This document shows positions 1 to 64,000 of a DNA stretch of 64,000 bases, one piece after another. Each line of letters opens with the position of its first letter. The first letter of the stretch is position 1. The notes under the pieces were generated by a model that was not told the origin of the DNA, did not search any database, and saw nothing but the letters and a program-made list of their open reading frames with translations. Both the position numbers and the translations under genes were made by a program. Source of the stretch: Ophiosphaerella korrae (Eukaryota; Ascomycota; Dothideomycetes; Pleosporales; Phaeosphaeriaceae); NCBI GenBank assembly GCA_028456385.1, contig JALNQF010000013.1, positions 62,001 to 126,000 of the forward strand, read 5' to 3'.

Positions 1-59
1 GTACGCAGCTAGATATTCAAGATCAAAGCCTGGGTAGAAGCCGTCCCTCACCGCCGCGC

Positions 60-950
60 AGCGACAGGAGCGTTTTGAGTGGGCTATTGCGCACAATCCT
101 GACCGGTACGTACCAGGCGACGGTCTAGGATTTGACTGGCGTACCGTAGTATTTACTGACGAGACTCCGGCCCGTATAGGGGAGCAACGTAGGATGCAGA
201 ACCTGTGGCTAAGGCCTAGTAAGAGATGGGATAACAGCATTAAGAAGGACCGTAATCGTAAGGGATGCTGCCTACAGTTTTGGGGAGCTTTTAGATACAA
301 CTATAAAGGTCCTTATTACGTGTATTTTGAGGAGACGGATAAAGAAAAAGCTAAGGCTAAGGTAGTATTAAAGGCTGAGAACACCCTAAGGCGTACTAGG
401 GATAACGCTGCTCAAGCTACTGCTAGAATAGTACTACAAACGCTAGGAGAAAACGATATCAATAAGCGTTAGAGTACCCAAAAAAAGCAGTTCGTTCCCT
501 CACAGATGGACTATAAAAGGGGGGATAGGGGCAGAGGTGGTGTTGATGGATACAGGCATCGTGAAGGAGCCCTCAAGACCCTTATCCCATAGATAAATTC
601 ACTAAAAAAAAAGGGCGTTAAGCGCGTACTACTACAGGATAGAGCATCTCCTCACAAGTCGCTCATCGCGCGTGAATACCTCATGGTAGAGGAGGTAGAT
701 TGGCTGTGGTAGCCAGGACATTCCCCTGAGGTCAACGCAGTTAAGCACGCCTAGCCATAGCTAAGGAGGCATATAACGCTGCAATTCACTCCTAGTTGTA
801 ATAAGGAGCAGTGCAAGGCTCAATAGAAGGCAGAATAGGAGGCTCTGCCTATACAGGTGATCAATAAGTAGGTGATAGGGGTCATGAATAAGGTACAGCT
901 TATTATTGCAAATGAGGGAAATAATAACTTTCATGGTTAAGCAAAACACC
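60..950 (+). pseudogene. Tc1/mariner-type transposase relic, RIP-mutated
   Basis: The plus strand keeps the frame of a fungal Tc1/mariner DDE transposase. A TDE motif near 155-165 holds the first catalytic Asp, 194-472 is an open stretch with the QFWGAFRYNYKGP block, LLQD near 632 gives the second acidic residue, and PGHSPEVN near 718 the C-terminal block. The frame is cut by TAG codons just where the family has Trp (before INS, after WLW, and in the tail). TGG to TAG is a CpA to TpA change on the other strand, the RIP signature. The 5' part of the element lies outside the window. The copy is dead. Confidence 0.8.
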
Positions 951-1396
951 AAATATTTAGGCAAAATAATGATCTCTATATATTTAAATAGTTATAAAAG
1001 TTTCAGATCAAAATATTGACGCGTTGTGTTGTTACGCATCTTTTTTTAGTGGTGGTTGTATAGAAATCGCGTGCGCGATCGCATTTGGTGGTTGGCGCAC
1101 AGGCCTACAACTCATGAAATACGAGCTCCTTCGTACTCTGTTTAGTGAGTACACCAGTTCCGGAGCTTCCGAAAATCAAGGAATGAGGTGGAGCAGTCCG
1201 GCCTCTTTCGGCCATGCCCAGCGTTTTGCATTGCTACTCCGCGATTTCTACATCAGCCTATGTTTCCTTTTGACTGATGGACTCCCAGAGTCCGAAGAGT
1301 GTCGACAATATCGCAGCTTCTCTACGGTGTGGTCGGCCTGCCGTTTAAATCATCCTAATCAACACCAGAGTGAGCATTCGTAGAGTGCGGTGTTGC
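951..1396. other. Intergenic, no gene seen
   Basis: A plus-strand open stretch at 1024-1383 has no recognisable domain and contains the 32-bp repeat at 1104-1135, so I do not call it a gene. It lies downstream of the P450 gene, whose 3' end faces it. Confidence 0.5.
1104..1135 (+). repeat. Terminal fragment of the foldback MITE found at 51981-52070
   Basis: These 32 bp match 52039-52070 with three mismatches, all in the central A-run (CCTACAACTC ... GAGCTCCTTCGTA). The matching inverted arm is not found next to it, so this looks like a solo end left after decay or imprecise excision. Confidence 0.6.
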
Positions 1397-3151
1397 TTAG
1401 TGGCCCTCCCGTCTCTTAAGTCGACAAATCAGACCCTTTTGTTTGACAAACCAGTAGTCGATCAAGGTCCATTCAGCTTTTGGATCCGCGAGCTCGAGAT
1501 CGTAGCGCCGAATTATCTGGGGCACAAGCTTAGCCATCTCAAGTAGCGAGATATTTTTCCCTATACATGTTCTGGCACCGGAGCCAAACTACCGAGTTAT
1601 TAGCAGAGATGGACCAAGACCACCAGGCTGGAAATACTCACTGCCATGAAATTTCGGTCCATCAACTTCAGCTGAGCATGAGAAGCCTCGATCCATCTCT
1701 CGGGCCTGAAGGCTCCCACGTCTTCTCCATAAACTGTAGGATCACGAGCTGGAATCCAGGGATTTATTCCAACAATGGTGCCGGAGGGTAGGTGAACACC
1801 TGGCTTGACCTCCCATCCCTCATCTGGTACAACGCGTTCGAGGAGTTGACCAACGGCAGGATGCATACGCATTGCTTCTTTCATGCATGCCTGGAGATAT
1901 GGCATTTTCTGGGCTTCAGCAAAAGTAACGATATTTGATAGTTTCCCTTCCGTTTCCATGCAATCAACTTCGTTGCGGAGTATGTTGTAGCATCGTGGGT
2001 TGCGGCAGAGATAGTAGAACATCGATCGCAGGGAAATTGCTGTGGTGTCGCTTCCTGCAAAGCTGTTTGCATTTGTCAGTAACAATGCTTGATTCAATTA
2101 GTCTAGAAAAGGCAGAACATGATGCTCACATGTTTGTCGAAGCATGGGTAAGCAGGTCGTCGTACGGCATCACCTCCTGTCCCTTCTGTGAGTACCGGAA
2201 CCTCGCCAGCATATCTTTCATCGAAGAAACGTCCTTATCTGTGTTCTGATAACGCTCCAGTTGCTTTGCAGCGAAACGTGTAATATATTGTGAGGAATTG
2301 AGCTTCGCTAAGGCGGGGATGAAATTCGCTGCGGCACGCACAACAGCGCTCCCGAGTAAGAATCGATGCAGGCCAGGCATCTCACCGACGACGCTGTTGT
2401 AGGCAAGACGACCTTCGATGGCAGTAATGATGCCTTCAATATCCAGTTCCTGCTCCATAAAGCCCATGCGGTTTGAGAAAGTGATAGACGTAATAACATC
2501 AAAGGCATACCAATGGAGCCACTCGCCAAGGTCAAATGTACGGCCTTGCATCTTGTCGAACTTCTGCTGAAGAATTTCGATGCAATCGTCCGTCATAGGC
2601 TCGAGTTCAACGAGCACACTCATAGAGAAAGCATTGGCAATCGGTTTCTTGATTGCACGATGTTGTGTTAGATCACGGACGGAAAAAACTGTTGGGAAGA
2701 CATTGCCATGTTTGTTCTTGACATCAAATAGGCGATAGAAATCGCTCTGCTCGTCGTTACACCATCAGCTTGCGACATAACCAGACGAATGAGAGGAGGT
2801 TTTAGAGGAAATGGTCACCTTTTGGAAGCTGCTTCTAATGCCGTAAACTTGAGGAATCAGGTTGGAGTCTGAAAATGAGACATGATGCGGGCCCACTCGT
2901 ACGAGAGAACCGTATTTGCGGTGATAGTCGATGTGTTGTCGGAACTGGGAACCAGAAGCTGAACCGAACAGTCTATCGAGCTGGCATATGCTCGCCAAGA
3001 AAGGCCCAGGAATATTGCTGAGCCCTCTGCGGAATTTAACTCGCAAGGCAAGCAGCAGCGTCAAGATGATCAATCCGGCGAATGGTATTCCGAGATTGTA
3101 TCTACCCGAGTGCACAGAAGCGCGTAGTTGTGTAAGTAATGGTTCAATCAT
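1397..3151 (-). CDS. Cytochrome P450 monooxygenase
   Basis: Four exons on the minus strand: 3151-2819, 2746-2130, 2062-1642 and 1588-1397 (1563 nt, 520 aa). All three introns (72, 67 and 53 nt) are GT-AG and the joined frame is open. Visible parts are an N-terminal membrane anchor (about residues 22-38), the proline-rich NIPGP hinge, the I-helix AGSDTT (about 319-324), KEAMR of the K-helix, FRPERW, and the haem loop FGSGARTCIG (458-467, haem-ligand Cys 465). Full length for a fungal ER P450 of the broad pisatin-demethylase-like group. It is an NADPH-P450-reductase-dependent monooxygenase; the substrate is unknown. Position beside the aromatic-amine cluster makes ring hydroxylation or dealkylation of the starting compound plausible, but that is inference. 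Confidence 0.9.
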
Positions 3152-3443
3152 GCTTGCTGACTTGCAGCTGGCTCAGAGGTTATCAAGTACTGTATCGCTT
3201 CTTAGATTCCTGGACAACACCACGTAAATATCTGTGAGCACATCTGATTAACAAAAGCATATTGTGCTTCACCACCCATCGCGAGCAACAGCAACCAGCA
3301 CCGGATACATTTACTGTGCGACGGCCCTCGGCCCGATATCTCCAACACCACCACAGCATCCAGCCCCTTCCGTCACCCGGGCGAATAGGTGCTTCCCAAG
3401 GTTGTACCGGCATAAAATCCGGATCACGGTGGTTTCAACCACT

Positions 3444-3902
3444 CTAGAGTAAGTTCTTGGGCATGCCGAGTACCCAGTCATCTTTCTTGACTTCGTACGC
3501 ATCGCGAACGAGTGTCAAGGCAGTGAGGCCCTGAAGCATGACGGCCGCTCCATCTTTGGTCGAAATTTTGTCGCTTAGTTTCACCACATGAGTTGCCTCA
3601 GCGTTCGCAAATGACGCGTACGTTCCCTGGGTGAAGACCGCAACCTTGCCGCCGATCTTCAGATCGGTCTCCAGCGCTACCTGTGTGCTCAGTCTTCTGA
3701 TAATGCCGGCGCCCTCTCGTCCTGCCACTGCAGGCAGCTTTATGGGGTATAATCCGGATCTCTGGTAGGTATCGACAAAATTCACGCCTGCATAGTCTAT
3801 CTCTACGCGAACTTCATTCGCGGCAGGTTCAATTTCGGCCCAGTCCTCTTTGACCTTGAGCACGTCTGATGCACCGGTCGCTTCGAATACAATCGCTTTC
3901 AT
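3444..3902 (-). pseudogene. Quinone oxidoreductase (zeta-crystallin type), N-terminal half only
   Basis: The open frame (152 codons) starts at 3902 and matches the N-terminal GroES-like half of NADPH:quinone oxidoreductases: YAGVNFVDTYQRSGLYP, VAGREGAGII and LQGLTALTLV. The family normally runs to about 320 residues. Here it stops just after DDWVL, where the Rossmann AAAGGVG loop should start. A weak echo of that loop (GCCGGVG, then a stop) sits near 3320-3360 in another frame, so the 3' half may be decayed rather than deleted. If ever active in this cluster, an enoyl/quinone reductase could have reduced an oxo-hexenedioate to 2-oxoadipate (inference). An unrecognised intron at the break is possible but no good donor is seen. 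Confidence 0.65.
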
Positions 3903-4390
3903 ATTGAGCTCTGCTATCGATCTGTATAGCTAGCTGTTGATAGGAAGTTGTGTTGTCGTACCTGGAAAAACACCGTAGCTAGTGATATGAGTCAATATTA
4001 TTCTTTTTTCTTTTGCCATAGCACGCGCTTGAAGCGTTGAGAAGAATGACCTGCCGCTTTCCTACTCATTCCAGCTTTGCTCAAGCCTCACTCAAACGGG
4101 TAGTCCGGGAGCTATCCGCCGGAAGCAAGTCAGATTCTGGTGGGTACCAAGACAACATCCCCGAACCTTTCACGCCGACGTAGCGTAGCGCGATAACATT
4201 CGGTCCGCGATCCCGTTAGCAGTCCCCAAAGACAGGCGCTCGCTGTATCTGAGCGATTTTTAGATGACGCTCTCCGCATGTCATGTGGCACGATGGTCAC
4301 GCAATATCACTAGCAATAGTCTGTTTATGAGCAACTTGATTCAAAACAATGCTGGGTGTATAGCACCAGTAGACGAATTATTTAGCAGAT
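3903..4390. promoter_or_regulatory. Divergent promoter region, quinone reductase relic / HglS
   Basis: A 488-bp head-to-head spacer. CGG/CCG triplets cluster at 4096-4122 (CGGGTAGTCCGGGAG followed by TCCGCCGG) and at 4199-4214 (CATTCGGTCCGCGATCCCG area). Similar triplets recur in several other divergent spacers of the cluster, as expected for a Zn2Cys6 regulator. No experimental support. Confidence 0.4.
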
Positions 4391-5827
4391 ATGGTGGCAA
4401 CAAGAGATGGCACTGATCCTGGATCATACGCCTCATCGACGGAGATCAGAACTATGTTCTCCCAGGAAATGTCAAGGATGTACAAACTTGAAGTCCCGCT
4501 CTATGGCGACTTATTGGATCTGATTTCGGAAGTCAACCAGAACGTGTTGTCACGGGATCTGGCATTACGATCACAACTACAGGCACAGGGCCAAATAGAT
4601 CGTCTGAATCTGGAGAGACACGGAGCTATACGGCTGGGAAGCCGTGAGGAGCTTGCAATCATGGCAAGGTTTCTAAAAGTCATGGGCATGTGCCCGGTGG
4701 GATTCTACGATCTTACGAAAGCCGGTCTCCCTGTCCACGCCACCTGTTTCCGCACCCTGGACTCGGCTTCGCTCGCACAAAATCCTTTCCGCCTGTTCGT
4801 GTCGGTGCTGCAACTGCCATTGCTACCAGACGCTGTGCGTGAAACGACAAAAGAGGTGGTTGGGCGGCGGCAGATCTTTGATGACAGGGTGCTGCAGATG
4901 ATTCAACAAGCTGAAAAAGACGACTTGCGTCTGAAAAGGGATCAGGCAATGGATTTTGTGCAACTCGGCCTTGCCACCTTCCGATGGCACGCTCTGTCAA
5001 CCGTCTCACTCGAGGAATACAAGGACTTGGATGGGCAAAATCCGCTGCTGGCTGACATTGTGTGCTTTCGAGGGCCCCACATCAATCATCTTACTCCGAG
5101 AACACTTGACATTGATATGGTTCAGCAGTTGATGCAAACCCGTGGGTTTCCAACGAAAGCTGCCATTGAGGGCCCGCCACGTCGGCAATGTCCTATCCTG
5201 CTCCGACAAACGAGCTTCAAAGCTCTGAAGGAACAGATAAACTTCATTCAAAATGATGGAAGTCTGATTCGTGGAGCACACACGGCTCGGTTTGGCGAAG
5301 TGGAAGAACGTGGTGCTGCTCTGACGCCCAAAGGCAGACAATTGTACGATAAGATAGTACTCGAATGCAAGAGCAAAGGTCTCGACTCGTCAAACGAAAA
5401 TGCCTACAACGCGGTTTTTGCAGAATTCCCAGATGATTGGGAGTCGCTGCGTGTGCAAGGCCTGGCTTGGTTCCATTACAGCGTTATTGACCAAGCGGAT
5501 CTTTTGTCGCGTCCCAAGATCTCTCAAGACACGATAGACAAATTCGACCAATCGACTTCCTGGCTTTTGAAATCTGGCTGGATGAAGTTTGAACCAATTG
5601 TGTATGAAGATTTCCTCCCTCTCTCGGCAGCGGGAATTTTTGCAAGCAACTTGGGGTCATCAAAAGCTTCTGGTTCTGGAACATCCAGTGCTAACAAGGT
5701 GGACAATGGTTTCGAGGTCCTCCAAAATATGATCGGAGATCGCATCCGAGATGAAATGGCGAATTATGCTCAACTCCAGCAGGAAAGTCTGGATGCTTGC
5801 AAAGCTATTTTGACAAAACTGTTGTAA
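4391..5827 (+). CDS. 2-oxoadipate dioxygenase/decarboxylase (HglS, DUF1338 family)
   Basis: A single exon of 478 aa. The family converts 2-oxoadipate and O2 to D-2-hydroxyglutarate and CO2 using non-haem Fe(II). The diagnostic block CFRGPHINHLTPRTLD is at residues 225-240. The three metal ligands known from Pseudomonas HglS (His70, His226, Glu294) match His77, His233 and Glu303; the His-His spacing of 156 is identical. The C-terminal part after about 420 is Ser/Gly rich and then helical. It is transcribed divergently from the quinone-reductase relic and faces the 3' end of the 3-HAA dioxygenase gene. In this cluster it would consume the 2-oxoadipate made from 2-aminomuconate, giving an exit into the TCA cycle via 2-hydroxyglutarate (inference). 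Bacterial-like families of this kind in fungi often arrive by transfer; no base-composition break is obvious here. Confidence 0.93.
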   Translation: MVATRDGTDPGSYASSTEIRTMFSQEMSRMYKLEVPLYGDLLDLISEVNQNVLSRDLALRSQLQAQGQIDRLNLERHGAIRLGSREELAIMARFLKVMGMCPVGFYDLTKAGLPVHATCFRTLDSASLAQNPFRLFVSVLQLPLLPDAVRETTKEVVGRRQIFDDRVLQMIQQAEKDDLRLKRDQAMDFVQLGLATFRWHALSTVSLEEYKDLDGQNPLLADIVCFRGPHINHLTPRTLDIDMVQQLMQTRGFPTKAAIEGPPRRQCPILLRQTSFKALKEQINFIQNDGSLIRGAHTARFGEVEERGAALTPKGRQLYDKIVLECKSKGLDSSNENAYNAVFAEFPDDWESLRVQGLAWFHYSVIDQADLLSRPKISQDTIDKFDQSTSWLLKSGWMKFEPIVYEDFLPLSAAGIFASNLGSSKASGSGTSSANKVDNGFEVLQNMIGDRIRDEMANYAQLQQESLDACKAILTKLL

Positions 5828-6422
5828 GCAGGATAGAAAGCACCGATTGATGAACGCTAAATATACCGCGTTGTCAACTCGCTACATCTTTATATTGCGT
5901 TTCAAAATTGAAACATCTCACGGAAAGTAGTGCTTTACAACGACCTAGTATCCGGGGTCGTCTCATACAGATTCTCACAGGTAGAAGTATCACAGCCCAT
6001 GTTTCAGTGCGTAAAATAGTCGCTGCAGAGTCCCTTGCTATTGTGATCTACGTTCGTGGCCAATTATCTGCCAGTACAATGCGCCAATAAACAATGCTCA
6101 TCAAGATATCCCGAGACTGTGGATAAGGTTCTACAATTTCAGAAAATCCGATACCTGAATCCGCTTTACCAGTCCGAATGAACCTCAATCGTCAGATTCC
6201 GGCAAGAGATACCATCCATCTGAAAAGGCGGAAGATTGAAGCTAAAGATATTAAGTATCGCACATATCAATAGTATATCTAAACTTGTCCGCCACTGCAA
6301 TAAATTGGGGGATGGAAGTGACTTAAAGCTCCTGTGAAGGGCTGTCACACTTCTCCCCTATCGGCAGCGTTGGAAAGCCACAACGACGCACTCAGTGTTG
6401 CAAGCGGCGCTTAAAATGTTGC
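5828..6422. other. Tail-to-tail intergenic gap
   Basis: About 600 bp between the converging 3' ends of the HglS and dioxygenase genes. Only short open stretches without domain features; I see no gene or element. Confidence 0.6.
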
Positions 6423-7086
6423 TCAAGAAATCCATTGTGTGTCCTCTACCTCTCTACAATCGGGGCACATGCGGATCGATTCGTTCGTCTTCCAGTTGTT
6501 GATAGGAGCCACCAGTTGTTTTCCGAGATCAGTGCAATGGAAGGTATCTTCATGGATCTTAGTCAGCTTATTGTGGTGCCCCTTAGAGCAGTACCACTGC
6601 AGACGGTCGAGACTTCCCTCTGGCCGCTTTCTCTCCATCACGAGCCCATAAGTGTCGGCGTAACGGATGGGGCTGTGAGGTGTGTTCGCTACACATCATG
6701 TTAGCATCAGACTCCGATCTTGCCTTTAATCGACCTGCTGTAGGTGGATTTGCTTACCAGGTACAAGGAACATCTCACCCTCATTGATTGTCATCTCGCG
6801 GATCTGAGCGTTCTCCACAAGGCGAAGAAGCATAGCGCCTTTGAGCTGATAGAACCACTCTTCGGTCTCGTTCACTGTTTCATGTGAGTTCTCTAGTCTG
6901 GTGCGGTCCGATCTCGCACAGGTGCTGACCATGGAAATCATTTCGGGTGTTTGGACCTCCGACGACCATGAGGGTAAAGTCATCACCCGAATACAGACAA
7001 TAATTGCTGATAGGAGGCTGGAGCTTTTCGTGGTTATCCGACATCCATTTCGCCAGATTCAGCGGGACCTGTGGATAGGACGCCAT
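6423..7086 (-). CDS. 3-hydroxyanthranilate 3,4-dioxygenase
   Basis: Three exons, 7086-6930, 6874-6758 and 6688-6423 (540 nt, 179 aa), with GT-AG introns of 55 and 69 nt. It is a cytosolic cupin that opens the ring of 3-hydroxyanthranilate to 2-amino-3-carboxymuconic semialdehyde (ACMS). Iron ligands known in the family map to His52 and Glu58 (FHVNETEEWFYQLKG) and His96 (NTPHSPIRYAD). Arg48 and Arg100 fit the substrate-carboxylate arginines. The C-terminal Cys-rich part (WYC, FHC and CPDC) is present, so the whole family length is covered. The 5' end is head to head with the ACMS decarboxylase gene, the next enzyme in the pathway. That pairing argues for catabolic use rather than the NAD-synthesis copy most ascomycetes keep elsewhere. 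Confidence 0.94.
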
Positions 7087-7480
7087 GGCTTATATCGAAA
7101 GAAGCGTATTCCGGTGTGATGTCCTACGGGATTCTGGTGCGGGTGAAGATGGATGTGTGCACTGCGGAGAGGGGGCCGAACGTCGACGTTTTGTATCGAT
7201 ACTAGTTTCGGGACATGATGCCTTGCCATGCAATTGTGTGCGGAATGGGCTCCGGGTCCTGTGCCGATGGTGTCCGGCATTACGGAAAAGTATGGGTCTG
7301 AGTGGCAAGCGCATCCGCCAATTGGAGATCAACAGATTCGAATGGCCGCTGTTACTAAGCCAGCGTCCACAGTCGGGAGACCATGCCTTGGATTACTACG
7401 GGTCGGTCTCCGTCGTTTTAAAAGTGCATAGTTCGTGAAAACTCTCTCATTGATTCGGCAACGACCGCTCGAAGTCGAAA
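7087..7480. promoter_or_regulatory. Divergent promoter, 3-HAA dioxygenase / ACMS decarboxylase
   Basis: A 394-bp head-to-head spacer. It holds CGG/CCG triplets at 7241-7286 (CGGAATGGGCTCCGGG, then GTGTCCGGCATTACGG). Shared control of the two consecutive pathway steps is likely; the sites themselves are inference. Confidence 0.45.
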
Positions 7481-8741
7481 ATGGATCCCGACCGTCCTTG
7501 GTGCGTAGGTGCCTCTGACACGCATCGAGCCTCAACCTTAGCACAAGGTGGTCAGGGTCTTTACCGCATCGACCTTCATACACACATTATGCCACGGCGC
7601 CTTCCAGTGCTAAGTGACACCGACAAAGACGCCAGCCAGGATGCGTGGATTGAGATGCGTCCGTCCAAGCACAACGCAGATAACGTCGATCTCTACATTG
7701 ACTCGAAATTTTTTAGAACTCTTGAGCCAAATTGTTTTGACGCCGACTTCAGGCTCAAAGACATGGACAATTCTGCTGTGGATGTTCAGATACTTAGCAC
7801 TGTCCCGATCCTCTTCTTCTACGACAGACCGGCAGCAGCCGTTGCCCAGCTAGCTAGTTTTCTCAACGACCATATCTCACAGCTTTGTACGCAGCATCCA
7901 ACACGCTTTGTGGGCCTCGCAACCGTGCCCCTACAAGACGTCCAGCTCTCCATCAAGGAACTGAAGAGGGCTAAGAATCATCTTGGCCTGAAGGGAGTTG
8001 AAGTTGGAACCACCATCGGCGATATGAACTTGAACGATCCAAAATTGGAGCCATTCTGGGCTGCTTGTGAGGAGCTGGACTTTCCGGTCTTCGTCCATCC
8101 CTTGGGATATTCCCTGTCAAAAGAGGCTCCATGGAGATGGGAGCAATATTGGTCATCGTGGCTCATTGGAATGTAAGTGATGCTGCATAACTTTGCGTTG
8201 TTACTCTGCTAGACATACTGACATGATTGACTGCAGGCCTTGCGAGACAGCGCTTTCTATCCATGGTGTATGTTCGTCAGGACTCTTTCTGAGATACCCT
8301 AGACTCCGTCTGTGCTTTGCTCATGCTGGTGGTGCTTTTCCAACTTTACTCGGAAGAATTGAACACGGTTATAACTGCCGGCCTGATTTGGTAGCGTTCC
8401 AGTCGGGTGGTCGTACGCCCTCAGAGCACTTAAAGTCTGGTAAGAACCTTTGGATAGACAGTCTGGTGCACGATCCGGACCTATTACAGTATCTTGGCAA
8501 GAAAATCGGTTGGGATCGTATTGTTATGGGAAGTGATTATCCATTCCCGCTGGGCGAAGTGCCTGAAGCTGGAAGGATGCTCTCATCAGACGACCGGTTG
8601 GCCAACTTCCTTAACTGGAAGGAAAGAGCACAAATGCTGGCCGGTAACGCCATAGAGTTTCTGTCGTTGGGCGATACTTTCAGGCAGCCATACAAGCAGA
8701 GATTGAGCTCATATTTGCATGAGAAGTCGCCTCAGCCGTGA
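7481..8741 (+). CDS. 2-amino-3-carboxymuconate-6-semialdehyde decarboxylase (ACMSD, amidohydrolase family)
   Basis: Two exons, 7481-8172 and 8237-8741 (398 aa), with a 64-nt GT-AG intron. TIM-barrel metal-dependent decarboxylase. Metal ligands visible are HTH (33 and 35), His206 (FVHPLG), His260 (FAHAGG) and Asp331 ([10 protein letters not shown]), the usual ACMSD set. It removes the carboxyl group from ACMS to give 2-aminomuconic semialdehyde, steering material away from quinolinate and NAD. It is head to head with the dioxygenase that makes its substrate. The first 25 residues before [10 protein letters not shown] are not conserved, so an internal start is possible but has no Met near it. 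Confidence 0.92.
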
Positions 8742-9642
8742 AGGGGCAGCAACGTCTTGAGAATAGTCCAACTAGACAAGCGACACGTAGCATGCAACAA
8801 ATAGACCTATTAATGCCACACTCTGAATATACTGTATTGTTTCCAGGATGATTGCTATGTACAAGACATCTACATCAGCTTGGAATGTCCTCCATGGCGG
8901 CCAGTACTGTTTACCTCCAGAAGGCATGCTGCGACCAGTCAGCCCTAGTGCAACATATTTAATGGGACGAACCTCGAAGCAACCGGGGTAAGAATCATAA
9001 CCGTGATTAAATGGACTTTAAATCAGCACCTCGAGAAACAGGATTAATGATACACTACGATACTAGGGTGGCACGTACTACCCAATTCTGCTGGGTCGCT
9101 ATGTCGGTATCTTTGACTCCACAACCCTTAATGATCACTGGGGCAGCTACTCTAAAAGCCTTCGTTGTATGTCTAACACAGAGAATTGTCAGCATTGTGT
9201 TCATGAAGTCTCAGGATGAGTGGATACGGTCTGCAATTGAGCGGCATATGAAACTCGATGCAGCAATTGATCCTCACCAAATGCAAGTATGCAACACAGA
9301 GGCATAGCCACCAAAAGCTCGATCTCTGAGTTGGTGGATCCCTGCACTATGAGGTTAGCTCGACTTCCGCTTCTTTTGCCACAAGCTTAATCACGACCCC
9401 TGCGGTGTATACCTCGCCCGAAATAGCTTTGGCAAATTTCAATGGATTCCCTAGAGTGGGGAGAGATCACAGTCAATGAATTCTGCAATGGATGTAGTAT
9501 CAAGCACATCCAGAAGCTGAGATTCAAATTTGAGTGCTAAGTGCCTGCGCAGCCAGCTCATGGAGGTCTATGCAAGCGCCTATCTTCTTGGTTCGACGAG
9601 CACAATATGCCAATATACCTCAGAGGACTGAAATCTCATCAT
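8742..9642. other. Tail-to-tail intergenic gap
   Basis: About 900 bp between converging ACMSD and N-acyltransferase genes. A 98-codon plus-strand open stretch at 9011-9307 has no recognisable features. Nothing else is seen. Confidence 0.55.
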
Positions 9643-10769
9643 TCAAGCGCTCATGTCTTTGCTAGTGATCTCCGTGGACATCGACTGAATGCCTCTCTCC
9701 TCGTCAGGTCGAAGAACGACACGAAACCACTCTTTCAAAGCCCTGACGCGCTCCGCCTCACTCTTTGCTTCCACCAAGATCTCTTTCTTCCCAGTCCCTA
9801 TCCTCCTCTCAACCTTTGCCCCAGTGAGGATAATCGTTCCAATAGCCTTGGTCCTCGTCTCCTCGTCGATGAGCGTCCGCACTAGAACCAACTTGTAGGT
9901 AAACCAGCTCTTCGGGTCCTGGCGAGTACGGAAATTAATGATGTCGAAGTCTTGAGGCAGCCACTCAAGCTCAGCGAAGCAAAACGCTGCTGACCACGCA
10001 TTTGTGGTGGTATTCTTGAGCTCCAAAACCCAAAATTTGTGGTCCGTGGTGTTTGGTGCTATGGCTCGGTTGACGAGTCGCAGGAAAGAGCCGGGCACAG
10101 CTTCGTGTTCTTTTGAGGATGCTTCGGTCAGTGGCAGTGGCGATATCGGAGAACCTGAGCCAAAGCCAACGTCGACCTAAAAGGGGTGTCAGGATATTAT
10201 AAATACTTCCATGAGGGATATCACTTACAAGGTAATGCTGACCGTCGATGGTGACAATGATCACTTCGTGTTGCCTGTTCAACACACACCGTAAGCCTCG
10301 AGTCCTCGTAAGAAATGCCATTATCGAATGGCAGGACGAGCACCGGTATAACTTACCAGCCACCAAAGCCCTCAGGGCCAGCACGGCCCATCATCGAGTC
10401 ACTAACCCTCGCGCCCGTGACGTAAAGGTCGTATCCAAGGGACCTCAAAATCGTGGAGAAAAAAGCATTGTTCTCCATACAATACCCACCTAACCGTCGT
10501 TCGACAATCTTGTGATACAACGCCTCAGCATCGAGCGGCAGGGTTCGATGGTGCGAGTAATGTAGCGTGACATTGCCCCATATCGTAGCACAATTCTGTC
10601 GAAGTTGCAGTAACGTCAAGGCGCCCAAAGGATTTTGTTTGATCTCAGATTGAAGAGTGGACAGTGAATATGTTGGGTCTGGGTTGATGAATGAAACATA
10701 TTGAGCCAGCTGCGACTCGTTGTATATTGCGCGGTAGCCGCGTGGCGATCCATCTTCGCTTGATCCCAT
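9643..10769 (-). CDS. Arylamine N-acyltransferase (NAT; fungal NAT1/FDB2-like)
   Basis: Three exons, 10769-10357, 10274-10229 and 10176-9643 (993 nt, 330 aa), with GT-AG introns of 82 and 52 nt. The Cys-His-Asp triad is complete: Cys97 in RRLGGYCMENN, His140 in GWQHEVII and Asp155 in YLVDVGFGS. The family transfers an acyl group from acyl-CoA to an arylamine nitrogen. The best-known fungal member, Fusarium NAT1 at the FDB2 locus, malonylates 2-aminophenol from plant benzoxazolinones. In this cluster it could mask a toxic aminophenol or anthranilate, with the nearby amidase as the reverse step. Acyl donor and substrate cannot be read from the sequence. Confidence 0.92.
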
Positions 10770-11987
10770 GCTCTCTGTTCAAATCCTCTTTCCACTTGCC
10801 TGTACGCAGCTGTTGTAGAGCCTCTATTTGTTTCAGAGATAACAAAATGGGATATTCTCTTCGCTTTGATGATTTTCGAGTTGGTTTCGATCTCTACGTA
10901 TTCCTTGCCTATATGTCTCTCAGAGTCGTTGAGTGTACTGACTCCGCTGCTCGAGGCAACAGGGCGTGATTAGTCAAGTAATTATGAGAATTGGTAAGCA
11001 TTTGGAATTTTAAGGATCTGCGGTTGATGATGCTATCGATCCTGGGTTTGTGTCGGCTAGTGAGCGATGGAGATTCCGTTTCCGTCGGATAGGACGCTTC
11101 CCATATCAGGTTGATAGCTTCGCAATATGAAGCGGCTTGTGAAGGGCAGTAAGTGAAGTTTGTTAGGAGTCACTATTGCCATGAATAGATCGCTCTGATT
11201 ATGCCGGCAACAGAGCGTCGTTTTCTGTGGACAAGGCTCAGTTGAGAGATTCTCTTCACGGGGCACCTGATAATTAACTATGAGTGATGTTGGAGTCGAA
11301 GAATGCTAGGCGGAAAGTTGTCTCAATCTCCGCCAAAATTATGCACAGGTGTGAAGTTACCGAAAGTAGGTAAGGTATTAGGGTTGAAGTGGCTTGCCAG
11401 ACTGTCCAAATGCATAGGTGACCGGCACCAAAACTGTGCCGAACCGCTCACCTAATCCATATGCTAACTACGGGGACATTATTCCAAGTCTGCCGTACGG
11501 ATAGCTTGCGATATTTCTCTGGCTGCAGGCTTTCGATCGGTCTGATGACAGTCATCTCAGTCATGCTGCACCCTAGCGACTCTTGGTCGCCTTAGTAGAA
11601 GATAACCCGGATACAGTCCTAACTGTAAGATGGTTCCAATAAATTACCACAATACCGGGCCGATATCCGGGACGTTCGGTGCGGAAACATTCATCTACAG
11701 CAAGATGGTTCCACAATACCGGGCCGATATCCGGGACGTTTGGTGCGGAAACATTCCATCGACAGCAAGAACCCTGCTAACCCCAGGGCTGCTCGCCAGC
11801 TGGATTCAGTAGACGGGCTGCGATTGCCCGCTTCCGTCCTGTAATGTAGTGGCGCAAGCTAATAAGCAAATGTACGGATTTGGCGAGCAACCATCAGCAA
11901 AAGTTCACAGCCAAAGCTGGAACGAAGGAATCTTTCCAGACCTTGTAACCACAACTTGTGTCTAGAGTCTATCAACCTATTAGAATT
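10770..11987. promoter_or_regulatory. Divergent promoter, NAT / aminomuconic semialdehyde dehydrogenase
   Basis: A 1.2-kb head-to-head spacer with no supported gene. Its main feature is the duplicated CGG-rich block at 11628-11768, about 220-360 bp upstream of the dehydrogenase start. Confidence 0.45.
11628..11768 (+). repeat. Tandem duplication with CGG/CCG sites
   Basis: Two adjacent copies of about 66 bp (the first holds an extra 11 bp). Each carries ACCGGGCCGATATCCGGGAC followed by GGTGCGGAAACATTC. Each therefore has a CCGG-N8-CCGG arrangement and several CGG triplets. Likely function is binding of a binuclear zinc-cluster activator (inference). Confidence 0.7.
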
Positions 11988-13738
11988 ATGGATCCAGCGG
12001 TGCCCAGAAGGAACGCGATAGAGCAATTTTGGGCCCTAGACACACTGGAGTGTGCAACAGACTTTATCTCGAAGAATGCTGATCAAGGAGAGCTGCCTAC
12101 TTTGAAAAACTTTGTTGGGGATGGATTCAAAGACTCATCCTTAGGGCAAAGCACCTTACTCAGTTACAATCCGAAAACCGGGCGCGCATATGTGAGAATC
12201 CCGATCAGCGACGCACCTGACGTGGACGCTGCAGTCATCGCAGCCAAAGAAGCCTTTCCTGCGTGGGCGAGAACAAGCCGCAGAATCAGATCTGGCTATC
12301 TGCAGAAGATCGCTACTTTGTTAGAAGAGAACAAAGAACTATTTGCCGTATGGGAAAGTATTGATCAAGGAAAGACAATCCAGCGAGCGAGGATAGAGGT
12401 TGATCGGGCTGTCAGTAATTTCCAGTGTGTAAATCCTGTTTTCTTTTCCTACCGTACCCGCTTGGGAATCTTCGCACTGAGCCATGCAAATAGATACTTT
12501 TCGACATTTATTCTTCACGAAAACCATAGAGCTCGAATGGTCGACGATGTGGCTCTAACATACGAGCACCGCAGCGCTATCGGCCCTTTTGCACTGATCA
12601 GCCCATGGAATATGCCGCTATATCTTTTGACTTGGAAAATAGCGCCCTGTTTGGCATTTGGTTGCACAGCAGTTGCAAAACCAAGTGAGGTAACAAGCAT
12701 GACGGCATATTGTAAGACCCCCTGGAAATCCGTTCCTCCCTCTCCAACACTCTTCTGGACCACTGAACAACATTTTGTTTCAAACCTGTGTTGACTATTC
12801 ATTGGCGCAGTATTGTCAGAGATCTTTAGAAGGGTGAGGCTGCCTGCCGGAGTGGTGAACATGGTCTTTGGAGATGGCGCAACCACTGGGGCCGCTCTGG
12901 TCTCCCATCCCGGTATTCACGGTATCTCATTTACGGGAGGAACAGCTACGGGAATCCAGATCCGTAGACTCACTGCCGCCCAGATCTACAAACACCTGTC
13001 TCTCGAGCTAGGCGGGAAGAATCCAACCTTGGTGTTTGACGACGTTGATATGGACGAAGCAGTGGCATTAGCTTCGCAAGCGGCCTTCGAGAATCAAGGA
13101 GAGGTGAGTAGCCTTCAATCGTTCTGTTCGATGGACAGGTTGGATTGACGCTGCTAAAGATTTGCCTTTGTGGCTCGCGAATCTACATTCAGTCGTGCAT
13201 CTTCGATGAATTCGTGGCGAAATTCAAGACTCATGCCAGCCAGACATACAAGATCAAAAGCACAGTAGGTGCAGTTGTCTCACTGGCGCACTACAGTAAG
13301 ATCCGAAGCTACTTGAAGATTGCAGAAGCAGAAGGCGCCAACTTCGAGCTAGGTCAAGTGCCTCCATCCGAGCCTAGAGCGGGTTATTGGATAGACCCAG
13401 TGGTGCTCTCCGGCGTGAAGCAAGGCAGCAGAGTCGTCCAAGAAGAAATCTTCGGGCCTGTCGCGACTCTTATCCCCTTTGATACAGAAGATCATGCAGT
13501 TCAGCTAGCCAATGACAACGCCAATGGTTTAGCCAGCGTTATCCTGACTAAGGATGGAAAGCGCATGCGTCGAGTTGGAGAACAAATGGAGGCAGGACTG
13601 GTATGGGTGAATTGCTGGCTTGTACGTGAGCTAGGAGTGCCCTTTGGCGGTATGAAAAACTCGGGAGTCGGTCGAGAGGGTGGTGAATACAGTCGGGAAG
13701 TTTTCACTAATGTACGGACGTTGCATCTCGCGCAATAA
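11988..13738 (+). CDS. 2-aminomuconic semialdehyde dehydrogenase (ALDH8A1-like)
   Basis: Four exons, 11988-12424, 12494-12711, 12811-13103 and 13160-13738 (1527 nt, 508 aa), with GT-AG introns of 69, 99 and 56 nt. The first ATG is at 11988; an upstream GTG in frame is ignored. It is an NAD-dependent aldehyde dehydrogenase: SPWNMPLYL holds the oxyanion Asn, AKPSEVT the cofactor-binding Lys, LELGGKNP the general-base Glu and NQGEICLCGSR the catalytic Cys (about 318). NQGEICLC is typical of the ALDH8/AMSDH branch. It oxidises 2-aminomuconic semialdehyde to 2-aminomuconate, the step after ACMSD. Head to head with NAT. Confidence 0.93.
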
Positions 13739-13953
13739 CTTAAGTAGACGAGACATACGAATTAAGTGAAAGACTGCCAAGGACGTTAAGTTACATTTAG
13801 GAGTTAACTACTTTATCTACGCATATAAGCGAAATACTCCCAAGGGAATATATCAAACGAAATTCACAACTCAGTGACCGAAAACTGCTACTCAATCAGT
13901 TTGCTATCATTGTAATATGAGACTCCCAGGGAACAAGGACTTGATATATCAAA

Positions 13954-15240
13954 CTAAGGCTCTTTAAAACTAGTCGAATCGACATCATTCTCACTCATTT
14001 CACCTGCCTTCCTCTTCCCTGTGACTTCATTAAGCCCTGTTATAAATACAATCTCAATATCACTATCGACAAAACTGAGAATTTGTGACCTCATCCAAGA
14101 CTTTAAACACTCAATCGCCTTAAATGACTTGATACCAGTACGATTTCGATGGTCAGTAATTGTGATCTTACAGCTTGAAAAGAGACGCTCAACTTCAGCA
14201 GACATTGCTGGGATTGAGAGAAAATCCAGGGCCATCTTCGAAAGGTTTGGATATGCTTGTGGTTGAGTAGCTTCAAGCCACCAAGCCCGTGGATCAAACT
14301 TTTTGCCGCATCGCGAGTAAGGGCAATCAGTGGTGATCTGAGATACTACTCATATTCATCTTCAAGTGCTGGAGTATTGAGTGTTTTTTGTTAACAAACC
14401 GCGAACAGACTTGGCCGTTTTGTTGTCGAAGTTGAAGTTGATAGTGGCTCCGGAGTTTGATCTGACTCAGGTGAAGTTATAGGCTTGTAGTCCTGCTCCC
14501 AGAGATCCTTGACATTCCTTTTCGCTTTCCGTATCTAAGCTGGCTGCCACTCAACCTTTTCAAAGAACTTCCATTTCCGATTTAGACAAAAGACAACTGC
14601 AGCACAATATGCAATTGAATTGTCAGTCCTGCGATATCACTTGTCAAGCTTCTCCCACCTCGCCTTAGTACAAGGGCCTATCAATCTCATATCTTCAGTG
14701 TACGTATTATTCCCTCTCTCCAATACACCAAGAAGAAACTCGATGGTTGGAAGAACCTTATCAACAGTGGCAAAATGGCCTTGCGTTGACATCGCCGTAT
14801 GGGAATATGCTTCCAGGAATTCCATCAGCTTCTCTAGGTCTTTCCACTCCTCCTCAGTAAGTTGATCATCCTCTAATTGACTTCTTTCAAGCATATTAAA
14901 GGTATCAACAGCGTCACGGACTTCAAATGCGCGACTCAACATCTTGAAACATGAATTCCACCGGGTATCGTTGTCGCGTAAGAGCATGAGACCTTTGAGA
15001 GCTGTTTGAACCTTTCAATTCGGTAGTTCGAACCGGCAATATACACCGATATGTTGTGGATTTTGCCCAGTGGACCACGTTTGCACCATTCCGCCACCTC
15101 CCTTTGATTGAACTCTCGTGGAGGAAGCTTGCCCTTGATGTCTCGTAAGATACTCTCATCGGTGGTAGAGTCGTCGCTATTGTCTTTGTCTCCGTCCGCA
15201 AGCGTCGGGAACAGGAACGATTGCGTTGAAAGATTAATAA
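13954..15240 (-). pseudogene. hAT transposase relic (central and C-terminal parts)
   Basis: Minus-strand pieces in several frames: the hAT dimerisation block FLSIPAMSAEVERLFSS near 14200, the central LLRDNDTRWNSCFKMLSRAF near 14980, and upstream of it RGPLGKIHNISVYIAG in another frame near 15060. Frameshifts and stops separate them. It lies in the tail-to-tail gap between dehydrogenase and amidase, so it breaks no cluster gene. Confidence 0.8.
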
Positions 15241-15389
15241 CATGACCGTTACACCGAAGTCGCCGGAATACTGGATCCTAGGTCATATCCCTATTCTTCT
15301 TCAACCCCAGATTAAAGTCAGTATTGTCTAAAAGTCCATAAGCTTTACTCACATCTTGATAAATTCCGACATATTGTGTCGTTTTTTGA

Positions 15390-15928
15390 TTGGTTATCGC
15401 CAACAAAGAATCCAAGTTGATTCTTAATTCCAAATTCCACAAGAACCAAATTGTAGCGTCTCTTTCCGCATGGCAACGCTACCAGAATTTAGAGCACGAC
15501 TCTACTACCTTAATCCAGAGATCGATAACTAGCTACCAAACTCTATTCCAACAATACGAACTTGGACCTTGCGGGCTTTCGAGGCTCAGAGACATCTAAT
15601 TAAACGCGAAGTTCAACTATCTCTTTCAAGAATCCACTTTACCGTTGATCTCTGGACCTCTCCCAACGCTCTTACGATTCTTGGCATAATTGCACACTAT
15701 ACGTCGGAGTCTGGCCAACTAGAACACGCCGTTCTTGCTTTACGAGAACTGGACGGCAAGCACTTAGGTCAGAATATTGCAAGTTCAATGATGCAGATTA
15801 TCAATGACTATGGAGTTGCCTCGAAAGTGGGTTATTTTATGATGGACAATGCAGACAACAATGATACAATGATGGAAGCGCTTTCTGACTGTAAGTATGA
15901 AAAGTTGATAGGTTATAAAACCGGCTGA
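15390..15928 (+). pseudogene. hAT transposase relic (N-terminal part, opposite strand)
   Basis: The plus strand encodes RIHFTVDLWTSPNALTILG and VGYFMMDNADNNDTMM, the start of a hAT RNase-H-like core, with an upstream piece in a shifted frame (15420-15560). Orientation is opposite to 13954-15240, so two different copies, or one rearranged copy, lie tail to tail. Confidence 0.75.
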
Positions 15929-17009
15929 CTCTTTATTTGTGCTCCTGACCCACTGGAAAGGATGCATCTTGGCGCAGGGGATATGGATCTTTTTCAGCTT
16001 TACACATCCGAAACGTTTGATCCATCTATTTTCGAAGGCTTGAGCAAAGCACCTGCTGCCATGCCTGCTCCTAGAAACGCCCTATGGGAGGGTTCTCTGG
16101 CGGAAGCCACATAGCTTTGGTGGCCACAATCTGGAAGATTTAACCTTTCCAACAGCGCTTGGTGGTGTCTCGACTTATTCAGTTTCTAGTCTGGATATCA
16201 AGCACCGTCCTGGCACCTTACTTCTTCATGGGCTTTTCATGTACTAGTTCAAGCTACTACAACAGAGAACGGCGGCAAAGAACTTTGTTGCGGAGCGAGT
16301 TCCAGGCCGCAAAGATGATGACTAGGCTATTGCGTCGTAAGGGTGAGCAAGGGAAATAGCCTCGTTATAAGCCAAAAGCCGTAAAGATGGCGTGTTTGCT
16401 CTCGTTAAATATGCTCTGGTCCTTCCCGATCAATTCATCATAAGAGTCCAGTCCGATAGCTTGAAAAGTAGCTTAAGTAGGATGGCTGTGACCCCTCATG
16501 TGACCTCAGAAAGAACACTCGCGTTTCCTGGCCGTTATAGGAGCGCAGGCAGTAGAGTAGCATTGATCATCGACTTTCCCGTAGGCAGTTAAGGACCTCT
16601 CCCTGCATATTTGGGCTGCTAGTGGCGCTTTTTGCAGACTCGACTCTACGCATATGCCTTACATCATCTTCCCAATTGTGTAATTCGTCTGAAAAGAAAT
16701 CCGATTAGTCTTTAAAAACGTGACCGTACAAGCTGTATAGCGAAATACCCCAGTAGATATGGTTTTGGTCTATCCATTTAGAGAATTAGTAGCAAGACTA
16801 GTGACAACCATTACCAAGTTGCAGTGGGTCACATCGCCTTCATCTGATGTACAGCCTCAGCTTTGCTCGGGGAGAGGTGCAGCTTGTGGTCAACTACTAG
16901 GCACCTGAAGTCAAAGTCCATGTGAATGAAAATTGCCTGCAAAATGATCTAAAATGCGTCTTTGCTAGCACGATATGTACTTTCTCGGAAATTGCTGCTT
17001 CAAAGAAAT
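15929..17009. other. Intergenic, possible degraded coding matter
   Basis: A 49-codon open stretch from an ATG at 15963 to 16112 looks protein-like (acidic start, then Pro/Ala-rich) but matches nothing I recognise. Beyond it there are only short open stretches up to the 3' end of the amidase gene. Confidence 0.4.
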
Positions 17010-19003
17010 TCAAGCCAACAAGGTGTTCGCAATGACCTCTGTCGCCATCAGTGTTTGCTCGTCCTGAAATCGCCAACCAACAACCTGAACACTGCCTGGT
17101 GCCCCATCAACAATTTCTGCATCATCTGAGATCTGTCAGTATTGAAATAGACAAGCTGGTAGTGATTTCCCGGTGAAGACCTCACCGTCGATAGCTTGAA
17201 TGGGGTGGAACTTACATCCGTCTTTCGAGTCGATGGACTTATCAGCCTTCAGGAAGGGAATGACGCTAGATGGAAACTAGAAATGTTAACGTGGACCTGG
17301 AGAAACCTGCAGGGGTTCAACAAGTCAGTCTTACATCAAGCAAGTTCCAAATCATGGTGTACAAGGGTGGACCGTATTGGGTATGAGGAACGGCTGTCGC
17401 TCGAGCTCCTGGGCAAAGTAGAACATCAAGGCCATGTGCGCGCCACACCTTTGCCCATTCTTCTCGATAGTCTTCCAAGGCAGCATTCACTCCCCAGACT
17501 TCGGAGAGATCAGCCTTATGATCAAGTCCTAGATATTCGTGCGAATTAGACGCCAATACCTCCGCAATTGGCTCTTCGCCAGCAGCGGCCAGCAGTTTCG
17601 GGACAACATGTTCAATATCCAGCGAGAATGATCGGGAGACGAGTTTCATTGCGGCGACTACCGAAGGAGCAGATTCCAGCACTTCCACCGTGTGGCCTGC
17701 GGCTTCAAGCTTTTCTCGTGCTGAATTCAATATTCTGGCTACTGTCGGAAACACCGGAAACTCGGGGTCGTTCAACCAGACGCCAATGGTTAACTTTTTC
17801 TTTTTAGGTACATCATGCCACGGAATGGCGAGCGCTGTCGAATCTCGGAGCCACGGCTTTGATTGGAGCACGGTCTGCGTAAAGAGAGTAAGATCACGCG
17901 CTGATTGTGTCAGTGGACCCAGTGTCGGAAGGATTGACGGCCATCCCTTGGAGATCAACTTCTGCTGTTTCGCCCATGGAATGCGGTTGGCGGTAGGCTT
18001 GAACCCGAATGTGCCGTTACAGAGTGCTGGGATCCGGATCGAACCACCCATGTCAGTCCCAACCCCCATGATAGATCCGCGGAGGGCGATCAATGCACCC
18101 TCGCCAGAGCTACTCCCACCAGGAGTGAGAGATAGCTTGTGTGGGTTCATGGTCCGGCCAAACACGTTATTATAGCCTTCAGCAACCTAAAGAGGATGTC
18201 AATCGTCAATACTGGCAGAACTTTCTGGCTGTGTGGATGTTCTTACCAAGAGAGTTTGCGGCACGTTGGTTTTGCAGTAGAATACCGCTCCGGCGTCGGA
18301 TAGAACGTCTACTATGACGGAATTTTCGTCCGCTACAGGACTTTTGAGATGGGAGACGAACCCCATGGTCGCAGACTCGCCTTTCACATGTATCATGTCC
18401 TGAAGATAAGGATAATTTTTAGCACTTCCGTCTGCTGAAATGAGCCATGCTGAAGGGGCTCACTCTTCTCCAAGCCGGAGGAAACGCACCTTGAGACTGA
18501 TGGGCAGGCCGTGCAGAGGACCAAGAGGTCTACCTTCCTTGGCCAAGTAGTCATCCAAAAAGCGTGCTCTGTCCAGTCCCTTCTCAAAAAATATTTCCGT
18601 CAATGAGTTTGTCTGAGGCAGAGATAGCAACTGGTCAGCGTTCTCTTACGTGAACACATTGGAGGTAGCCTTATCATTCAAAACCGGCACCTTGGAGCTT
18701 CCATTAACATACCAGCTGATGAGCTATCGCCGCACGCTTGCAAAACGCCAGAGTCACATCATAAGAAGAAATTTTTTTGGCTGCCAACAACTCGACGAGG
18801 CTAGTAGCATCGTATTTCTCTGTGATGTCAATCTCCCTTGATGTCAAGATTGCTGACTCTTGGAGCAGCTCAAATGCACTGGCTGAGCTTTCTGGCGAGA
18901 CCTTCCTCAAGGTAGCTTCCGGAAGACGCCAATCCTTGGGAATAAGTCTTAGTCGGTCAGCTCTCTTCTTTTCGATCAATTCTTGCCACTCTGTAGACAC
19001 CAT
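17010..19003 (-). CDS. Amidase (amidase-signature family, fungal acetamidase type)
   Basis: Six exons, 19003-18713, 18612-18490, 18399-18247, 18186-17335, 17276-17216 and 17125-17010 (1596 nt, 531 aa), with GT-AG introns of 100, 90, 60, 58 and 90 nt. The Ser-cisSer-Lys triad is visible: Lys138 (PISLKD), Ser214/215 (TPGGSSSGEG) and nucleophile Ser238 (GTDMGGSIR). C-terminal WNLLDFPS and GAPGSVQVVGWRF complete the fold at a normal length. It hydrolyses carboxamides. In this cluster likely substrates are N-acyl or amide-linked anthranilate or aminophenol derivatives, releasing the free arylamine (inference). Head to head with the PPC-domain gene across the 60-bp repeat array. Confidence 0.93.
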
Positions 19004-20093
19004 GGTCACTAATGAGCACTGAGGGTGCTTGACAGAAATTCACGAATAAGATAGGTCTCGATCGCGTAAAGCTGATGTGCCATCGTAGATTGATTTAAAT
19101 TTCCTCCTTGAGGAAGGGTTGGGTGTCTGGTTGAGTATCTCCTCGGATACCGCGGAATAGCCGACGAATGGCATGCAATCCACGGGGCAATCCGGGATGA
19201 CATAAGCACGGCCCACATCCAGGCCAAGCAAGACCCGATCCACGGGGCAATACCGGATGACACAAGCACGGCCCCGCATCCAGGCCAAGCAAGACCCGAT
19301 CCACGGGGCGATACCGGATGACACAAGCACGGCCCGCATCCAGGGCAACGAAAACCCGATCCCCTGTCCGACACCGGGCCGCATCGGAATGTCCAATCTG
19401 CTGGACCGGACTCCTTCATATCTTGGCACACCAATTCAAAGTGACGTCAAGAAATTTTGTCGGAAAGAAATTATTCCTTTCCGAGAGAACGCACCTTTCC
19501 GATACAGGCAGTAATCCTTGGTACGCATTATTGTAGCTGCTTCACCCATTTTCTTAAGTCTGTCATTCCTGTGGAGGCTGATTTCGATCTAGCGCCGAAG
19601 AAACTGTAACTCTTACTGAACTAGTTTTCGTGTCCTTCTCATGCATACCTTCAGTATGGACAGCAGTACATTATGACACAAGAGCATGATGAGTTTTCGC
19701 TGAAGGGAACCAAAAATTGACTTTATTTATTCTCCACAGTATCTTGTGGCGTTGAGGTCTCCGCACAAAATCTGGCGGGGCGGGGGCCGAACGGAGTTAC
19801 ACCGGACAGAATCTCGACTAGCCTGGTTGAAAAGCCGAGAAACGGGGAATGACCTATCATATAAAAGAGAGAGTATCTAGCCCCCAGTGTTTCCTCAACA
19901 CCTACCATCTTTTGCACATGCAAGTGATTTTATAAATCAACTTCTCTTGAAAACCCTTTAATTTATTTATACTGTCCAGTAGGGCCAGTGTGGAGACGTT
20001 CAACCTGAAGGCTTGGGAATTGGTCCATCTCCATTTCCTCAGAAAGTAACAGAAGCCATCTTCCAATTAGAAGAAGCAGCTGAATCAAATATT
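19004..20093. promoter_or_regulatory. Divergent promoter, amidase / PPC-domain gene
   Basis: A 1.1-kb head-to-head spacer. It contains the tandem array at 19178-19385, about 175-380 bp upstream of the amidase start, and another CGG/CCG group at 19770-19805 (GGGGCCGAACGG, ACACCGGACAG). No gene seen. Confidence 0.45.
19178..19385 (+). repeat. 60-61 bp tandem repeat, about 3.3 copies
   Basis: Units begin at 19178, 19238, 19299 and (partial) 19359. Each unit carries ATCCACGGGGC, an (AC)CGGATGACA block and GCACGGCCC-GCATCCAGG. The last partial unit ends in GACACCGGGCCGCATCGG, close to the CGG block repeated at 11651-11740. Overlapping open frames on both strands are a by-product of the repeat. 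Confidence 0.85.
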
Positions 20094-20630
20094 ATGTCAT
20101 TACAAGCGGAGGGAAAAGCAACCCAGGAGGCGCCGCAGCCCGCCATCATCGGGAGCCCGACCGAGTTTCGCATCCTCCGGCTCGGCACTGGCGAGGATTT
20201 CAGATCGCGACTGCTTGAGGAATTTAAAGCAAGCGGAGCGGCTGGTGGCTCAGTGGTGTCCGTTGTTGGTAGCTTCAAAGAACTTGTCATTGGCGAGGGA
20301 TTCTACCACCCCAACGGTGACCTCGACATGCGCCAAGTAACCCGCAATGTCGGCCCATATGAGACCGGCTCGATGAGCGGTCATCTCGGCTACACAGAAG
20401 AGGGTGAGGCGACCGCCCACGTACACGCCACTTTCGCGACGTCAGATGGAAGCTTATTCGGCGGCCATCTATTCGGGGGCACGATCCTGCTCACACTCGA
20501 GCTGACCATCGCACTGCACTCCTCCGCGGGATGGTCCATGCGGGAGCATGACCCCGAACCCCATGTCCCGATGTCGATAGTCCGCCGGGCGTTCCTCCCC
20601 CAACCCGCTCAAAGCGAGAAGAACGCATGA
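20094..20630 (+). CDS. PPC (DUF296) domain protein
   Basis: A single exon of 178 aa from the ATG at 20094; the open frame extends further 5' without an ATG. The PPC/DUF296 domain covers about residues 24-155: FRILRLGTGEDF, GSVVSVVGSFKEL, then HVHATFATSDG and GGHLFGGTILLTLEL. The HVH ... GGHL histidines match the trimeric metal-site pattern of prokaryotic PPC proteins. The family is best known from bacteria and from plant AT-hook proteins; no AT-hook is present here. Function is unknown. Placement head to head with the amidase suggests a role in the pathway (binding or converting an intermediate) rather than DNA binding. Transfer from bacteria is possible but untested. Confidence 0.85.
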   Translation: MSLQAEGKATQEAPQPAIIGSPTEFRILRLGTGEDFRSRLLEEFKASGAAGGSVVSVVGSFKELVIGEGFYHPNGDLDMRQVTRNVGPYETGSMSGHLGYTEEGEATAHVHATFATSDGSLFGGHLFGGTILLTLELTIALHSSAGWSMREHDPEPHVPMSIVRRAFLPQPAQSEKNA

Positions 20631-21540
20631 TGATGAGATCATGCTGGATCATCTTCCACTAGCTGTGGTAACGGCGCTGGGTTACACGCTGTTGAGTCCT
20701 GTCATAATGGCTTGATTACCTCATTAAACGTATTGAATAACGCAAAGAGAACCTAGCTCCAGAACGCTTCAAATTTTGGTAGTAAACGATTTTACAGCAC
20801 TCTCATCTTCCCCCTGTATCAGCAGCCATATCTGGGCATAGACGCTGCTTGGTTCTGCCTCAGTGAAGTTATGCAATAGTTCATATGGAAAAATTGATAC
20901 ATAAACCGTTCCCGACGAATGATAGCTCTTTGAGAGAAAATCGCAAGCTCTGCCGCGATAAGCATCCTAGTACAGAATCTTCCATGAATCCAACTTAAGT
21001 AACTTTCTACATGTTCTGAGCGTCCCTCTCTGTGACCTTGTTCGTACTTCAATCCACAGATCCTTGGAGCTCAAATGCTTTCGAGAGTACGCCAGGTCTT
21101 GAAGCGGTCGAATCCATGACCACTGAGCCGGTCTACCGAAACGCTGCCATAAGAGGATTTCCCAGAGTCAAGGGTGCGTGAAGTATTGGGACGCCCGCAC
21201 GCAGGATATAAAACTTGGAAGCTGCGTTGAGAGCGCTGACGTAAAGTGCTTGCACTTCGCCTTTTTCTGGTCAGGAGAATAAAAACTTGCCATGAAAATC
21301 TCATACCCACTTGATCAGAAGTCAGGCTCTTGCGCTTCTAAACGGACCTATATTGTGGAGCACAGATTCTCAGAAGTATGGAAATCTCGGACGACACTCC
21401 GTGATATTGACTATGAACTCTGTTCTGAATGGTGGCGATCACTCGGCAGATTTTGATACGAGACCGGAAGGTCATGGGTAAAACCTTCTCCCAGAGCTGA
21501 TCAACCTTCTTTGCTTGATGCTAGCCCTTTCTCGTCTCGA
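20631..21540. other. Tail-to-tail intergenic gap
   Basis: About 900 bp between converging PPC and MFS genes. I see no supported gene or repeat. Confidence 0.55.
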
Positions 21541-23397
21541 TCACATCATGTATCGGAAGGCAGAGTTTTCACCGTCGGTTCGGTCTGTGTTGGAAACCTC
21601 TTCCTCCAATACGCTGAGAATGGATTGATCAACCACTCCAAATAATTTGTCCCGACGACTGTTCTCATACCGGATATTTAAGAACAAAACCACCATGAGA
21701 ACGATACCGATACCAAAGCAGGCAGCTGATCCTGTAAAACCACTCTGTGGAGGCCTATCAGTTCACGTACCGAATTTAGACTGGCAGATACATACCGGGT
21801 ATTTCGGCTTCTCACGTGGAAAGAACAGGAATGGTCCGATGATGTTCCCTACACAGTAGCCAAGGGTGACTATTGACGCGGCGACACTCTTCTTAGTGAA
21901 GCCTGCAACGTTGGAAGCTATCATAGAGTATGCAATGGAAATCGTGGCAGGGAAAGCAAAGATGGTCAAAAACCCGAAGATTTTGACGCCGGGGTTTGGG
22001 CCGAATCGGACTAGAATAGAGCCCATAAGACTATACACCAGGTCAGCCAGAGTATATCTTAACCGTGTTCATGAACTAACCTCAGCGAACACAGGAGGAT
22101 ACTCGCAATACAGCGAACGTTTCGGTAGCGCGAGCAGATGTAGGTTGAGCTAATGCCAAATGTGGCGTGGACAGCACCAACGGCGATGAGAAAGAGATTT
22201 GCCTGGTATACATTAAAGCCTAGGCCGACAAGGACGATCTGGGAGAACTATATCTGTGTCAGTGAGGGCCACCGCTAGTTTCGTGAGTTAGAGAATCTCA
22301 CCGCGTTGATGGAGCTGCTGCAGACAGACATGCAAAGAAGATAGAAGCAAAGCAGCCAAATTCGAAGATCGAGCAGCGCCTCCCGAAATTGATCCCACTG
22401 GAAACGATTGGTTTTGACAACCATCTGATTACTCCGCAGTCGTTCTACCGCTCGGACTTGTTGATCTTTGGACAGAAATTTTGCAGTTCCAGGGTGGTCA
22501 GGAAGTTGCCAGAACATCAAGGCCGCCCATATAAAGGTAATAATACCCATAGCAATAAATAACCACTGTCGGATCATTAGAAAATCGAGATCAGCGAGTC
22601 TCGAACTAGCGGGACGTACCTTCCAAGCGCCAACGCCAGATTTAATATGAGCCACCCCAAAGGATAACAAGCCAGCGAGCATGATTCCTAGTGAGTGTCC
22701 CAGAAACCAGAAGCCATGTCTTAAGGCATGTTCCTGTCGTTTGTAGAACATGCCGATCATGAGGCTGGACCCCGGGATAGCTGCGGCTTCTGCCGCCCCC
22801 AGCAAGGCTCGAGCCGCCATAAGACCGCCAAAACTTTTGAGTGCTGCGTGAGCTCCAATGATAACTGCCCAGCACAAGCTATTGTTATTAGTCTCTCAAA
22901 ATTACTTTCTGCCCAAAGTGCCTGACTCACAAGGTGCAACAGAGGACTTTGCCAACAGGCCAGCGTACCATTAGATATGGCGTAGCGTACGTCAAAGCCA
23001 AGTACCCGAAGTAGAAGATCGAGCTCGCCCATGAATACTGAGCACCCGACAAATGCTGCAGACCGGATGAGCATTTCCAGGCTCAGCGCAACGATGGGGA
23101 AAGGATTACCAGCTCCTGTATGAGCCCTAGGATAGAGGCGGCAGGAAGTGCTTGCTTGTCCATATATTGTAGCGTCATCGAAAGCGCCACCATGGGACAG
23201 AGCCTGTGTGTTCGCGGTGAGAACCATTATAGAGACCAGCGGTCACGGAGTGTCAATGCTTACCACATGTCGATGCGTCTAACAAGTGCCCTATCCTCGG
23301 CCGTCGATAAGGTTGCGGTCTCCATGTCTATTGCCACATGAGTCTTTTCACCGTCATCAGCGGTAACTGGCTGTTCAACGGGCATTGCGTTATTCAT
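21541..23397 (-). CDS. MFS transporter, anion:cation symporter (Dal5/Tna1-like) family
   Basis: Eight exons, 23397-23264, 23203-23110, 23055-22931, 22878-22620, 22565-22302, 22247-22081, 22030-21796 and 21744-21541 (1482 nt, 493 aa). The seven introns of 50-60 nt are GT-AG. The frame shows an acidic cytosolic N-tail, YMDKQALPAASILGL in TM1 and after it, YSWASSIFYFGYLA in TM2, the GFWFLGHSLGIMLAG segment, the central loop DHPGTAKFLSKDQQ, and a second six-helix half ending in an acidic tail. The family imports organic anions such as allantoate and nicotinate, so uptake of an aromatic acid or amide feeding this pathway is likely (inference). Plasma membrane. Confidence 0.92.
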
Positions 23398-23803
23398 CGT
23401 GGCAGTTTGTCGAAAAGGACGGAAAGAGAAGAGAGTAGCTCATGGAACCTGTGGCCTAGGCGGATTCGGGGCAGAGAGAGGTTATAGTTAGATTCCCTTT
23501 GTATAGCTCAGACGCCAAGATGTGTTTCCCCAGATCCACCCCGACTGGAAACTCAAATCTTTTGCGGGGGTACTATCGTAGTCCAGTTCAGACCGCGGTC
23601 CGGTTCGGATGGCGGTCCGGTTCCGGAAAGTGCCTTGCTCCCCGGGAAGACTGCCAGCGACCCGATTGATACGACGAATTGCTTAATCTTTACATCCTCT
23701 AATCCTGGGGCATTGTATTTGTCTATAGAAGAATTTGGAGAAGAGAGCATCTTATGCTGCTAGATTTACGTAAGTCAGGCTAACTGTTCGGGGTAGCACG
23801 ACC
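23398..23803. promoter_or_regulatory. Divergent promoter, MFS transporter / acyltransferase relic
   Basis: Contains a direct repeat of GCGGTCCGGTTC within 23592-23630 (CGCGGTCCGGTTCGGATGG, then CGGTCCGGTTCCGGAA), the clearest example of the CGG-rich sites of this cluster. Confidence 0.5.
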
Positions 23804-24911
23804 ATGGAGTACCCGCTCCACTGCCTGCTTAAACGTCGACCAATTCCGGTGCATATGAAATCGTTTCCTTATTCACCTCACCAGAACAATTCACCAGTTC
23901 GACGGAAGGATTGTACCGAGCTTTGCCCTTCTTATGAACAGATCCGGAAGGCCGACGCTCCATTCGCATTGTTAGATGGGGAAATCCTATGTCCAATGAG
24001 AGGCATGGGTTACCAGTATGAATCGACAACTGAATTTCCTGTCTTCATCGTGTAGGCCCAACTTAGTCAAAGGAGGGCTGCTCCTACGCTTTGCTTCGAT
24101 GCATAATGCTCTGGATATGAACGGACAAGGAATTGTATTGAAGATGTTCGCTATTGCGGGCCGAGGAGAAGATTTTGACCCCGCACTTGTGGAGGTTGGC
24201 AATCAAGATGTCGATACCAATATGCCTCTTCTACAGCCTGGAGAAGCTTCTGCTTCGCACGAGAGTATGCGCAGGTCATCGACACTCAATGCCTCCGGGC
24301 CAATCATGCTCCACCCAGACCTGCCCCGTGGACTTACTAGCGCTTCTCAGGCGATAAACTCGCTGAGCTTAAGAAAATAGCATCGAGCGGGCGCAGCTGG
24401 GTCTCAACTGATGATGCAATCACGGCGTTCTTGGTGCAGCGACTTAGCGCAGCATCGCAGCCAAACGAGTGGAAGCGAACGAAGATGTTCACCTTCAACG
24501 CGGCGTAGACTCACGCCCAATACTACGACCGCCGGTCCCTGAAGGCTACTTGGGTCATCTTGTTGTCTCTTGCCGACACGAAGTGGCTTACGGCACAAGC
24601 ACTTTCCGATTCGTCTCTAGCTGACGTTGTACTCACAATTAGATAATCGCTAAATCAAGTGGACGACCACTTTATTCAACGTCTCGTCATGGGCCCAGCT
24701 ACATTGGCTGTCGCAATGCGATTTTGGTCCTGGCCTCGGTTCGCCAGACTTTGTAAGACGAGCTCGTCTGCCAGATGTGCCCGACCTGACGTATAATATG
24801 CCCAAAAATCAGCAGGGAGACATGCATATCGGAGATTGCCTGTTCCATGAAGATTTTGTAGATCTGGTGAACGATCAAAGATGGAGACAATATGCGGAGC
24901 TTGTCGGCTAG
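23804..24911 (+). pseudogene. HXXXD-type acyltransferase (Tri101-like), broken
   Basis: Fragments in more than one frame match the trichothecene-3-O-acetyltransferase-like branch of the transferase family. They are YEQIRKADAPFALLDGEIL near 23930, a degraded HXXXD region (ASMHNALDMNGQG) near 24100, WVSTDDAITAFLVQRLS near 24400, DSRPILRPPVPEGYLGHLV near 24510 in a shifted frame, the DFGPGLGSPDFVRRA equivalent near 24720, and the C-terminal QYAELVG before the TAG at 24909. An in-frame TAG at 24053, a frameshift beside it, and another near 24505 inactivate it. It once formed the head-to-head partner of the transporter gene and may have acylated a pathway compound. Confidence 0.75.
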
Positions 24912-25525
24912 GGCATATTGTCATGGTTCGATATGCAGGAATGTTGCCAGAAAGACTGTGGGTCCTTAGTCGGTGTCAATAGGACAAGAGCCCGGTGGTA
25001 AGCGCAGTGGATGGATTCGACCGAGCCTGATTGATATCCACAATGTGCGGTTATGATTAAGTACGAAGTTGATTACGTATGAGAGATATGAAGCCAGTCT
25101 ACTCTGTGTATACGTATAACAGAGAATTGTTCCTAAACTGGGTTCAATGATTGGGCATCACCCGACCCATCAAGCTTTTGGGTAGGGTGAGAGCACCCAC
25201 AGAATTCAACCCCAACCCGAGATGCATGGCGATATGCAGGACCAGCGGCACCTCAACCTAATACCTACTATCTTGGCTTGCACCACCTATGTATAATATT
25301 GTTAAACACGTCAAGCGCCAAATATCCATTGGAAGGAGATATGTTTAGGGGATAGTTACACAAAAAGCCCTTCGCAGATATGTACCCATAATATAGCGTC
25401 GGAAGTACAAGAAATGCTCGAAAGACTGGAACGTCGTGACTTAAATCCGCTTCCGGGAACACCTTGCATCCATACATACCCACCAGCCATGCGCCTCGCT
25501 ATTCTCTTCGAGCGCTAGAGGCGAT
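24912..25525. other. Tail-to-tail intergenic gap
   Basis: About 600 bp, no supported gene. Confidence 0.55.
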
Positions 25526-27246
25526 CTAAGATTGGGTGATTTTAATGGAACCTTTGAACCGTCGCTTTGGGTCGTACTTGAGTCTCAATTTCAGTAGGTC
25601 CTTATAGTTGTCGCCATAGATCTTCATTGGAGACGTTAGTCAGGCACGCGTGAGCTGTGACCAGGTTGGACCTTACCTTCGAAAGGTCGGACCATTCTTC
25701 AATGGCATTGGGAGTTGGGGTGATGCGGGGATCGTCGCCCATCAAGTAAGACGGTGCGCTCTGCGCCAGTTCTTGAGCCCTCTGGATTACTTCATCAGCG
25801 GCATTCAAATCACAGCCAAGACCGATTACGAGCATGTGTTTACACCCGCGAGGTCCTGGCCAGGATAGCTGTGCCGGGGTAGGCGAATCTTTCTGTTGTG
25901 GTGAGGCACACAGATTAGTTCCAGCAGACCTTCTCGGCTTGTCTGTAGGTTACTCACCGTGCAAAAGAGCTCGTAGATCATATAGGTATTCTGGGCGATA
26001 GAATTACCGTGTGCCCCGAGATCTTTAAACCACTGTGCAGAGTGCTGTATTTGAGAGACGCTAAATTCGGGTACAATAATAGTTGCCCAGTTTTGCCTCG
26101 ACGTGCCGATCAGGTCGGATACACGATCTTAATATCACATCATTAGCTCTTTCATCCAAGTAAATAGGGCGTTCAAAAGTGGATTGATGACCGACCTTGT
26201 ATCTTGATAACATCCAGCATACTACCTTCTCTGGTGAAATCCTTCGCTCCTGGTAATTCAAGTGCCCACGAAAAGGCTTGGCGGCCATGAGTCTCTCCAT
26301 TAAGATCAAACAGCTGGAACACGAGGACGTCCCCGTCACCCTTGGACTCGTTAGATTCGTCGTGCATTGCTCTAAACTTCTCTCTCTCAATGAACATGAA
26401 TGCGGAGACACCGGGATCCACAGTAGTAGAGGTAGAGAATTCCGATATGCGGTGTGTGACCTCGGTCAATGCCGACATAGGGGCAATAACAGTCCCATAG
26501 TAGATTGATCGAGAAATCGGGTGTAACTGGAAGATGATCTTGGTGATAGCTAACAAATGTGGCGAGTCAGTTCGCCTGCCGGTAGGGAAAGGTGTCAAGT
26601 CTCACCGCCGTAGCCACCACCACCACCTCGAATCGCCCAGAGCAATGCGGGTTCGGTCGATGCCCAAACGACTCTGCCGTCATATTTGACAACCTCACAA
26701 TCAATCATGTTCTGAGGATCTGAAATGCAGCCAAATTTCCCCGAGAGCCACGAGAAGCCTGCGGTTACGACAGTGCCACCGACACTCACCGATGGTGTCC
26801 GAGCTCCAACGACTTCGTAGAAAGAACGTTAGGGTTAGATTTGCTAACTTTCGAGACAAGGCCAACCCGGGCCACTCACCTGTGTAATTGGGCGCGAGTC
26901 TTTCCAATGCCTCGTATACAGTCATCCAGGACTGTCCAGCGCCTACGGTAATGGTCTGCTTATCAGGATCATAGGTGAATTCATCGAGATTGTGCAGGCT
27001 GACAAGCACATCCTTAGTTGGTAGCGAGCTGTAGCCACGGCCGCGAAACGCAAAGTCAAGCTCAGTATGACCATACAGATATTGGATTGTCTTGGCGAGC
27101 GTCTTAACATCTGGAGGGGAGACTATAGCCTTGGGGGAGAGGTTGAGTTGTGCCGCCCAGAATGATGTCAAGACTTTGTAGGCGGCTGGATCCGACTCCT
27201 GCGTCACAATGGCGGGGGCCGGAAGCAATGAGTAAAGACCTTCCAT
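25526..27246 (-). CDS. FAD-linked oxidoreductase, berberine-bridge-enzyme (BBE)-like
   Basis: Six exons, 27246-26880, 26812-26606, 26549-26196, 26127-25958, 25892-25677 and 25621-25526 (1410 nt, 469 aa), with GT-AG introns of 67, 56, 68, 65 and 55 nt. An N-terminal FAD-binding PCMH domain (IVSPPDVKTLAKTIQY, TVGAGQSW, SVGGTVVTAGFSWLSGKFG, AIRGGGGGYG) is followed by a substrate domain and the C-terminal BBE tail (YGDNYKDLLKLRLKYDPKRR). In the usual RGGGHS loop the FAD-linking His is replaced (FRGRGYSSLP), so FAD is probably not bound through that His. No clear signal peptide, unlike secreted BBE oxidases. A cytosolic oxidation in the pathway is likely; the substrate is unknown. Confidence 0.9.
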
Positions 27247-28057
27247 AATAATTGATGTTGTACGTGATAGTTAAAGCTTGCGAAACCTTTTTATTTGTAT
27301 CGAGAGGCAATCTTTGCAAGTCAATCGCTCGGATCACTTCCCCTGGGCCTCCGGCGTTTTGCCACACTTGGCGGGGTAGATAGCGCGGAGCTCGCGCTAC
27401 CCCACTTCCTCGGACGGAGCCAGAGGCCGAATTGTCTCATCATTGTAGCGACGTGCGGAGTTGTGCACCAAAAGTCGTGTCCACCCTCGTCCTAAATAAC
27501 GGGTCTTTTTAAAGAACGGTGGACAAGCTTTCGAATGACCATTTTCGTCTAGCGCTACTAAGGGCAACAGCGCCCAGAGTTAGTAGGAGATACTTCGACT
27601 ACCACGAAGGATTCTCTAGTTGACGAGGTTGTAAACTGAAGTAGCATCCTAATTTAAGTAAACTAAGTAGCGTAAGAAAGAGTGTCAGACGTATCTCTTT
27701 TCGTCATGTAACCCAAAACCTTCATTCGAATTTACCGTGGTCACAACCTTCGGCGCGTAGTTCTGTGAGAACCAAATCAATACAGCGGTACCGGATGAGT
27801 CCAGGCACCGGTCCCCTTCCGCGCCATCCGCGGGGTGCACTTCGGGACATTATCCGCTATCCCTGGGGATCACGGGCCGACGTCGTTGGAAAGCTCCCGC
27901 CGATTACAGAACGGACTATTGCGGGGTAGCTGAAGAGCCTTAAAATGAAGTTAGAACTTCCACACCACAGGTTGCGGGCAATTACCAGGTCTGGTCAATC
28001 CATTAACCGTCAATTATACTTCGAAGATACGTATGAGTTTTGTTGAATTTAGTGACT
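27247..28057. promoter_or_regulatory. Divergent promoter, BBE-like oxidase / alpha/beta hydrolase
   Basis: An 811-bp head-to-head spacer. CGG/CCG sites crowd at 27784-27875 (GCGGTACCGGATGAGTCC, GCACCGGTCCCC, CATCCGCGGGG, TTATCCGCTATCC). No gene seen. Confidence 0.5.
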
Positions 28058-29134
28058 ATGGTTTCGACTCACGCTAGTGGATATTCACAGCGGCGTCAAG
28101 ACAGAACGGAAATCTCTGGGGAGGTGCTCAAGTTCGGCAACAACTGGACGCTGGGCGTGAACAACCACTTCCAGGAAATGATAGAACCGTTACAGGCAGA
28201 AAATAATGCCAAATTAAGTACAACGGTCAAACTCGAGAAAAGTCTCAAGTACGGTGATGATGAGCGGCATAGAATAGACCTATATTCGTCGGTCAGTTGG
28301 GCGAATCACAATCGTGGCCTTGCATACTTGTTCTCATCGGACTAATGTTCCTCACAGACTACTCCATCCACAGAGGCGGATCAATTACCGGTAGTTGTAT
28401 ACATTCATGGAGGTGGTTTTGTATCGGGAGATACAGATATTACACCATCGATGCATGGAAACATTGGTTAGTGCAAGTTGAGGCACTGTTCGTGGGATCA
28501 TTTGAAATAACCCTCTCTAGGATACTATTTCGCTTCTCATGGCTGCCTTGGCGTCCTTGTTACTTACCGCCTCGTTCCCAAGGCTTCGTTCCCCCAGGGT
28601 GCTGAAGATGTCGTCGGTATTATAGCATGGCTGGTGCAGAACGCCCACAGATGGGGCGGAGACCCTTCCCGTATTCATCTGGTCGGCCAGAGTGCCGGGG
28701 GGGCCCACTTGGCGACTGCCCTTTTCACCGGACTTCTCAACGACTGGAAGAAATATATTGGCGGTATCATCCTGCAAAGCGTGCCGTTGTGGTACAATTT
28801 GACCCTTGAAGCGCGACGACAGATTATGGAACAATATCATCGAACGGATCGACACGAAGAGATCAAATCAAAAACAGGCGTGAGCTTGTTCGAGAACATT
28901 ACGAAGGAGGAAGTAGAGGATTGGCCACCCGTATTGCTGATGTTAGCAGAGTTTGATCCCGATGAGATAGTGGATGGGAATCTTCGATTCGTGGAAGCCT
29001 TCAGGGAAAAAACGCAGCGGCTTCCGCTCCTTGAGGTGATGAAGGGACATAACCACGTCAGTTACTCTCTAGGGATCGGGTTACCAGAAAATACCATAGG
29101 GGCGAGGCTATTAGCATTCGTTTTTGATAAATGA
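28058..29134 (+). CDS. Alpha/beta hydrolase (HGGG type, arylformamidase/esterase-like)
   Basis: Three exons, 28058-28291, 28358-28466 and 28521-29134 (957 nt, 318 aa), with GT-AG introns of 66 and 54 nt. Oxyanion-hole HGGGFVSGD, nucleophile elbow GQSAGG, a likely acid in LAEFDPDEI and the His in KGHNHVS make a complete Ser hydrolase of the alpha/beta-hydrolase-3 type. Length and motif spacing resemble kynurenine formamidases and small carboxylesterases. In this setting it could remove an N-formyl or ester group ahead of the amidohydrolytic steps (inference). Head to head with the BBE-like oxidase gene. Confidence 0.88.
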
Positions 29135-30369
29135 TGAAGATGGGGAACACTTGTCAACAGGTCAACTTTCCACAGCCACCATCCAAGAAGCTTGTGATAT
29201 CACCGGTGAGATCGGCGACGGAATTCAAGCTTACGTTTGAAGGCCGTTCGATTTAATGTTCGTCACAACTAAAGCCGGGGATACGATGTGGTTGGTACAA
29301 GACTACGGCATCAAGGTGCCTTTAGCAGGTGCATAAAGTGCCAACGAGATGTATTCGCCACCAGAGTCAGATCGAAATATTTTCTTGCTTTTCTTCTGGT
29401 TTGGAGGTGTAGGAATTGATTCGAAAGCTCACGCCTGGGTTTAGACCGTGTGCCAGAGCTCTTAAGTTATGTCTTCTACTACACGCAGGTGATGAAATTT
29501 CATATAAAATATCTCTCGGAAGAAAGAATTTCTGTCATGAGCAGTGGTATTCCTGGTTCTGGTATCTGACCATTGCTTAAGTCTTGTAACACGAGCTGTG
29601 TCGCCGTTCAGGAGTCTTTTGAACGTTATGGGAACCAGCTGTCACGAACCGTTCCTTCCAGGTCTTGGTTCAGTGGGTTTAGCACTGAGGGAAGTGTAAC
29701 GATATGGCTAGTAGGAAATTACAGGTGATCTACGTATTGTATCTATCGATGCTGTTTCTCTGATGTGTGTAGCTGCATGCCTAGCCCTGCTCTAACCTCC
29801 GAATCTTCCCTTCTTTGCCTAATGTAACCTAACTCTCAAGTTTCCACAACGCAGCGGAGGAACAATATGGAGTGGCCGATCACCATGAAAGATTCGCGTA
29901 TACAAAAGTGATATAGGGGGTGGGATATAGAGAGCTAGCTGATACTGATACGAAGGACTGCCTGGGAATGATTCAGAGTCCGAGAACGTGTTTGGAAGAC
30001 ACGAAGCACTAGCCGCGCTACCAAAATATCAGTCTTGGGCCTTTCCATGAGGGGCGAAGCAGATACACAAGGAATCGTTGAGAAGACACTGAAAGAAGGA
30101 GGATGTCCTTCTGAAGTCCCATATCGAAAACCTCGAAGCAAAGTACCTCATTCGAGTCCCATAGTAGTCTATCTCTCACAAGTCCTCTTTGCACCGAAAG
30201 AAATGAACTCTACCAGCATGCATCGTCTTTTGACCACTTGACCGTCAAATAGCTCCAGGACTGACGTCAAGGGGTCAACTAGCCCACAATCGTTGATGGA
30301 AGGGGCGCGTAACACAAGATATGGATCGGGTGAGGAGAGAAATGGAATACACCGTTCAACACCTGATGG
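29135..30369. other. Tail-to-tail intergenic gap
   Basis: About 1.2 kb without a supported gene. Short open stretches on both strands near 29935-30241 lack recognisable features. Confidence 0.5.
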
Positions 30370-30541
30370 AGACTGTATGAGATCCAAATCTACCATTTGG
30401 TCTATGCGCCAGGACTCTACAAGTAAAATCCATCGGCGACGCACTAAGGGACCACTTTGAGAATATCGTCATGGCCTATTTAGATGATATCACTATATTC
30501 TCGAAGTCTTTCCAAGGACATGTAGAGCTTCCAACACAAAT
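30370..30541 (+). mobile_element. Ty3/gypsy reverse transcriptase fragment
   Basis: The plus strand encodes DHFENIVMAYLDDITIFSK around 30450-30520, with the YLDD catalytic box of Ty3-type reverse transcriptases. A shifted, weaker YE...APG piece lies just upstream. The fragment abuts the 3' end of the SDR gene. No LTRs seen nearby. Confidence 0.7.
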
Positions 30542-31285
30542 CTACCAGGGGATATTACCGGACCGGTCCGTAAATGTGGCAGTGGCACTTCCCTTTTTCA
30601 TTGTCGCAAGCTGAACAATTCTCCTCGCGCCTTCCTCCGGGGGGCTTCCGCGCGAGCGATTATATGTGGTGGCATTTGTTTGTACAAGACCTGGGCAGAC
30701 CACATTGACTAGAGAAGGCGTGTCCTCAAGTAAGCGGTAGTAATTTAAGGCCAGCATATTCAGGGCTGCTTTGCTGGAACAATATGCCGGCCAATCAGAG
30801 CAATATGGAGTTTTAGTCTTGTCGGATGCTAGTTGAAGTGAACCTAGGGTGGATGATACGAAGATAAGGCGTGGCAGTTGACTCTTCGAGAGTAAAGGAA
30901 GACAGGAGTCTGTCAAACATGCAGTGCCGATGACATTGGTAGAAAACGTGTTGCTGAATATCTCGCGCGTGCTAAGACGACCCTTGTGGTCGAGATCCAT
31001 GTGAATCCCGGCGTTATTGATCAGAACATCAAGTCGGCCGTAAGTCTTGGAGATGTGCTCTACGGCAGCGGCGATGGATTCGTCAGACTCAATGTCGAGC
31101 TGGACGCTGCTGGCAGAGTGGCCTTCAGAGGATATTTCTGAGGCGGCCCTTTCGCCATTGGTCGGGTTGCGTGACCCGATGATGACATGATACTTGTACT
31201 CAGCAAGTTGTTTTGCGACGGCCAACCCAATGCCTTGGTTAGCGCCTGAGACGAGGACGATGGTGGAATCCGGAGCGGCGGCCAT
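30542..31285 (-). CDS. Short-chain dehydrogenase/reductase
   Basis: A single exon of 247 aa. Cofactor loop SGANQGIGLAVAKQL (TGxxxGxG type), NNAG, the Ser of FVSST and YCSSK of the catalytic Tyr-Lys pair define a classical SDR, closest in style to small carbonyl reductases (SGNIPW tail). The Arg after the second strand (IIGSRN) favours NADP(H). Substrate unknown. It might reduce the keto or ene-dioate intermediate between 2-aminomuconate and 2-oxoadipate, or a carbonyl produced by the BBE-like enzyme (inference). Head to head with the RidA gene. Confidence 0.9.
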   Translation of the reverse strand: MAAAPDSTIVLVSGANQGIGLAVAKQLAEYKYHVIIGSRNPTNGERAASEISSEGHSASSVQLDIESDESIAAAVEHISKTYGRLDVLINNAGIHMDLDHKGRLSTREIFSNTFSTNVIGTACLTDSCLPLLSKSQLPRLIFVSSTLGSLQLASDKTKTPYCSDWPAYCSSKAALNMLALNYYRLLEDTPSLVNVVCPGLVQTNATTYNRSRGSPPEEGARRIVQLATMKKGSATATFTDRSGNIPW

Positions 31286-32127
31286 ATTCGAGTTTCCAAC
31301 TCAATATGACAAGAGTATGCTGTCGTTGGTTTTGCAAATTGGCAGATGGCAGATGGAAGATGAGCACTATGTAGACCTTCGATGCGTGGTGGGGGAGGCA
31401 TGAACTACATCATATTTATGAACTTGCAGCTATGAGGATGTGTGTTGGGCGCCCTACCTGTTTAAGGGCTACCGGCCCTAGAATGCAGTTCCGGAGCAGA
31501 TCGTCGGAGCTACGTTACCCGACATCACGCGCCATTCAATCTCGGCACTCAAAGACACCGAGTCACAGGTTCAAACGAGGCTCGGTCCGGATCCGCTGGC
31601 CCTCCAGATAAAGAATGACGGGCATTCAAACGGATGTGGAATTCAACGCGCTTGTAAATGTGGGCGAGAACACTCCGCGTCCAAGAATATGAATCCGCTT
31701 TCGCCTCCAGGATTAACGGTAGATTACATTTTTCTCGATGGACATTTCTGATTGCTGAGACAATTGTGCAAATATTTGCATGCTAATAATACTGCTGGGG
31801 AGGATCGAAAACGAGGCGAGTTCTGTCGTCTGATGCCATGATCGTGTCAAGATTCCGGATCGGCATTCACAAGAGGGAGACACAGGCACAGAGGGCAGGG
31901 GATTAGGAATGTATCTCGGAAAGTCTGGGAGCCAGTTCCGAAAATCTCGATCGAGCGGACCGGTATCCGATTTAGCCCACGACCCGCAGCTTCATGGGCC
32001 ACAACGAATGAGCTTTCATACTACACTGTTCGGTAGTGTTGCTGGGGTTAAAGCATCTTGTACGCGCTTCCTCTTGCATCTAGATTGTTGGTAGAACTTT
32101 TGTTCCATACACGAAAAATTAGCTACA
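31286..32127. promoter_or_regulatory. Divergent promoter, SDR / RidA
   Basis: An 842-bp head-to-head spacer with CGG/CCG sites at 31490-31515 (TTCCGGAGCAG..GTCGGAG), 31582-31600 (CTCGGTCCGGATCCGCTGG) and 31955-31972 (GCGGACCGGTATCCGAT). The last, read in reverse, is ATCGGATACCGGTCCGC, like the site at 27786. Confidence 0.5.
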
Positions 32128-32586
32128 ATGTCATCACTTAACGGAGTGGCGTATTTCCTGCCGCCTACCGCCGCCCAAGGGCTAGCCAATTACCCTCATG
32201 CGCGCGCCACACCGGAGAACAAAACCATTACAACACTTTACATCTCTGGAACATCTTCACGACGAGGAGACGGCACGTACGCTGGATATGCAGAGGGGAC
32301 CGATGGCGTCCCTGTACTGGACGTTGCCGATCAAACAGACGCCGTTCTAACAAACATCGGAACAGTCATCAAAACAGCGACCCAGGGCAAATGTGGACTC
32401 GAGAGTGTCATCGAGGCGACAATCTTCTTAACTGATATGAACGACTATGCACGAATGAATGAGGTCTGGAACAAGTTCTTCCCCGATCGAAAATGTGCTC
32501 CAGCAAGGACTTGCGTGCAAGTGGCATGCCTTCCCAGCCCGAAATTGTGTATCGAAATCAAATCCATAGCACTGATTCCCACCTAG
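32128..32586 (+). CDS. RidA/YjgF family protein, probable 2-aminomuconate deaminase
   Basis: A single exon of 152 aa. The N-terminal ANYPHARATPENKTITTLYISGTSS, followed by SRRGDGT, is the form seen in bacterial 2-aminomuconate deaminases (AmnD/NbaF), which belong to this family. EATIFLTDMNDYARMN and the PART loop (Arg binding the substrate carboxylate) are intact. It would hydrolyse the enamine of 2-aminomuconate to an oxo-hexenedioate and ammonia, the step after the semialdehyde dehydrogenase. That RidA, rather than a general imine deaminase copy, sits in this cluster supports the assignment. Confidence 0.9.
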   Translation: MSSLNGVAYFLPPTAAQGLANYPHARATPENKTITTLYISGTSSRRGDGTYAGYAEGTDGVPVLDVADQTDAVLTNIGTVIKTATQGKCGLESVIEATIFLTDMNDYARMNEVWNKFFPDRKCAPARTCVQVACLPSPKLCIEIKSIALIPT

Positions 32587-32786
32587 ATAGCTCGAGTGAA
32601 GGATTGAGAAGTTACGAATATAAAAACCTGATAAAAAACAATTCTTGGTTGTCTCTACCTTGCCCTCCTCGACCAACATGTATACTGTGATCGTTCAGCT
32701 GGTCCAGACAGGGAACCTACCCTGCACTCGCTGTCACGTGTGTGTTACGAACGTAACTAACAGGTCACCAGAATGAGCCAAGGAGG

Positions 32787-33143
32787 GTGCGAAGTAAAAG
32801 CTTAACCCTAACCCTAAATCTACAAAACAAGACATATACACGAAATATGACAATCCTCTGGAATATTGGTTTGCAAAGAGATTTGAGTATCCGCGAGTGG
32901 CGAAAATCGCGAGTGGCAAAAATCGCGATTGACGTTCTCTCGGTCCCAGCAATGGCTTCTGAGTGTGAGAGGACCTTCTCTTCCGCAGGCAGTATGGTTT
33001 CGCCTAAGAGATCGCGCTTGGATGCAAGCACAATTGCCGTTACTCAGACGGTAAGGTCATGGTTACGGGCTGGGTTACTGGAAGGGTACGATGGGTTGCT
33101 GCAGGAGATGGGCGACGATGCGAGTCATGTGATAGAGGGTTAG
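32787..33143 (+). pseudogene. hAT transposase C-terminal relic
   Basis: The dimerisation block IDVLSVPAMASECERTFSSA and the following VRSWLRAGLL tail are intact, but nothing of the catalytic core remains upstream. The sequence AACCCTAACCCTAAA, about two and a half telomeric repeats, lies just upstream at 32804-32818. Confidence 0.75.
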
Positions 33144-33290
33144 CCGAGCGTCTATCTACTGAATCTTTCTACATCTACATGTAGCCTACATCTATCTATC
33201 TACATTACAAATTATGACTAAGCATCTACATCTATCTACATGAGGCGGCGGTGGATAGATGTAGATAGATTCGCTAGCCTGGGTATTTGC
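33144..33290. repeat. CATCTATCTA-type simple and inverted repeats
   Basis: Repeats of ACATCTATCTAC at 33168-33242, then the reverse complement GATAGATGTAGATAG at 33253-33270 across a GC-rich loop. Probably the tail end of the neighbouring hAT copy or a satellite scrap. Confidence 0.5.
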
Positions 33291-33425
33291 TTCTAGTCTA
33301 TACCTCAGCTCACGAGGATGGCGAACGAGTGGTTCAGTATTTTTGGCAACAGGGCCTTCCGTCCAGCAATTGACCTGTGCTACTCTGGATTACTCATAGA
33401 CTATAAGTTCTTTTAGGAAACACTA

Positions 33426-34374
33426 CTACCCTGTCTTCTCTTCCCATCTAGCATGGATACTAATGTTTAGCTTATGGAGTGTACGGGCCAACGGTAAAAG
33501 ATTTCCATCCCTTTCTGCTATAGCACTCATGCTCTCGGCAACCTTCTCCAGTAACGCCATGTCGCTCAACGAGGTAGAGCCCGGCTCTCCAGGGTCACTA
33601 ACAAACAGGTGCCTAGCCAAGCAGCCCGCCATATGAAGACCTCGAGATACGGTAGATATCCGCAGTTGCAGAAGAACTCTGTGACTGCTTCACTATTACA
33701 GACATCAATTTCTAAAGAACGTATCGGGCTCGGCCGACCCGGCTGAATCAAAATACCTAGCCACGACGGATCGTAACGCGTCAGGGTATCAATGTGTAGT
33801 TCCCGTAAGCATCGAAATGTCGGCCGCCTGACACCGACATCAGGCGTATAAACGGGATTCGAAGTGAAGTTGAACGATGATGCCCACGTAAGAGACTTCA
33901 GAGTTGGTGCTGCAAGGTAAAACAAGTTGTTGGTCAGTTGCGACGCCGATGTATGTCGTTTGTCACCTGGCTCTACGTGCGTGCAAATAGAGTGACTCTA
34001 GCCGCCACCTGCAATTGTCCGTTGGAAGATCGAGGATCAAATCCTCGTCAAGCGACAAGCACTTCAGAGCAAGGTGTCGAAGACTTAATGAAATAATTGC
34101 TCCGAAGAAGTTGCTGTCAATGGGTGACCTGTCGGCCAAGATGAGACTTTCCAAATGAGGTAGCACTTGAGCATTCGAAAGCACCAGGCTGATTTTGGGT
34201 AGATATAGCTCAAAGAAGGCATTACATGCTTGATCTAAACGATCATTCTGCACTTCACGATCCAGTGCGAGATATTCCTCAGATGCTTCAACCTTATGGC
34301 GATGGGTGATCCATCTGGGGTCCGTAGCCACTGTGATTTTTCGAATACAGGTCCCTATGGACGGTGCCATGTTC
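33426..34374 (-). pseudogene. F-box gene, 3' part (split from 38742-39076)
   Basis: The minus strand continues the F-box gene after the inserted element: RNMAPSIGTCIRKIT, then LRR-like stretches (LESLILADRS; LRHLALKCLSL). A likely intron at about 33911-33990 joins to APTLKSLTW and LRELHIDTL. Near 33620-33660 the frame shifts before the last piece (SLSDMALLEKVAESM). The junction frame with the 5' part is exact when the element and one 8-bp duplicate are discounted. Confidence 0.7.
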
Positions 34375-34382
34375 CTAGCGAA

Positions 34383-37300
34383 CAGACCTGCCAACAAGCA
34401 AATCAAATCAACTTAAAGCCCAAAGTTAATTTGATTGTTACTTTAGAGCTGTCTGATTGATTGTAAGTTGATTATTGCCTATTTGGGATAAAGTTAATTA
34501 ATTTAATTGAATTGATTGATTCAAAAGAGGTGCTAAGGGATTATATCCTATATAAATTATAGTAGTAGAGAATCCTACTCATCTATGTAGTAATCTTAGA
34601 TGATTTACTCATTAGTTAACTCTATCTTATCGCTACTATATAGTATTTTAAAGCTAGCTTTTACCTAGGATCTTACTAGTTAGAGAGCTACAAGTTATTT
34701 ACTACCTATCTAACGTCGTTTTAGCTCTAGTAGATTACTAAGCTTACTAAAGAGGCGCTTATAATTACTACTTAATACTAGGATTATTAATATATTAATT
34801 ATAAACTGCGCTAAATTAGGGTATTTTAGCCTTATTTAAATCTAATACTTAACTAGGTTACTATTAGCCTTATTCTCTTCCTACGTCTATACTAGTTCTC
34901 TTAATCTCTACTACTTATACTTATCTTCTAGAGCCTCTAGAGCGCTACTATAGTAGATTAATATAGTAATCGCGTTATTAATACTACTTATACATACTAT
35001 AATTACTTATAGCGAGCGTAGGTAGTAAGGCTTATACTCTACCTAGAGCTACTAGAAGCCTTAGCTAGCTCTATTAAGCTAATTAGATTTATTAACCTAA
35101 CTATTCTTATAGTAGTACTTATAGTATAGATAGAGGTAAGTAGTAGTATAGTAAGTAGGTAAGTTATTAAGCTTAGAGTAATAGTTATTAGCTTTACTCT
35201 AAGCTATATTTATATTAACGAGGAGGTAATCTTTAAGAGCCTTATAATAGGTAGTAAAGTTAACCTATAATAGATAGGTTTTACGCGCTTTAAGTTACTT
35301 TAATATAAATTTAAATACTAGAATAATCTTATATAATCGCGATTTTTAGTTTTATTACCCCTACGCTTAGGCTATACTAAATATTTTAAATACTAAGAGC
35401 TATACCTTCTTCTAACCTATATAATAATATAAAAAAGAGGTATTTTAGTATAGAAATTTTAGGGAATTAAATACGCAAGGGTAAGTTATTAGAAGCGTAG
35501 TATAATTATAGTATAGGTATATTAGATAAGGGTATAGTAAATAAGAAAGTAGCAGAAGTTCTATACTACTTAAAATATATAGTATAATAGATTAAGTAAC
35601 GCGTCTAAACTACCTATAGTATAGCTAGCTAACCTTATATAGGCTACCTATATATATTAAATAATAGAGATATTTAAAGGCTAGAATAGATAGTTAAAAA
35701 GTACCTAAAAATTAAGTATCTTCTACTTATAAAAGAGGTAGGACTATAGGATAAGAAGGCTACCTAACCTACTATTTCTTACTCTACTATATATAATATA
35801 CTAGCTATAAAGGGTCTCTATAAGTTTTAAGTAAAGTATAGGCTAAAAATTACTAGAGAAATAGCTAAATTATGCCTCTAGCTTATTAAGCGTCTAGAGG
35901 GGTAATAGTAGGAGAAGGAGACTCTTATATTTAGTAATAAGTATAGTATTACTTATAGATCTAGCTATAATATAGAGTAGGTATAGTACCTCCCCTTATA
36001 AAAATAGAGCTATAAGATAGTAGAGGAGGCGCCTACTAGTAAGTAGCCTACTTATATAGTATAGGAGGCTATCTAGCTTATAGAGGAGGGGGAGGTATAG
36101 AGAAGTTAGCTTATAGTTATAACCTAGGACCTATAGAGCCTAGGTAAAGGCTATACCTTATAGAGCTATATAAAAGTACTCTAATAAGGCCTCTAGCTAG
36201 TATATAGTCCTAGAGAGTTATATATATAGGATAACTTATATATTTATACTACTTAAAGCTTATTAGATTAGCTAGAGGCTTATAATATTTAACTCCTTAA
36301 CTAGCTACCCTATTCTCTAGACCTTAACCCTATAGAATATATATAGCTAGTACTTAAAAGGACTCTCTATAAGCTCTACCTAGAGTTTAATACTATAGGA
36401 GATATAGTAGAAGAGTAGGTAGCCTTTAAGGCTAGCTTAAAGGAGGTATAGGCTACTCTACCTAACTCTCTCCTTAAGAAGCTAATTCTATCTATACTAG
36501 ACTACCTTATAGCCTATAAAGCTATAAAGGGCTACTAAACTAAATACTAGATATAATATAATTATTTTAATACTCTTAGGTAATTATTTAGATATAGTTA
36601 TAGAGTTATAGTAAGTTGAAGTAGTAGTTAAAAGTAGTAGGTATAGCCTAAGCGTAGAGGGGTAATAAAACTAAAAATCGCGATTATATATAGTACTAAA
36701 TTTACTAGCTTTACTACACCCTTTAAGGTACTTAGTAGTAAGCTTTAGCGGCTCTAAGTAGTCTTAATACTCTATAATTATAATCTAGTTAGTAGCTTAT
36801 AGCCTAGTTAATCTTATCTAACTTAGAGTATCTAGTAGCTTAGTATAGCGCTATTTAGTAAGAGTATTAGTAGTTATAATCTTACTAATATAGTACTTAG
36901 TATATAAACTAAACGTAGCTTAAAGCTTTATAGCGCGCGTAAAAGCTATATAATATAAGTTCTAATAAGTAACTACTAGCTTAACTAGCTTAAGTATATA
37001 GAGGCGTTTATTAGTAGTAAGCCTAGTATTTACATACTCTTAGTACTTATAGAAGAGCTTATATTATTACAGTGTTTTAATATAATTAATTACATTAATT
37101 AATACTCCTAAAAGCCTATTTTTACGCTACTCCTATATATACTACTCCTCTTAAGTATAGTACTCTTTAGCGTTCTTATAGGCGTCTTTATTAGTACTAA
37201 ATATAAGCTTCTAACTAATAAAGTTAAGTATATAGTAGCTATAGTATAGGCGCTAGTATACTAGCTTAAAGGAGTAATTACTAGTAATTATAATAATTAT

Positions 37301-38741
37301 AGCATCGTTACTCTTAGCGTTATTAAGTATAAAGTAGCCTAATTAACTATAAGTTATACTATAAGCTTTAAGTGTTTAAGTAATAGCTTAAGTAATTACT
37401 TCGCCTATATAAGCGCGCGTAAGTTATAAGAGAGTAATAGGTAGGTCTTATATAGTACTAGAGTTATTAGTAAAGTAGGTAACTACTCTAAAAAAGCCAC
37501 GTTTACCTCCTTTAGTTATCTAGCTATTAAAGCTTATATAGATTTTACTTATTATAGTTAATAGAGCTATAATAACTTAAGGCTTTAAGTACTAGAATAG
37601 CCTTATTATAAAGGTAGCAGCGCTCATATAACTTACCTATAATAACCTCTTAGCTTCTAGGTTAATAGCTATTATTATCTTATAGAAAGCTAGTATCTCT
37701 AACTTATAAAGTAGGTAATTATTCTTAATAAGCTATAGGATAACTACGCGCTAGAAGTACTATATATTAAAGTTTCCTATTATATTAGTAATACCTTAAT
37801 CTATTATAATACTAGCTTTAAATACTTACTATAATAAGTATTGCCTAGAGGCTCTTATAAGCTCGTAAACGCTATCTTCTATAAGATTATAGCTAGGTAT
37901 ACGCTACTTAAGATAGGACGCTACTAATAAAGTAGCCTTTATAATATTAAATATACTACTATAGCTAGCGTTAATATACTTATAGAGATAGTAGTACTTA
38001 TATATAAACTATAGTTAAGATAGATCTTTAAGCTTAGTAACGCGATAGCTATATTTAAATATCTAGCTTTTCTTATACTACTAAGTTACTAGAGGCTTAA
38101 TATATCTATATAGGCGCTCCTATTTAATACCTTTAAAGTTATTAGCTATAAAGATTATCTTATTACTATCTCTATCCTTAGTTATAGCTATAGTACTAGC
38201 GCTACTACTCTTAGTAGGCGGCGCGATCTCTACCTTAGGCTACGACTCTAAGAACTATAACTTAAACGTTGGCTCTAGGTGCTGCGAATAGGTGGCCTAG
38301 CTCGCAGTAGCTAGGGCTCTCTAAGGTAATAGGCGTAGCGATGTAGGTAGCGATGTAGGTGTTGATATAGAAGGGATAGTACCGCGCGCGGTAACTCTAG
38401 TACGTTTACTTAATAAATTACTTAGTTAGAGACGATGTTTAGGCGCTATCTTAGATAATAAAACGCTTAAAAACGCGACAATATAGGTGGTATAGATAGC
38501 TATTAAGCATCAACAAGGGGCGCGCCAATATAAGATAGCCTAAATAAGTTAGTATATTAGGCTAACTGCAACACCAAGAAAGTATCGCGGGATCAGCTTC
38601 CCACCCATCACAAAAACCTCAAAAACGTGCACACGCTGAACCAATCAACCAATCAATTCAATCAAATTGACAGCTTCAAGTTGATTTGATTAGTTAACAT
38701 GGGACCTCCGAGTTGATAGTGATTGCTTGTTGGCAGGTCTG
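34383..38741. mobile_element. hAT-like DNA transposon, RIP-mutated, inserted in the F-box gene
   Basis: Ends are inverted: CAGACCTGCCAACAAGCAA at 34383 and its complement ending at 38741, with further inner homology (ATCAAATCAACTT) on both sides and one 31-bp insertion at the right end. The flanking 8-bp duplicate is CTAGCGAA (34375-34382) and CTGGCGAA (38742-38749), one transition apart, as for hAT elements. The interior (34500-38300) is extremely A+T-rich with very few CA/TG dinucleotides and no usable open frame. Remaining GC islands lie at 38270-38420. No coding domain of its own can be read. Confidence 0.85.
35336..36684 (+). mobile_element. Nested Tc1/mariner element, RIP-mutated
   Basis: Inverted ends of about 42-44 bp (35336-35377 and 36641-36684) start ATCGCGATTTTTAG and run to GGCTATAC, differing by a 2-bp indel. 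TA flanks both sides. Inside, 36305-36345 still encodes LPYSLDLNPIEYI, preceded by a TAG in place of Trp, and the tail near 36525 the KGY-TKY ending typical of fungal Tc1/mariner transposases. Many TAG codons interrupt it. Confidence 0.85.
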
Positions 38742-39076
38742 CTGGCGAATGTTTGAGATCGCTCTTCGTGTTCCTTGGCAAGGGTGTCAAGTATGCCAAT
38801 GGCCCTGTCGCTGTAGTCAAATTCGATGATCGCAAACTGACGGGACCTAGCAAGCTGGCGGCAGTCGCGATTGACAAGGGCGAGATTCTTAAGATCTTCG
38901 TTCGCGATTAGCTTGACTATTTGCCAAAGGAGCTCAATAGGTAGGCGAGACAACAGGGAGTCGGATGAGAATGGTTGTCCTTCATTGATGCGATCGAATG
39001 AAAGTGGGATGAGCTTCTCAATTCCTTTGCCGAAGTCATCTTTCGCTCCCGAAAAGGTTGGCATCGGGTCCAGCAT
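38742..39076 (-). pseudogene. F-box gene, 5' part (split by hAT insertion)
   Basis: From the ATG at 39076 (MLDPMPTFSG) the frame holds a C-terminally complete F-box: LLSRLPIELLWQIV and LKNLALVNRDCRQLARS at about residues 40-75, then FDYSDRAIGIL and LAKEHEERSQT, common in fungal F-box/LRR proteins. The element begins right after codon 111 plus two bases. The rest of the protein is at 33426-34374. F-box proteins are SCF ubiquitin-ligase adaptors; the target is unknown. The open frame extends upstream of 39076 to 39223, so an earlier start is possible. Confidence 0.75.
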
Positions 39077-39799
39077 AGTGTTTACTAGCCACTTCCTCGA
39101 CACTGAACCCCGGGTGTGGGCTAATGGAAACTGGCAGACATGTTGACTCAGGTGTAGGTGGCTGCTCAATCGCAAGGCATTTCGCCTGTAGATCAGCCAG
39201 CTTTCGCCGCTTCGCACGGCCAAGGTCTCTCTGGCCCAATTCCAGCGTCATGTCCTGCGATTCTGTGCCGTTGCCCGTTTCTGGGCCGGGCCTAATCTTC
39301 GGCCCAGGGCTCACCGAGGATGGATGATCAAGGCATTTGCGATACTGTACTGCAGGGTGAGCTCGGTCAGTATCTTAGCGCAGCTGTACGTTATCACGCC
39401 AGCGTCTCGCACAACATACCTCGAGGCGTCCGCTCCTGGAGGAACTTCCTATCACACCAAGACTCCCTCATATGGCAGCAATCTCCTCAGCGATCTGCAA
39501 CCGGGCAGCGACGATCTTCGAGTCGTCCGGCTGGATACTGTGTAGCCTAGCGGATGCTGTCGCCATAGCGATTAACGTTACCGATTTCAGCCGCTCTCGC
39601 TTGGATGCTCTATAGAATGTCTAGTGTCTTCTGGGTGTGCGTTCCTCCTCTCACGTTGGCGTTATACTAGATAGAGCAGATGTAGATCATCTGTGGAAGC
39701 GCAGTGCCATCGTAGATCGCACTCTTGCGCTGACACTTCATCCTATACTCTTAAAATAGAATAAAACACTTCAAAAAATAAAGTAAGTACGCGATAATC
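39077..39799. other. Intergenic, upstream of the split F-box gene
   Basis: No supported gene. A palindromic GGGCCTAATCTTCGGCCC at 39289-39306 resembles the bipartite GGNCC sites of the 43-63 kb region. Confidence 0.4.
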
Positions 39800-40718
39800 A
39801 TGAATCCCCTTTCACAAGTCGATGTGGATAGATCAGGTGTTCTTACACACCGGAAAGTCTTGCAGCTTTTAGGAGCTGACATTATCAACCCTTCAATTCA
39901 TTCTGAGGAGCAACTCCATCCATGGTCAGTCAATAAATCCCAGGAGCTCGACTGTCCACTTCTTCGAATCTGGGACAGGACGTCCGGGAGCTAGCCGGAG
40001 GAGGATGACCGCATGCTGTCAATATCGCCTAATCAGCCTCTCAACACAGAGCAAGCACGTAAAGCATCTCTTGCCATTCATCTCGATCACAAGGTCTGGA
40101 CACCTACACCATACATCTCCTTTACCAAATTGGCTAGTGCGATTGAGATCTCGCAATATGGAGAAGCACGAGACGAGGGTGTCAGACCCTTACTGTTATT
40201 GATCCCGCTGCTCGACTTAGAAATGGTTTACCAATTCTCGATGTGGCTACCGAGATGGAACACTATGGCATTCGGGACCCGTACAATAAAGGAAGCAAAT
40301 ACTACATCAACCACCACGTTTGTCTATGGGAGGTAACTGAGGAAGAGATTATTGGTCACTATGAGTGGGAAGAGCTGGCCAAAACTTCGAACTGGTATGA
40401 AGAGTCATTATGCCGATATTCCGTAAATGCAATGGGAGAGGGAAACCTGACTCTGGTCTTACCCGTGCATCGGCCTTTGACATGTCGACAATGGTGGGCA
40501 TCTTCCAAGTAAGTCTTTGGCACATACAGGTGTGTACGCAGCTGACCATTAAAGTCGCGAGCGGTTCTATCAGCCCAGATATAGAGTGGTCTGAGGACTC
40601 AGATGGATCTATTGAGCATGATTATTTGGATAACCACAACGGCACCGACTCCGATGACGAAGCTGAAGAGGCGAACCAAAACGACGATATAATTAAGATG
40701 ATAAAGGGGCTTTGGTAA
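39800..40718 (+). pseudogene. Broken fungal hypothetical gene (DUF7587-like)
   Basis: Plus-strand pieces with one TAG (39992) and a frame change near 40180: WTPTPYISFTKLASAIEI, then VIDPAARLRNGLPILDVATE, then YYINHHVCLWEVTEEEIIG. This order (PYISFT ... VIDP ... EHYG ... WEVTEEEIVGHW) is a common conserved block in large fungal families of unknown function; DUF7587 is my best guess. An acidic tail follows a possible intron at 40509-40528. Not functional as it stands. Confidence 0.5.
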
Positions 40719-41972
40719 GGGGAGAGATAACTTGGTACCGTTTTTCAATCGATTCTGCAATATATTTCTACTGCTCGACATGCTGTCTGGCGAATTTGGT
40801 GATGCTCTAGGAATAGAACTATAATTCTCTCCCACAATGGCAGGGCGCGCTCTCTCCTCCCTGCTCCAGAAATAGCCAATTCGAGAAGAACATGGCATGC
40901 GAAGGCGAGGCAGCATCATCTCCTCCTCCTCCTCCTCCTCCTCCTACCACATCTTCGCCACCGGGCCTCTCCATGGAGGCATTCGCAATGTTCGCACTTA
41001 GTGTGGGCAGCATTCCGGTAACTTCATGAGCACTATACAAAAGACGCCTTCATTCGTAGGCTAGGAAATATCGTCCATACGTATATGCTGGCCTGCAAAT
41101 GGCTGCGGTCCTGGTGGCAATAACGACATGGAAGCTGGATCTGATGGAGTTCGCTTAACTTAATCGTATTCTTACGACAAGTGGTTGAATCGTCCAGTTA
41201 GAGGAAGCATTTGCGATTCATAGCCTATGGATCCACGCGCCATCGGTCTCCAGGTAGGAGATCACTCAAGGATAGGGAATGTTCTGGGTACATTCATTTC
41301 TTCACGCTACTCCATTGGGGATTGAATGCACTATCACTGACTAGAGACGCGAGTGCAATTCTAGCTTGTCGTTAAAGACCAGGTTAAAATCAGCATCAGC
41401 TTTGCGCAAGGCATGCAAATTCATACTAAGTTAGTGTGACTACCACCAAACGAAATATCTGTCCTGCCGGTCACGCTAGTACCAACAGAGCTGACAACTC
41501 AGATGATTCACAAGATCCATGATACTGTACAGTACCTGTAGCAGTGCCAGCATGCTGCTGTGTGATGATGGACGAGAAAGAGTCAGAAAGTCCTTCTGCC
41601 TTGCTGAGCTCACCGGTCAACTCTTGTCACAAGCGTGGCACAATTATATTCGCGGACTTTGGCTCGTGGTACAATGCCAAGCTTCTCTACTTACCTCTTG
41701 CTAGAACAGGAAACGTTGTGCGACAGCGACACAGCCCGAAGCGATCGCCTAACATGTGATACTACCACACTAATTGGTACTTTGACTTGTCCATTATCTT
41801 GTTCATGTTCTAAGATCGCTGAGAGTGACATTTGGAGGTGTTTTGGCTGTGCAGCACTAAGATCAAATCAGACAAACGTGTCTGTGCGCGTGATGCCCGG
41901 ATTCGCGTGATGCCCCGCCACATCAAAACAACACCTATTCCACTATATTCATAACGCGTTTATTTCACCAAT
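40719..41972. other. Intergenic, with a CTC microsatellite
   Basis: A (CTC)n tract at 40917-40943. Open stretches at 41519-41910 overlap in three frames and have no domain. The GTGATGCCCGGATTCGCGTGATGCC direct repeat near 41890-41925 may be the end of the pogo element that follows. Confidence 0.45.
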
Positions 41973-42420
41973 ATGGACCCGATTTTGGCTGCGATTGAAG
42001 CTATCGACTCGCGCGATCCAGGAGAATATTTCTCATATAGCAAAGTGGCGAAAAAAATTTGGTGTTGATCGATCTACGCTGTGTCGTCGACACAAGAAGA
42101 AAATGGAGCCTCACATCATCAAAATCCGCAACCAAAGGAAACTATCACCACAACAAGAGCACACGCTTATACAGTATATTGAGAGGCTGTCAGGCCGTGG
42201 ATTACCTCCAACTAGAGATATGATACTGAATTTTGCGTCTGCGATTGCCCATCAACCTGTCAGCCAGTCCTGGGTTACTCGCTTTATCAATCGCGCTTTT
42301 GTTGTGGCTTGCTCATGTTATTCCTCGACTGCGACAACCGCGGTTACGCCAAAGCCTAGGAGAATGGCGCAGCTCGTGCTCATCTACCAATACACCTTCA
42401 CCACCACATTAGAAAGGCTC
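41973..42420 (+). pseudogene. pogo/Fot-type transposase, N-terminal fragment
   Basis: From the ATG at 41973: MDPILAAIEAIDSRDPGEYF, then a frameshift in the A-run at 42050-42058, then FGVDRSTLCRRHK of the psq-type HTH and the second HTH (LSPQQEHTLIQYIERLSGRG, SQSWVTRFINR). The DDE catalytic domain is absent; the copy runs into the minisatellite at 42432. Confidence 0.75.
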
Positions 42421-42431
42421 AGAAGAAATCT

Positions 42432-42722
42432 CCGAAGAGTCCTCCACGGATATCTGTTCTCCAAGAAGATAGCTCCACAGAGCTCCTCTCTCCTTGAAGA
42501 TCTTCTCTCCGGCGCTCTTCTCTCCCCGAAGATCTTCTCTCCACGGAGATCTTTTCTCCATGGAGATCTTCTCTCCTCGAAGATCTTCTCTCCACGGAGA
42601 TCTTTTCTCCACGGAGCTCTTCTTTCCACGGAGCTCTTCTCTCCTCGAAGAATCTCTCCAGGGAGCTCCTCTCTCCCCGAAGCTTCTTTCTCCTCGGAAG
42701 AACTCTCCACGGACCTCCTTGA
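42432..42722. repeat. 17-bp minisatellite, roughly 15 units
   Basis: Period 17, consensus GATCTTCTCTCCACGGA with CTCGAA and GCTC variants. Units are partly self-complementary (GAAGATCTTC, CTCCACGGAG). The lack of stops on either strand makes long, overlapping open frames that are artefacts. Confidence 0.85.
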
Positions 42723-42879
42723 TCCTCGGCGACGCATAATAACATGGTCCAAGCTTCTCTGTCGCCATCTATCATGGATCTAATGCTCAAAACAAGGCTC
42801 ACGATATATATCAAGCTCAGTAATTAGACCAGCGCTCTAAAATTTCATCAAGGAGCACACAGGCTAGTGCTTGGCAAGG

Positions 42880-43080
42880 TAGGCAAGGCGATTTCGATCC
42901 TTAATACGAGCTATCAAATAAGTAGTATAAATAGATGCAAAAGGCGCATTAAAAAGAACCCAAATGAGCTCTTTGATACTACCGGTGAGCGGGCCGCTAG
43001 AGAGCAAACCGCTGCCCAAGCGGCCGCCCAAGCTATTGTAACAACATAAAAAGAAGTGGAAATAGCGGCAGCCAGAGCAT
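42880..43080 (+). pseudogene. Possible pogo transposase C-terminal tail
   Basis: CKRRIKKNPNELFDTTGER and a following Ala/Gln-rich helix resemble the coiled tail of pogo/Fot transposases, cut by a TAA at 43047. Weak evidence. Confidence 0.35.
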
Positions 43081-43204
43081 CAGCTTTAACTCTACGATCT
43101 ATGTACGAAGCTTCAATAATAAACGTTGTTGTTGAGCTATCGTGATTGCGAACCAGCGTATATATTTTGGTAGGGTGCGCGGAAAGTTCCGTATTGAGCT
43201 CACA

Positions 43205-43250
43205 GGGGACCCAAAATCGGCCCTTTCTGAGGGGTCTGAACTGGGACTCC
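43205..43250. promoter_or_regulatory. Two bipartite GGNCC motifs upstream of 43285
   Basis: GGGGACCCAAAATCGGCCC (43205-43223) and GGGGTCTGAACTGGGACTCC (43231-43250), 35-80 bp before the ATG. Confidence 0.5.
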
Positions 43251-43284
43251 TAACTAGGCCTTAAATCAGGCTCATCAAGTCAAA

Positions 43285-44300
43285 ATGCAAGCGGGGGGCA
43301 TGAATGAGGCTCTTCTGGAAAGAAATCTTTCTCGTTCACAACTCCTCTTACAGACGTACATCTCCCCAAATAAACGTTGTTACCCATCATCATACCAAAG
43401 CCATTTCAACATGGAGAGCCTCAAAAAAAGTGCGACTTTCGAGACTTCAAAACATCTTAATGATCTCAACACAACATATAACAAAAATCCTGTACAAAGG
43501 ACAAACATGGCGGGGCCTGTGTATGAACAAACATTGCCTAGGCTCACAACAGATTACTCAGCGCCAGTTGCAGTATACGAGGGAAAACATGCAAATAATC
43601 CGCATAGGGATACACCATATGACACACAAACACAGTACAGGCATTCTAAAGTGCCGCCGAAAGCGACCCAACTAAGTTTGAATGATACTGTCTCACAAAC
43701 TCCTTATATGGTGATGTGTACTCAGTCTCACCAGGCTCGAAATCGATACACTCTTGGCGCTGCTATATTTTCCTGGCTAATACTTGCAGGCTACCTCGTG
43801 CTCCCAAATACGTTCACTTCGTTACAGTCTTCAAAGGCTCTGAGTGGAAGTAAAGGCGGGCAGCTGCTTCAGAGTACCGTCCGGAACGTCCAACTTCTAC
43901 CTTTTGCAGGCGTCCTTTGCCTTATAGGAGTAGCTGGTATCTCTCGACTATGGTATAAATGGCGTCGAAATTACGTTTGGCTCATTACCTATATATTCAT
44001 GTAGGTCAAACTGGAGATATTCCCCTACGAGGTTACTAACAAGTACAAAGTCCTTCTTTCTCGCATGCACTTATCGGATTACTGAGTACATTAATCAGTA
44101 TCTTTACCACGCAAGGCGGGCACTTCTCAATAACTGCTACGGTCACGGTTATTGTCGTATCGGTCTATGGTGGGACCATGTTGACTTTCGCGCTGTGGTA
44201 TAGTCGACTTCTCAACAAGATCATGACACCGCGCGACCGAGAAGTTGCTCAGTATGGTGAACCACAGAATCCCTGGATTGCAAAAGATCAAGCTACGTAG
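43285..44300 (+). CDS. Fungal membrane protein with four TM segments, function unknown
   Basis: Two exons, 43285-44000 and 44051-44300 (966 nt, 321 aa), intron 50 nt (GT-AG). A polar N-terminal half of about 150 residues is followed by four hydrophobic helices (LGAAIFSWLILAGYLVLP; LLPFAGVLCLIGVAGI; HALIGLLSTLISIF; ATVTVIVVSVYGGTMLTFALW) and a short charged tail. The layout matches an uncharacterised family common in Pezizomycotina. A later Met at 43411 is an alternative start. Two GGNCC motifs lie directly upstream. Confidence 0.8.
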
Positions 44301-44627
44301 ATATTTTGAGTTCTGTAACCTTAAAACCGCGTAGTTAGCAATCTTTATGCACCCAATAGATGTGACCTACACTTACCCGCATCCGACATCCAGGTAGAAA
44401 GTCTCATTATCGCTATTCCGTCAACTGATTCTTGGGTTTCTGCTTATCATATGCGAAAATGCCGGTGAAAATGGAACTACGGAATAAAGTGTTGGTATTG
44501 ATCTCATTGACATCTTTCAATACACGTGTAACGCTAGAAACTCTTGCCTTGGCAGTTTGCCTATTGCTTATCCCATATTACTGCAAGTGACAATTCCCCA
44601 AATCCTCCACATGAAATTCACTATTCC
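44301..44627. other. Tail-to-tail intergenic gap
   Basis: About 330 bp, nothing recognised. Confidence 0.5.
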
Positions 44628-45161
44628 CTATTCACTAACCTTTCTTACGCACAGCTTCTCGGCTTCTCGTCTAACTGCCTTGTCGAATTCGTCTCGTGAC
44701 TCAGTAAGAGGTATGCCGAACCGTTTGCAGACTATCTGGACGTTACCCTTCCGGAGATAACCATCCGGACAGCAGACGATCATCTTTTGGTCTTTCGCAT
44801 GAAGACCCAACTCTAGTAGAGTAATCGGTGATAACTTCTCGGGGTGTGGGTCAAAGTACATAGCAATGATGTCTGATTGCTCGAGACAGCCCATTTCCCA
44901 TTCGACTTGTTCCTTGAACTTTGGGTTTGAGATATCTTGCTTCAGGGCCGGATCGAATTTGTTGCCTTCTCGGTCGCAGCGAGGGTTGTACACGACTATA
45001 GGTAAGTCTGAGAGCATCTCTGCCATCTCATTCTGCCACTTCGGGGCTGTCCCCATATTTATGCTCCCAGCGAGAAAAATGGAACAAAGAGGCTTCTTGT
45101 CGAGCCTGGTTGGTGGTTGAACATGTTTGTTGAACGGCTGTTGTTGGATCTTGGCTGGCAT
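44628..45161 (-). CDS. Nucleoside 2-deoxyribosyltransferase-like protein
   Basis: A single exon of 177 aa. FLAGSINMGTAPKWQ, VYNPRCD, QVEWEMGCLEQSDIIAMYFDP and SPITLLELGL follow the nucleoside 2-deoxyribosyltransferase-like fold, where the Glu of the LELG helix is the usual nucleophile. Known enzymes exchange bases on deoxynucleosides or cleave N-glycosidic bonds. The Lys/Pro/Gln-rich first 25 residues are outside the fold. No neighbour suggests nucleotide salvage. A bipartite GGNCC motif lies about 190 bp upstream. Confidence 0.85.
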   Translation of the reverse strand: MPAKIQQQPFNKHVQPPTRLDKKPLCSIFLAGSINMGTAPKWQNEMAEMLSDLPIVVYNPRCDREGNKFDPALKQDISNPKFKEQVEWEMGCLEQSDIIAMYFDPHPEKLSPITLLELGLHAKDQKMIVCCPDGYLRKGNVQIVCKRFGIPLTESRDEFDKAVRREAEKLCVRKVSE

Positions 45162-46242
45162 CGTTGGTGATGGAAGTGGAGTTTTGTAGATGTGATTTGG
45201 GGCGGTTTCGGCTTTGTAGAGATTTCTATTCTGAACAATTATGAAGCTCTTAGATTTCGCTCAGTTCTTGATCTTCTTATACTAACTCTGGCCATCTGCG
45301 GTCCTTGCCATCGTGTGACTCATCCCTCAAACCCGCCTTCCTCACAGGGGCCCATTTCTGGGACCTCCCTCTGGTGATGACTCTTGGGTTCCTTAAAGGA
45401 GGCTGAGCAACCTGGTGGCCAAATCAAACATTAGAAATGTTACCGATCCAGCGGTCCCGATGATTAGCAACCCTGCTTGATGCCGAATTGGGTTTCAGCA
45501 TAATTCTACAGCCTCAGACTCTGTAGTGGCACAGCAGTCGCCGAGGAAGACAATTCGTTGATGCCAGGAAGCAACATCATGCCGATGACCATGCCCTGCG
45601 CCTCTCTAATGCCTCCAAGCCTATGACCAAGAGTACAGCATTTGACGTCTCCGTCTCGTAGATGCTCAGGTACGCATACTGTGGATAATGCATTTCTGTG
45701 ACCCTCGTCTAGGCTTAGATGGAAGCTACGGATGTTGCGTGCCTGGTCCTGAAGGTTGACAGTATCTCCCTCGTATCTTCTTTCACGACTGGTCTAGATC
45801 TGGCGCTTACCACGTCATTGCTTGCTTCGAGGTACTATGCAGATTACGAATCGTTCAGCCTCTTTCATGCGAGCTATGCACCGACTGTCCTTCTACGAAT
45901 CCTAATCCACCACTAGATGCTGCGCCCTTATTAGTTACAGGCATCATTTTCATGCTTTCGTCGGTAGTTGAAACGGAGCATGCCGCGATGCCTAGTCATC
46001 CTCTGTGACTGTTATCGCCAATTACAGATCAGGAACGCGTGTCTGTGGCAGTGTCCTCTTCCTGCAACGGCATGAATGAGAATGCACCCCCCCCTGAAGC
46101 CATTAGTCGCTATCGGAGACATGGCACCGGTGTGGTCAGATATAAGATGCACCGTGTCTCCATGACTCCTGGCATCCAGTTCGCTTTTTGGTTCATCCTC
46201 GATAGCCTACAGGTACATACAGATTTTTTTTTACTCACGAAA
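45162..46242. promoter_or_regulatory. Head-to-head spacer with one GGNCC motif
   Basis: GGGGCCCATTTCTGGGACC at 45347-45365, upstream of the minus-strand gene. Open stretches at 45719-45916 and 46039-46242 have no domain. The latter runs into the sirtuin frame but lacks sirtuin features. Confidence 0.45.
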
Positions 46243-47378
46243 ATGCCGAAACATCTAAACTGCACAAATAGATACTCCGGGGCATCATTCAGTTCGTATC
46301 AGAAGTCTAGCGTCCAAGCCAGTATTACAACCGGCGCTGAGAGTTTGGAACAGCTCACAGCACTGCAGCAATTAGCAAATCAATTGGCTGCAAAGAAAAG
46401 GATCATAATCATCAGCGGAGCTGGCATGTCCACGAATGCAGGCAGTAAGTTACAGGAAGTCCACGTTTCATTATGTATGCCCTAAGTAGATCCCGTGACA
46501 GTTCCTTGCTTCAAGAGCCTCTCGAGGACTGTTATGTCTAGTCGAAACGTATTCGATCTTTCGGCGTACTCTTCGCTGGAATCTGCAAACCTATTACATC
46601 AGAGTGAGCTGCGGATAGTTGAATTGGTATCCAGAGATGAGCCTCAACCTTTTGAGCTTTTCATGGAACAGTTGGCTGAATCAGGCCGTCTTCACCGACA
46701 TTATACTCAGAACATTGATTGTCGCACAGAAAAGCTCCCTGCATTAAGTCAAAAAACGATTAATCTTCATGGCCGACTGGACAGATTAAGGTGTCACGTA
46801 TATTCTCAGCACACAGTTCCTGTCCAGCAGCTGTCACTGCGGGAGTTGCTGGGCGCCCGATGCCCGATGTGCGACGAGAAGAACGAAGAGCGGTCCCGAG
46901 AAGGAAAGAGGCTTCACAGCGTGGGATTTCTTCGACCTGACGTGTTGCTGTACAACGAGAGTGACGGAGCTGATCCTCAGATTATGAATGCATTTAAAGA
47001 AGATCTACGTCAAAATGTCGATGCGGTTATCATTGTTGGAACGACGCTCCATATTCCACTTTTGCAAGACTTCACAACCAAGATCTGCCGGAGAATGAAA
47101 TATTCCAGGGGAAAGACGCATTCGCCCGGGACTAAAGGAATGGTTTTATGGGTCAGCAAAGAGAAACCAAAGGTGAGGGCAAATTTAAGAGACCTTATCG
47201 ACTCGAAGTTCCTCCAAGACTGCGACGAATTCGCAGTTCAAATCTCTCCATGGCTTGGCAACCTAAAAGGTAAGATATATATCACCAAAAGAATTATCAT
47301 CACTACGTGTGAACAAAGATCTCATTTACTGTCATAGCTTCGACAGAACCCGATGTCGGTGATGAAAGGGAACGCTAA
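46243..47378 (+). CDS. Sirtuin (SIR2 family NAD-dependent deacylase), divergent; may continue into the RING region
   Basis: Exons 46243-46444, 46502-47269 and 47338-47378 (336 aa to the TAA), with GT-AG introns of 57 and 68 nt. Seen are the NAD loop IIISGAGMSTNAG, TQNID, the catalytic His in NLHGRLD, one zinc CPMC, LRPDVLLYNE and VIIVGTTLHIP. Departures are IPCFKS for the usual IPDFRS, and loss of the first zinc CxxC (RCHVYSQH), so activity is uncertain. The layout (long zinc insert, LRPDVLLYNE) is like fungal Hst-type sirtuins. After the TAA the same frame stays open and leads into two zinc domains through two good introns. Confidence 0.85.
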
Positions 47379-47964
47379 TCCCGACAAAGCAGCACATTTG
47401 ATCATCCTAGACCTATCAGATCGATCGTTGATCTTACGGTTGACCAAGAACACTGTTGCCTATGTCCAAATGTATTAGGCGGAGGAGACCTGGAAAGCAG
47501 GGTCTTTGTCTTTAACGACTGCGGATGTGTATGCGAACAATGAAATCAGCGTTGCCTATGCTGACCAATAATTAGGTCCTTTGCGGCGTTGGGAAGGGCA
47601 GCTCCCTCAAACTCACATGCCCAAAATGTGACCATTTTGAAAGCCTTTATCCCCATCCGCAAATCGTCCGTCAAGTCTTCGGGCTCATGTGCACCATTTG
47701 TTTCGAATCAGCAGGAACGGATTCTATGATCGAACGCGTTTGTACGCCTTGCGGTAAGTGAGCATTCAAAAGCGCACGAAGAACCTGGCTTAATCAAGAG
47801 AAGGTCATGCATTCTGCCGTGCGTGCATCACGGCGCACTTGCAAAATAAACACGACGACAGGTCTTCGAATTGCCCGAACTGCAATGCTGAGATTTCCCG
47901 CGACGTAGGCCATTTTGGACGCCTACAGACCGTCCAACGAGGGCTTGACATTGTTGAGAATTGA
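47379..47964 (+). CDS. Tandem zinc/RING-finger region in frame with the sirtuin
   Basis: The exon open since 47338 runs to 47528, then 47576-47753 and 47804-47964, with GT-AG introns of 47 and 50 nt. The first zinc module has CCLCPN, DCGCVLC and CPKC; the second is a canonical C3HC4 RING (CTICFE ... CTPCGHAFCRAC ... CPNC). With the sirtuin exons the total is exactly 1500 nt in frame, interrupted only by the TAA at 47376-47378. There is no ATG between that stop and the first zinc module, so an independent gene would need an unseen first exon. Likely an E3 ubiquitin ligase domain of a sirtuin-RING fusion with a nonsense mutation, or a stop that is bypassed. Confidence 0.7.
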
Positions 47965-48198
47965 ATGTTGTGGCTAGATGAGCTGTCATAGTATTAGATT
48001 CGGCGTCTATACACCTTCATAAATCTGACTCAGTATTGAATGGAAGTCCATAGCCTTCTACTAGACTGTATGAATCATACGCTTAGCAGATTCCTTGCGA
48101 GAAAACACTAGCATTTGCCGAAGGCTCAAAATCAGGCACCCTCGGCTGATTGCAGGCCTAATGGTGTTACAACGAAGTTGATTTTCTACATTAAGCAT

Positions 48199-48236
48199 GG
48201 GACCCGTAACTGAACCCCCAGGTCCACAATTGGGAC
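48199..48236. promoter_or_regulatory. GGNCC motifs upstream of 48343
   Basis: GGGACCCGTAACTGAACCCC (48199-48218) and GGTCCACAATTGGGAC (48221-48236), 105-145 bp before the ATG. Confidence 0.5.
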
Positions 48237-48342
48237 ACTTGTCAATCCACAGTGCACAGTCATGCTATAAATCTGGGATTCCGCTTTGCAAGACTGAACA
48301 TATTCATCACTGAAAGTAAACTACGAGTTATCTAATATCACA

Positions 48343-49107
48343 ATGGCAGGAACGAAACGCTCTCGTGCTAATTCTGACACGGAGGAAAACTCGAACGCCA
48401 AGGGCCATAATGGCGCGGCTCCAGAACACGAGGCAGAAGAAGAGGCCCCCAACGATCGAGCACCTCAGGACCAAGGCAAGGAAGCCAAAATGGCCGAGCA
48501 GCGCGATGCAGAGCAGAAAGTAGAAGAAAAAAGCTCAGACTCGAGGAAACGTACGCGAGACGAAGGGAGCACTAGTATACCGGAGGCGAAACGCAAAGCC
48601 AGCGAATCTGCTACCAAACCCTCTCATACTCACGCTTCCAATCAAGAGAAGTCTTCTTACAATCATAATCACAGAATCAAACTTCGCACCAAAGTGAGGG
48701 CCTGTAAGACTCTCGCTGACTGTGGAAGCATCCTCAACAAGATTCCCGCCAGTAATCTCGTTGCTCTTGCATTTGCTTTGAACGACGCAAAGGAGGATCA
48801 TCGACGCCAGTTGTTAGGTATGCTTCCCAAAGCTACTTCTTCTCAGATTGTCGATATTCTGGCGAATGCCTACATGGATAGAAGCAGGTACGATCCAAAA
48901 TCCCTGTTTCCTAATGTTGCTTTGAGCAAAATCTTGCAAAATTTATCGCAAGATGAGCGTATGTGCAATATTTGCAAGAAAGAGTTTGAGGAGTTTCAGG
49001 ATATGATTCCAAAGGGTTGTGGAAAGCACTCATTTCATAAAGGATGCCTGACGGAACAGCTTAATAGCGATGAGTTGCCATTCTTTGCTATGTGCCCATG
49101 TTTCTGA
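48343..49107 (+). CDS. Disordered protein with C-terminal RING-like zinc motif
   Basis: A single exon of 254 aa. The first 110 residues are charged and low in complexity (Glu/Lys/Ala/Ser). A helical middle follows (LADCGSILNKIPASNLVALAFALNDAK), then MCNICKKEFEEFQDM, GCGKHSFHKGC and, at the very end, MCPCF. The Cys/His order fits a RING-H2 with the last pair at the C-terminus; it stops two residues after CPC, so the domain may be shortened. A possible ubiquitin ligase or nuclear regulator. No relative recognised. Confidence 0.7.
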   Translation: MAGTKRSRANSDTEENSNAKGHNGAAPEHEAEEEAPNDRAPQDQGKEAKMAEQRDAEQKVEEKSSDSRKRTRDEGSTSIPEAKRKASESATKPSHTHASNQEKSSYNHNHRIKLRTKVRACKTLADCGSILNKIPASNLVALAFALNDAKEDHRRQLLGMLPKATSSQIVDILANAYMDRSRYDPKSLFPNVALSKILQNLSQDERMCNICKKEFEEFQDMIPKGCGKHSFHKGCLTEQLNSDELPFFAMCPCF

Positions 49108-49288
49108 CAGGCAAGCAAGCTAGCTACGGCGTTCGCTTTGATATTGATCAATTCCTTAGAGTAACTCAGCTTAGTCAATAAAAGATTTCTGCCACAATTT
49201 CTTCATAAATATCAATATGTCAGTCACGTTACCTTGTGTTAAGTTTGAATCTATTCTGCCGCATGTGTGACATAACCCGAACGAGATA

Positions 49289-50101
49289 CTATCCCTCACT
49301 ACGTAGCGAGAACCACACCGTAGCGAGAAAGTCGATAGGTACTTAACTTTGCAGCTGTAAAACTCCTTCTAACGTCTACTTTTTTTATATTTTACTGCTC
49401 GGGTTGCATGTTACAGGTCTTTCCTAATTATCTAATAATCGCTACCAAAAAGAATACATCGTTGTTGTCGCTATCGCGGCTTAGTTTACGACAGCCTTGT
49501 TTCACGGCATTGCAGGACACCTCTATCACGGCTCCAACGCTGAGCCTTCACGATCCGTAAATCTCAATATATACAGTATCCGACCGCCAGAGAGGATTAC
49601 GCTGATAGGCCACCCTCAGCCCTATGGCGGCTGAAGGAAGGTGATTCATGCCGCGTCGCCACGCTGATTGGTACTTCCCGGCTCTAAGCGAGATGCCCGA
49701 TGGTTTCCGAAGGTTAGCGTAATATTAATAACACAGTAATACTGCTTATGTAGTCTTCAGGCCAAGCCTGTGGCTGGTAGTCCGTGGCGCGTCCGCCATT
49801 AACCAACACTGTTTACACAGCGCTCAAGTATCTAAGTTCCGAGATCTAAAAAAGTAATAACAATCGCCGTTGGACAGGCTGAAGCATCAAATACAGATTC
49901 TAAAGGAATAACAGTCCGATCGACGGCGACACTAACGCGATGGTAACGTTCTTGCCATATATTAGTATAGGGTGTAGAAATAGCTGAAGAAAGCAGCCCG
50001 ACTAGCAATTGAAGTTATTACCCGCGTGGGGGAGACTTAAGATGCTAAAATGGTAGATTCATCTCGCCACGGCGTGGTTCTCGCTACGTAGTGAGGGATA
50101 G
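49289..50101. mobile_element. Non-autonomous DNA transposon (MITE-like), 813 bp
   Basis: Inverted ends of 40 bp differ at two positions: CTATCCCTCACTACGTAGCG at 49289 and its complement ending at 50101. TA on both sides suggests a Tc1/mariner-type target duplication. The interior has no transposase frame. Both ends carry the palindrome CTACGTAG. Confidence 0.85.
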
Positions 50102-50615
50102 TAGTCTGCTTATTAACACCCAAACCTGCGAGAACTGACCATACTAACGTTATCATCTCCTCTTCCCTCTTACCCCCCGTTTCTCTTCCCATGAATGATT
50201 TAATGTACTTACTTAGGCATGCGAGTACTAACGCGAACAATTTACGCGTCTTGACAGAGAACTCTACGATAAGACTCTACTCTCTTTATAGAATCAAGAA
50301 CAAACGGCACAGTCGATTGCTGTTATTAATTTCGAGAAGGTCTTGGCGCTGCTGAGCTGTTGCGCCTTAGCATTTAGATTTCTGGCTTAGATTAGGCACT
50401 TATCCTGATAACAAGTGAAGAAGATTTTTGGAGATTAACAGAAAGTAATTGTGAATAGATGTATTATTTTCCAACTGGGGCCTAGGAATTTTTTACTCTG
50501 GTTTGAACTGGCCCAGTTCTGGGCCACCTACCATGACCCAAAACTGGGACGCTCGTGCTGGACACAAGTTCATATATTACGAGACTTTCGCCCAGTCTAT
50601 CGGTTGCTAAGCATC
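50102..50615. promoter_or_regulatory. Upstream region with GGNCC motifs
   Basis: CCAACTGGGGCC (50471), GAACTGGCCCAGTTCTGGGC (50505) and GACCCAAAACTGGGACG (50535-50551), 65-145 bp before the next ATG. GAACTGGCCCAGTTC is a perfect palindrome. The rest holds nothing recognised. Confidence 0.55.
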
Positions 50616-51419
50616 ATGGTATCTTCCCCGTTCTTTCGCCTTCCTCGAGAGCTACGAGACACAATTTACAAATACGTTCTCTATCAGACGAACGGAGTTC
50701 TTTATCAACCATACAAAAATGGGCGTGCGAGGCTGTATTCAAGAAGCAGCAATTCAATCTATTGCGCACTAGTCACATTGATATGCCAATACTCATCCCT
50801 GGAACTTGTACAAAAACTTGGCCGTCGTAGTGAGAATAATCAGATTAAGTACGTGTGTAGGTTGTTTTATTATGAGACTAAGGAACTAAACCTACATTAC
50901 AATACTGTTATTTTCAAGGACACAAACAATCTAAATGCACTGGAACAATATATGCTACTTTCTCACCAGAGTATCATTCCTATAGTAGCTATAAAGTGTT
51001 CTCTACAAACTTTTAGGAGCAATTGTAAACAGAGCAAGTTTACTACACTTGTACGCCACTGCGAAAAATTTCCAAATATACTAGTAAGGATTTATGTCCC
51101 TTTTTGGTCTCAAACGGATTGGAGCTTTATACCCCTTGGCTTACAGTTCCTGTCAACATTCCGCAATGACCTGCTTTCCGCTACACAACTTGCACAACAC
51201 ACCCTATCATCGTTTAATCCGAACGAACGATTTGAGTTACTAGACGAATCTATGGAGTTACCACCCAACCTCCGAATTTTCCCAAAGGAAGAAACCTTTT
51301 CCCACATAGCCTTCGAGCGTAGTTGTCATAGAAATTCGATGGTTAGATTTCCTGCTACAGATATTGCTACTAAAGAAGTCATAATGCTTGTTAAGGGTTG
51401 GTTCCATTACGGGCTGTAG
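50616..51419 (+). CDS. F-box-like fungal protein, function unknown
   Basis: A single exon of 267 aa from the ATG at 50616; the frame is open further 5' but that part carries the promoter motifs. It begins FRLPRELRDTIYKYVLY, the short F-box-like opening common in expanded fungal families, followed by YVCRLFYYETKEL and a helical remainder. Substrate adaptor roles are assumed for such proteins but unproven. No introns. Confidence 0.7.
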   Translation: MVSSPFFRLPRELRDTIYKYVLYQTNGVLYQPYKNGRARLYSRSSNSIYCALVTLICQYSSLELVQKLGRRSENNQIKYVCRLFYYETKELNLHYNTVIFKDTNNLNALEQYMLLSHQSIIPIVAIKCSLQTFRSNCKQSKFTTLVRHCEKFPNILVRIYVPFWSQTDWSFIPLGLQFLSTFRNDLLSATQLAQHTLSSFNPNERFELLDESMELPPNLRIFPKEETFSHIAFERSCHRNSMVRFPATDIATKEVIMLVKGWFHYGL

Positions 51420-51531
51420 ATAAACAATTAAGGTTATTTTTTATTTTATATTTGATAATATTGTGCCTCACATACTACTATAACGGACGGGAAATTAGTG
51501 ACGTTAAACCAAATATAAATTATATATATAT

Positions 51532-51736
51532 TGTGGTGTGGTAGGGCCGCACGCGATCGGGGATTATTTGGTTAGCTTTGCGGCTCTACGGGCAGCCTTA
51601 TAAGGAGTATTAGATAGGTGGAAGGACCGACACCAACTCGTCACGTAGCTACTCAACACCTATATTTCAATTCGACCTCCGCCGACTGCGGGTCGGCACC
51701 TGGCCCCTACTTCAACGCGTATCCTACGATGCCACA
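51532..51736 (+). mobile_element. Probable solo LTR
   Basis: About 205 bp bounded by TGTGG and CCACA, starting TGTGGTGTGGTAGGGCCGCA, with a TATAAGG box. It is flanked by ATATA-type 5-bp sequence, too simple to prove a duplication. The GCCGCACGCGATCGGGGATT stretch resembles copia-type LTRs of fungi. No internal retrotransposon sequence nearby. Confidence 0.5.
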
Positions 51737-51980
51737 ATATATACATATATACAGCAGATACAGTAGACTGGCGAGTCTCCATTGTAATACTTGTTGAAGG
51801 TTGCATGTTCTTGCGTACGGAACAGGTAAAACGTAGCTGGGTCTAAGCAAGTGACGCCAACTGCAGCTTTAGCAATTATTGCACGCTGACTTACATTGCT
51901 TCCATGTCCTTGCGGGTTTGGGCTGCGTCGGTGCAGATAGACAAGGGTGGACTTCCCCATATGGACGGATTCGCACTAAT

Positions 51981-52070
51981 TACGAAGGAGCCCGTTTTTT
52001 CTGAGTTGTAGGGGGTCCGTGCGGATTTTTAGTGGGGCCCTACAACTCAAAAAAAACGAGCTCCTTCGTA
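51981..52070. mobile_element. Foldback MITE, 90 bp
   Basis: Two 33-bp arms (51981-52013 and 52038-52070) are near-perfect inverted repeats, starting TACGAAGGAG and ending CTCCTTCGTA, around a 24-bp loop. One arm recurs at 1104-1135. Confidence 0.85.
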
Positions 52071-52748
52071 GTTACGACGATTCGGTCAGACTCCAGACGA
52101 CCTCGATCTCGTGGCCCTGAACCTCCATCCAAAGGCGAAGGAGCAGACCGCCAACTATCAGGTTATCTCGCAAAGACAAAGCGTCAGTACGTCCTCGCTT
52201 GTTGTGGCTCGTCGCCTTTGCTGATAGCATGCTAGCCTCTACCGCCCAATACGCGCAACTCAGGGACGACTGGTACTTCGCAAGCGCTGCACCCATCTGA
52301 GGCGCAGAACCATGAAGCGCGTTGCTACCACTTCGCGCCCGCCGACACGCCCGCCGTAGTCTGCCTTCGGTGGCCCCAAGCAATGCATTTGTCGCATGCA
52401 CATTAGCCTGCGTAAGGCGGCGGTGGTATCCGTTGAGATTTACCAATGATTCATCGACTGAGAGTTGTGCCCGAGTTTGGTCCCTTTCGTATCGTTGAGT
52501 GCATACGCAAGCCCAGTTTTGGTCCCCCGTCCTCGTCCATACTGCACGTAGAATAAGGCCTGAAACTGGACCCCTCGAAAGACGACAATTTGCTCTGACA
52601 GCGACCAGTTTCAGGCTCGATATGGCTCTCATGATTTTGAGTTCAGTTTTTGGCCCCCTCAAGCTCCGTATAAAACCACTTGCCAGGGCTACTTGAACCC
52701 GTCTCGCATCAGATCGCCGCTACCTACATCCAAGCCATATTAGCGAAC
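52071..52748. promoter_or_regulatory. Upstream region with three GGNCC motifs
   Basis: GCCCAGTTTTGGTCCCCC (52511), GGCCTGAAACTGGACCCC (52557) and GTTCAGTTTTTGGCCCCC (52641-52658), all upstream of the ATG at 52749. A 196-codon minus-strand open stretch (52072-52662) crosses this region and lacks a domain; I do not call it. Confidence 0.5.
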
Positions 52749-53846
52749 ATGGATAATAACACGGAAAAAACTGAGGGTCAACAGAACCCTCCTCCAACTA
52801 ATGGTCAGGATCCTCCATCAAAGGGCCAACAAGAGCCCTCTCCGGCCAGCGGCCAGGGAAATCCAGATAAGGTAATTGCAAGCACAGAAGGCAAGGGAGA
52901 TGAGCAAGGCGGAAACTGGTTTCCTTCGTCTACTGGCTCCAGTGATTCCACAAAGTCTGGCTCCGGTTCAGGACCCACCAAATCCGCGACAAAAGATAAC
53001 GACCCAGATAGCGAGGAATACGGACCACCTCTAGTCTCAATACCTGTGCCGAAGACAACCGAGGGCGATGACACTGTAGGATGGACTAAACTCTGGGGAA
53101 AACTATATATCAATCGGTACGGGAAGAAAAGTCATGCAACGTACCGAGTTGAGAAAGACTGCGTTGATGACTATGAAAAGCCAGAAGAGGAGAACATCAA
53201 CAACCTTCTGAATCGTCGCGGACATCTCAAAGTAAATGAAAACAGCACAGAGCGTAAATATACGAGAAGACACATCAATCGGATTCTCGCTGTTGCATGG
53301 CAAGGAAGTATTGCTACCACCGCTGATGATGAGTATGATCGCTTAGAGGACCTGGATCTAATCGATCCGGCTATCAAACCGGATAAGACGAAGTATCCTC
53401 GCACCTATGTTTACGTCCGTTGGCTCATTGACGGAAAATTTGTTAAGACATGGGAACCAAGGACAGAGCTTCAGGTTCGATACGGAGCGAAACTCGCGAA
53501 CGATATCATATTTACCGCTGCCAAGGAACAGGAGGAGAGATATAGCGACGCAAAGACTGGTAAGCGCAGAGCATCTAGCAGATCACCTTCCGTTGGATTG
53601 GCAGAAGGCGCGGTCCGTGAAGAGCGCGAGAAGTCACTGGATGCAGAGCGCAAGCGCGGCACCAGAGAGACAACTCCTAGAACAGCAGCCAAGGTTAGCG
53701 ATTTGGTCCAGAAGCTCATGGACGAATTCAAAGAAATGCATCTTGCCATCAAGGGCGTGGAGTTTTACGAAGAACTTGATGCTGAAGAGAAGGCCGAATT
53801 TTTTGAAGATTGGAAGCAGTACAAGGCTGCCAAGATCAAGGCGTAG
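52749..53846 (+). CDS. Hypothetical fungal protein, disordered N-terminus
   Basis: A single exon of 365 aa from the ATG at 52749 (MDNNTEKTEG); an upstream ATG at 52680 is in frame but overlaps the promoter. The first 110 residues are Pro/Gly/Ser/Gln rich. A folded-looking middle (WGKLYINRYGKK, ILAVAWQG, YPRTYVYVRWLIDGKFVKTWEPRTELQVRYG) is followed by a charged helical tail (LVQKLMDEFKEMHLAIKG). I recognise no family. Confidence 0.7.
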   Translation: MDNNTEKTEGQQNPPPTNGQDPPSKGQQEPSPASGQGNPDKVIASTEGKGDEQGGNWFPSSTGSSDSTKSGSGSGPTKSATKDNDPDSEEYGPPLVSIPVPKTTEGDDTVGWTKLWGKLYINRYGKKSHATYRVEKDCVDDYEKPEEENINNLLNRRGHLKVNENSTERKYTRRHINRILAVAWQGSIATTADDEYDRLEDLDLIDPAIKPDKTKYPRTYVYVRWLIDGKFVKTWEPRTELQVRYGAKLANDIIFTAAKEQEERYSDAKTGKRRASSRSPSVGLAEGAVREEREKSLDAERKRGTRETTPRTAAKVSDLVQKLMDEFKEMHLAIKGVEFYEELDAEEKAEFFEDWKQYKAAKIKA

Positions 53847-55137
53847 TGAGGTTTTGACAAACTTTCCACGTAATTCTTTGCTTTCATTTTTTATTCAGAT
53901 AGACCGGCTACTGTTTGTGTATGCAGTCCTAGATTTTGCGAAGAGTACTGCTTATAGGTACAATAAATGGAAAAGATACATGATGACTCGCTTCTGAGAA
54001 CGTGGTAGAATCGTGCAGCTCGTGTATGACGTCTAACGTTAGCATGTGCGGGATCTTCTCCGAGATACATAATTAATCTGTTACCTTAACGTCAGAGCTT
54101 GTGACGCTGGTCACGATGCAAATGAGTATGTTCTAATGGCGACGAAGGATGATAAACTAACTACTATCTCTCCCTATGTTACGAAAAACCCCCTGTGCCG
54201 AAAAACAATCGGGGTACTTATACTTCCAGAACATATTACTCTCCGCACGCGTAGATTTGCACTTATTTTGTGATATAAAAGTGAACTTCACGTATTTCTA
54301 AGCATCTCGCCTCTTCTTGCAGAAGTCTCATATATGTTTTCTAAGGTTCCCGGCTTTACTGAAGATAGCATCTTCGATTGCGGCATAAACACCTTTAGCT
54401 CGTACAGCTTCAAGGCAGGACCTTCATCGTCTATGACAGAGAGCAATAGGTTTCTGTGAAGCCTAAGTATCTTACTACAAAAGGCAGGCTTCGTATCAGC
54501 CTCGGAGCCACTGCATTACGCGGAAACTTACCATGTCGCCACCCCTGGTCGGTACATCCACACCGGAAATGGCTAGGCTGAGCAGCCCCGCCTTCCTCAC
54601 GTACTACTAAGCCCTAGTAATATAGATCTGTCATCATTGATAACCCGCCTTAGCTTCGTGGCTTGTGGCCGAAGAGACCTGTACAGCACGTGATGAGATG
54701 CGTCATTGCTCCGCCGCCTTTTCCTTCAATCTGAACATTGTGCTACGTTAATTACTCTGATTCTTCTATATTATTGCTGCAAGGTTAGATAGACTTTGCA
54801 CGGCGAGGCATGGTGAACTGTAACCTCTTATAAACGAGTGAGTCTCAAATCGGTGGCTAAAGCGTGACCGGGCGTCCGCTGTTGCCTGGAGAACATCGAG
54901 CCAACTTCGTACGTAGTACCCTGCCCTCAACCCCTCGTTGTAAAGCATCTCATGGTCCTCTGAAGTGTTGGCTTGCAACTCATTCACAAATTTCTCAGGC
55001 TGCCTGTAGCACTCTATTGAGTAACTCATCGCTCCTCGCACACCTGGCTGCACCCTTGTCAAGCCGCCCGCCGTCCCTGCTCCTTTGCATCAACCTGTCT
55101 TACTCCTGTCCTCATCACCAACAAGGCAAGAGCCACA
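53847..55137. other. Intergenic
   Basis: No supported gene. Near 54183-54228 a segment (GAAAAACCCCC ... GGGGTACTTATACTT) resembles one at 59483-59526, so both may be ends of the same unknown repeat. Confidence 0.45.
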
Positions 55138-55281
55138 ATGGCAATCCTCGACAATACTCAGTTAGTAAATGGGGTCAACTGCCCGACATGTGGATACAAC
55201 AATATCTCGGGAAAGACACATTGCGAAGGAAAGAAGAGCGACGGAACAACGTGCGGCACAGCCCTACCTGTCGTTGTATAA
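55138..55281 (+). CDS. 47-residue zinc-ribbon protein
   Basis: ATG at 55138 (ACA ATG G context) and TAA at 55279. The protein has CPTCGYNN, HCEG and TCGTALP, so four or five Cys in a CxxC ... C ... C arrangement plus one His, a small zinc-ribbon or treble-clef pattern. Too short for most gene callers. The sequence upstream is C/T rich, like a fungal promoter and start region. Function unknown. Confidence 0.55.
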   Translation: MAILDNTQLVNGVNCPTCGYNNISGKTHCEGKKSDGTTCGTALPVVV

Positions 55282-55405
55282 AGCGGTCAATTGTTGTGGC
55301 TGAGAAGTGTATTCATTCATGATAAGGAGCTTTGGAATATGCTCGAAGATAGACGAGATCTTTCTCGCTCTTTGACGAGCTTCAAATACTATCTCCCCAC
55401 ATTGC

Positions 55406-56341
55406 TCAAGCTGATACATATCCCCACCATAAGCACCAACTATTAGTGACATCAGGGAAGCCAACCTGTCCAAGACACTCCTGAACCCTTTTCCTCCACG
55501 AATGAGGATCAGTCGTGCGTGAAACGGACAGGTCTAACGCACTAGAGACTCGGAACTTCGTCCGAATCCATTCTCGAGGGACGTAACCAGCAACCTCAAA
55601 ATCAATGACTCCAATAGTTCCTTCATTTGGTTCTTCCTCAACAATAAGATTGGCAGGTCCCAACTCGAGGTGGGCGAAGACGAACTTTGAACAGTCCATT
55701 CCTAGCTCCAAGCACCCTGCTAGGAGATTCTTAGAGCTAAAATCTTCGTTCGCTCTATTCTTGATAAGGTGACGCTCTGGGATGCCCCCACCGTCGACAC
55801 CGCCAAAACTCTCTCCCTCCCATCGTGCCATTTCTTGACAAATTGCTACCACGGTGTTGGCATATCGACTTCGCCAGTATGTGTTCAGTTTTGACCAGGC
55901 AGCGTCTAATGTTTGGCCCGGCAGCCTCTGAAGGAAGAGGTAAGATCGAGTCTCATCGTAAGCGTGATACAGAACGTTCGGCGTGCGGAAGCTAGGGCGC
56001 TTCTTTTGGACAAAATCAAGAGTGACGGCTTCCGGTGTAACTCCCTCCTCAATGTACCTAACCTTGCATATAGCCGAGTTCCCGATAGCCCATACGGCAG
56101 AGGCGTCTCCCGCTTCGTGAATGAGTTTGATGTGCGGACTGTCTACGGAGGCGGAAGGAAGGTAGTTCGAACAGGCTGTGATCGTGTAACTAGAGCCATC
56201 AACTGCATCTATCCATGTGGCTGTCTTCAAATGAACTTGTGAGCGAAATAAGACAAGATTACCGATAACCCAGGTATTCGAAGTGACTTGCTTAAGGGAC
56301 TTGTTGATATGGTTTTCGCCCCATCCACGCACTACCACCAT
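55406..56341 (-). CDS. Aminoglycoside-phosphotransferase-like (APH) kinase
   Basis: A single exon of 311 aa. Kinase-like fold signs are YEEGVTPEAVTLDFV near the start, YLFLQRLPGQTLDAAWSKL, the catalytic loop FAHLELGPANLIV and metal loop IGVIDFEVAGYVPREW, the usual order for the large fungal APH-like family. In the catalytic loop HxDxxxxN reads HLELGPAN, with Glu for Asp, so activity may be lowered. The N-terminal start is uncertain. Such proteins in fungi phosphorylate small molecules or are pseudokinases; no substrate can be assigned. Confidence 0.75.
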   Translation of the reverse strand: MVVVRGWGENHINKSLKQVTSNTWVIGNLVLFRSQVHLKTATWIDAVDGSSYTITACSNYLPSASVDSPHIKLIHEAGDASAVWAIGNSAICKVRYIEEGVTPEAVTLDFVQKKRPSFRTPNVLYHAYDETRSYLFLQRLPGQTLDAAWSKLNTYWRSRYANTVVAICQEMARWEGESFGGVDGGGIPERHLIKNRANEDFSSKNLLAGCLELGMDCSKFVFAHLELGPANLIVEEEPNEGTIGVIDFEVAGYVPREWIRTKFRVSSALDLSVSRTTDPHSWRKRVQECLGQVGFPDVTNSWCLWWGYVSA

Positions 56342-56992
56342 ATCGCATCAATTGCGAGAGTATGAATGATTGTGTCTTGCGTATGGTAGGGCTGGTTTGC
56401 CTGTGAGGAGTTGCAAGTTCTGCGCGAACGCTGTAGCTTTATTTGGAAGGAGCTGGATGCTATGGCCACTTCTGCCAAGACTGTATTATGTAATGGCTAC
56501 AGTCTTGCCAGTTGTCTGGTCATCAACCAAATGCGCAAGAAAGACCTTTATAACAACCACACCACAACGGCAATACCTAGGGATGTTCCGGCGCCTTCCT
56601 CGTATTCTTCGTAAACGATCGTTTTCTCTCGTTCCTAGAAAAACATCAACCTTCCCTTTTTCTAAAGCATGGGATGGTTTACTCTCCACAGCTCGGTGGC
56701 GTCGTTCTAGCCAAGGAAGAGCTAGCTTGACATCTCCATATCCAATTCCCATCGTTCGAGAGATGGGGCCAGGTGTAAAGGCAAAACCGCTATCCGACCA
56801 AGACTTCTGTGGTGTGGTGGCAAAGTATTTTGAAGCAATCATTTCTGAAGTAGAAAGGGCGCAGCAGAGGGCTCTCGTATTGCGCTGGAACATAGCGTAA
56901 GATCTGCTCAAAGAATGAATGCCTTGATCCCTTACAACCCGACTATTCGCTGGTCTCAAGAAGCTAATTAATCGGTTAATTTCTTTCCAGAA
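56342..56992. other. Ambiguous stretch, open frames on both strands
   Basis: Both 56370-56900 (+) and 56486-57010 (-) are open, neither with a recognised domain. The plus frame ends at a plausible donor (GTAAGATC at 56899), but its phase does not fit the exon at 56993, so I leave it uncalled. Confidence 0.3.
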
Positions 56993-57257
56993 TGAAGTTC
57001 TAATCATCACCGCTGCTGGCGTTGGCGACTACATCCTTAAGCCTCAGCGCTCGACAGAGCAAATTCGGCTGTGTTCGCCAATCTCGGGGTCGAAAAGCTA
57101 TGACTGGGGTGCAGATAGCTGGAAGTATTATGCTAATGATAGTAATCCTCATGGCATAGGAGTAGCACAATGGGTACAATTGAGTAGTGGTACAAACTTG
57201 TCAGACGTATTGAATAAAGAGTTGGGATTACAGATTGATACATTCCAGATCTTCTAA
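56993..57257 (+). CDS. Orphan 3' exon of an unknown protein
   Basis: After an acceptor (TTTCTTTCCAG at 56982-56992) an 87-codon frame runs to TAA: IITAAGVGDYILKPQRSTEQ, YDWGADSWKYYAND, then NLSDVLNKELGLQIDTFQIF. Composition is clearly protein-like; the matching upstream exon could not be joined in frame. May be a decayed gene. Confidence 0.4.
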
Positions 57258-57297
57258 TATCTCTACTGTACTGCTTATGGTTCCCACGAATATTCTA

Positions 57298-57600
57298 CTA
57301 CCACATCTTCGCCTCCGGAGCCCTCCATGACACAGACTCCTGATCTCCGTTCCTCTTCTGAACTTTAGATGTTGATGCTGGTGATGTCCTATTCTCCTTA
57401 TCATCTTGAGCCTTCCGCTTGCGACCCCGTTTACCTGGGGTTTTCTCTGCAGCAGCCTTATCTTTAGCTTCGCGATCTAATCGTGCCTCCTCCAGGTCTT
57501 CATATTCGAAAACCTTCCCCTCTCCCTCACAATTGACGGGAAGTTGATGGTGAAGCTGTACTAGAGGGGCCTTGTAATGGTCCGAAGAGAGGCACCGCAC
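57298..57600 (-). pseudogene. pogo/Fot transposase C-terminal fragment
   Basis: KVFEYEDLEEARLDREAKDK, GKRGRKRKAQDD and a final SWRAPEAKMW match the charged C-terminal tail of fungal pogo/CENP-B-like transposases. The catalytic part is missing upstream. Confidence 0.75.
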
Positions 57601-57942
57601 GAAAATTACAACAGCGCCGCAACAGCAACGTATTTTTTAGTTATTCGACTGCTTTAGAGACTGCAAGTGGTAAAAATATACAACCCACCTTAACGCAAGT
57701 AGATTCAGATGTGTGTAAGAAGTGTAGATTATTGTAAAGACAAAGTATCTTTGATTTGACTCGCTACGTAGGGCAGCTCGCGACACAGGGATAGACGTTA
57801 GTTAACTAACTTAATCAGGTGATAATTATGTCAGCTAGCGTTACTTTCTTTCCAATAGACCAGCACAGCCAGCTATGAGCGTTTGGAGTCTCGCTCAGAT
57901 GCTTTCTAACATTGGTCTTAAAGAATACTAACTAGTTATGTC
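57601..57942. other. Intergenic
   Basis: About 340 bp, nothing recognised. Confidence 0.5.
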
Positions 57943-59262
57943 TTAAAAAAGTTTTGACTGCCGAGAACTATGAACCTTACAGCCCATAGATTGACAATCT
58001 TCTACTTGTACGAACACTTGTGGTGTATTATTACCACTACTCGATAGTTTCCCATGCACGACACTCCATGCATGCTGAAGAGAGTTACCGCAAAGATAGT
58101 TGTACGCGCAGCTGTAGTCTCCAACTTTCTTTTGGTCGTCTGTAACTCCCCAGCTAATATTTAAAGCTTTGTATTCAAGTTCACTCTTTCGTACAAGGGT
58201 ATCTAGAAGAGGCACTAGGCATTGTATTCCTTTCGTGACAGTCCTCTTTGATAGTCTAGGTAAAGACTGAATTTTCGGAAATGCGACTATAATTTGTAGA
58301 AACTGGAATGATAGGTCGCGTCCTTGGAACATCCTTGAAATTGCAGAGATGCTTTGAATAGTGACTGAGGGATCAGATTCATCTAGCGTGAGATCGATTC
58401 TCATGTGCAAGAAACGAGACAAATCTGGGAGCCAGTCTTGATTCAGACTATCGAAGGTACAATCTCTGGGAGTAATAGCTATAGTTAGAATTTTCGTTCT
58501 ATATAGATTGTCTAGTGCCTCAGTTCGAATTTGTTGGCAAACTCGAAGGATACCTGGAGTCTGCAATCTTGGAAGAAGCCCTGGTCCAGAGCGTCCAAAT
58601 CTTTCTTCCTTTACGCCTAATCTTTGAGAGACTAAACGATTGGTGTAAATACGACTATGACTTGTCTTTTGTACTTCATCGATAAGCGCATAGCGGTAGA
58701 TTATATGTCGGATCTCACACGGCAGTTTCAAAAAACCCGAAAAGCTAGTTATAATCCGTAGGGCTCTGCCTAAATCGGTTGTTCTCTGTATTTTCCATCG
58801 CTGAAGCTGGTTGTCGCATACATTGACTAACCAATGAGTTGCAATAGCTGGGGCTGCCGGCCGCGACCAAGTCCTCAGCTCCCATTCATAAACAAGCTCG
58901 AAGTGATTGCTTAGGACATAAGTAGATGTAGTCGGCCACGTTTTCAAGGATTTGGAAGCCCTCCACCGATTAAGCCCTGTTAATCTCATGAACCGTTTGG
59001 TAGTTGCGTGTTGGTCGTACAAATGTGCCACAATGAACTGCGTATGCTGGTTCCTACACTTCCGAACATCCACGAGAAGTACTGGATAGTTACGCCATGA
59101 ATCAAAAGTTGAGTTGGCGGGAAGCCATACATGTACATACGCTCCAATTGCCCATCCATTCCAACTCTTATACTGATGCCGAGAAATATTCGGTATATCA
59201 TAAGAGAATATATCGTCCGACTGTGGGTTTATGACGAACTCGTTCTTCGTGCTGATAGCCAT
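57943..59262 (-). CDS. Hypothetical fungal protein with F-box-like motif
   Basis: A single exon of 439 aa. After a 175-residue N-terminal part rich in aromatic residues comes FLKLPCEIRHIIYRYALI (about residues 178-195), the LP-EIR-IYRYAL type opening seen in the protein at 50616. LRVCQQIRTEALDNLYRTK follows, a block usual in those families. The remaining 180 residues are helical with no known domain. A GGNCC motif and a hairpin lie 110-170 bp upstream. Confidence 0.7.
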   Translation of the reverse strand: MAISTKNEFVINPQSDDIFSYDIPNISRHQYKSWNGWAIGAYVHVWLPANSTFDSWRNYPVLLVDVRKCRNQHTQFIVAHLYDQHATTKRFMRLTGLNRWRASKSLKTWPTTSTYVLSNHFELVYEWELRTWSRPAAPAIATHWLVNVCDNQLQRWKIQRTTDLGRALRIITSFSGFLKLPCEIRHIIYRYALIDEVQKTSHSRIYTNRLVSQRLGVKEERFGRSGPGLLPRLQTPGILRVCQQIRTEALDNLYRTKILTIAITPRDCTFDSLNQDWLPDLSRFLHMRIDLTLDESDPSVTIQSISAISRMFQGRDLSFQFLQIIVAFPKIQSLPRLSKRTVTKGIQCLVPLLDTLVRKSELEYKALNISWGVTDDQKKVGDYSCAYNYLCGNSLQHAWSVVHGKLSSSGNNTPQVFVQVEDCQSMGCKVHSSRQSKLF

Positions 59263-60371
59263 ATTTTGTAGACCAATATATTGATTGAAGACACGTTTGA
59301 AACGAGAAGACAGCTTCTTGTCATGGTGTAAAAGGTGATCAAAAGAGACCTGACGTAGAAGAAATCTACTGAGACCACAACTGGGCCACGAGCCGGGGGC
59401 CTATAACCTGGCCCTAAGGGCAGGTTATGGGCCCTAGTCAGAGCAGTCAACAACACAGGAGCTAACGTCCCTCCATACACTATGAAAAATCCCCCTCGCA
59501 GAAAATTTATAGGGGTACTTGCGCTTTAAGCCCACAGAATCGTCTAGTTACTACATTATGCTTCTATTACTAATAGCTTCGATACATAGGATCAAATACT
59601 TCTCATCACTGAGGAATAATTGGGACATATTAGGTTCAAGTTGGGTCATCGATACCGGCTTCAACGATAAATTACATCATTCAAAGGCTATCTATTGTTA
59701 AAGCCGCTTCCTGCTACAACAGCAACCAATCCACCGCTTAACCTCCTACTCGAACTGACGAGCCAGAACGAAGAGGCTAAGCCTATAAATACAGAGACTG
59801 GTCATTATGGGACCAAGTTAATGTTGGGGTGTGATCGACTCGATCAAAGTTGACTTATTGCTTCATTTTCAGTAACTAATTTCCCCCAACCTGACGAAGT
59901 TTTAAGGCGCGTTAATTCTCTTTGGGGCACTTGATAATCGATGATTCAGGGGATGGTGCCCTGGACCTTTCAAATTGGATATCTCCAGCCTTTCGAAAGA
60001 AATTCAGTTTCTTTCTTTTTGTAGCATAGACACAGCTGTTCTCTACGCTCGCGATGACTTCGTTCCCGTCTTGCTCGTACTTTCGCCTACCAAAGAAAGA
60101 CTTGAAGCCACGTCTAAAAGGCATTTTTATAGCCTTCGTCCCTTAGGAGTATTATTTGTGCAACGTGGGTCCGATCGCAAAGTACGGACAACGGAGACAA
60201 TGAAGGCGTGCCAAAGAAGAAATTGGGATTTCCAACCATCACCCTGCTTCTACGCCAGCTTTATTCTAATCCTTGAGGAGAGGGGGTCCATTTTCAGGCC
60301 TTTTCTTCAGTATAAAATGAGTGCAGTGAAAATAGCTGGGAACTAGGTAAATCTCTCAGAACTGTACTAAT
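59263..60371. promoter_or_regulatory. Intergenic, with GGNCC motif and GC hairpin near the 57943-59262 gene start
   Basis: GACCACAACTGGGCC at 59373-59387 and an inverted repeat at 59397-59434 (arms GGGCCTATAACCTG and CAGGTTATGGGCCC). Beyond that, open stretches at 59912-60346 on both strands have no domain. Confidence 0.45.
59397..59434. repeat. GC-rich hairpin
   Basis: Two 14-bp arms with one mismatch around GCCCTAAGGG. Both ends carry GGGCCY, the half-site of the bipartite motif. Confidence 0.7.
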
Positions 60372-61208
60372 TTATTCTAGATTTTGTGCCGTGAGATGTC
60401 TCGTCGGCAGCATTTCAAACAATTCCGCAATTTCGTCATCTAAATTACAATTGTTCCATCGAAGAACAATTCCGTCCAGTTGATTTTGAAGTATTGCCGT
60501 GATACCACCATCTAGCGCATACTCTTTATTCTCTTTGTCCTTGATCTCTGCTTCGACTCGCCTAAGTAAGTCTCTCAATTGTGGTATCCAGATAGAGTCC
60601 CTCAGAGCCTCTGCAAATGTAACAGCGTCTCGTATGAGCTTGCGCACGCCTCTTAAGGTGGTTCGAAGGCGATGAACAGCAGTGTGCCGAAGACGCTGCA
60701 CTGAGGCAAGTACATCTTGCGACAATAATTCTTCAACAGCGAATGCTTCGCGTGGCAACCATTCCGAATGCTTAAGTATAACTCGTGTCCATTTCGTTAG
60801 CTCCACTGCTTCAGCACAGTTCCATCCAATAGCTTCAAGTTCGAGCGGGAACCATTTCCGTGCAAATTCATAGCAGCACTTCTCAAGAATATTCTGAGTG
60901 GTTACGAGGAGTGCGTGCTGGACTTGGTAGGGGATGTCGGACGGAAGAAGTAGCGAAGGCGCCAATGACCGTTCTGAATACGCATCCGTCATCTCCGGAT
61001 CTCGTAACTGGAACAGCTTTGGAAAGTTCATCTTTACCTTTCGTTCGATTTCTTCCGTGCTCTTCCTAGCTCCCTCCCTCCTTGGATGTAAGAAGTCACG
61101 TTTGAATGGTGGACAGGCGAAGAATAGCATAGAGTCAGATGTCGGCAGACGTTTACTCTCGCTCTTTTGATCTAAGTCCATCACCATACCGGACTGCATG
61201 TGGGCCAA
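60372..61208 (-). CDS. Hypothetical alpha-helical fungal protein
   Basis: A single exon of 278 aa. The part from about residue 85 on is nearly all helical: ILEKCCYEFARKWFPLELEAIGWNCAEAVELTKW, then LRHTAVHRLRTTLRGVRKLI. The NCAEAVELTKW/RHTAVHR pair recurs in a fungal family of unknown function. RHTAVH has the R-x4-H spacing of HEPN nucleases, but fold membership is not shown. Two GGNCC motifs lie 180-260 bp upstream. Confidence 0.7.
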   Translation of the reverse strand: MAHMQSGMVMDLDQKSESKRLPTSDSMLFFACPPFKRDFLHPRREGARKSTEEIERKVKMNFPKLFQLRDPEMTDAYSERSLAPSLLLPSDIPYQVQHALLVTTQNILEKCCYEFARKWFPLELEAIGWNCAEAVELTKWTRVILKHSEWLPREAFAVEELLSQDVLASVQRLRHTAVHRLRTTLRGVRKLIRDAVTFAEALRDSIWIPQLRDLLRRVEAEIKDKENKEYALDGGITAILQNQLDGIVLRWNNCNLDDEIAELFEMLPTRHLTAQNLE

Positions 61209-61615
61209 TTAGTGCGGGTTGGTATGCTAATAGATCTGTTTGTTTGGTATACAGTAACTGTAGGATAGCCATAGGATATGTCCCATAGCTATCTACGAGA
61301 ACATAGTTCTAATGACTCATGGACCCGAAATCAGGTACTATACTTGCCCTGCCAGGTAAATGTGCCCAAAAATGCTTGCGGGAGGGGGGGACCAAAACCG
61401 GGACCCTATGCTGTTGCTGGAGGGTACCCATATCGGACGCCTAAAGAAGGGTACAAAACCAGACCCTAACCTGAGCTTACTAATATAAACAAGCATTCGC
61501 CTAGTCGTGCAAATCTTTTTCGTCACTCCCGGAACTTTAAAGTGCAGATAAGTCATCAAGAGATATCGTCATAATAAATTCTGGCTTATCTATCTGTGCT
61601 AAGTTACATATTAAT
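61209..61615. promoter_or_regulatory. Intergenic, with two GGNCC motifs
   Basis: GGGGACCAAAACCGGGACCC (61387-61406) and GGGTACAAAACCAGACCC (61449-61466). These are the cleanest copies of the motif. Confidence 0.55.
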
Positions 61616-62485
61616 CTACGGCGGGCTCGGCTTATACGCTGAACGATTCTGATAGTCCGGAACTGCGGATTTCTGCGGATCTTGTTGTGGCAACGAATTT
61701 TGCACAGTGTTTTGAAGTAGGCCAGCCAGGATTTCAATGTCAGAGCACGTGGTATAATATTCATCCTTGCCGTCGAGTGCGCCAAGTGTCCCTAGGGCTG
61801 TTGGCCATTGCCATACCCAATATACAGTATATGTAGAGTTGATTGATACATCAGAGGGTATAGCAACATCTGTTTCACACCATTGCTCATGGACTGACCC
61901 AGGTTGGCCCTCAACAGGGTCAGGAAATTCTTGCTGCCGGGTAAAAGAGATGTTTCCAGTGTTAATCTGGTAACATCTACCATCATCAAAGTTCTGCGCA
62001 GCTATGAGTTTTCCGCGTCTGTCACCTCCAGTACCATCAGCCGTCCATTCAAGAACATCGACTAGCAGTTCACTCTCAAGTGGTTGGGACGTGCCAAACA
62101 CAAATACTGTTCCACCGCCAATTGGTTTCCCGGGCGTGTTTTGGGGCAATGTGACATGGCCATTCTCTAGATATTTCATTGCCACATATGCACCCGGCCA
62201 CGCCGAGAGGCGTGGAAAGCCCTGAGTTTGGTTTGATGTTCTCTGTGTTGGCGCACATAGGAAATCAGAATCGTTTACTCTCGTCCTGCTTGTATCTTCG
62301 GGGGGTGGTAGCCGGTATGTCATCATACCATCATAAAATCCTGGTGTTGTCCGGGAAACATATCCACGAGGATAGCCATTGCAGCCAACGAAAATTCCAT
62401 TTTTAATTACAGAAAGCTGCTCGTTCCAAGTGTGAGCAAGGGCTATACGGAAAAGAACAGTGGTGAATAAGTGTAGCAGACGCAT
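61616..62485 (-). CDS. Secreted histidine-brace protein (DUF7492, LPMO-like)
   Basis: A single exon of 289 aa from the ATG at 62485 (an in-frame ATG at 62500 precedes it). A signal peptide (MRLLHLFTTVLFRIALA) would leave His as the first mature residue (HTWNEQ), the key feature of copper histidine-brace enzymes. GNGYPRGYV-type loops, a second His in YLENGHVTLP, VWTADGTGGD-like WTADGTGGD, FDDGRCYQ, EQWCETD and TVYWVWQWPT follow the conserved order of the fungal DUF7492 family. Extracellular. Oxidative polysaccharide cleavage is possible but not established for this family. Confidence 0.85.
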   Translation of the reverse strand: MRLLHLFTTVLFRIALAHTWNEQLSVIKNGIFVGCNGYPRGYVSRTTPGFYDGMMTYRLPPPEDTSRTRVNDSDFLCAPTQRTSNQTQGFPRLSAWPGAYVAMKYLENGHVTLPQNTPGKPIGGGTVFVFGTSQPLESELLVDVLEWTADGTGGDRRGKLIAAQNFDDGRCYQINTGNISFTRQQEFPDPVEGQPGSVHEQWCETDVAIPSDVSINSTYTVYWVWQWPTALGTLGALDGKDEYYTTCSDIEILAGLLQNTVQNSLPQQDPQKSAVPDYQNRSAYKPSPP

Positions 62486-62721
62486 GGTCACTTTGATCAA
62501 GTGTCAGCAAGAATGGTCGAGGCAAGTCTCGTGGACTTACGAAACATGATGAGTATATATTCGACTGCATGGGCCCAGAACCGGGACACTCGAGGGGCCT
62601 GCTAGCAATTCACCACACAGGGTCCTTGTTTTGGGCCCTCGCAGAACAATAAATTCGGAAAGGCGGGAAGCTCTCTTACTTCTAATTTGAAACGATTATA
62701 ACCTAACGCAACTGTACTATA
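62486..62721. promoter_or_regulatory. Divergent promoter with two GGNCC motifs
   Basis: GGGCCCAGAACCGGGAC (62571-62587) lies nearer the LPMO-like gene and GGGTCCTTGTTTTGGGCCC (62620-62638) nearer the Rds1-like gene. Head-to-head spacer of 236 bp. Confidence 0.55.
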
Positions 62722-63780
62722 ATGTTGCTTCATATTTTTGTAATCATCTCGCTTTCGTTAGCAACTTTTGCCAGATGCGCTCCATTTCCGGACACAGGGA
62801 TAGCAGGCGGCGGACTTCCAAACAGTCCTCTACCAGTTGAAATATCTGTCGGCGGGGCAAAAGATGTACAACTAACACAGTTTCTTGAGAATCTGGAAGT
62901 CTCGTTCTTCTCTGCCGCCTCCACAAACCTCTCAATCTGGGGTAACGAAGGGTATTCCAACAATTCTTTAGGTACCGTGAATAGAATTGCCACAGTAAGT
63001 TGACTTTCCTGCGAAATGTGCCACATAGCTAAGTCCTAGCAGCAAGAAGAAGTCCACCTGGAGACACTTACAACCATTCTTAATACCTACAACGTACCCT
63101 TGATTCCACCTTGTAATTACTCATTTCCAGTCTCCTCGGCGAAGGAGTTCTTCGACGTAGCTGACTTTATCGGCTCGGTCGGTATCTCAGCGACCATTGG
63201 CTTGTCTCAACGTCTTGCACTTTCGGACCCTTCAGTCGCGAAATTGATTTCTTCGATCCTCTCAGTTGAATCCCGCCATGATGCATTTTTCCGCGACGTT
63301 CAGGAGAGAGAGCCAAATCCAGGGACTTTTGATACTAGTATCGGTGCTATTTGGGCGTACAACATTGCGTTGTCCTTCATCGTCCCAGGATCTTGTCCAG
63401 TCCAGCTTCCAATCCCAGTACTTCCGGGACTTACAGTGGCTCAGGTAATAATGAGCCAAGCAACTCTCGCTTCATATGCAAATAGTACGATTAACGCTAA
63501 TAGCAAGAGTGGAGACACATTTAAAGAATTCACCTGGGATCCAACTCAGATGCCTTTCGTTGTTCAAGGCGATAAACAGCTTCTAGCTGGTTGGGTGAAC
63601 CAAGCCAATAAGCCCGTGTATACGCCATTGACAAATATATCGAGGGGGAGGGGTACAGCTAAGATGCCAAAGGGACTGAGTGGTATTACATACGTTGCTA
63701 TAACTACCGAGCAGTTTACGGACGTTGACGATCTTGCTCGTGGTACCATAGCCGGTCCAGCCGTAGTAGTTGTATCCTAA
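62722..63780 (+). CDS. Secreted ferritin-like protein (Rds1 type)
   Basis: Two exons, 62722-62994 and 63043-63780 (1011 nt, 336 aa), intron 48 nt (GT-AG). A signal peptide (MLLHIFVIISLSLATFARC) is followed by a ferritin-like four-helix region: LTQFLENLEVSFF, QEEVHLETLTTIL, and SVESRHDAFFRDV with an ExxH pair. The later part is strand-rich. The family is known for stress-induced (Rds1-like) secreted proteins; metal binding is plausible from the ExxH residues. N-glycosylation sites (NNS, NYS, NIS) fit secretion. Head to head with the LPMO-like gene. Confidence 0.85.
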
Positions 63781-63802
63781 GAAGATAGTCATAATTACAA
63801 TG

Positions 63803-64000
63803 TTAGGTCAGGAAGCCTAGGAAATTATAATTACCAATATTGAGTTGAAATTTTGAAGCCGACTCTAGCGTCTTGAATATTGTCTGTGACAAGGACTTTT
63901 GGTAATCAGCAAATATGATTGCTTTGCCTTTCTCCCACTGCGAGCATAGACGGTTGATTAAGTGCTGCTTGTAGTCTTCCCCCTTTATGATGCTTTGGAA
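63803..64000 (-). CDS. Partial CDS at the right edge, unknown (helicase-like?)
   Basis: The open minus-strand frame enters from beyond 64000 and ends with TAA at 63803. EDYKQHLINRLCSQWEKGKA and IIFADYQKSLSQTIFKTL look like the start of a helicase C-terminal (GKAIIF-type) domain. Only 65 residues are visible, so the family is a guess. Confidence 0.4.
   Translation of the reverse strand, partial: FQSIIKGEDYKQHLINRLCSQWEKGKAIIFADYQKSLSQTIFKTLESASKFQLNIGNYNFLGFLT

Follow-up and report, generated by a model that had tools for sequence, protein, structure and literature searches.

A predicted ascomycete gene cluster for 3-hydroxyanthranilate catabolism with HglS as putative exit enzyme in Ophiosphaerella korrae

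Introduction

Bacterial 2-nitrobenzoate degraders (nba genes) use a 3-hydroxyanthranilate (3-HAA) pathway with 3HAO, ACMSD, AMSDH and RidA-type deaminase steps, which continues via 4-oxalocrotonate decarboxylase, hydratase and aldolase. In animals, no gene is known to be assigned to the aminomuconate-branch reductase.

A "3-hydroxyanthranilate catabolic cluster" of Ascomycota was published in 2021. It comprises 3HAO, ACMSD, AMSDH and a putative aminomuconate deaminase of RidA type, and is named for some Aspergillus, Fusarium, Metarhizium and Penicillium, all filamentous ascomycetes (PMC7842363). In aspergilli, the syntenic genes include an SDR. The A. terreus cluster is induced on salicylate and lacks the RidA-type putative deaminase. 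The deaminase product is given as 2-hydroxymuconate/2-oxo-3-hexenedioate. The fate of 2-oxo-3-hexenedioate is left open, with glutaryl-CoA or 4-hydroxy-2-oxopentanoate as possible exits, and the text nowhere mentions DUF1338 (Martins et al. 2021, PMC7842363).

HglS of Pseudomonas putida serves D-lysine catabolism (PMC7286885). Among the Fusarium loci for benzoxazolinone detoxification, Glenn et al. (2016, PMC4726666) list for FDB1 an amidase, an MFS transporter, a hydrolase and a Zn2Cys6 regulator, and FDB2 contains NAT1 (PMC11213898).

Results

The window analysed here is a stretch of 64,000 nucleotides. The five enzymes that an earlier note had claimed for it, HglS, 3HAO, ACMSD, a dehydrogenase of ALDH8 type and a RidA resembling aminomuconate deaminases, were all recovered by Pfam and PDB sequence matches at or within the coordinates given there; they lie within 28 kb and their reading frames are open (Table 1). 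The accompanying NAT, amidase, hydrolase, FAD-linked oxidase, P450, SDR and MFS transporter were likewise found by Pfam matches. The re-checked gene models have a start and a stop and no internal stops, and their introns, where spliced, are GT-AG and 52-100 bases long. Every catalytic residue checked in the core enzymes is kept. At the level of sequence, the five core assignments and their fit to a single route are well supported.

Table 1. Features of the cluster and its surroundings (window positions)
Feature	Position	Strand	Model and match
Cytochrome P450	1397..3150	-	Pfam p450 E=8.7e-57 on modelled 1397-2778
Truncated zinc-alcohol-dehydrogenase/quinone-reductase fragment, N-terminal domain only	3444..3929	-	Pfam ADH_N E=5.3e-10 on 3447-3929
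HglS, DUF1338, 2-oxoadipate dioxygenase/decarboxylase (predicted)	4391..5827	+	single exon, 478 aa; Pfam HGLS E=7e-142
3HAO, 3-hydroxyanthranilate 3,4-dioxygenase	6423..7086	-	3 exons, 179 aa; Pfam 3-HAO 1.1e-54
ACMSD, ACMS decarboxylase	7481..8741	+	2 exons, 398 aa; PDB 2wm1 E=3.4e-79; Pfam Amidohydro_2 2e-40
NAT, arylamine N-acyltransferase homologue	9643..10769	-	3 exons, 330 aa; Pfam Acetyltransf_2 4.3e-34
AMSDH, ALDH8-like 2-aminomuconate-6-semialdehyde dehydrogenase	11988..13738	+	4 exons, 508 aa; Pfam Aldedh 2.5e-144
Transposon remnants (hAT) in the interval from AMSDH to the amidase	13957..15925	.	Dimer_Tnp_hAT 3.8e-18 at 13957-14349 (-)
Amidase-signature hydrolase	17010..19003	-	6 exons, 531 aa; Pfam Amidase 2.4e-93
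PCC (DUF296) domain protein	20094..20630	+	178 aa; Pfam PCC 2.4e-15 on 19983-20627
MFS transporter	21541..23397	-	several exons; Pfam MFS_1 6.3e-23 on partial model
BBE-like FAD-linked oxidase	25602..27246	-	Pfam FAD_binding_4 1e-13
Alpha/beta hydrolase, esterase-like	28058..29134	+	Pfam Abhydrolase_3 6.7e-17 on 28511-29131
SDR, short-chain dehydrogenase/reductase	30542..31285	-	247 aa; Pfam adh_short 1.2e-39
RidA, 2-aminomuconate-deaminase type (AMDA), putative	32128..32586	+	152 aa; Pfam Ribonuc_L-PSP 1.5e-23
hAT transposon fragment	32757..33143	+	Dimer_Tnp_hAT 2.3e-10

HglS passed the NCBIfam equivalog NF049974 (565.6 bits, cut-off 550). Its best solved relative by sequence is PDB 6w1g (E=6.1e-130), and residues H77, R81, H233, E303 and S412 align with H70, R74, H226, E294 and S403. 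The HHE metal triad and Arg74 are kept in all 121 aligned rows (the window HglS and the 120 matches listed). The gene ends 595 bases from 3HAO and is the single match in the whole 63-Mb assembly. The protein is 95% identical to HglS of Fusarium avenaceum. At position 402, Leu replaces Val in 22 of 24 fungal-side rows, one of the substitutions that the fungal HglS clade has of its own.

3HAO and ACMSD are divergently oriented with 394 bases between them. 3HAO passed NCBIfam TIGR03037 (180.8, cut-off 146), scored below the cut-off of NF009763 (198.8 versus 220) and is closest by sequence to PDB 1zvf (E=1.6e-48). Another 3HAO, 52% identical to the cluster enzyme, lies elsewhere in the assembly (C812) and keeps both CXXC pairs; the cluster 3HAO lacks part of one. 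The alignment of ACMSD with 2wm1 shows the HxH, the two single H and the D all kept. No NCBIfam family matched it, the nearest PDB entries are ACMSDs and the nearest proteins are fungal, many bearing the ACMSD name. Other ACMSD matches in the 63-Mb assembly are weak and partial, at 28-36% identity.

The best PDB match of AMSDH is the 2-aminomuconate-6-semialdehyde dehydrogenase 4i1w (E=4e-98), and the residues aligned with its R120, N169, E268, C302 and R464 are kept; among the best 25 of 41 NCBIfam families, no cut-off was passed. Other ALDH matches in the assembly show 24-36% identity over at least 300 residues, and shorter pieces reach 42%. RidA lies at the far end of the cluster, about 18 kb away from AMSDH. 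It is most similar to the 2-aminomuconate deaminase 6izh (E=3.9e-18, runner-up 2.1e-13), passed none of three NCBIfam cut-offs and has one further match in the 63-Mb assembly, which is weak and partial (34%).

Among the accessory genes, the cluster NAT has 7qi3 as its best PDB match (E=7.5e-43), which we take to be the N-malonyltransferase NAT1 of F. verticillioides. Outside the cluster, another NAT of this genome (C878) scores higher against 7qi3, with 178.5 bits versus 149.8 bits for the cluster NAT. The amidase is nearest to 6kvr, a fatty acid amide hydrolase, and the PCC protein search returned nine relatives. The SDR scored under every NCBIfam cut-off among the best 25 of 210 rows. The N-terminal exons of the P450 (start near 3150) were assigned by reading alone and are tentative, as are those of the MFS transporter, taken from reading of frames, and the start and first exons of the alpha/beta hydrolase. 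The segment 22760-23242 of the transporter had no Pfam match by itself. A transporter is confirmed by MFS_1; the carboxylate type proposed earlier is not, since Pfam gives MFS_1 only. For the supposed BBE-like oxidase, FAD_binding_4 upholds an FAD-linked oxidase as the sole domain matched; the berberine-like C-terminal domain was not matched in Pfam. The C-terminal model is tentative, with an apparent frame change close to the 3' end. In the genome, kynureninase was found in two places and FAD-oxidase_C proteins on four contigs. The FAD-oxidase_C family includes 2-hydroxyglutarate dehydrogenases.

The cluster is flanked on both sides by RIP-type AT-rich blocks. A Zn2Cys6/Fungal_trans regulator gene adjoins it just beyond the window, with both expected domains matched. 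For the pieces 14640-15014 and 15533-15925, no transposase family was matched and the hAT assignment is by reading alone. The ADH_N fragment at 3447-3929 matched no further Pfam domain. Because of the hAT remnants, the truncated dehydrogenase and the apparently broken frame of the oxidase, partial decay is suggested. The PCC/DUF296 gene, the hAT remnants, the ADH_N-only fragment and the regulator are additions to the earlier note.

HglS appears to be linked to ACMSD in Pestalotiopsis fici, where PFICI_02119 and PFICI_02126 are seven locus tags apart on contigs of equal length, and in Pleurostoma richardsiae, where both are listed on contigs of identical size (452,132 bases). Fusarium avenaceum is the source of the nearest relatives of HglS, ACMSD and PCC. 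There, the listed contigs differ in length (515,513, 2,333,811 and 4,265,027) and a wide gap separates the tags of HglS and PCC (HG530_015115, HG530_015870), and no linkage was therefore inferred. HglS was found in none of 80 bacterial ACMSD loci.

Discussion

The Ophiosphaerella locus shares the 3HAO, ACMSD, AMSDH and RidA genes with the published fungal cluster (PMC7842363). It differs in that HglS adjoins 3HAO, RidA is distant from AMSDH, and NAT, amidase, PCC, FAD oxidase, P450 and hydrolase genes are interspersed. The four-gene core is already known, and the new element is HglS beside 3HAO; the combination, which the earlier note did not know as described, exceeds the published core by HglS and the accessory set. 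Compared with HglS of P. putida, the family, the metal triad and the 2-oxoadipate-binding arginine are common, but the genomic setting in lysine catabolism differs (PMC7286885).

The same four steps are shared with the bacterial nba pathway, whereas the scan of the cluster models gave no match to a 4-oxalocrotonate decarboxylase, hydratase or aldolase family. We consider it probable that the locus is an ascomycete catabolic cluster for 3-HAA and 3-HAA-yielding compounds; its reactions, co-regulation and natural substrate are what we infer as follows. 3HAO would open the ring of 3-HAA to give ACMS, and ACMSD would remove a carboxylate from ACMS, preventing cyclisation to quinolinate. The ALDH8-like enzyme would yield 2-aminomuconate, which the RidA protein would deaminate to 2-hydroxymuconate/2-oxo-3-hexenedioate. 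A reductase, with the SDR of the cluster as leading candidate, would form 2-oxoadipate. HglS predicts the exit, in which 2-oxoadipate and O2 would give 2-hydroxyglutarate; this may then be converted to 2-oxoglutarate by dehydrogenases encoded outside the cluster. The amidase, hydrolase, P450 and FAD oxidase may free the aryl amine from a conjugate or hydroxylate it, NAT may mask surplus amine, the MFS protein may transport substrate and the adjoining Zn2Cys6 gene may regulate. "Complete catabolism", as claimed before, is too strong because the deaminase product needs reduction to 2-oxoadipate before HglS acts, a step with only a candidate gene.

Alternatively, the core could be the published cluster with HglS as an independent neighbour acting, for example, on lysine-derived 2-oxoadipate, and the exit would be glutaryl-CoA or 4-hydroxy-2-oxopentanoate. 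Both exits are named as possible by Martins et al. (PMC7842363), the P. putida enzyme belongs to D-lysine catabolism (PMC7286885), and the bacterial ACMSD loci and the differing F. avenaceum contigs point the same way. We nevertheless regard this as unlikely, given the close spacing of HglS and 3HAO, the lack of a second HglS in the assembly and the apparent linkage to ACMSD in two other ascomycetes; in addition, FAA-hydrolase and AMP-binding (CoA-ligase) families were unmatched among the cluster models scanned. That the island is decaying or silenced, its catalytic genes open but no longer working as a pathway, would agree with the AT-rich flanks, internal hAT remnants, ADH_N-only fragment and oxidase frame change. 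It is very unlikely in view of the five open core genes with kept catalytic residues, the high identity to F. avenaceum HglS and a regulator with both domains.

The earlier note had named FDB2 as the nearest relative. The cluster shares amidase, MFS transporter, hydrolase and Zn2Cys6 regulator with FDB1 (PMC4726666) and a NAT with FDB2 (PMC11213898), and 7qi3 is the best solved relative of its NAT, as would suit an FDB1/FDB2-like xenobiotic-resistance cluster in which an aromatic amine is N-acylated and not used as food. However, in six-frame, whole-genome searches (exon by exon, best candidates) for the metallo-beta-lactamase and dienelactone-hydrolase families expected of an FDB2 cluster, none of the nine PF00753 and none of the seven PF01738 matches fell on the cluster contig (C35). 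FDB2 is not the closest relative because these families had no match on the contig and the C878 NAT fits 7qi3 better. Ring opening and the later steps would also be needless in a pure masking pathway, and we give a resistance function the least credence. The terms "3-hydroxyanthranilate", "decarboxylase", "cupin", "amidohydrolase", "endoribonuclease" and "aldehyde dehydrogenase" are all absent from the main text of Glenn et al. (PMC4726666).

It is decidedly doubtful, if worth stating, that the aminomuconate branch in fungi is completed without passing through glutaryl-CoA, by way of the missing reductase or through HglS acting directly on 2-oxo-3-hexenedioate. The SDR or another member may reduce 2-aminomuconate or 2-oxo-3-hexenedioate to 2-oxoadipate; or HglS may take 2-oxo-3-hexenedioate to 2-oxoglutarate via the enol 2-hydroxyglutaconate, without reduction. 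The latter, if true, would add a new reaction to the HglS family.

For the catabolic cluster proposed here, the locus yields a short candidate list for the aminomuconate-branch reductase and gives HglS, known from lysine catabolism, a second setting. With HglS beside the core, as seen here and as two further ascomycetes appear to show, a pathway whose published version stops short would have a concrete exit.

Gene Content and Enzyme Assignments

Gene models were built from six-frame readings, a small home-made gene finder trained on the window, and hand-checked splice sites. Together with the family assignments, they bore out the gene list of the earlier note, which had described a catabolic cluster for an aromatic amine with the DUF1338 enzyme HglS as its exit. 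The Pfam scan covered the modelled genes; the largest gap between these is 2.2 kb (23398-25601). An Rfam search of the window gave no matches at the gathering score.

Features of the cluster and its immediate surroundings (window positions unless stated otherwise)
Feature	Position	Strand	Model
Zn2Cys6 + Fungal_trans regulator	contig C35:58437-61288 (L007:6437-9288)		
ADH_N fragment	3444-3929		N-terminal part only
HglS	4391-5827	+	start, stop, no internal stop
3HAO	6423-7086	-	start, stop, no internal stop
ACMSD	7481-8741	+	start, stop, no internal stop
NAT	9643-10769	-	start, stop, no internal stop
ALDH	11988-13738	+	start, stop, no internal stop
Amidase	17010-19003	-	start, stop, no internal stop
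PCC/DUF296 protein	20094-20630	+	start, stop, no internal stop
FAD-linked oxidase	25602-27246		tentative, ends less certain
SDR	30542-31285	-	start, stop, no internal stop
RidA protein	32128-32586	+	start, stop, no internal stop
P450			tentative, ends less certain
MFS transporter			tentative, ends less certain
Alpha/beta hydrolase			tentative, ends less certain

HglS scored above the NCBIfam equivalog cut-off (565.6 versus 550) and aligned with the solved hydroxyglutarate synthase 6w1g across nearly its whole length. In this alignment H77, H233, and E303 correspond to the metal triad, and R81 to the 2-oxoadipate-binding R74. The triad numbering of the reference enzyme, which we take to be H70, H226, and E294, is consistent with the alignment. 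The triad and the R74 equivalent were kept in all 121 aligned rows (window protein plus 120 listed matches). The positions R74, V402, and S403 are those in the available text of PMC7286885.

For the ALDH, the best solved relatives were 2-aminomuconate-6-semialdehyde dehydrogenases (AMSDH). Counted along the alignment with the AMSDH structure, R120, N169, E268, C302, and R464 are kept, which are presumably important positions of the enzyme. In ACMSD, the HxH, H, H, and D residues that align with 2wm1 are retained, and their roles we likewise assume. The RidA protein was closest to the 2-aminomuconate deaminase 6izh (3.9e-18; next structure, 2.1e-13). Firm naming of these three proteins is weakened because the ALDH fell below every cut-off among the best 25 of 41 NCBIfam families, the RidA protein passed none of three cut-offs, and the NCBIfam search with ACMSD gave no match. 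The identities of HglS, ALDH, ACMSD, and RidA are statements from sequence, and their activities are predicted. In the FAD-linked oxidase the frame appears to shift near the 3' end; possible causes are a faulty gene model, an error in the sequence, and decay.

Relatives and Linkage of HglS and ACMSD

Among the matches listed, the nearest HglS relatives were from Fusarium avenaceum (95%), two more proteins at 60-62%, and Leptodontidium (55%). The window protein was placed with its 120 listed matches in a quick tree, which has several long branches and was rooted at the midpoint for drawing only. On one side of the drawn root lay 24 rows and on the other 97. The smaller side held the window protein, all 8 fungal-named matches, and 15 without an organism name, with no bacterial-named row; from their position we infer that the 15 are fungal. 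The nearest ACMSDs among the matches listed were that of F. avenaceum (84%), whose model is spliced differently, and that of Exophiala oligosperma (75%). Other Fusarium proteins were 66-70% identical over 89-96% of the query, and that of F. verticillioides 76% over 67%. The protein search with the PCC/DUF296 protein found only nine relatives, the best from F. avenaceum (90%), seven at 70-77%, including Trichoderma velutinum, and one at 35%. Its candidacy as a core pathway member was rejected on this small number and on the F. avenaceum PCC tag, which lies far from the HglS tag. F. avenaceum is no more than the source of the closest matches listed for three cluster proteins.

Fungal linkage was judged from locus tags and listed contigs, using 120 listed matches each for HglS (mostly bacterial) and ACMSD. 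In Pestalotiopsis fici, PFICI_02119 (HglS) and PFICI_02126 (ACMSD) are both on contigs of 6,593,212 bases, and in Pleurostoma richardsiae both genes are on contigs of 452,132 bases. In F. avenaceum the contigs differ (515,513 versus 2,333,811 bases), maybe through different assemblies. For Neoarthrinium, Seiridium, and Coleophoma, the tag or name of the ACMSD among the matches listed pointed to a different strain or species. Scytalidium was represented only by an ACMSD of Xylogone, which we take to be akin to it, and the matches listed held no ACMSD of Leptodontidium. The comparison was thus possible for three of the eight named fungal HglS matches: HglS and ACMSD appear linked in two, and the signs from F. 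avenaceum are contrary.

The bacterial sample comprised 80 ACMSD loci (L010-L089) kept of 203 found, mostly from Bacteroidota and similar groups. By tblastn (E 1e-5) within flanks of up to 10 kb, a number of contigs being shorter than that, HglS was found in none of the 80 loci. The same flanks contained 3HAO in 19, ALDH in 4, RidA in 2, and PCC in 0 loci. HglS linkage as a feature common to fungi and bacteria was rejected on the HglS count.

Copies Elsewhere in the Genome and Surroundings of the Cluster

The assembly (63.0 Mb, 974 contigs, completeness not established) was searched in six frames, exon by exon. HglS had a single match in the whole assembly. ACMSD matched partially at four other places (28-36% identical), and RidA had one other match, weak and partial. 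Other ALDH matches of at least 300 residues were 24-36% identical, with shorter pieces reaching 42%. NAT had three relatives elsewhere and the amidase many. A second 3HAO, 52% identical to the cluster copy, lies on another contig (C812); it has both CXXC pairs, of which the cluster copy retains one only in part (6423-6688 versus L004:1501-2007, a stretch of C812). From these sequences, a division of the two copies between NAD synthesis and catabolism is possible.

The regulator gene adjoins the cluster 0.7-3.6 kb ahead of window position 1 and so lies outside the range of the earlier note. The cluster stretch (contig 56-96 kb) is GC-normal (GC 0.488, TpA/ApT 0.75, (CpA+TpG)/(ApC+GpT) 1.22). 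AT-rich blocks on both sides of this gene island bear the marks of repeat-induced point mutation, with values of 0.253, 1.80, and 0.06, respectively, at 34-56 kb of contig C35, which carries the window, and 0.305, 1.91, and 0.25 at window 34.0-38.2 kb. Remnants of hAT elements are present inside the cluster. Twenty further stretches, 17 of them past 38 kb, were scanned against Pfam. They matched Tc5 transposase HTH, Nuc_deoxyri_tr2, Sir2, F-box, 2EXR, DUF7492, and ferritin-like families and, below cut-off, APH, PRANC, RING, and DUF7730; no family belonging to the 3-hydroxyanthranilate (3-HAA) pathway was among them.

Proposed Pathway

In the simplest reading, which we consider probable, 3-HAA would be converted by 3HAO, ACMSD, AMSDH, and the RidA deaminase to 2-oxo-3-hexenedioate, which after reduction to 2-oxoadipate would be turned into 2-hydroxyglutarate by HglS. 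The reduction is its one clear gap. According to the available text of PMC7842363, reduction to 2-oxoadipate and decarboxylation plus hydration are both possible fates of 2-oxo-3-hexenedioate. The SDR would be a candidate for the step, as no other modelled member of the cluster is an intact reductase-type gene; its own sequence gives no indication, and it stayed below cut-off in the best 25 of 210 NCBIfam rows. The ADH_N-only fragment inside the cluster, from a zinc alcohol dehydrogenase/quinone reductase, is possibly what remains of a reductase that the cluster has lost. A much less probable alternative, though chemically conceivable, would have HglS act directly on the unsaturated acid. The one observation in its favor is that the fungal-side HglS proteins carry near-fixed changes of their own, including a Val-to-Leu replacement at position 402 (22 of the 24 rows), and these may equally reflect ancestry. 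Loose specificity is somewhat disfavored, since, of seven saturated 2-oxoacids, 2-oxoadipate is reported as the sole substrate of the Pseudomonas enzyme (PMC7286885, available text).

Kynureninase occurs at two places in the assembly, and 3-HAA could therefore in principle come from tryptophan. FAD-oxidase_C proteins are encoded on four contigs, so that oxidation of 2-hydroxyglutarate is possible in principle; one of them weakly matched the GlcD models of NCBIfam.

Comparison with Known Systems

The earlier note had named the Fusarium FDB2 locus as nearest relative. In the comparison, drawn from the available texts of PMC4726666, PMC10512309, and PMC11213898, this was rejected: all genome matches to PF00753 (nine) and PF01738 (seven) lie off contig C35, and this argues against it together with the NAT result, in which a NAT on contig C878 matched the top NAT structure better than the cluster copy did. 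A region that might be an FDB2-like locus is on contig C190 (about 76.6-91.9 kb), where ~14 kb separate a dienelactone-hydrolase fragment from a NAT relative whose six-frame match contains stops.

A catabolic cluster of 3HAO, ACMSD, and AMSDH has been described in several Ascomycota (Martins et al. 2021, PMC7842363), with a putative RidA-type deaminase that recurs and is missing in A. terreus. As far as the available text goes, the glutaryl-CoA step was not verifiable from the RNA-seq data of that study, and DUF1338 does not appear, whereas the present cluster contains HglS. A review (PMC13151070, in the part available) has 2-aminomuconate leading on to glutaryl-CoA, with the enzyme not named. 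For fungal DUF1338 proteins with the arginine, activity on 2-oxoadipate was suggested and a role in lysine catabolism asked about (PMC7286885, available text). A search of the open-licence literature, which is no proof of absence, returned no paper linking HglS/DUF1338 with fungal 3-HAA catabolism. The cluster is real and well assigned; its core is already published (PMC7842363, available text), and the HglS addition is new and testable.
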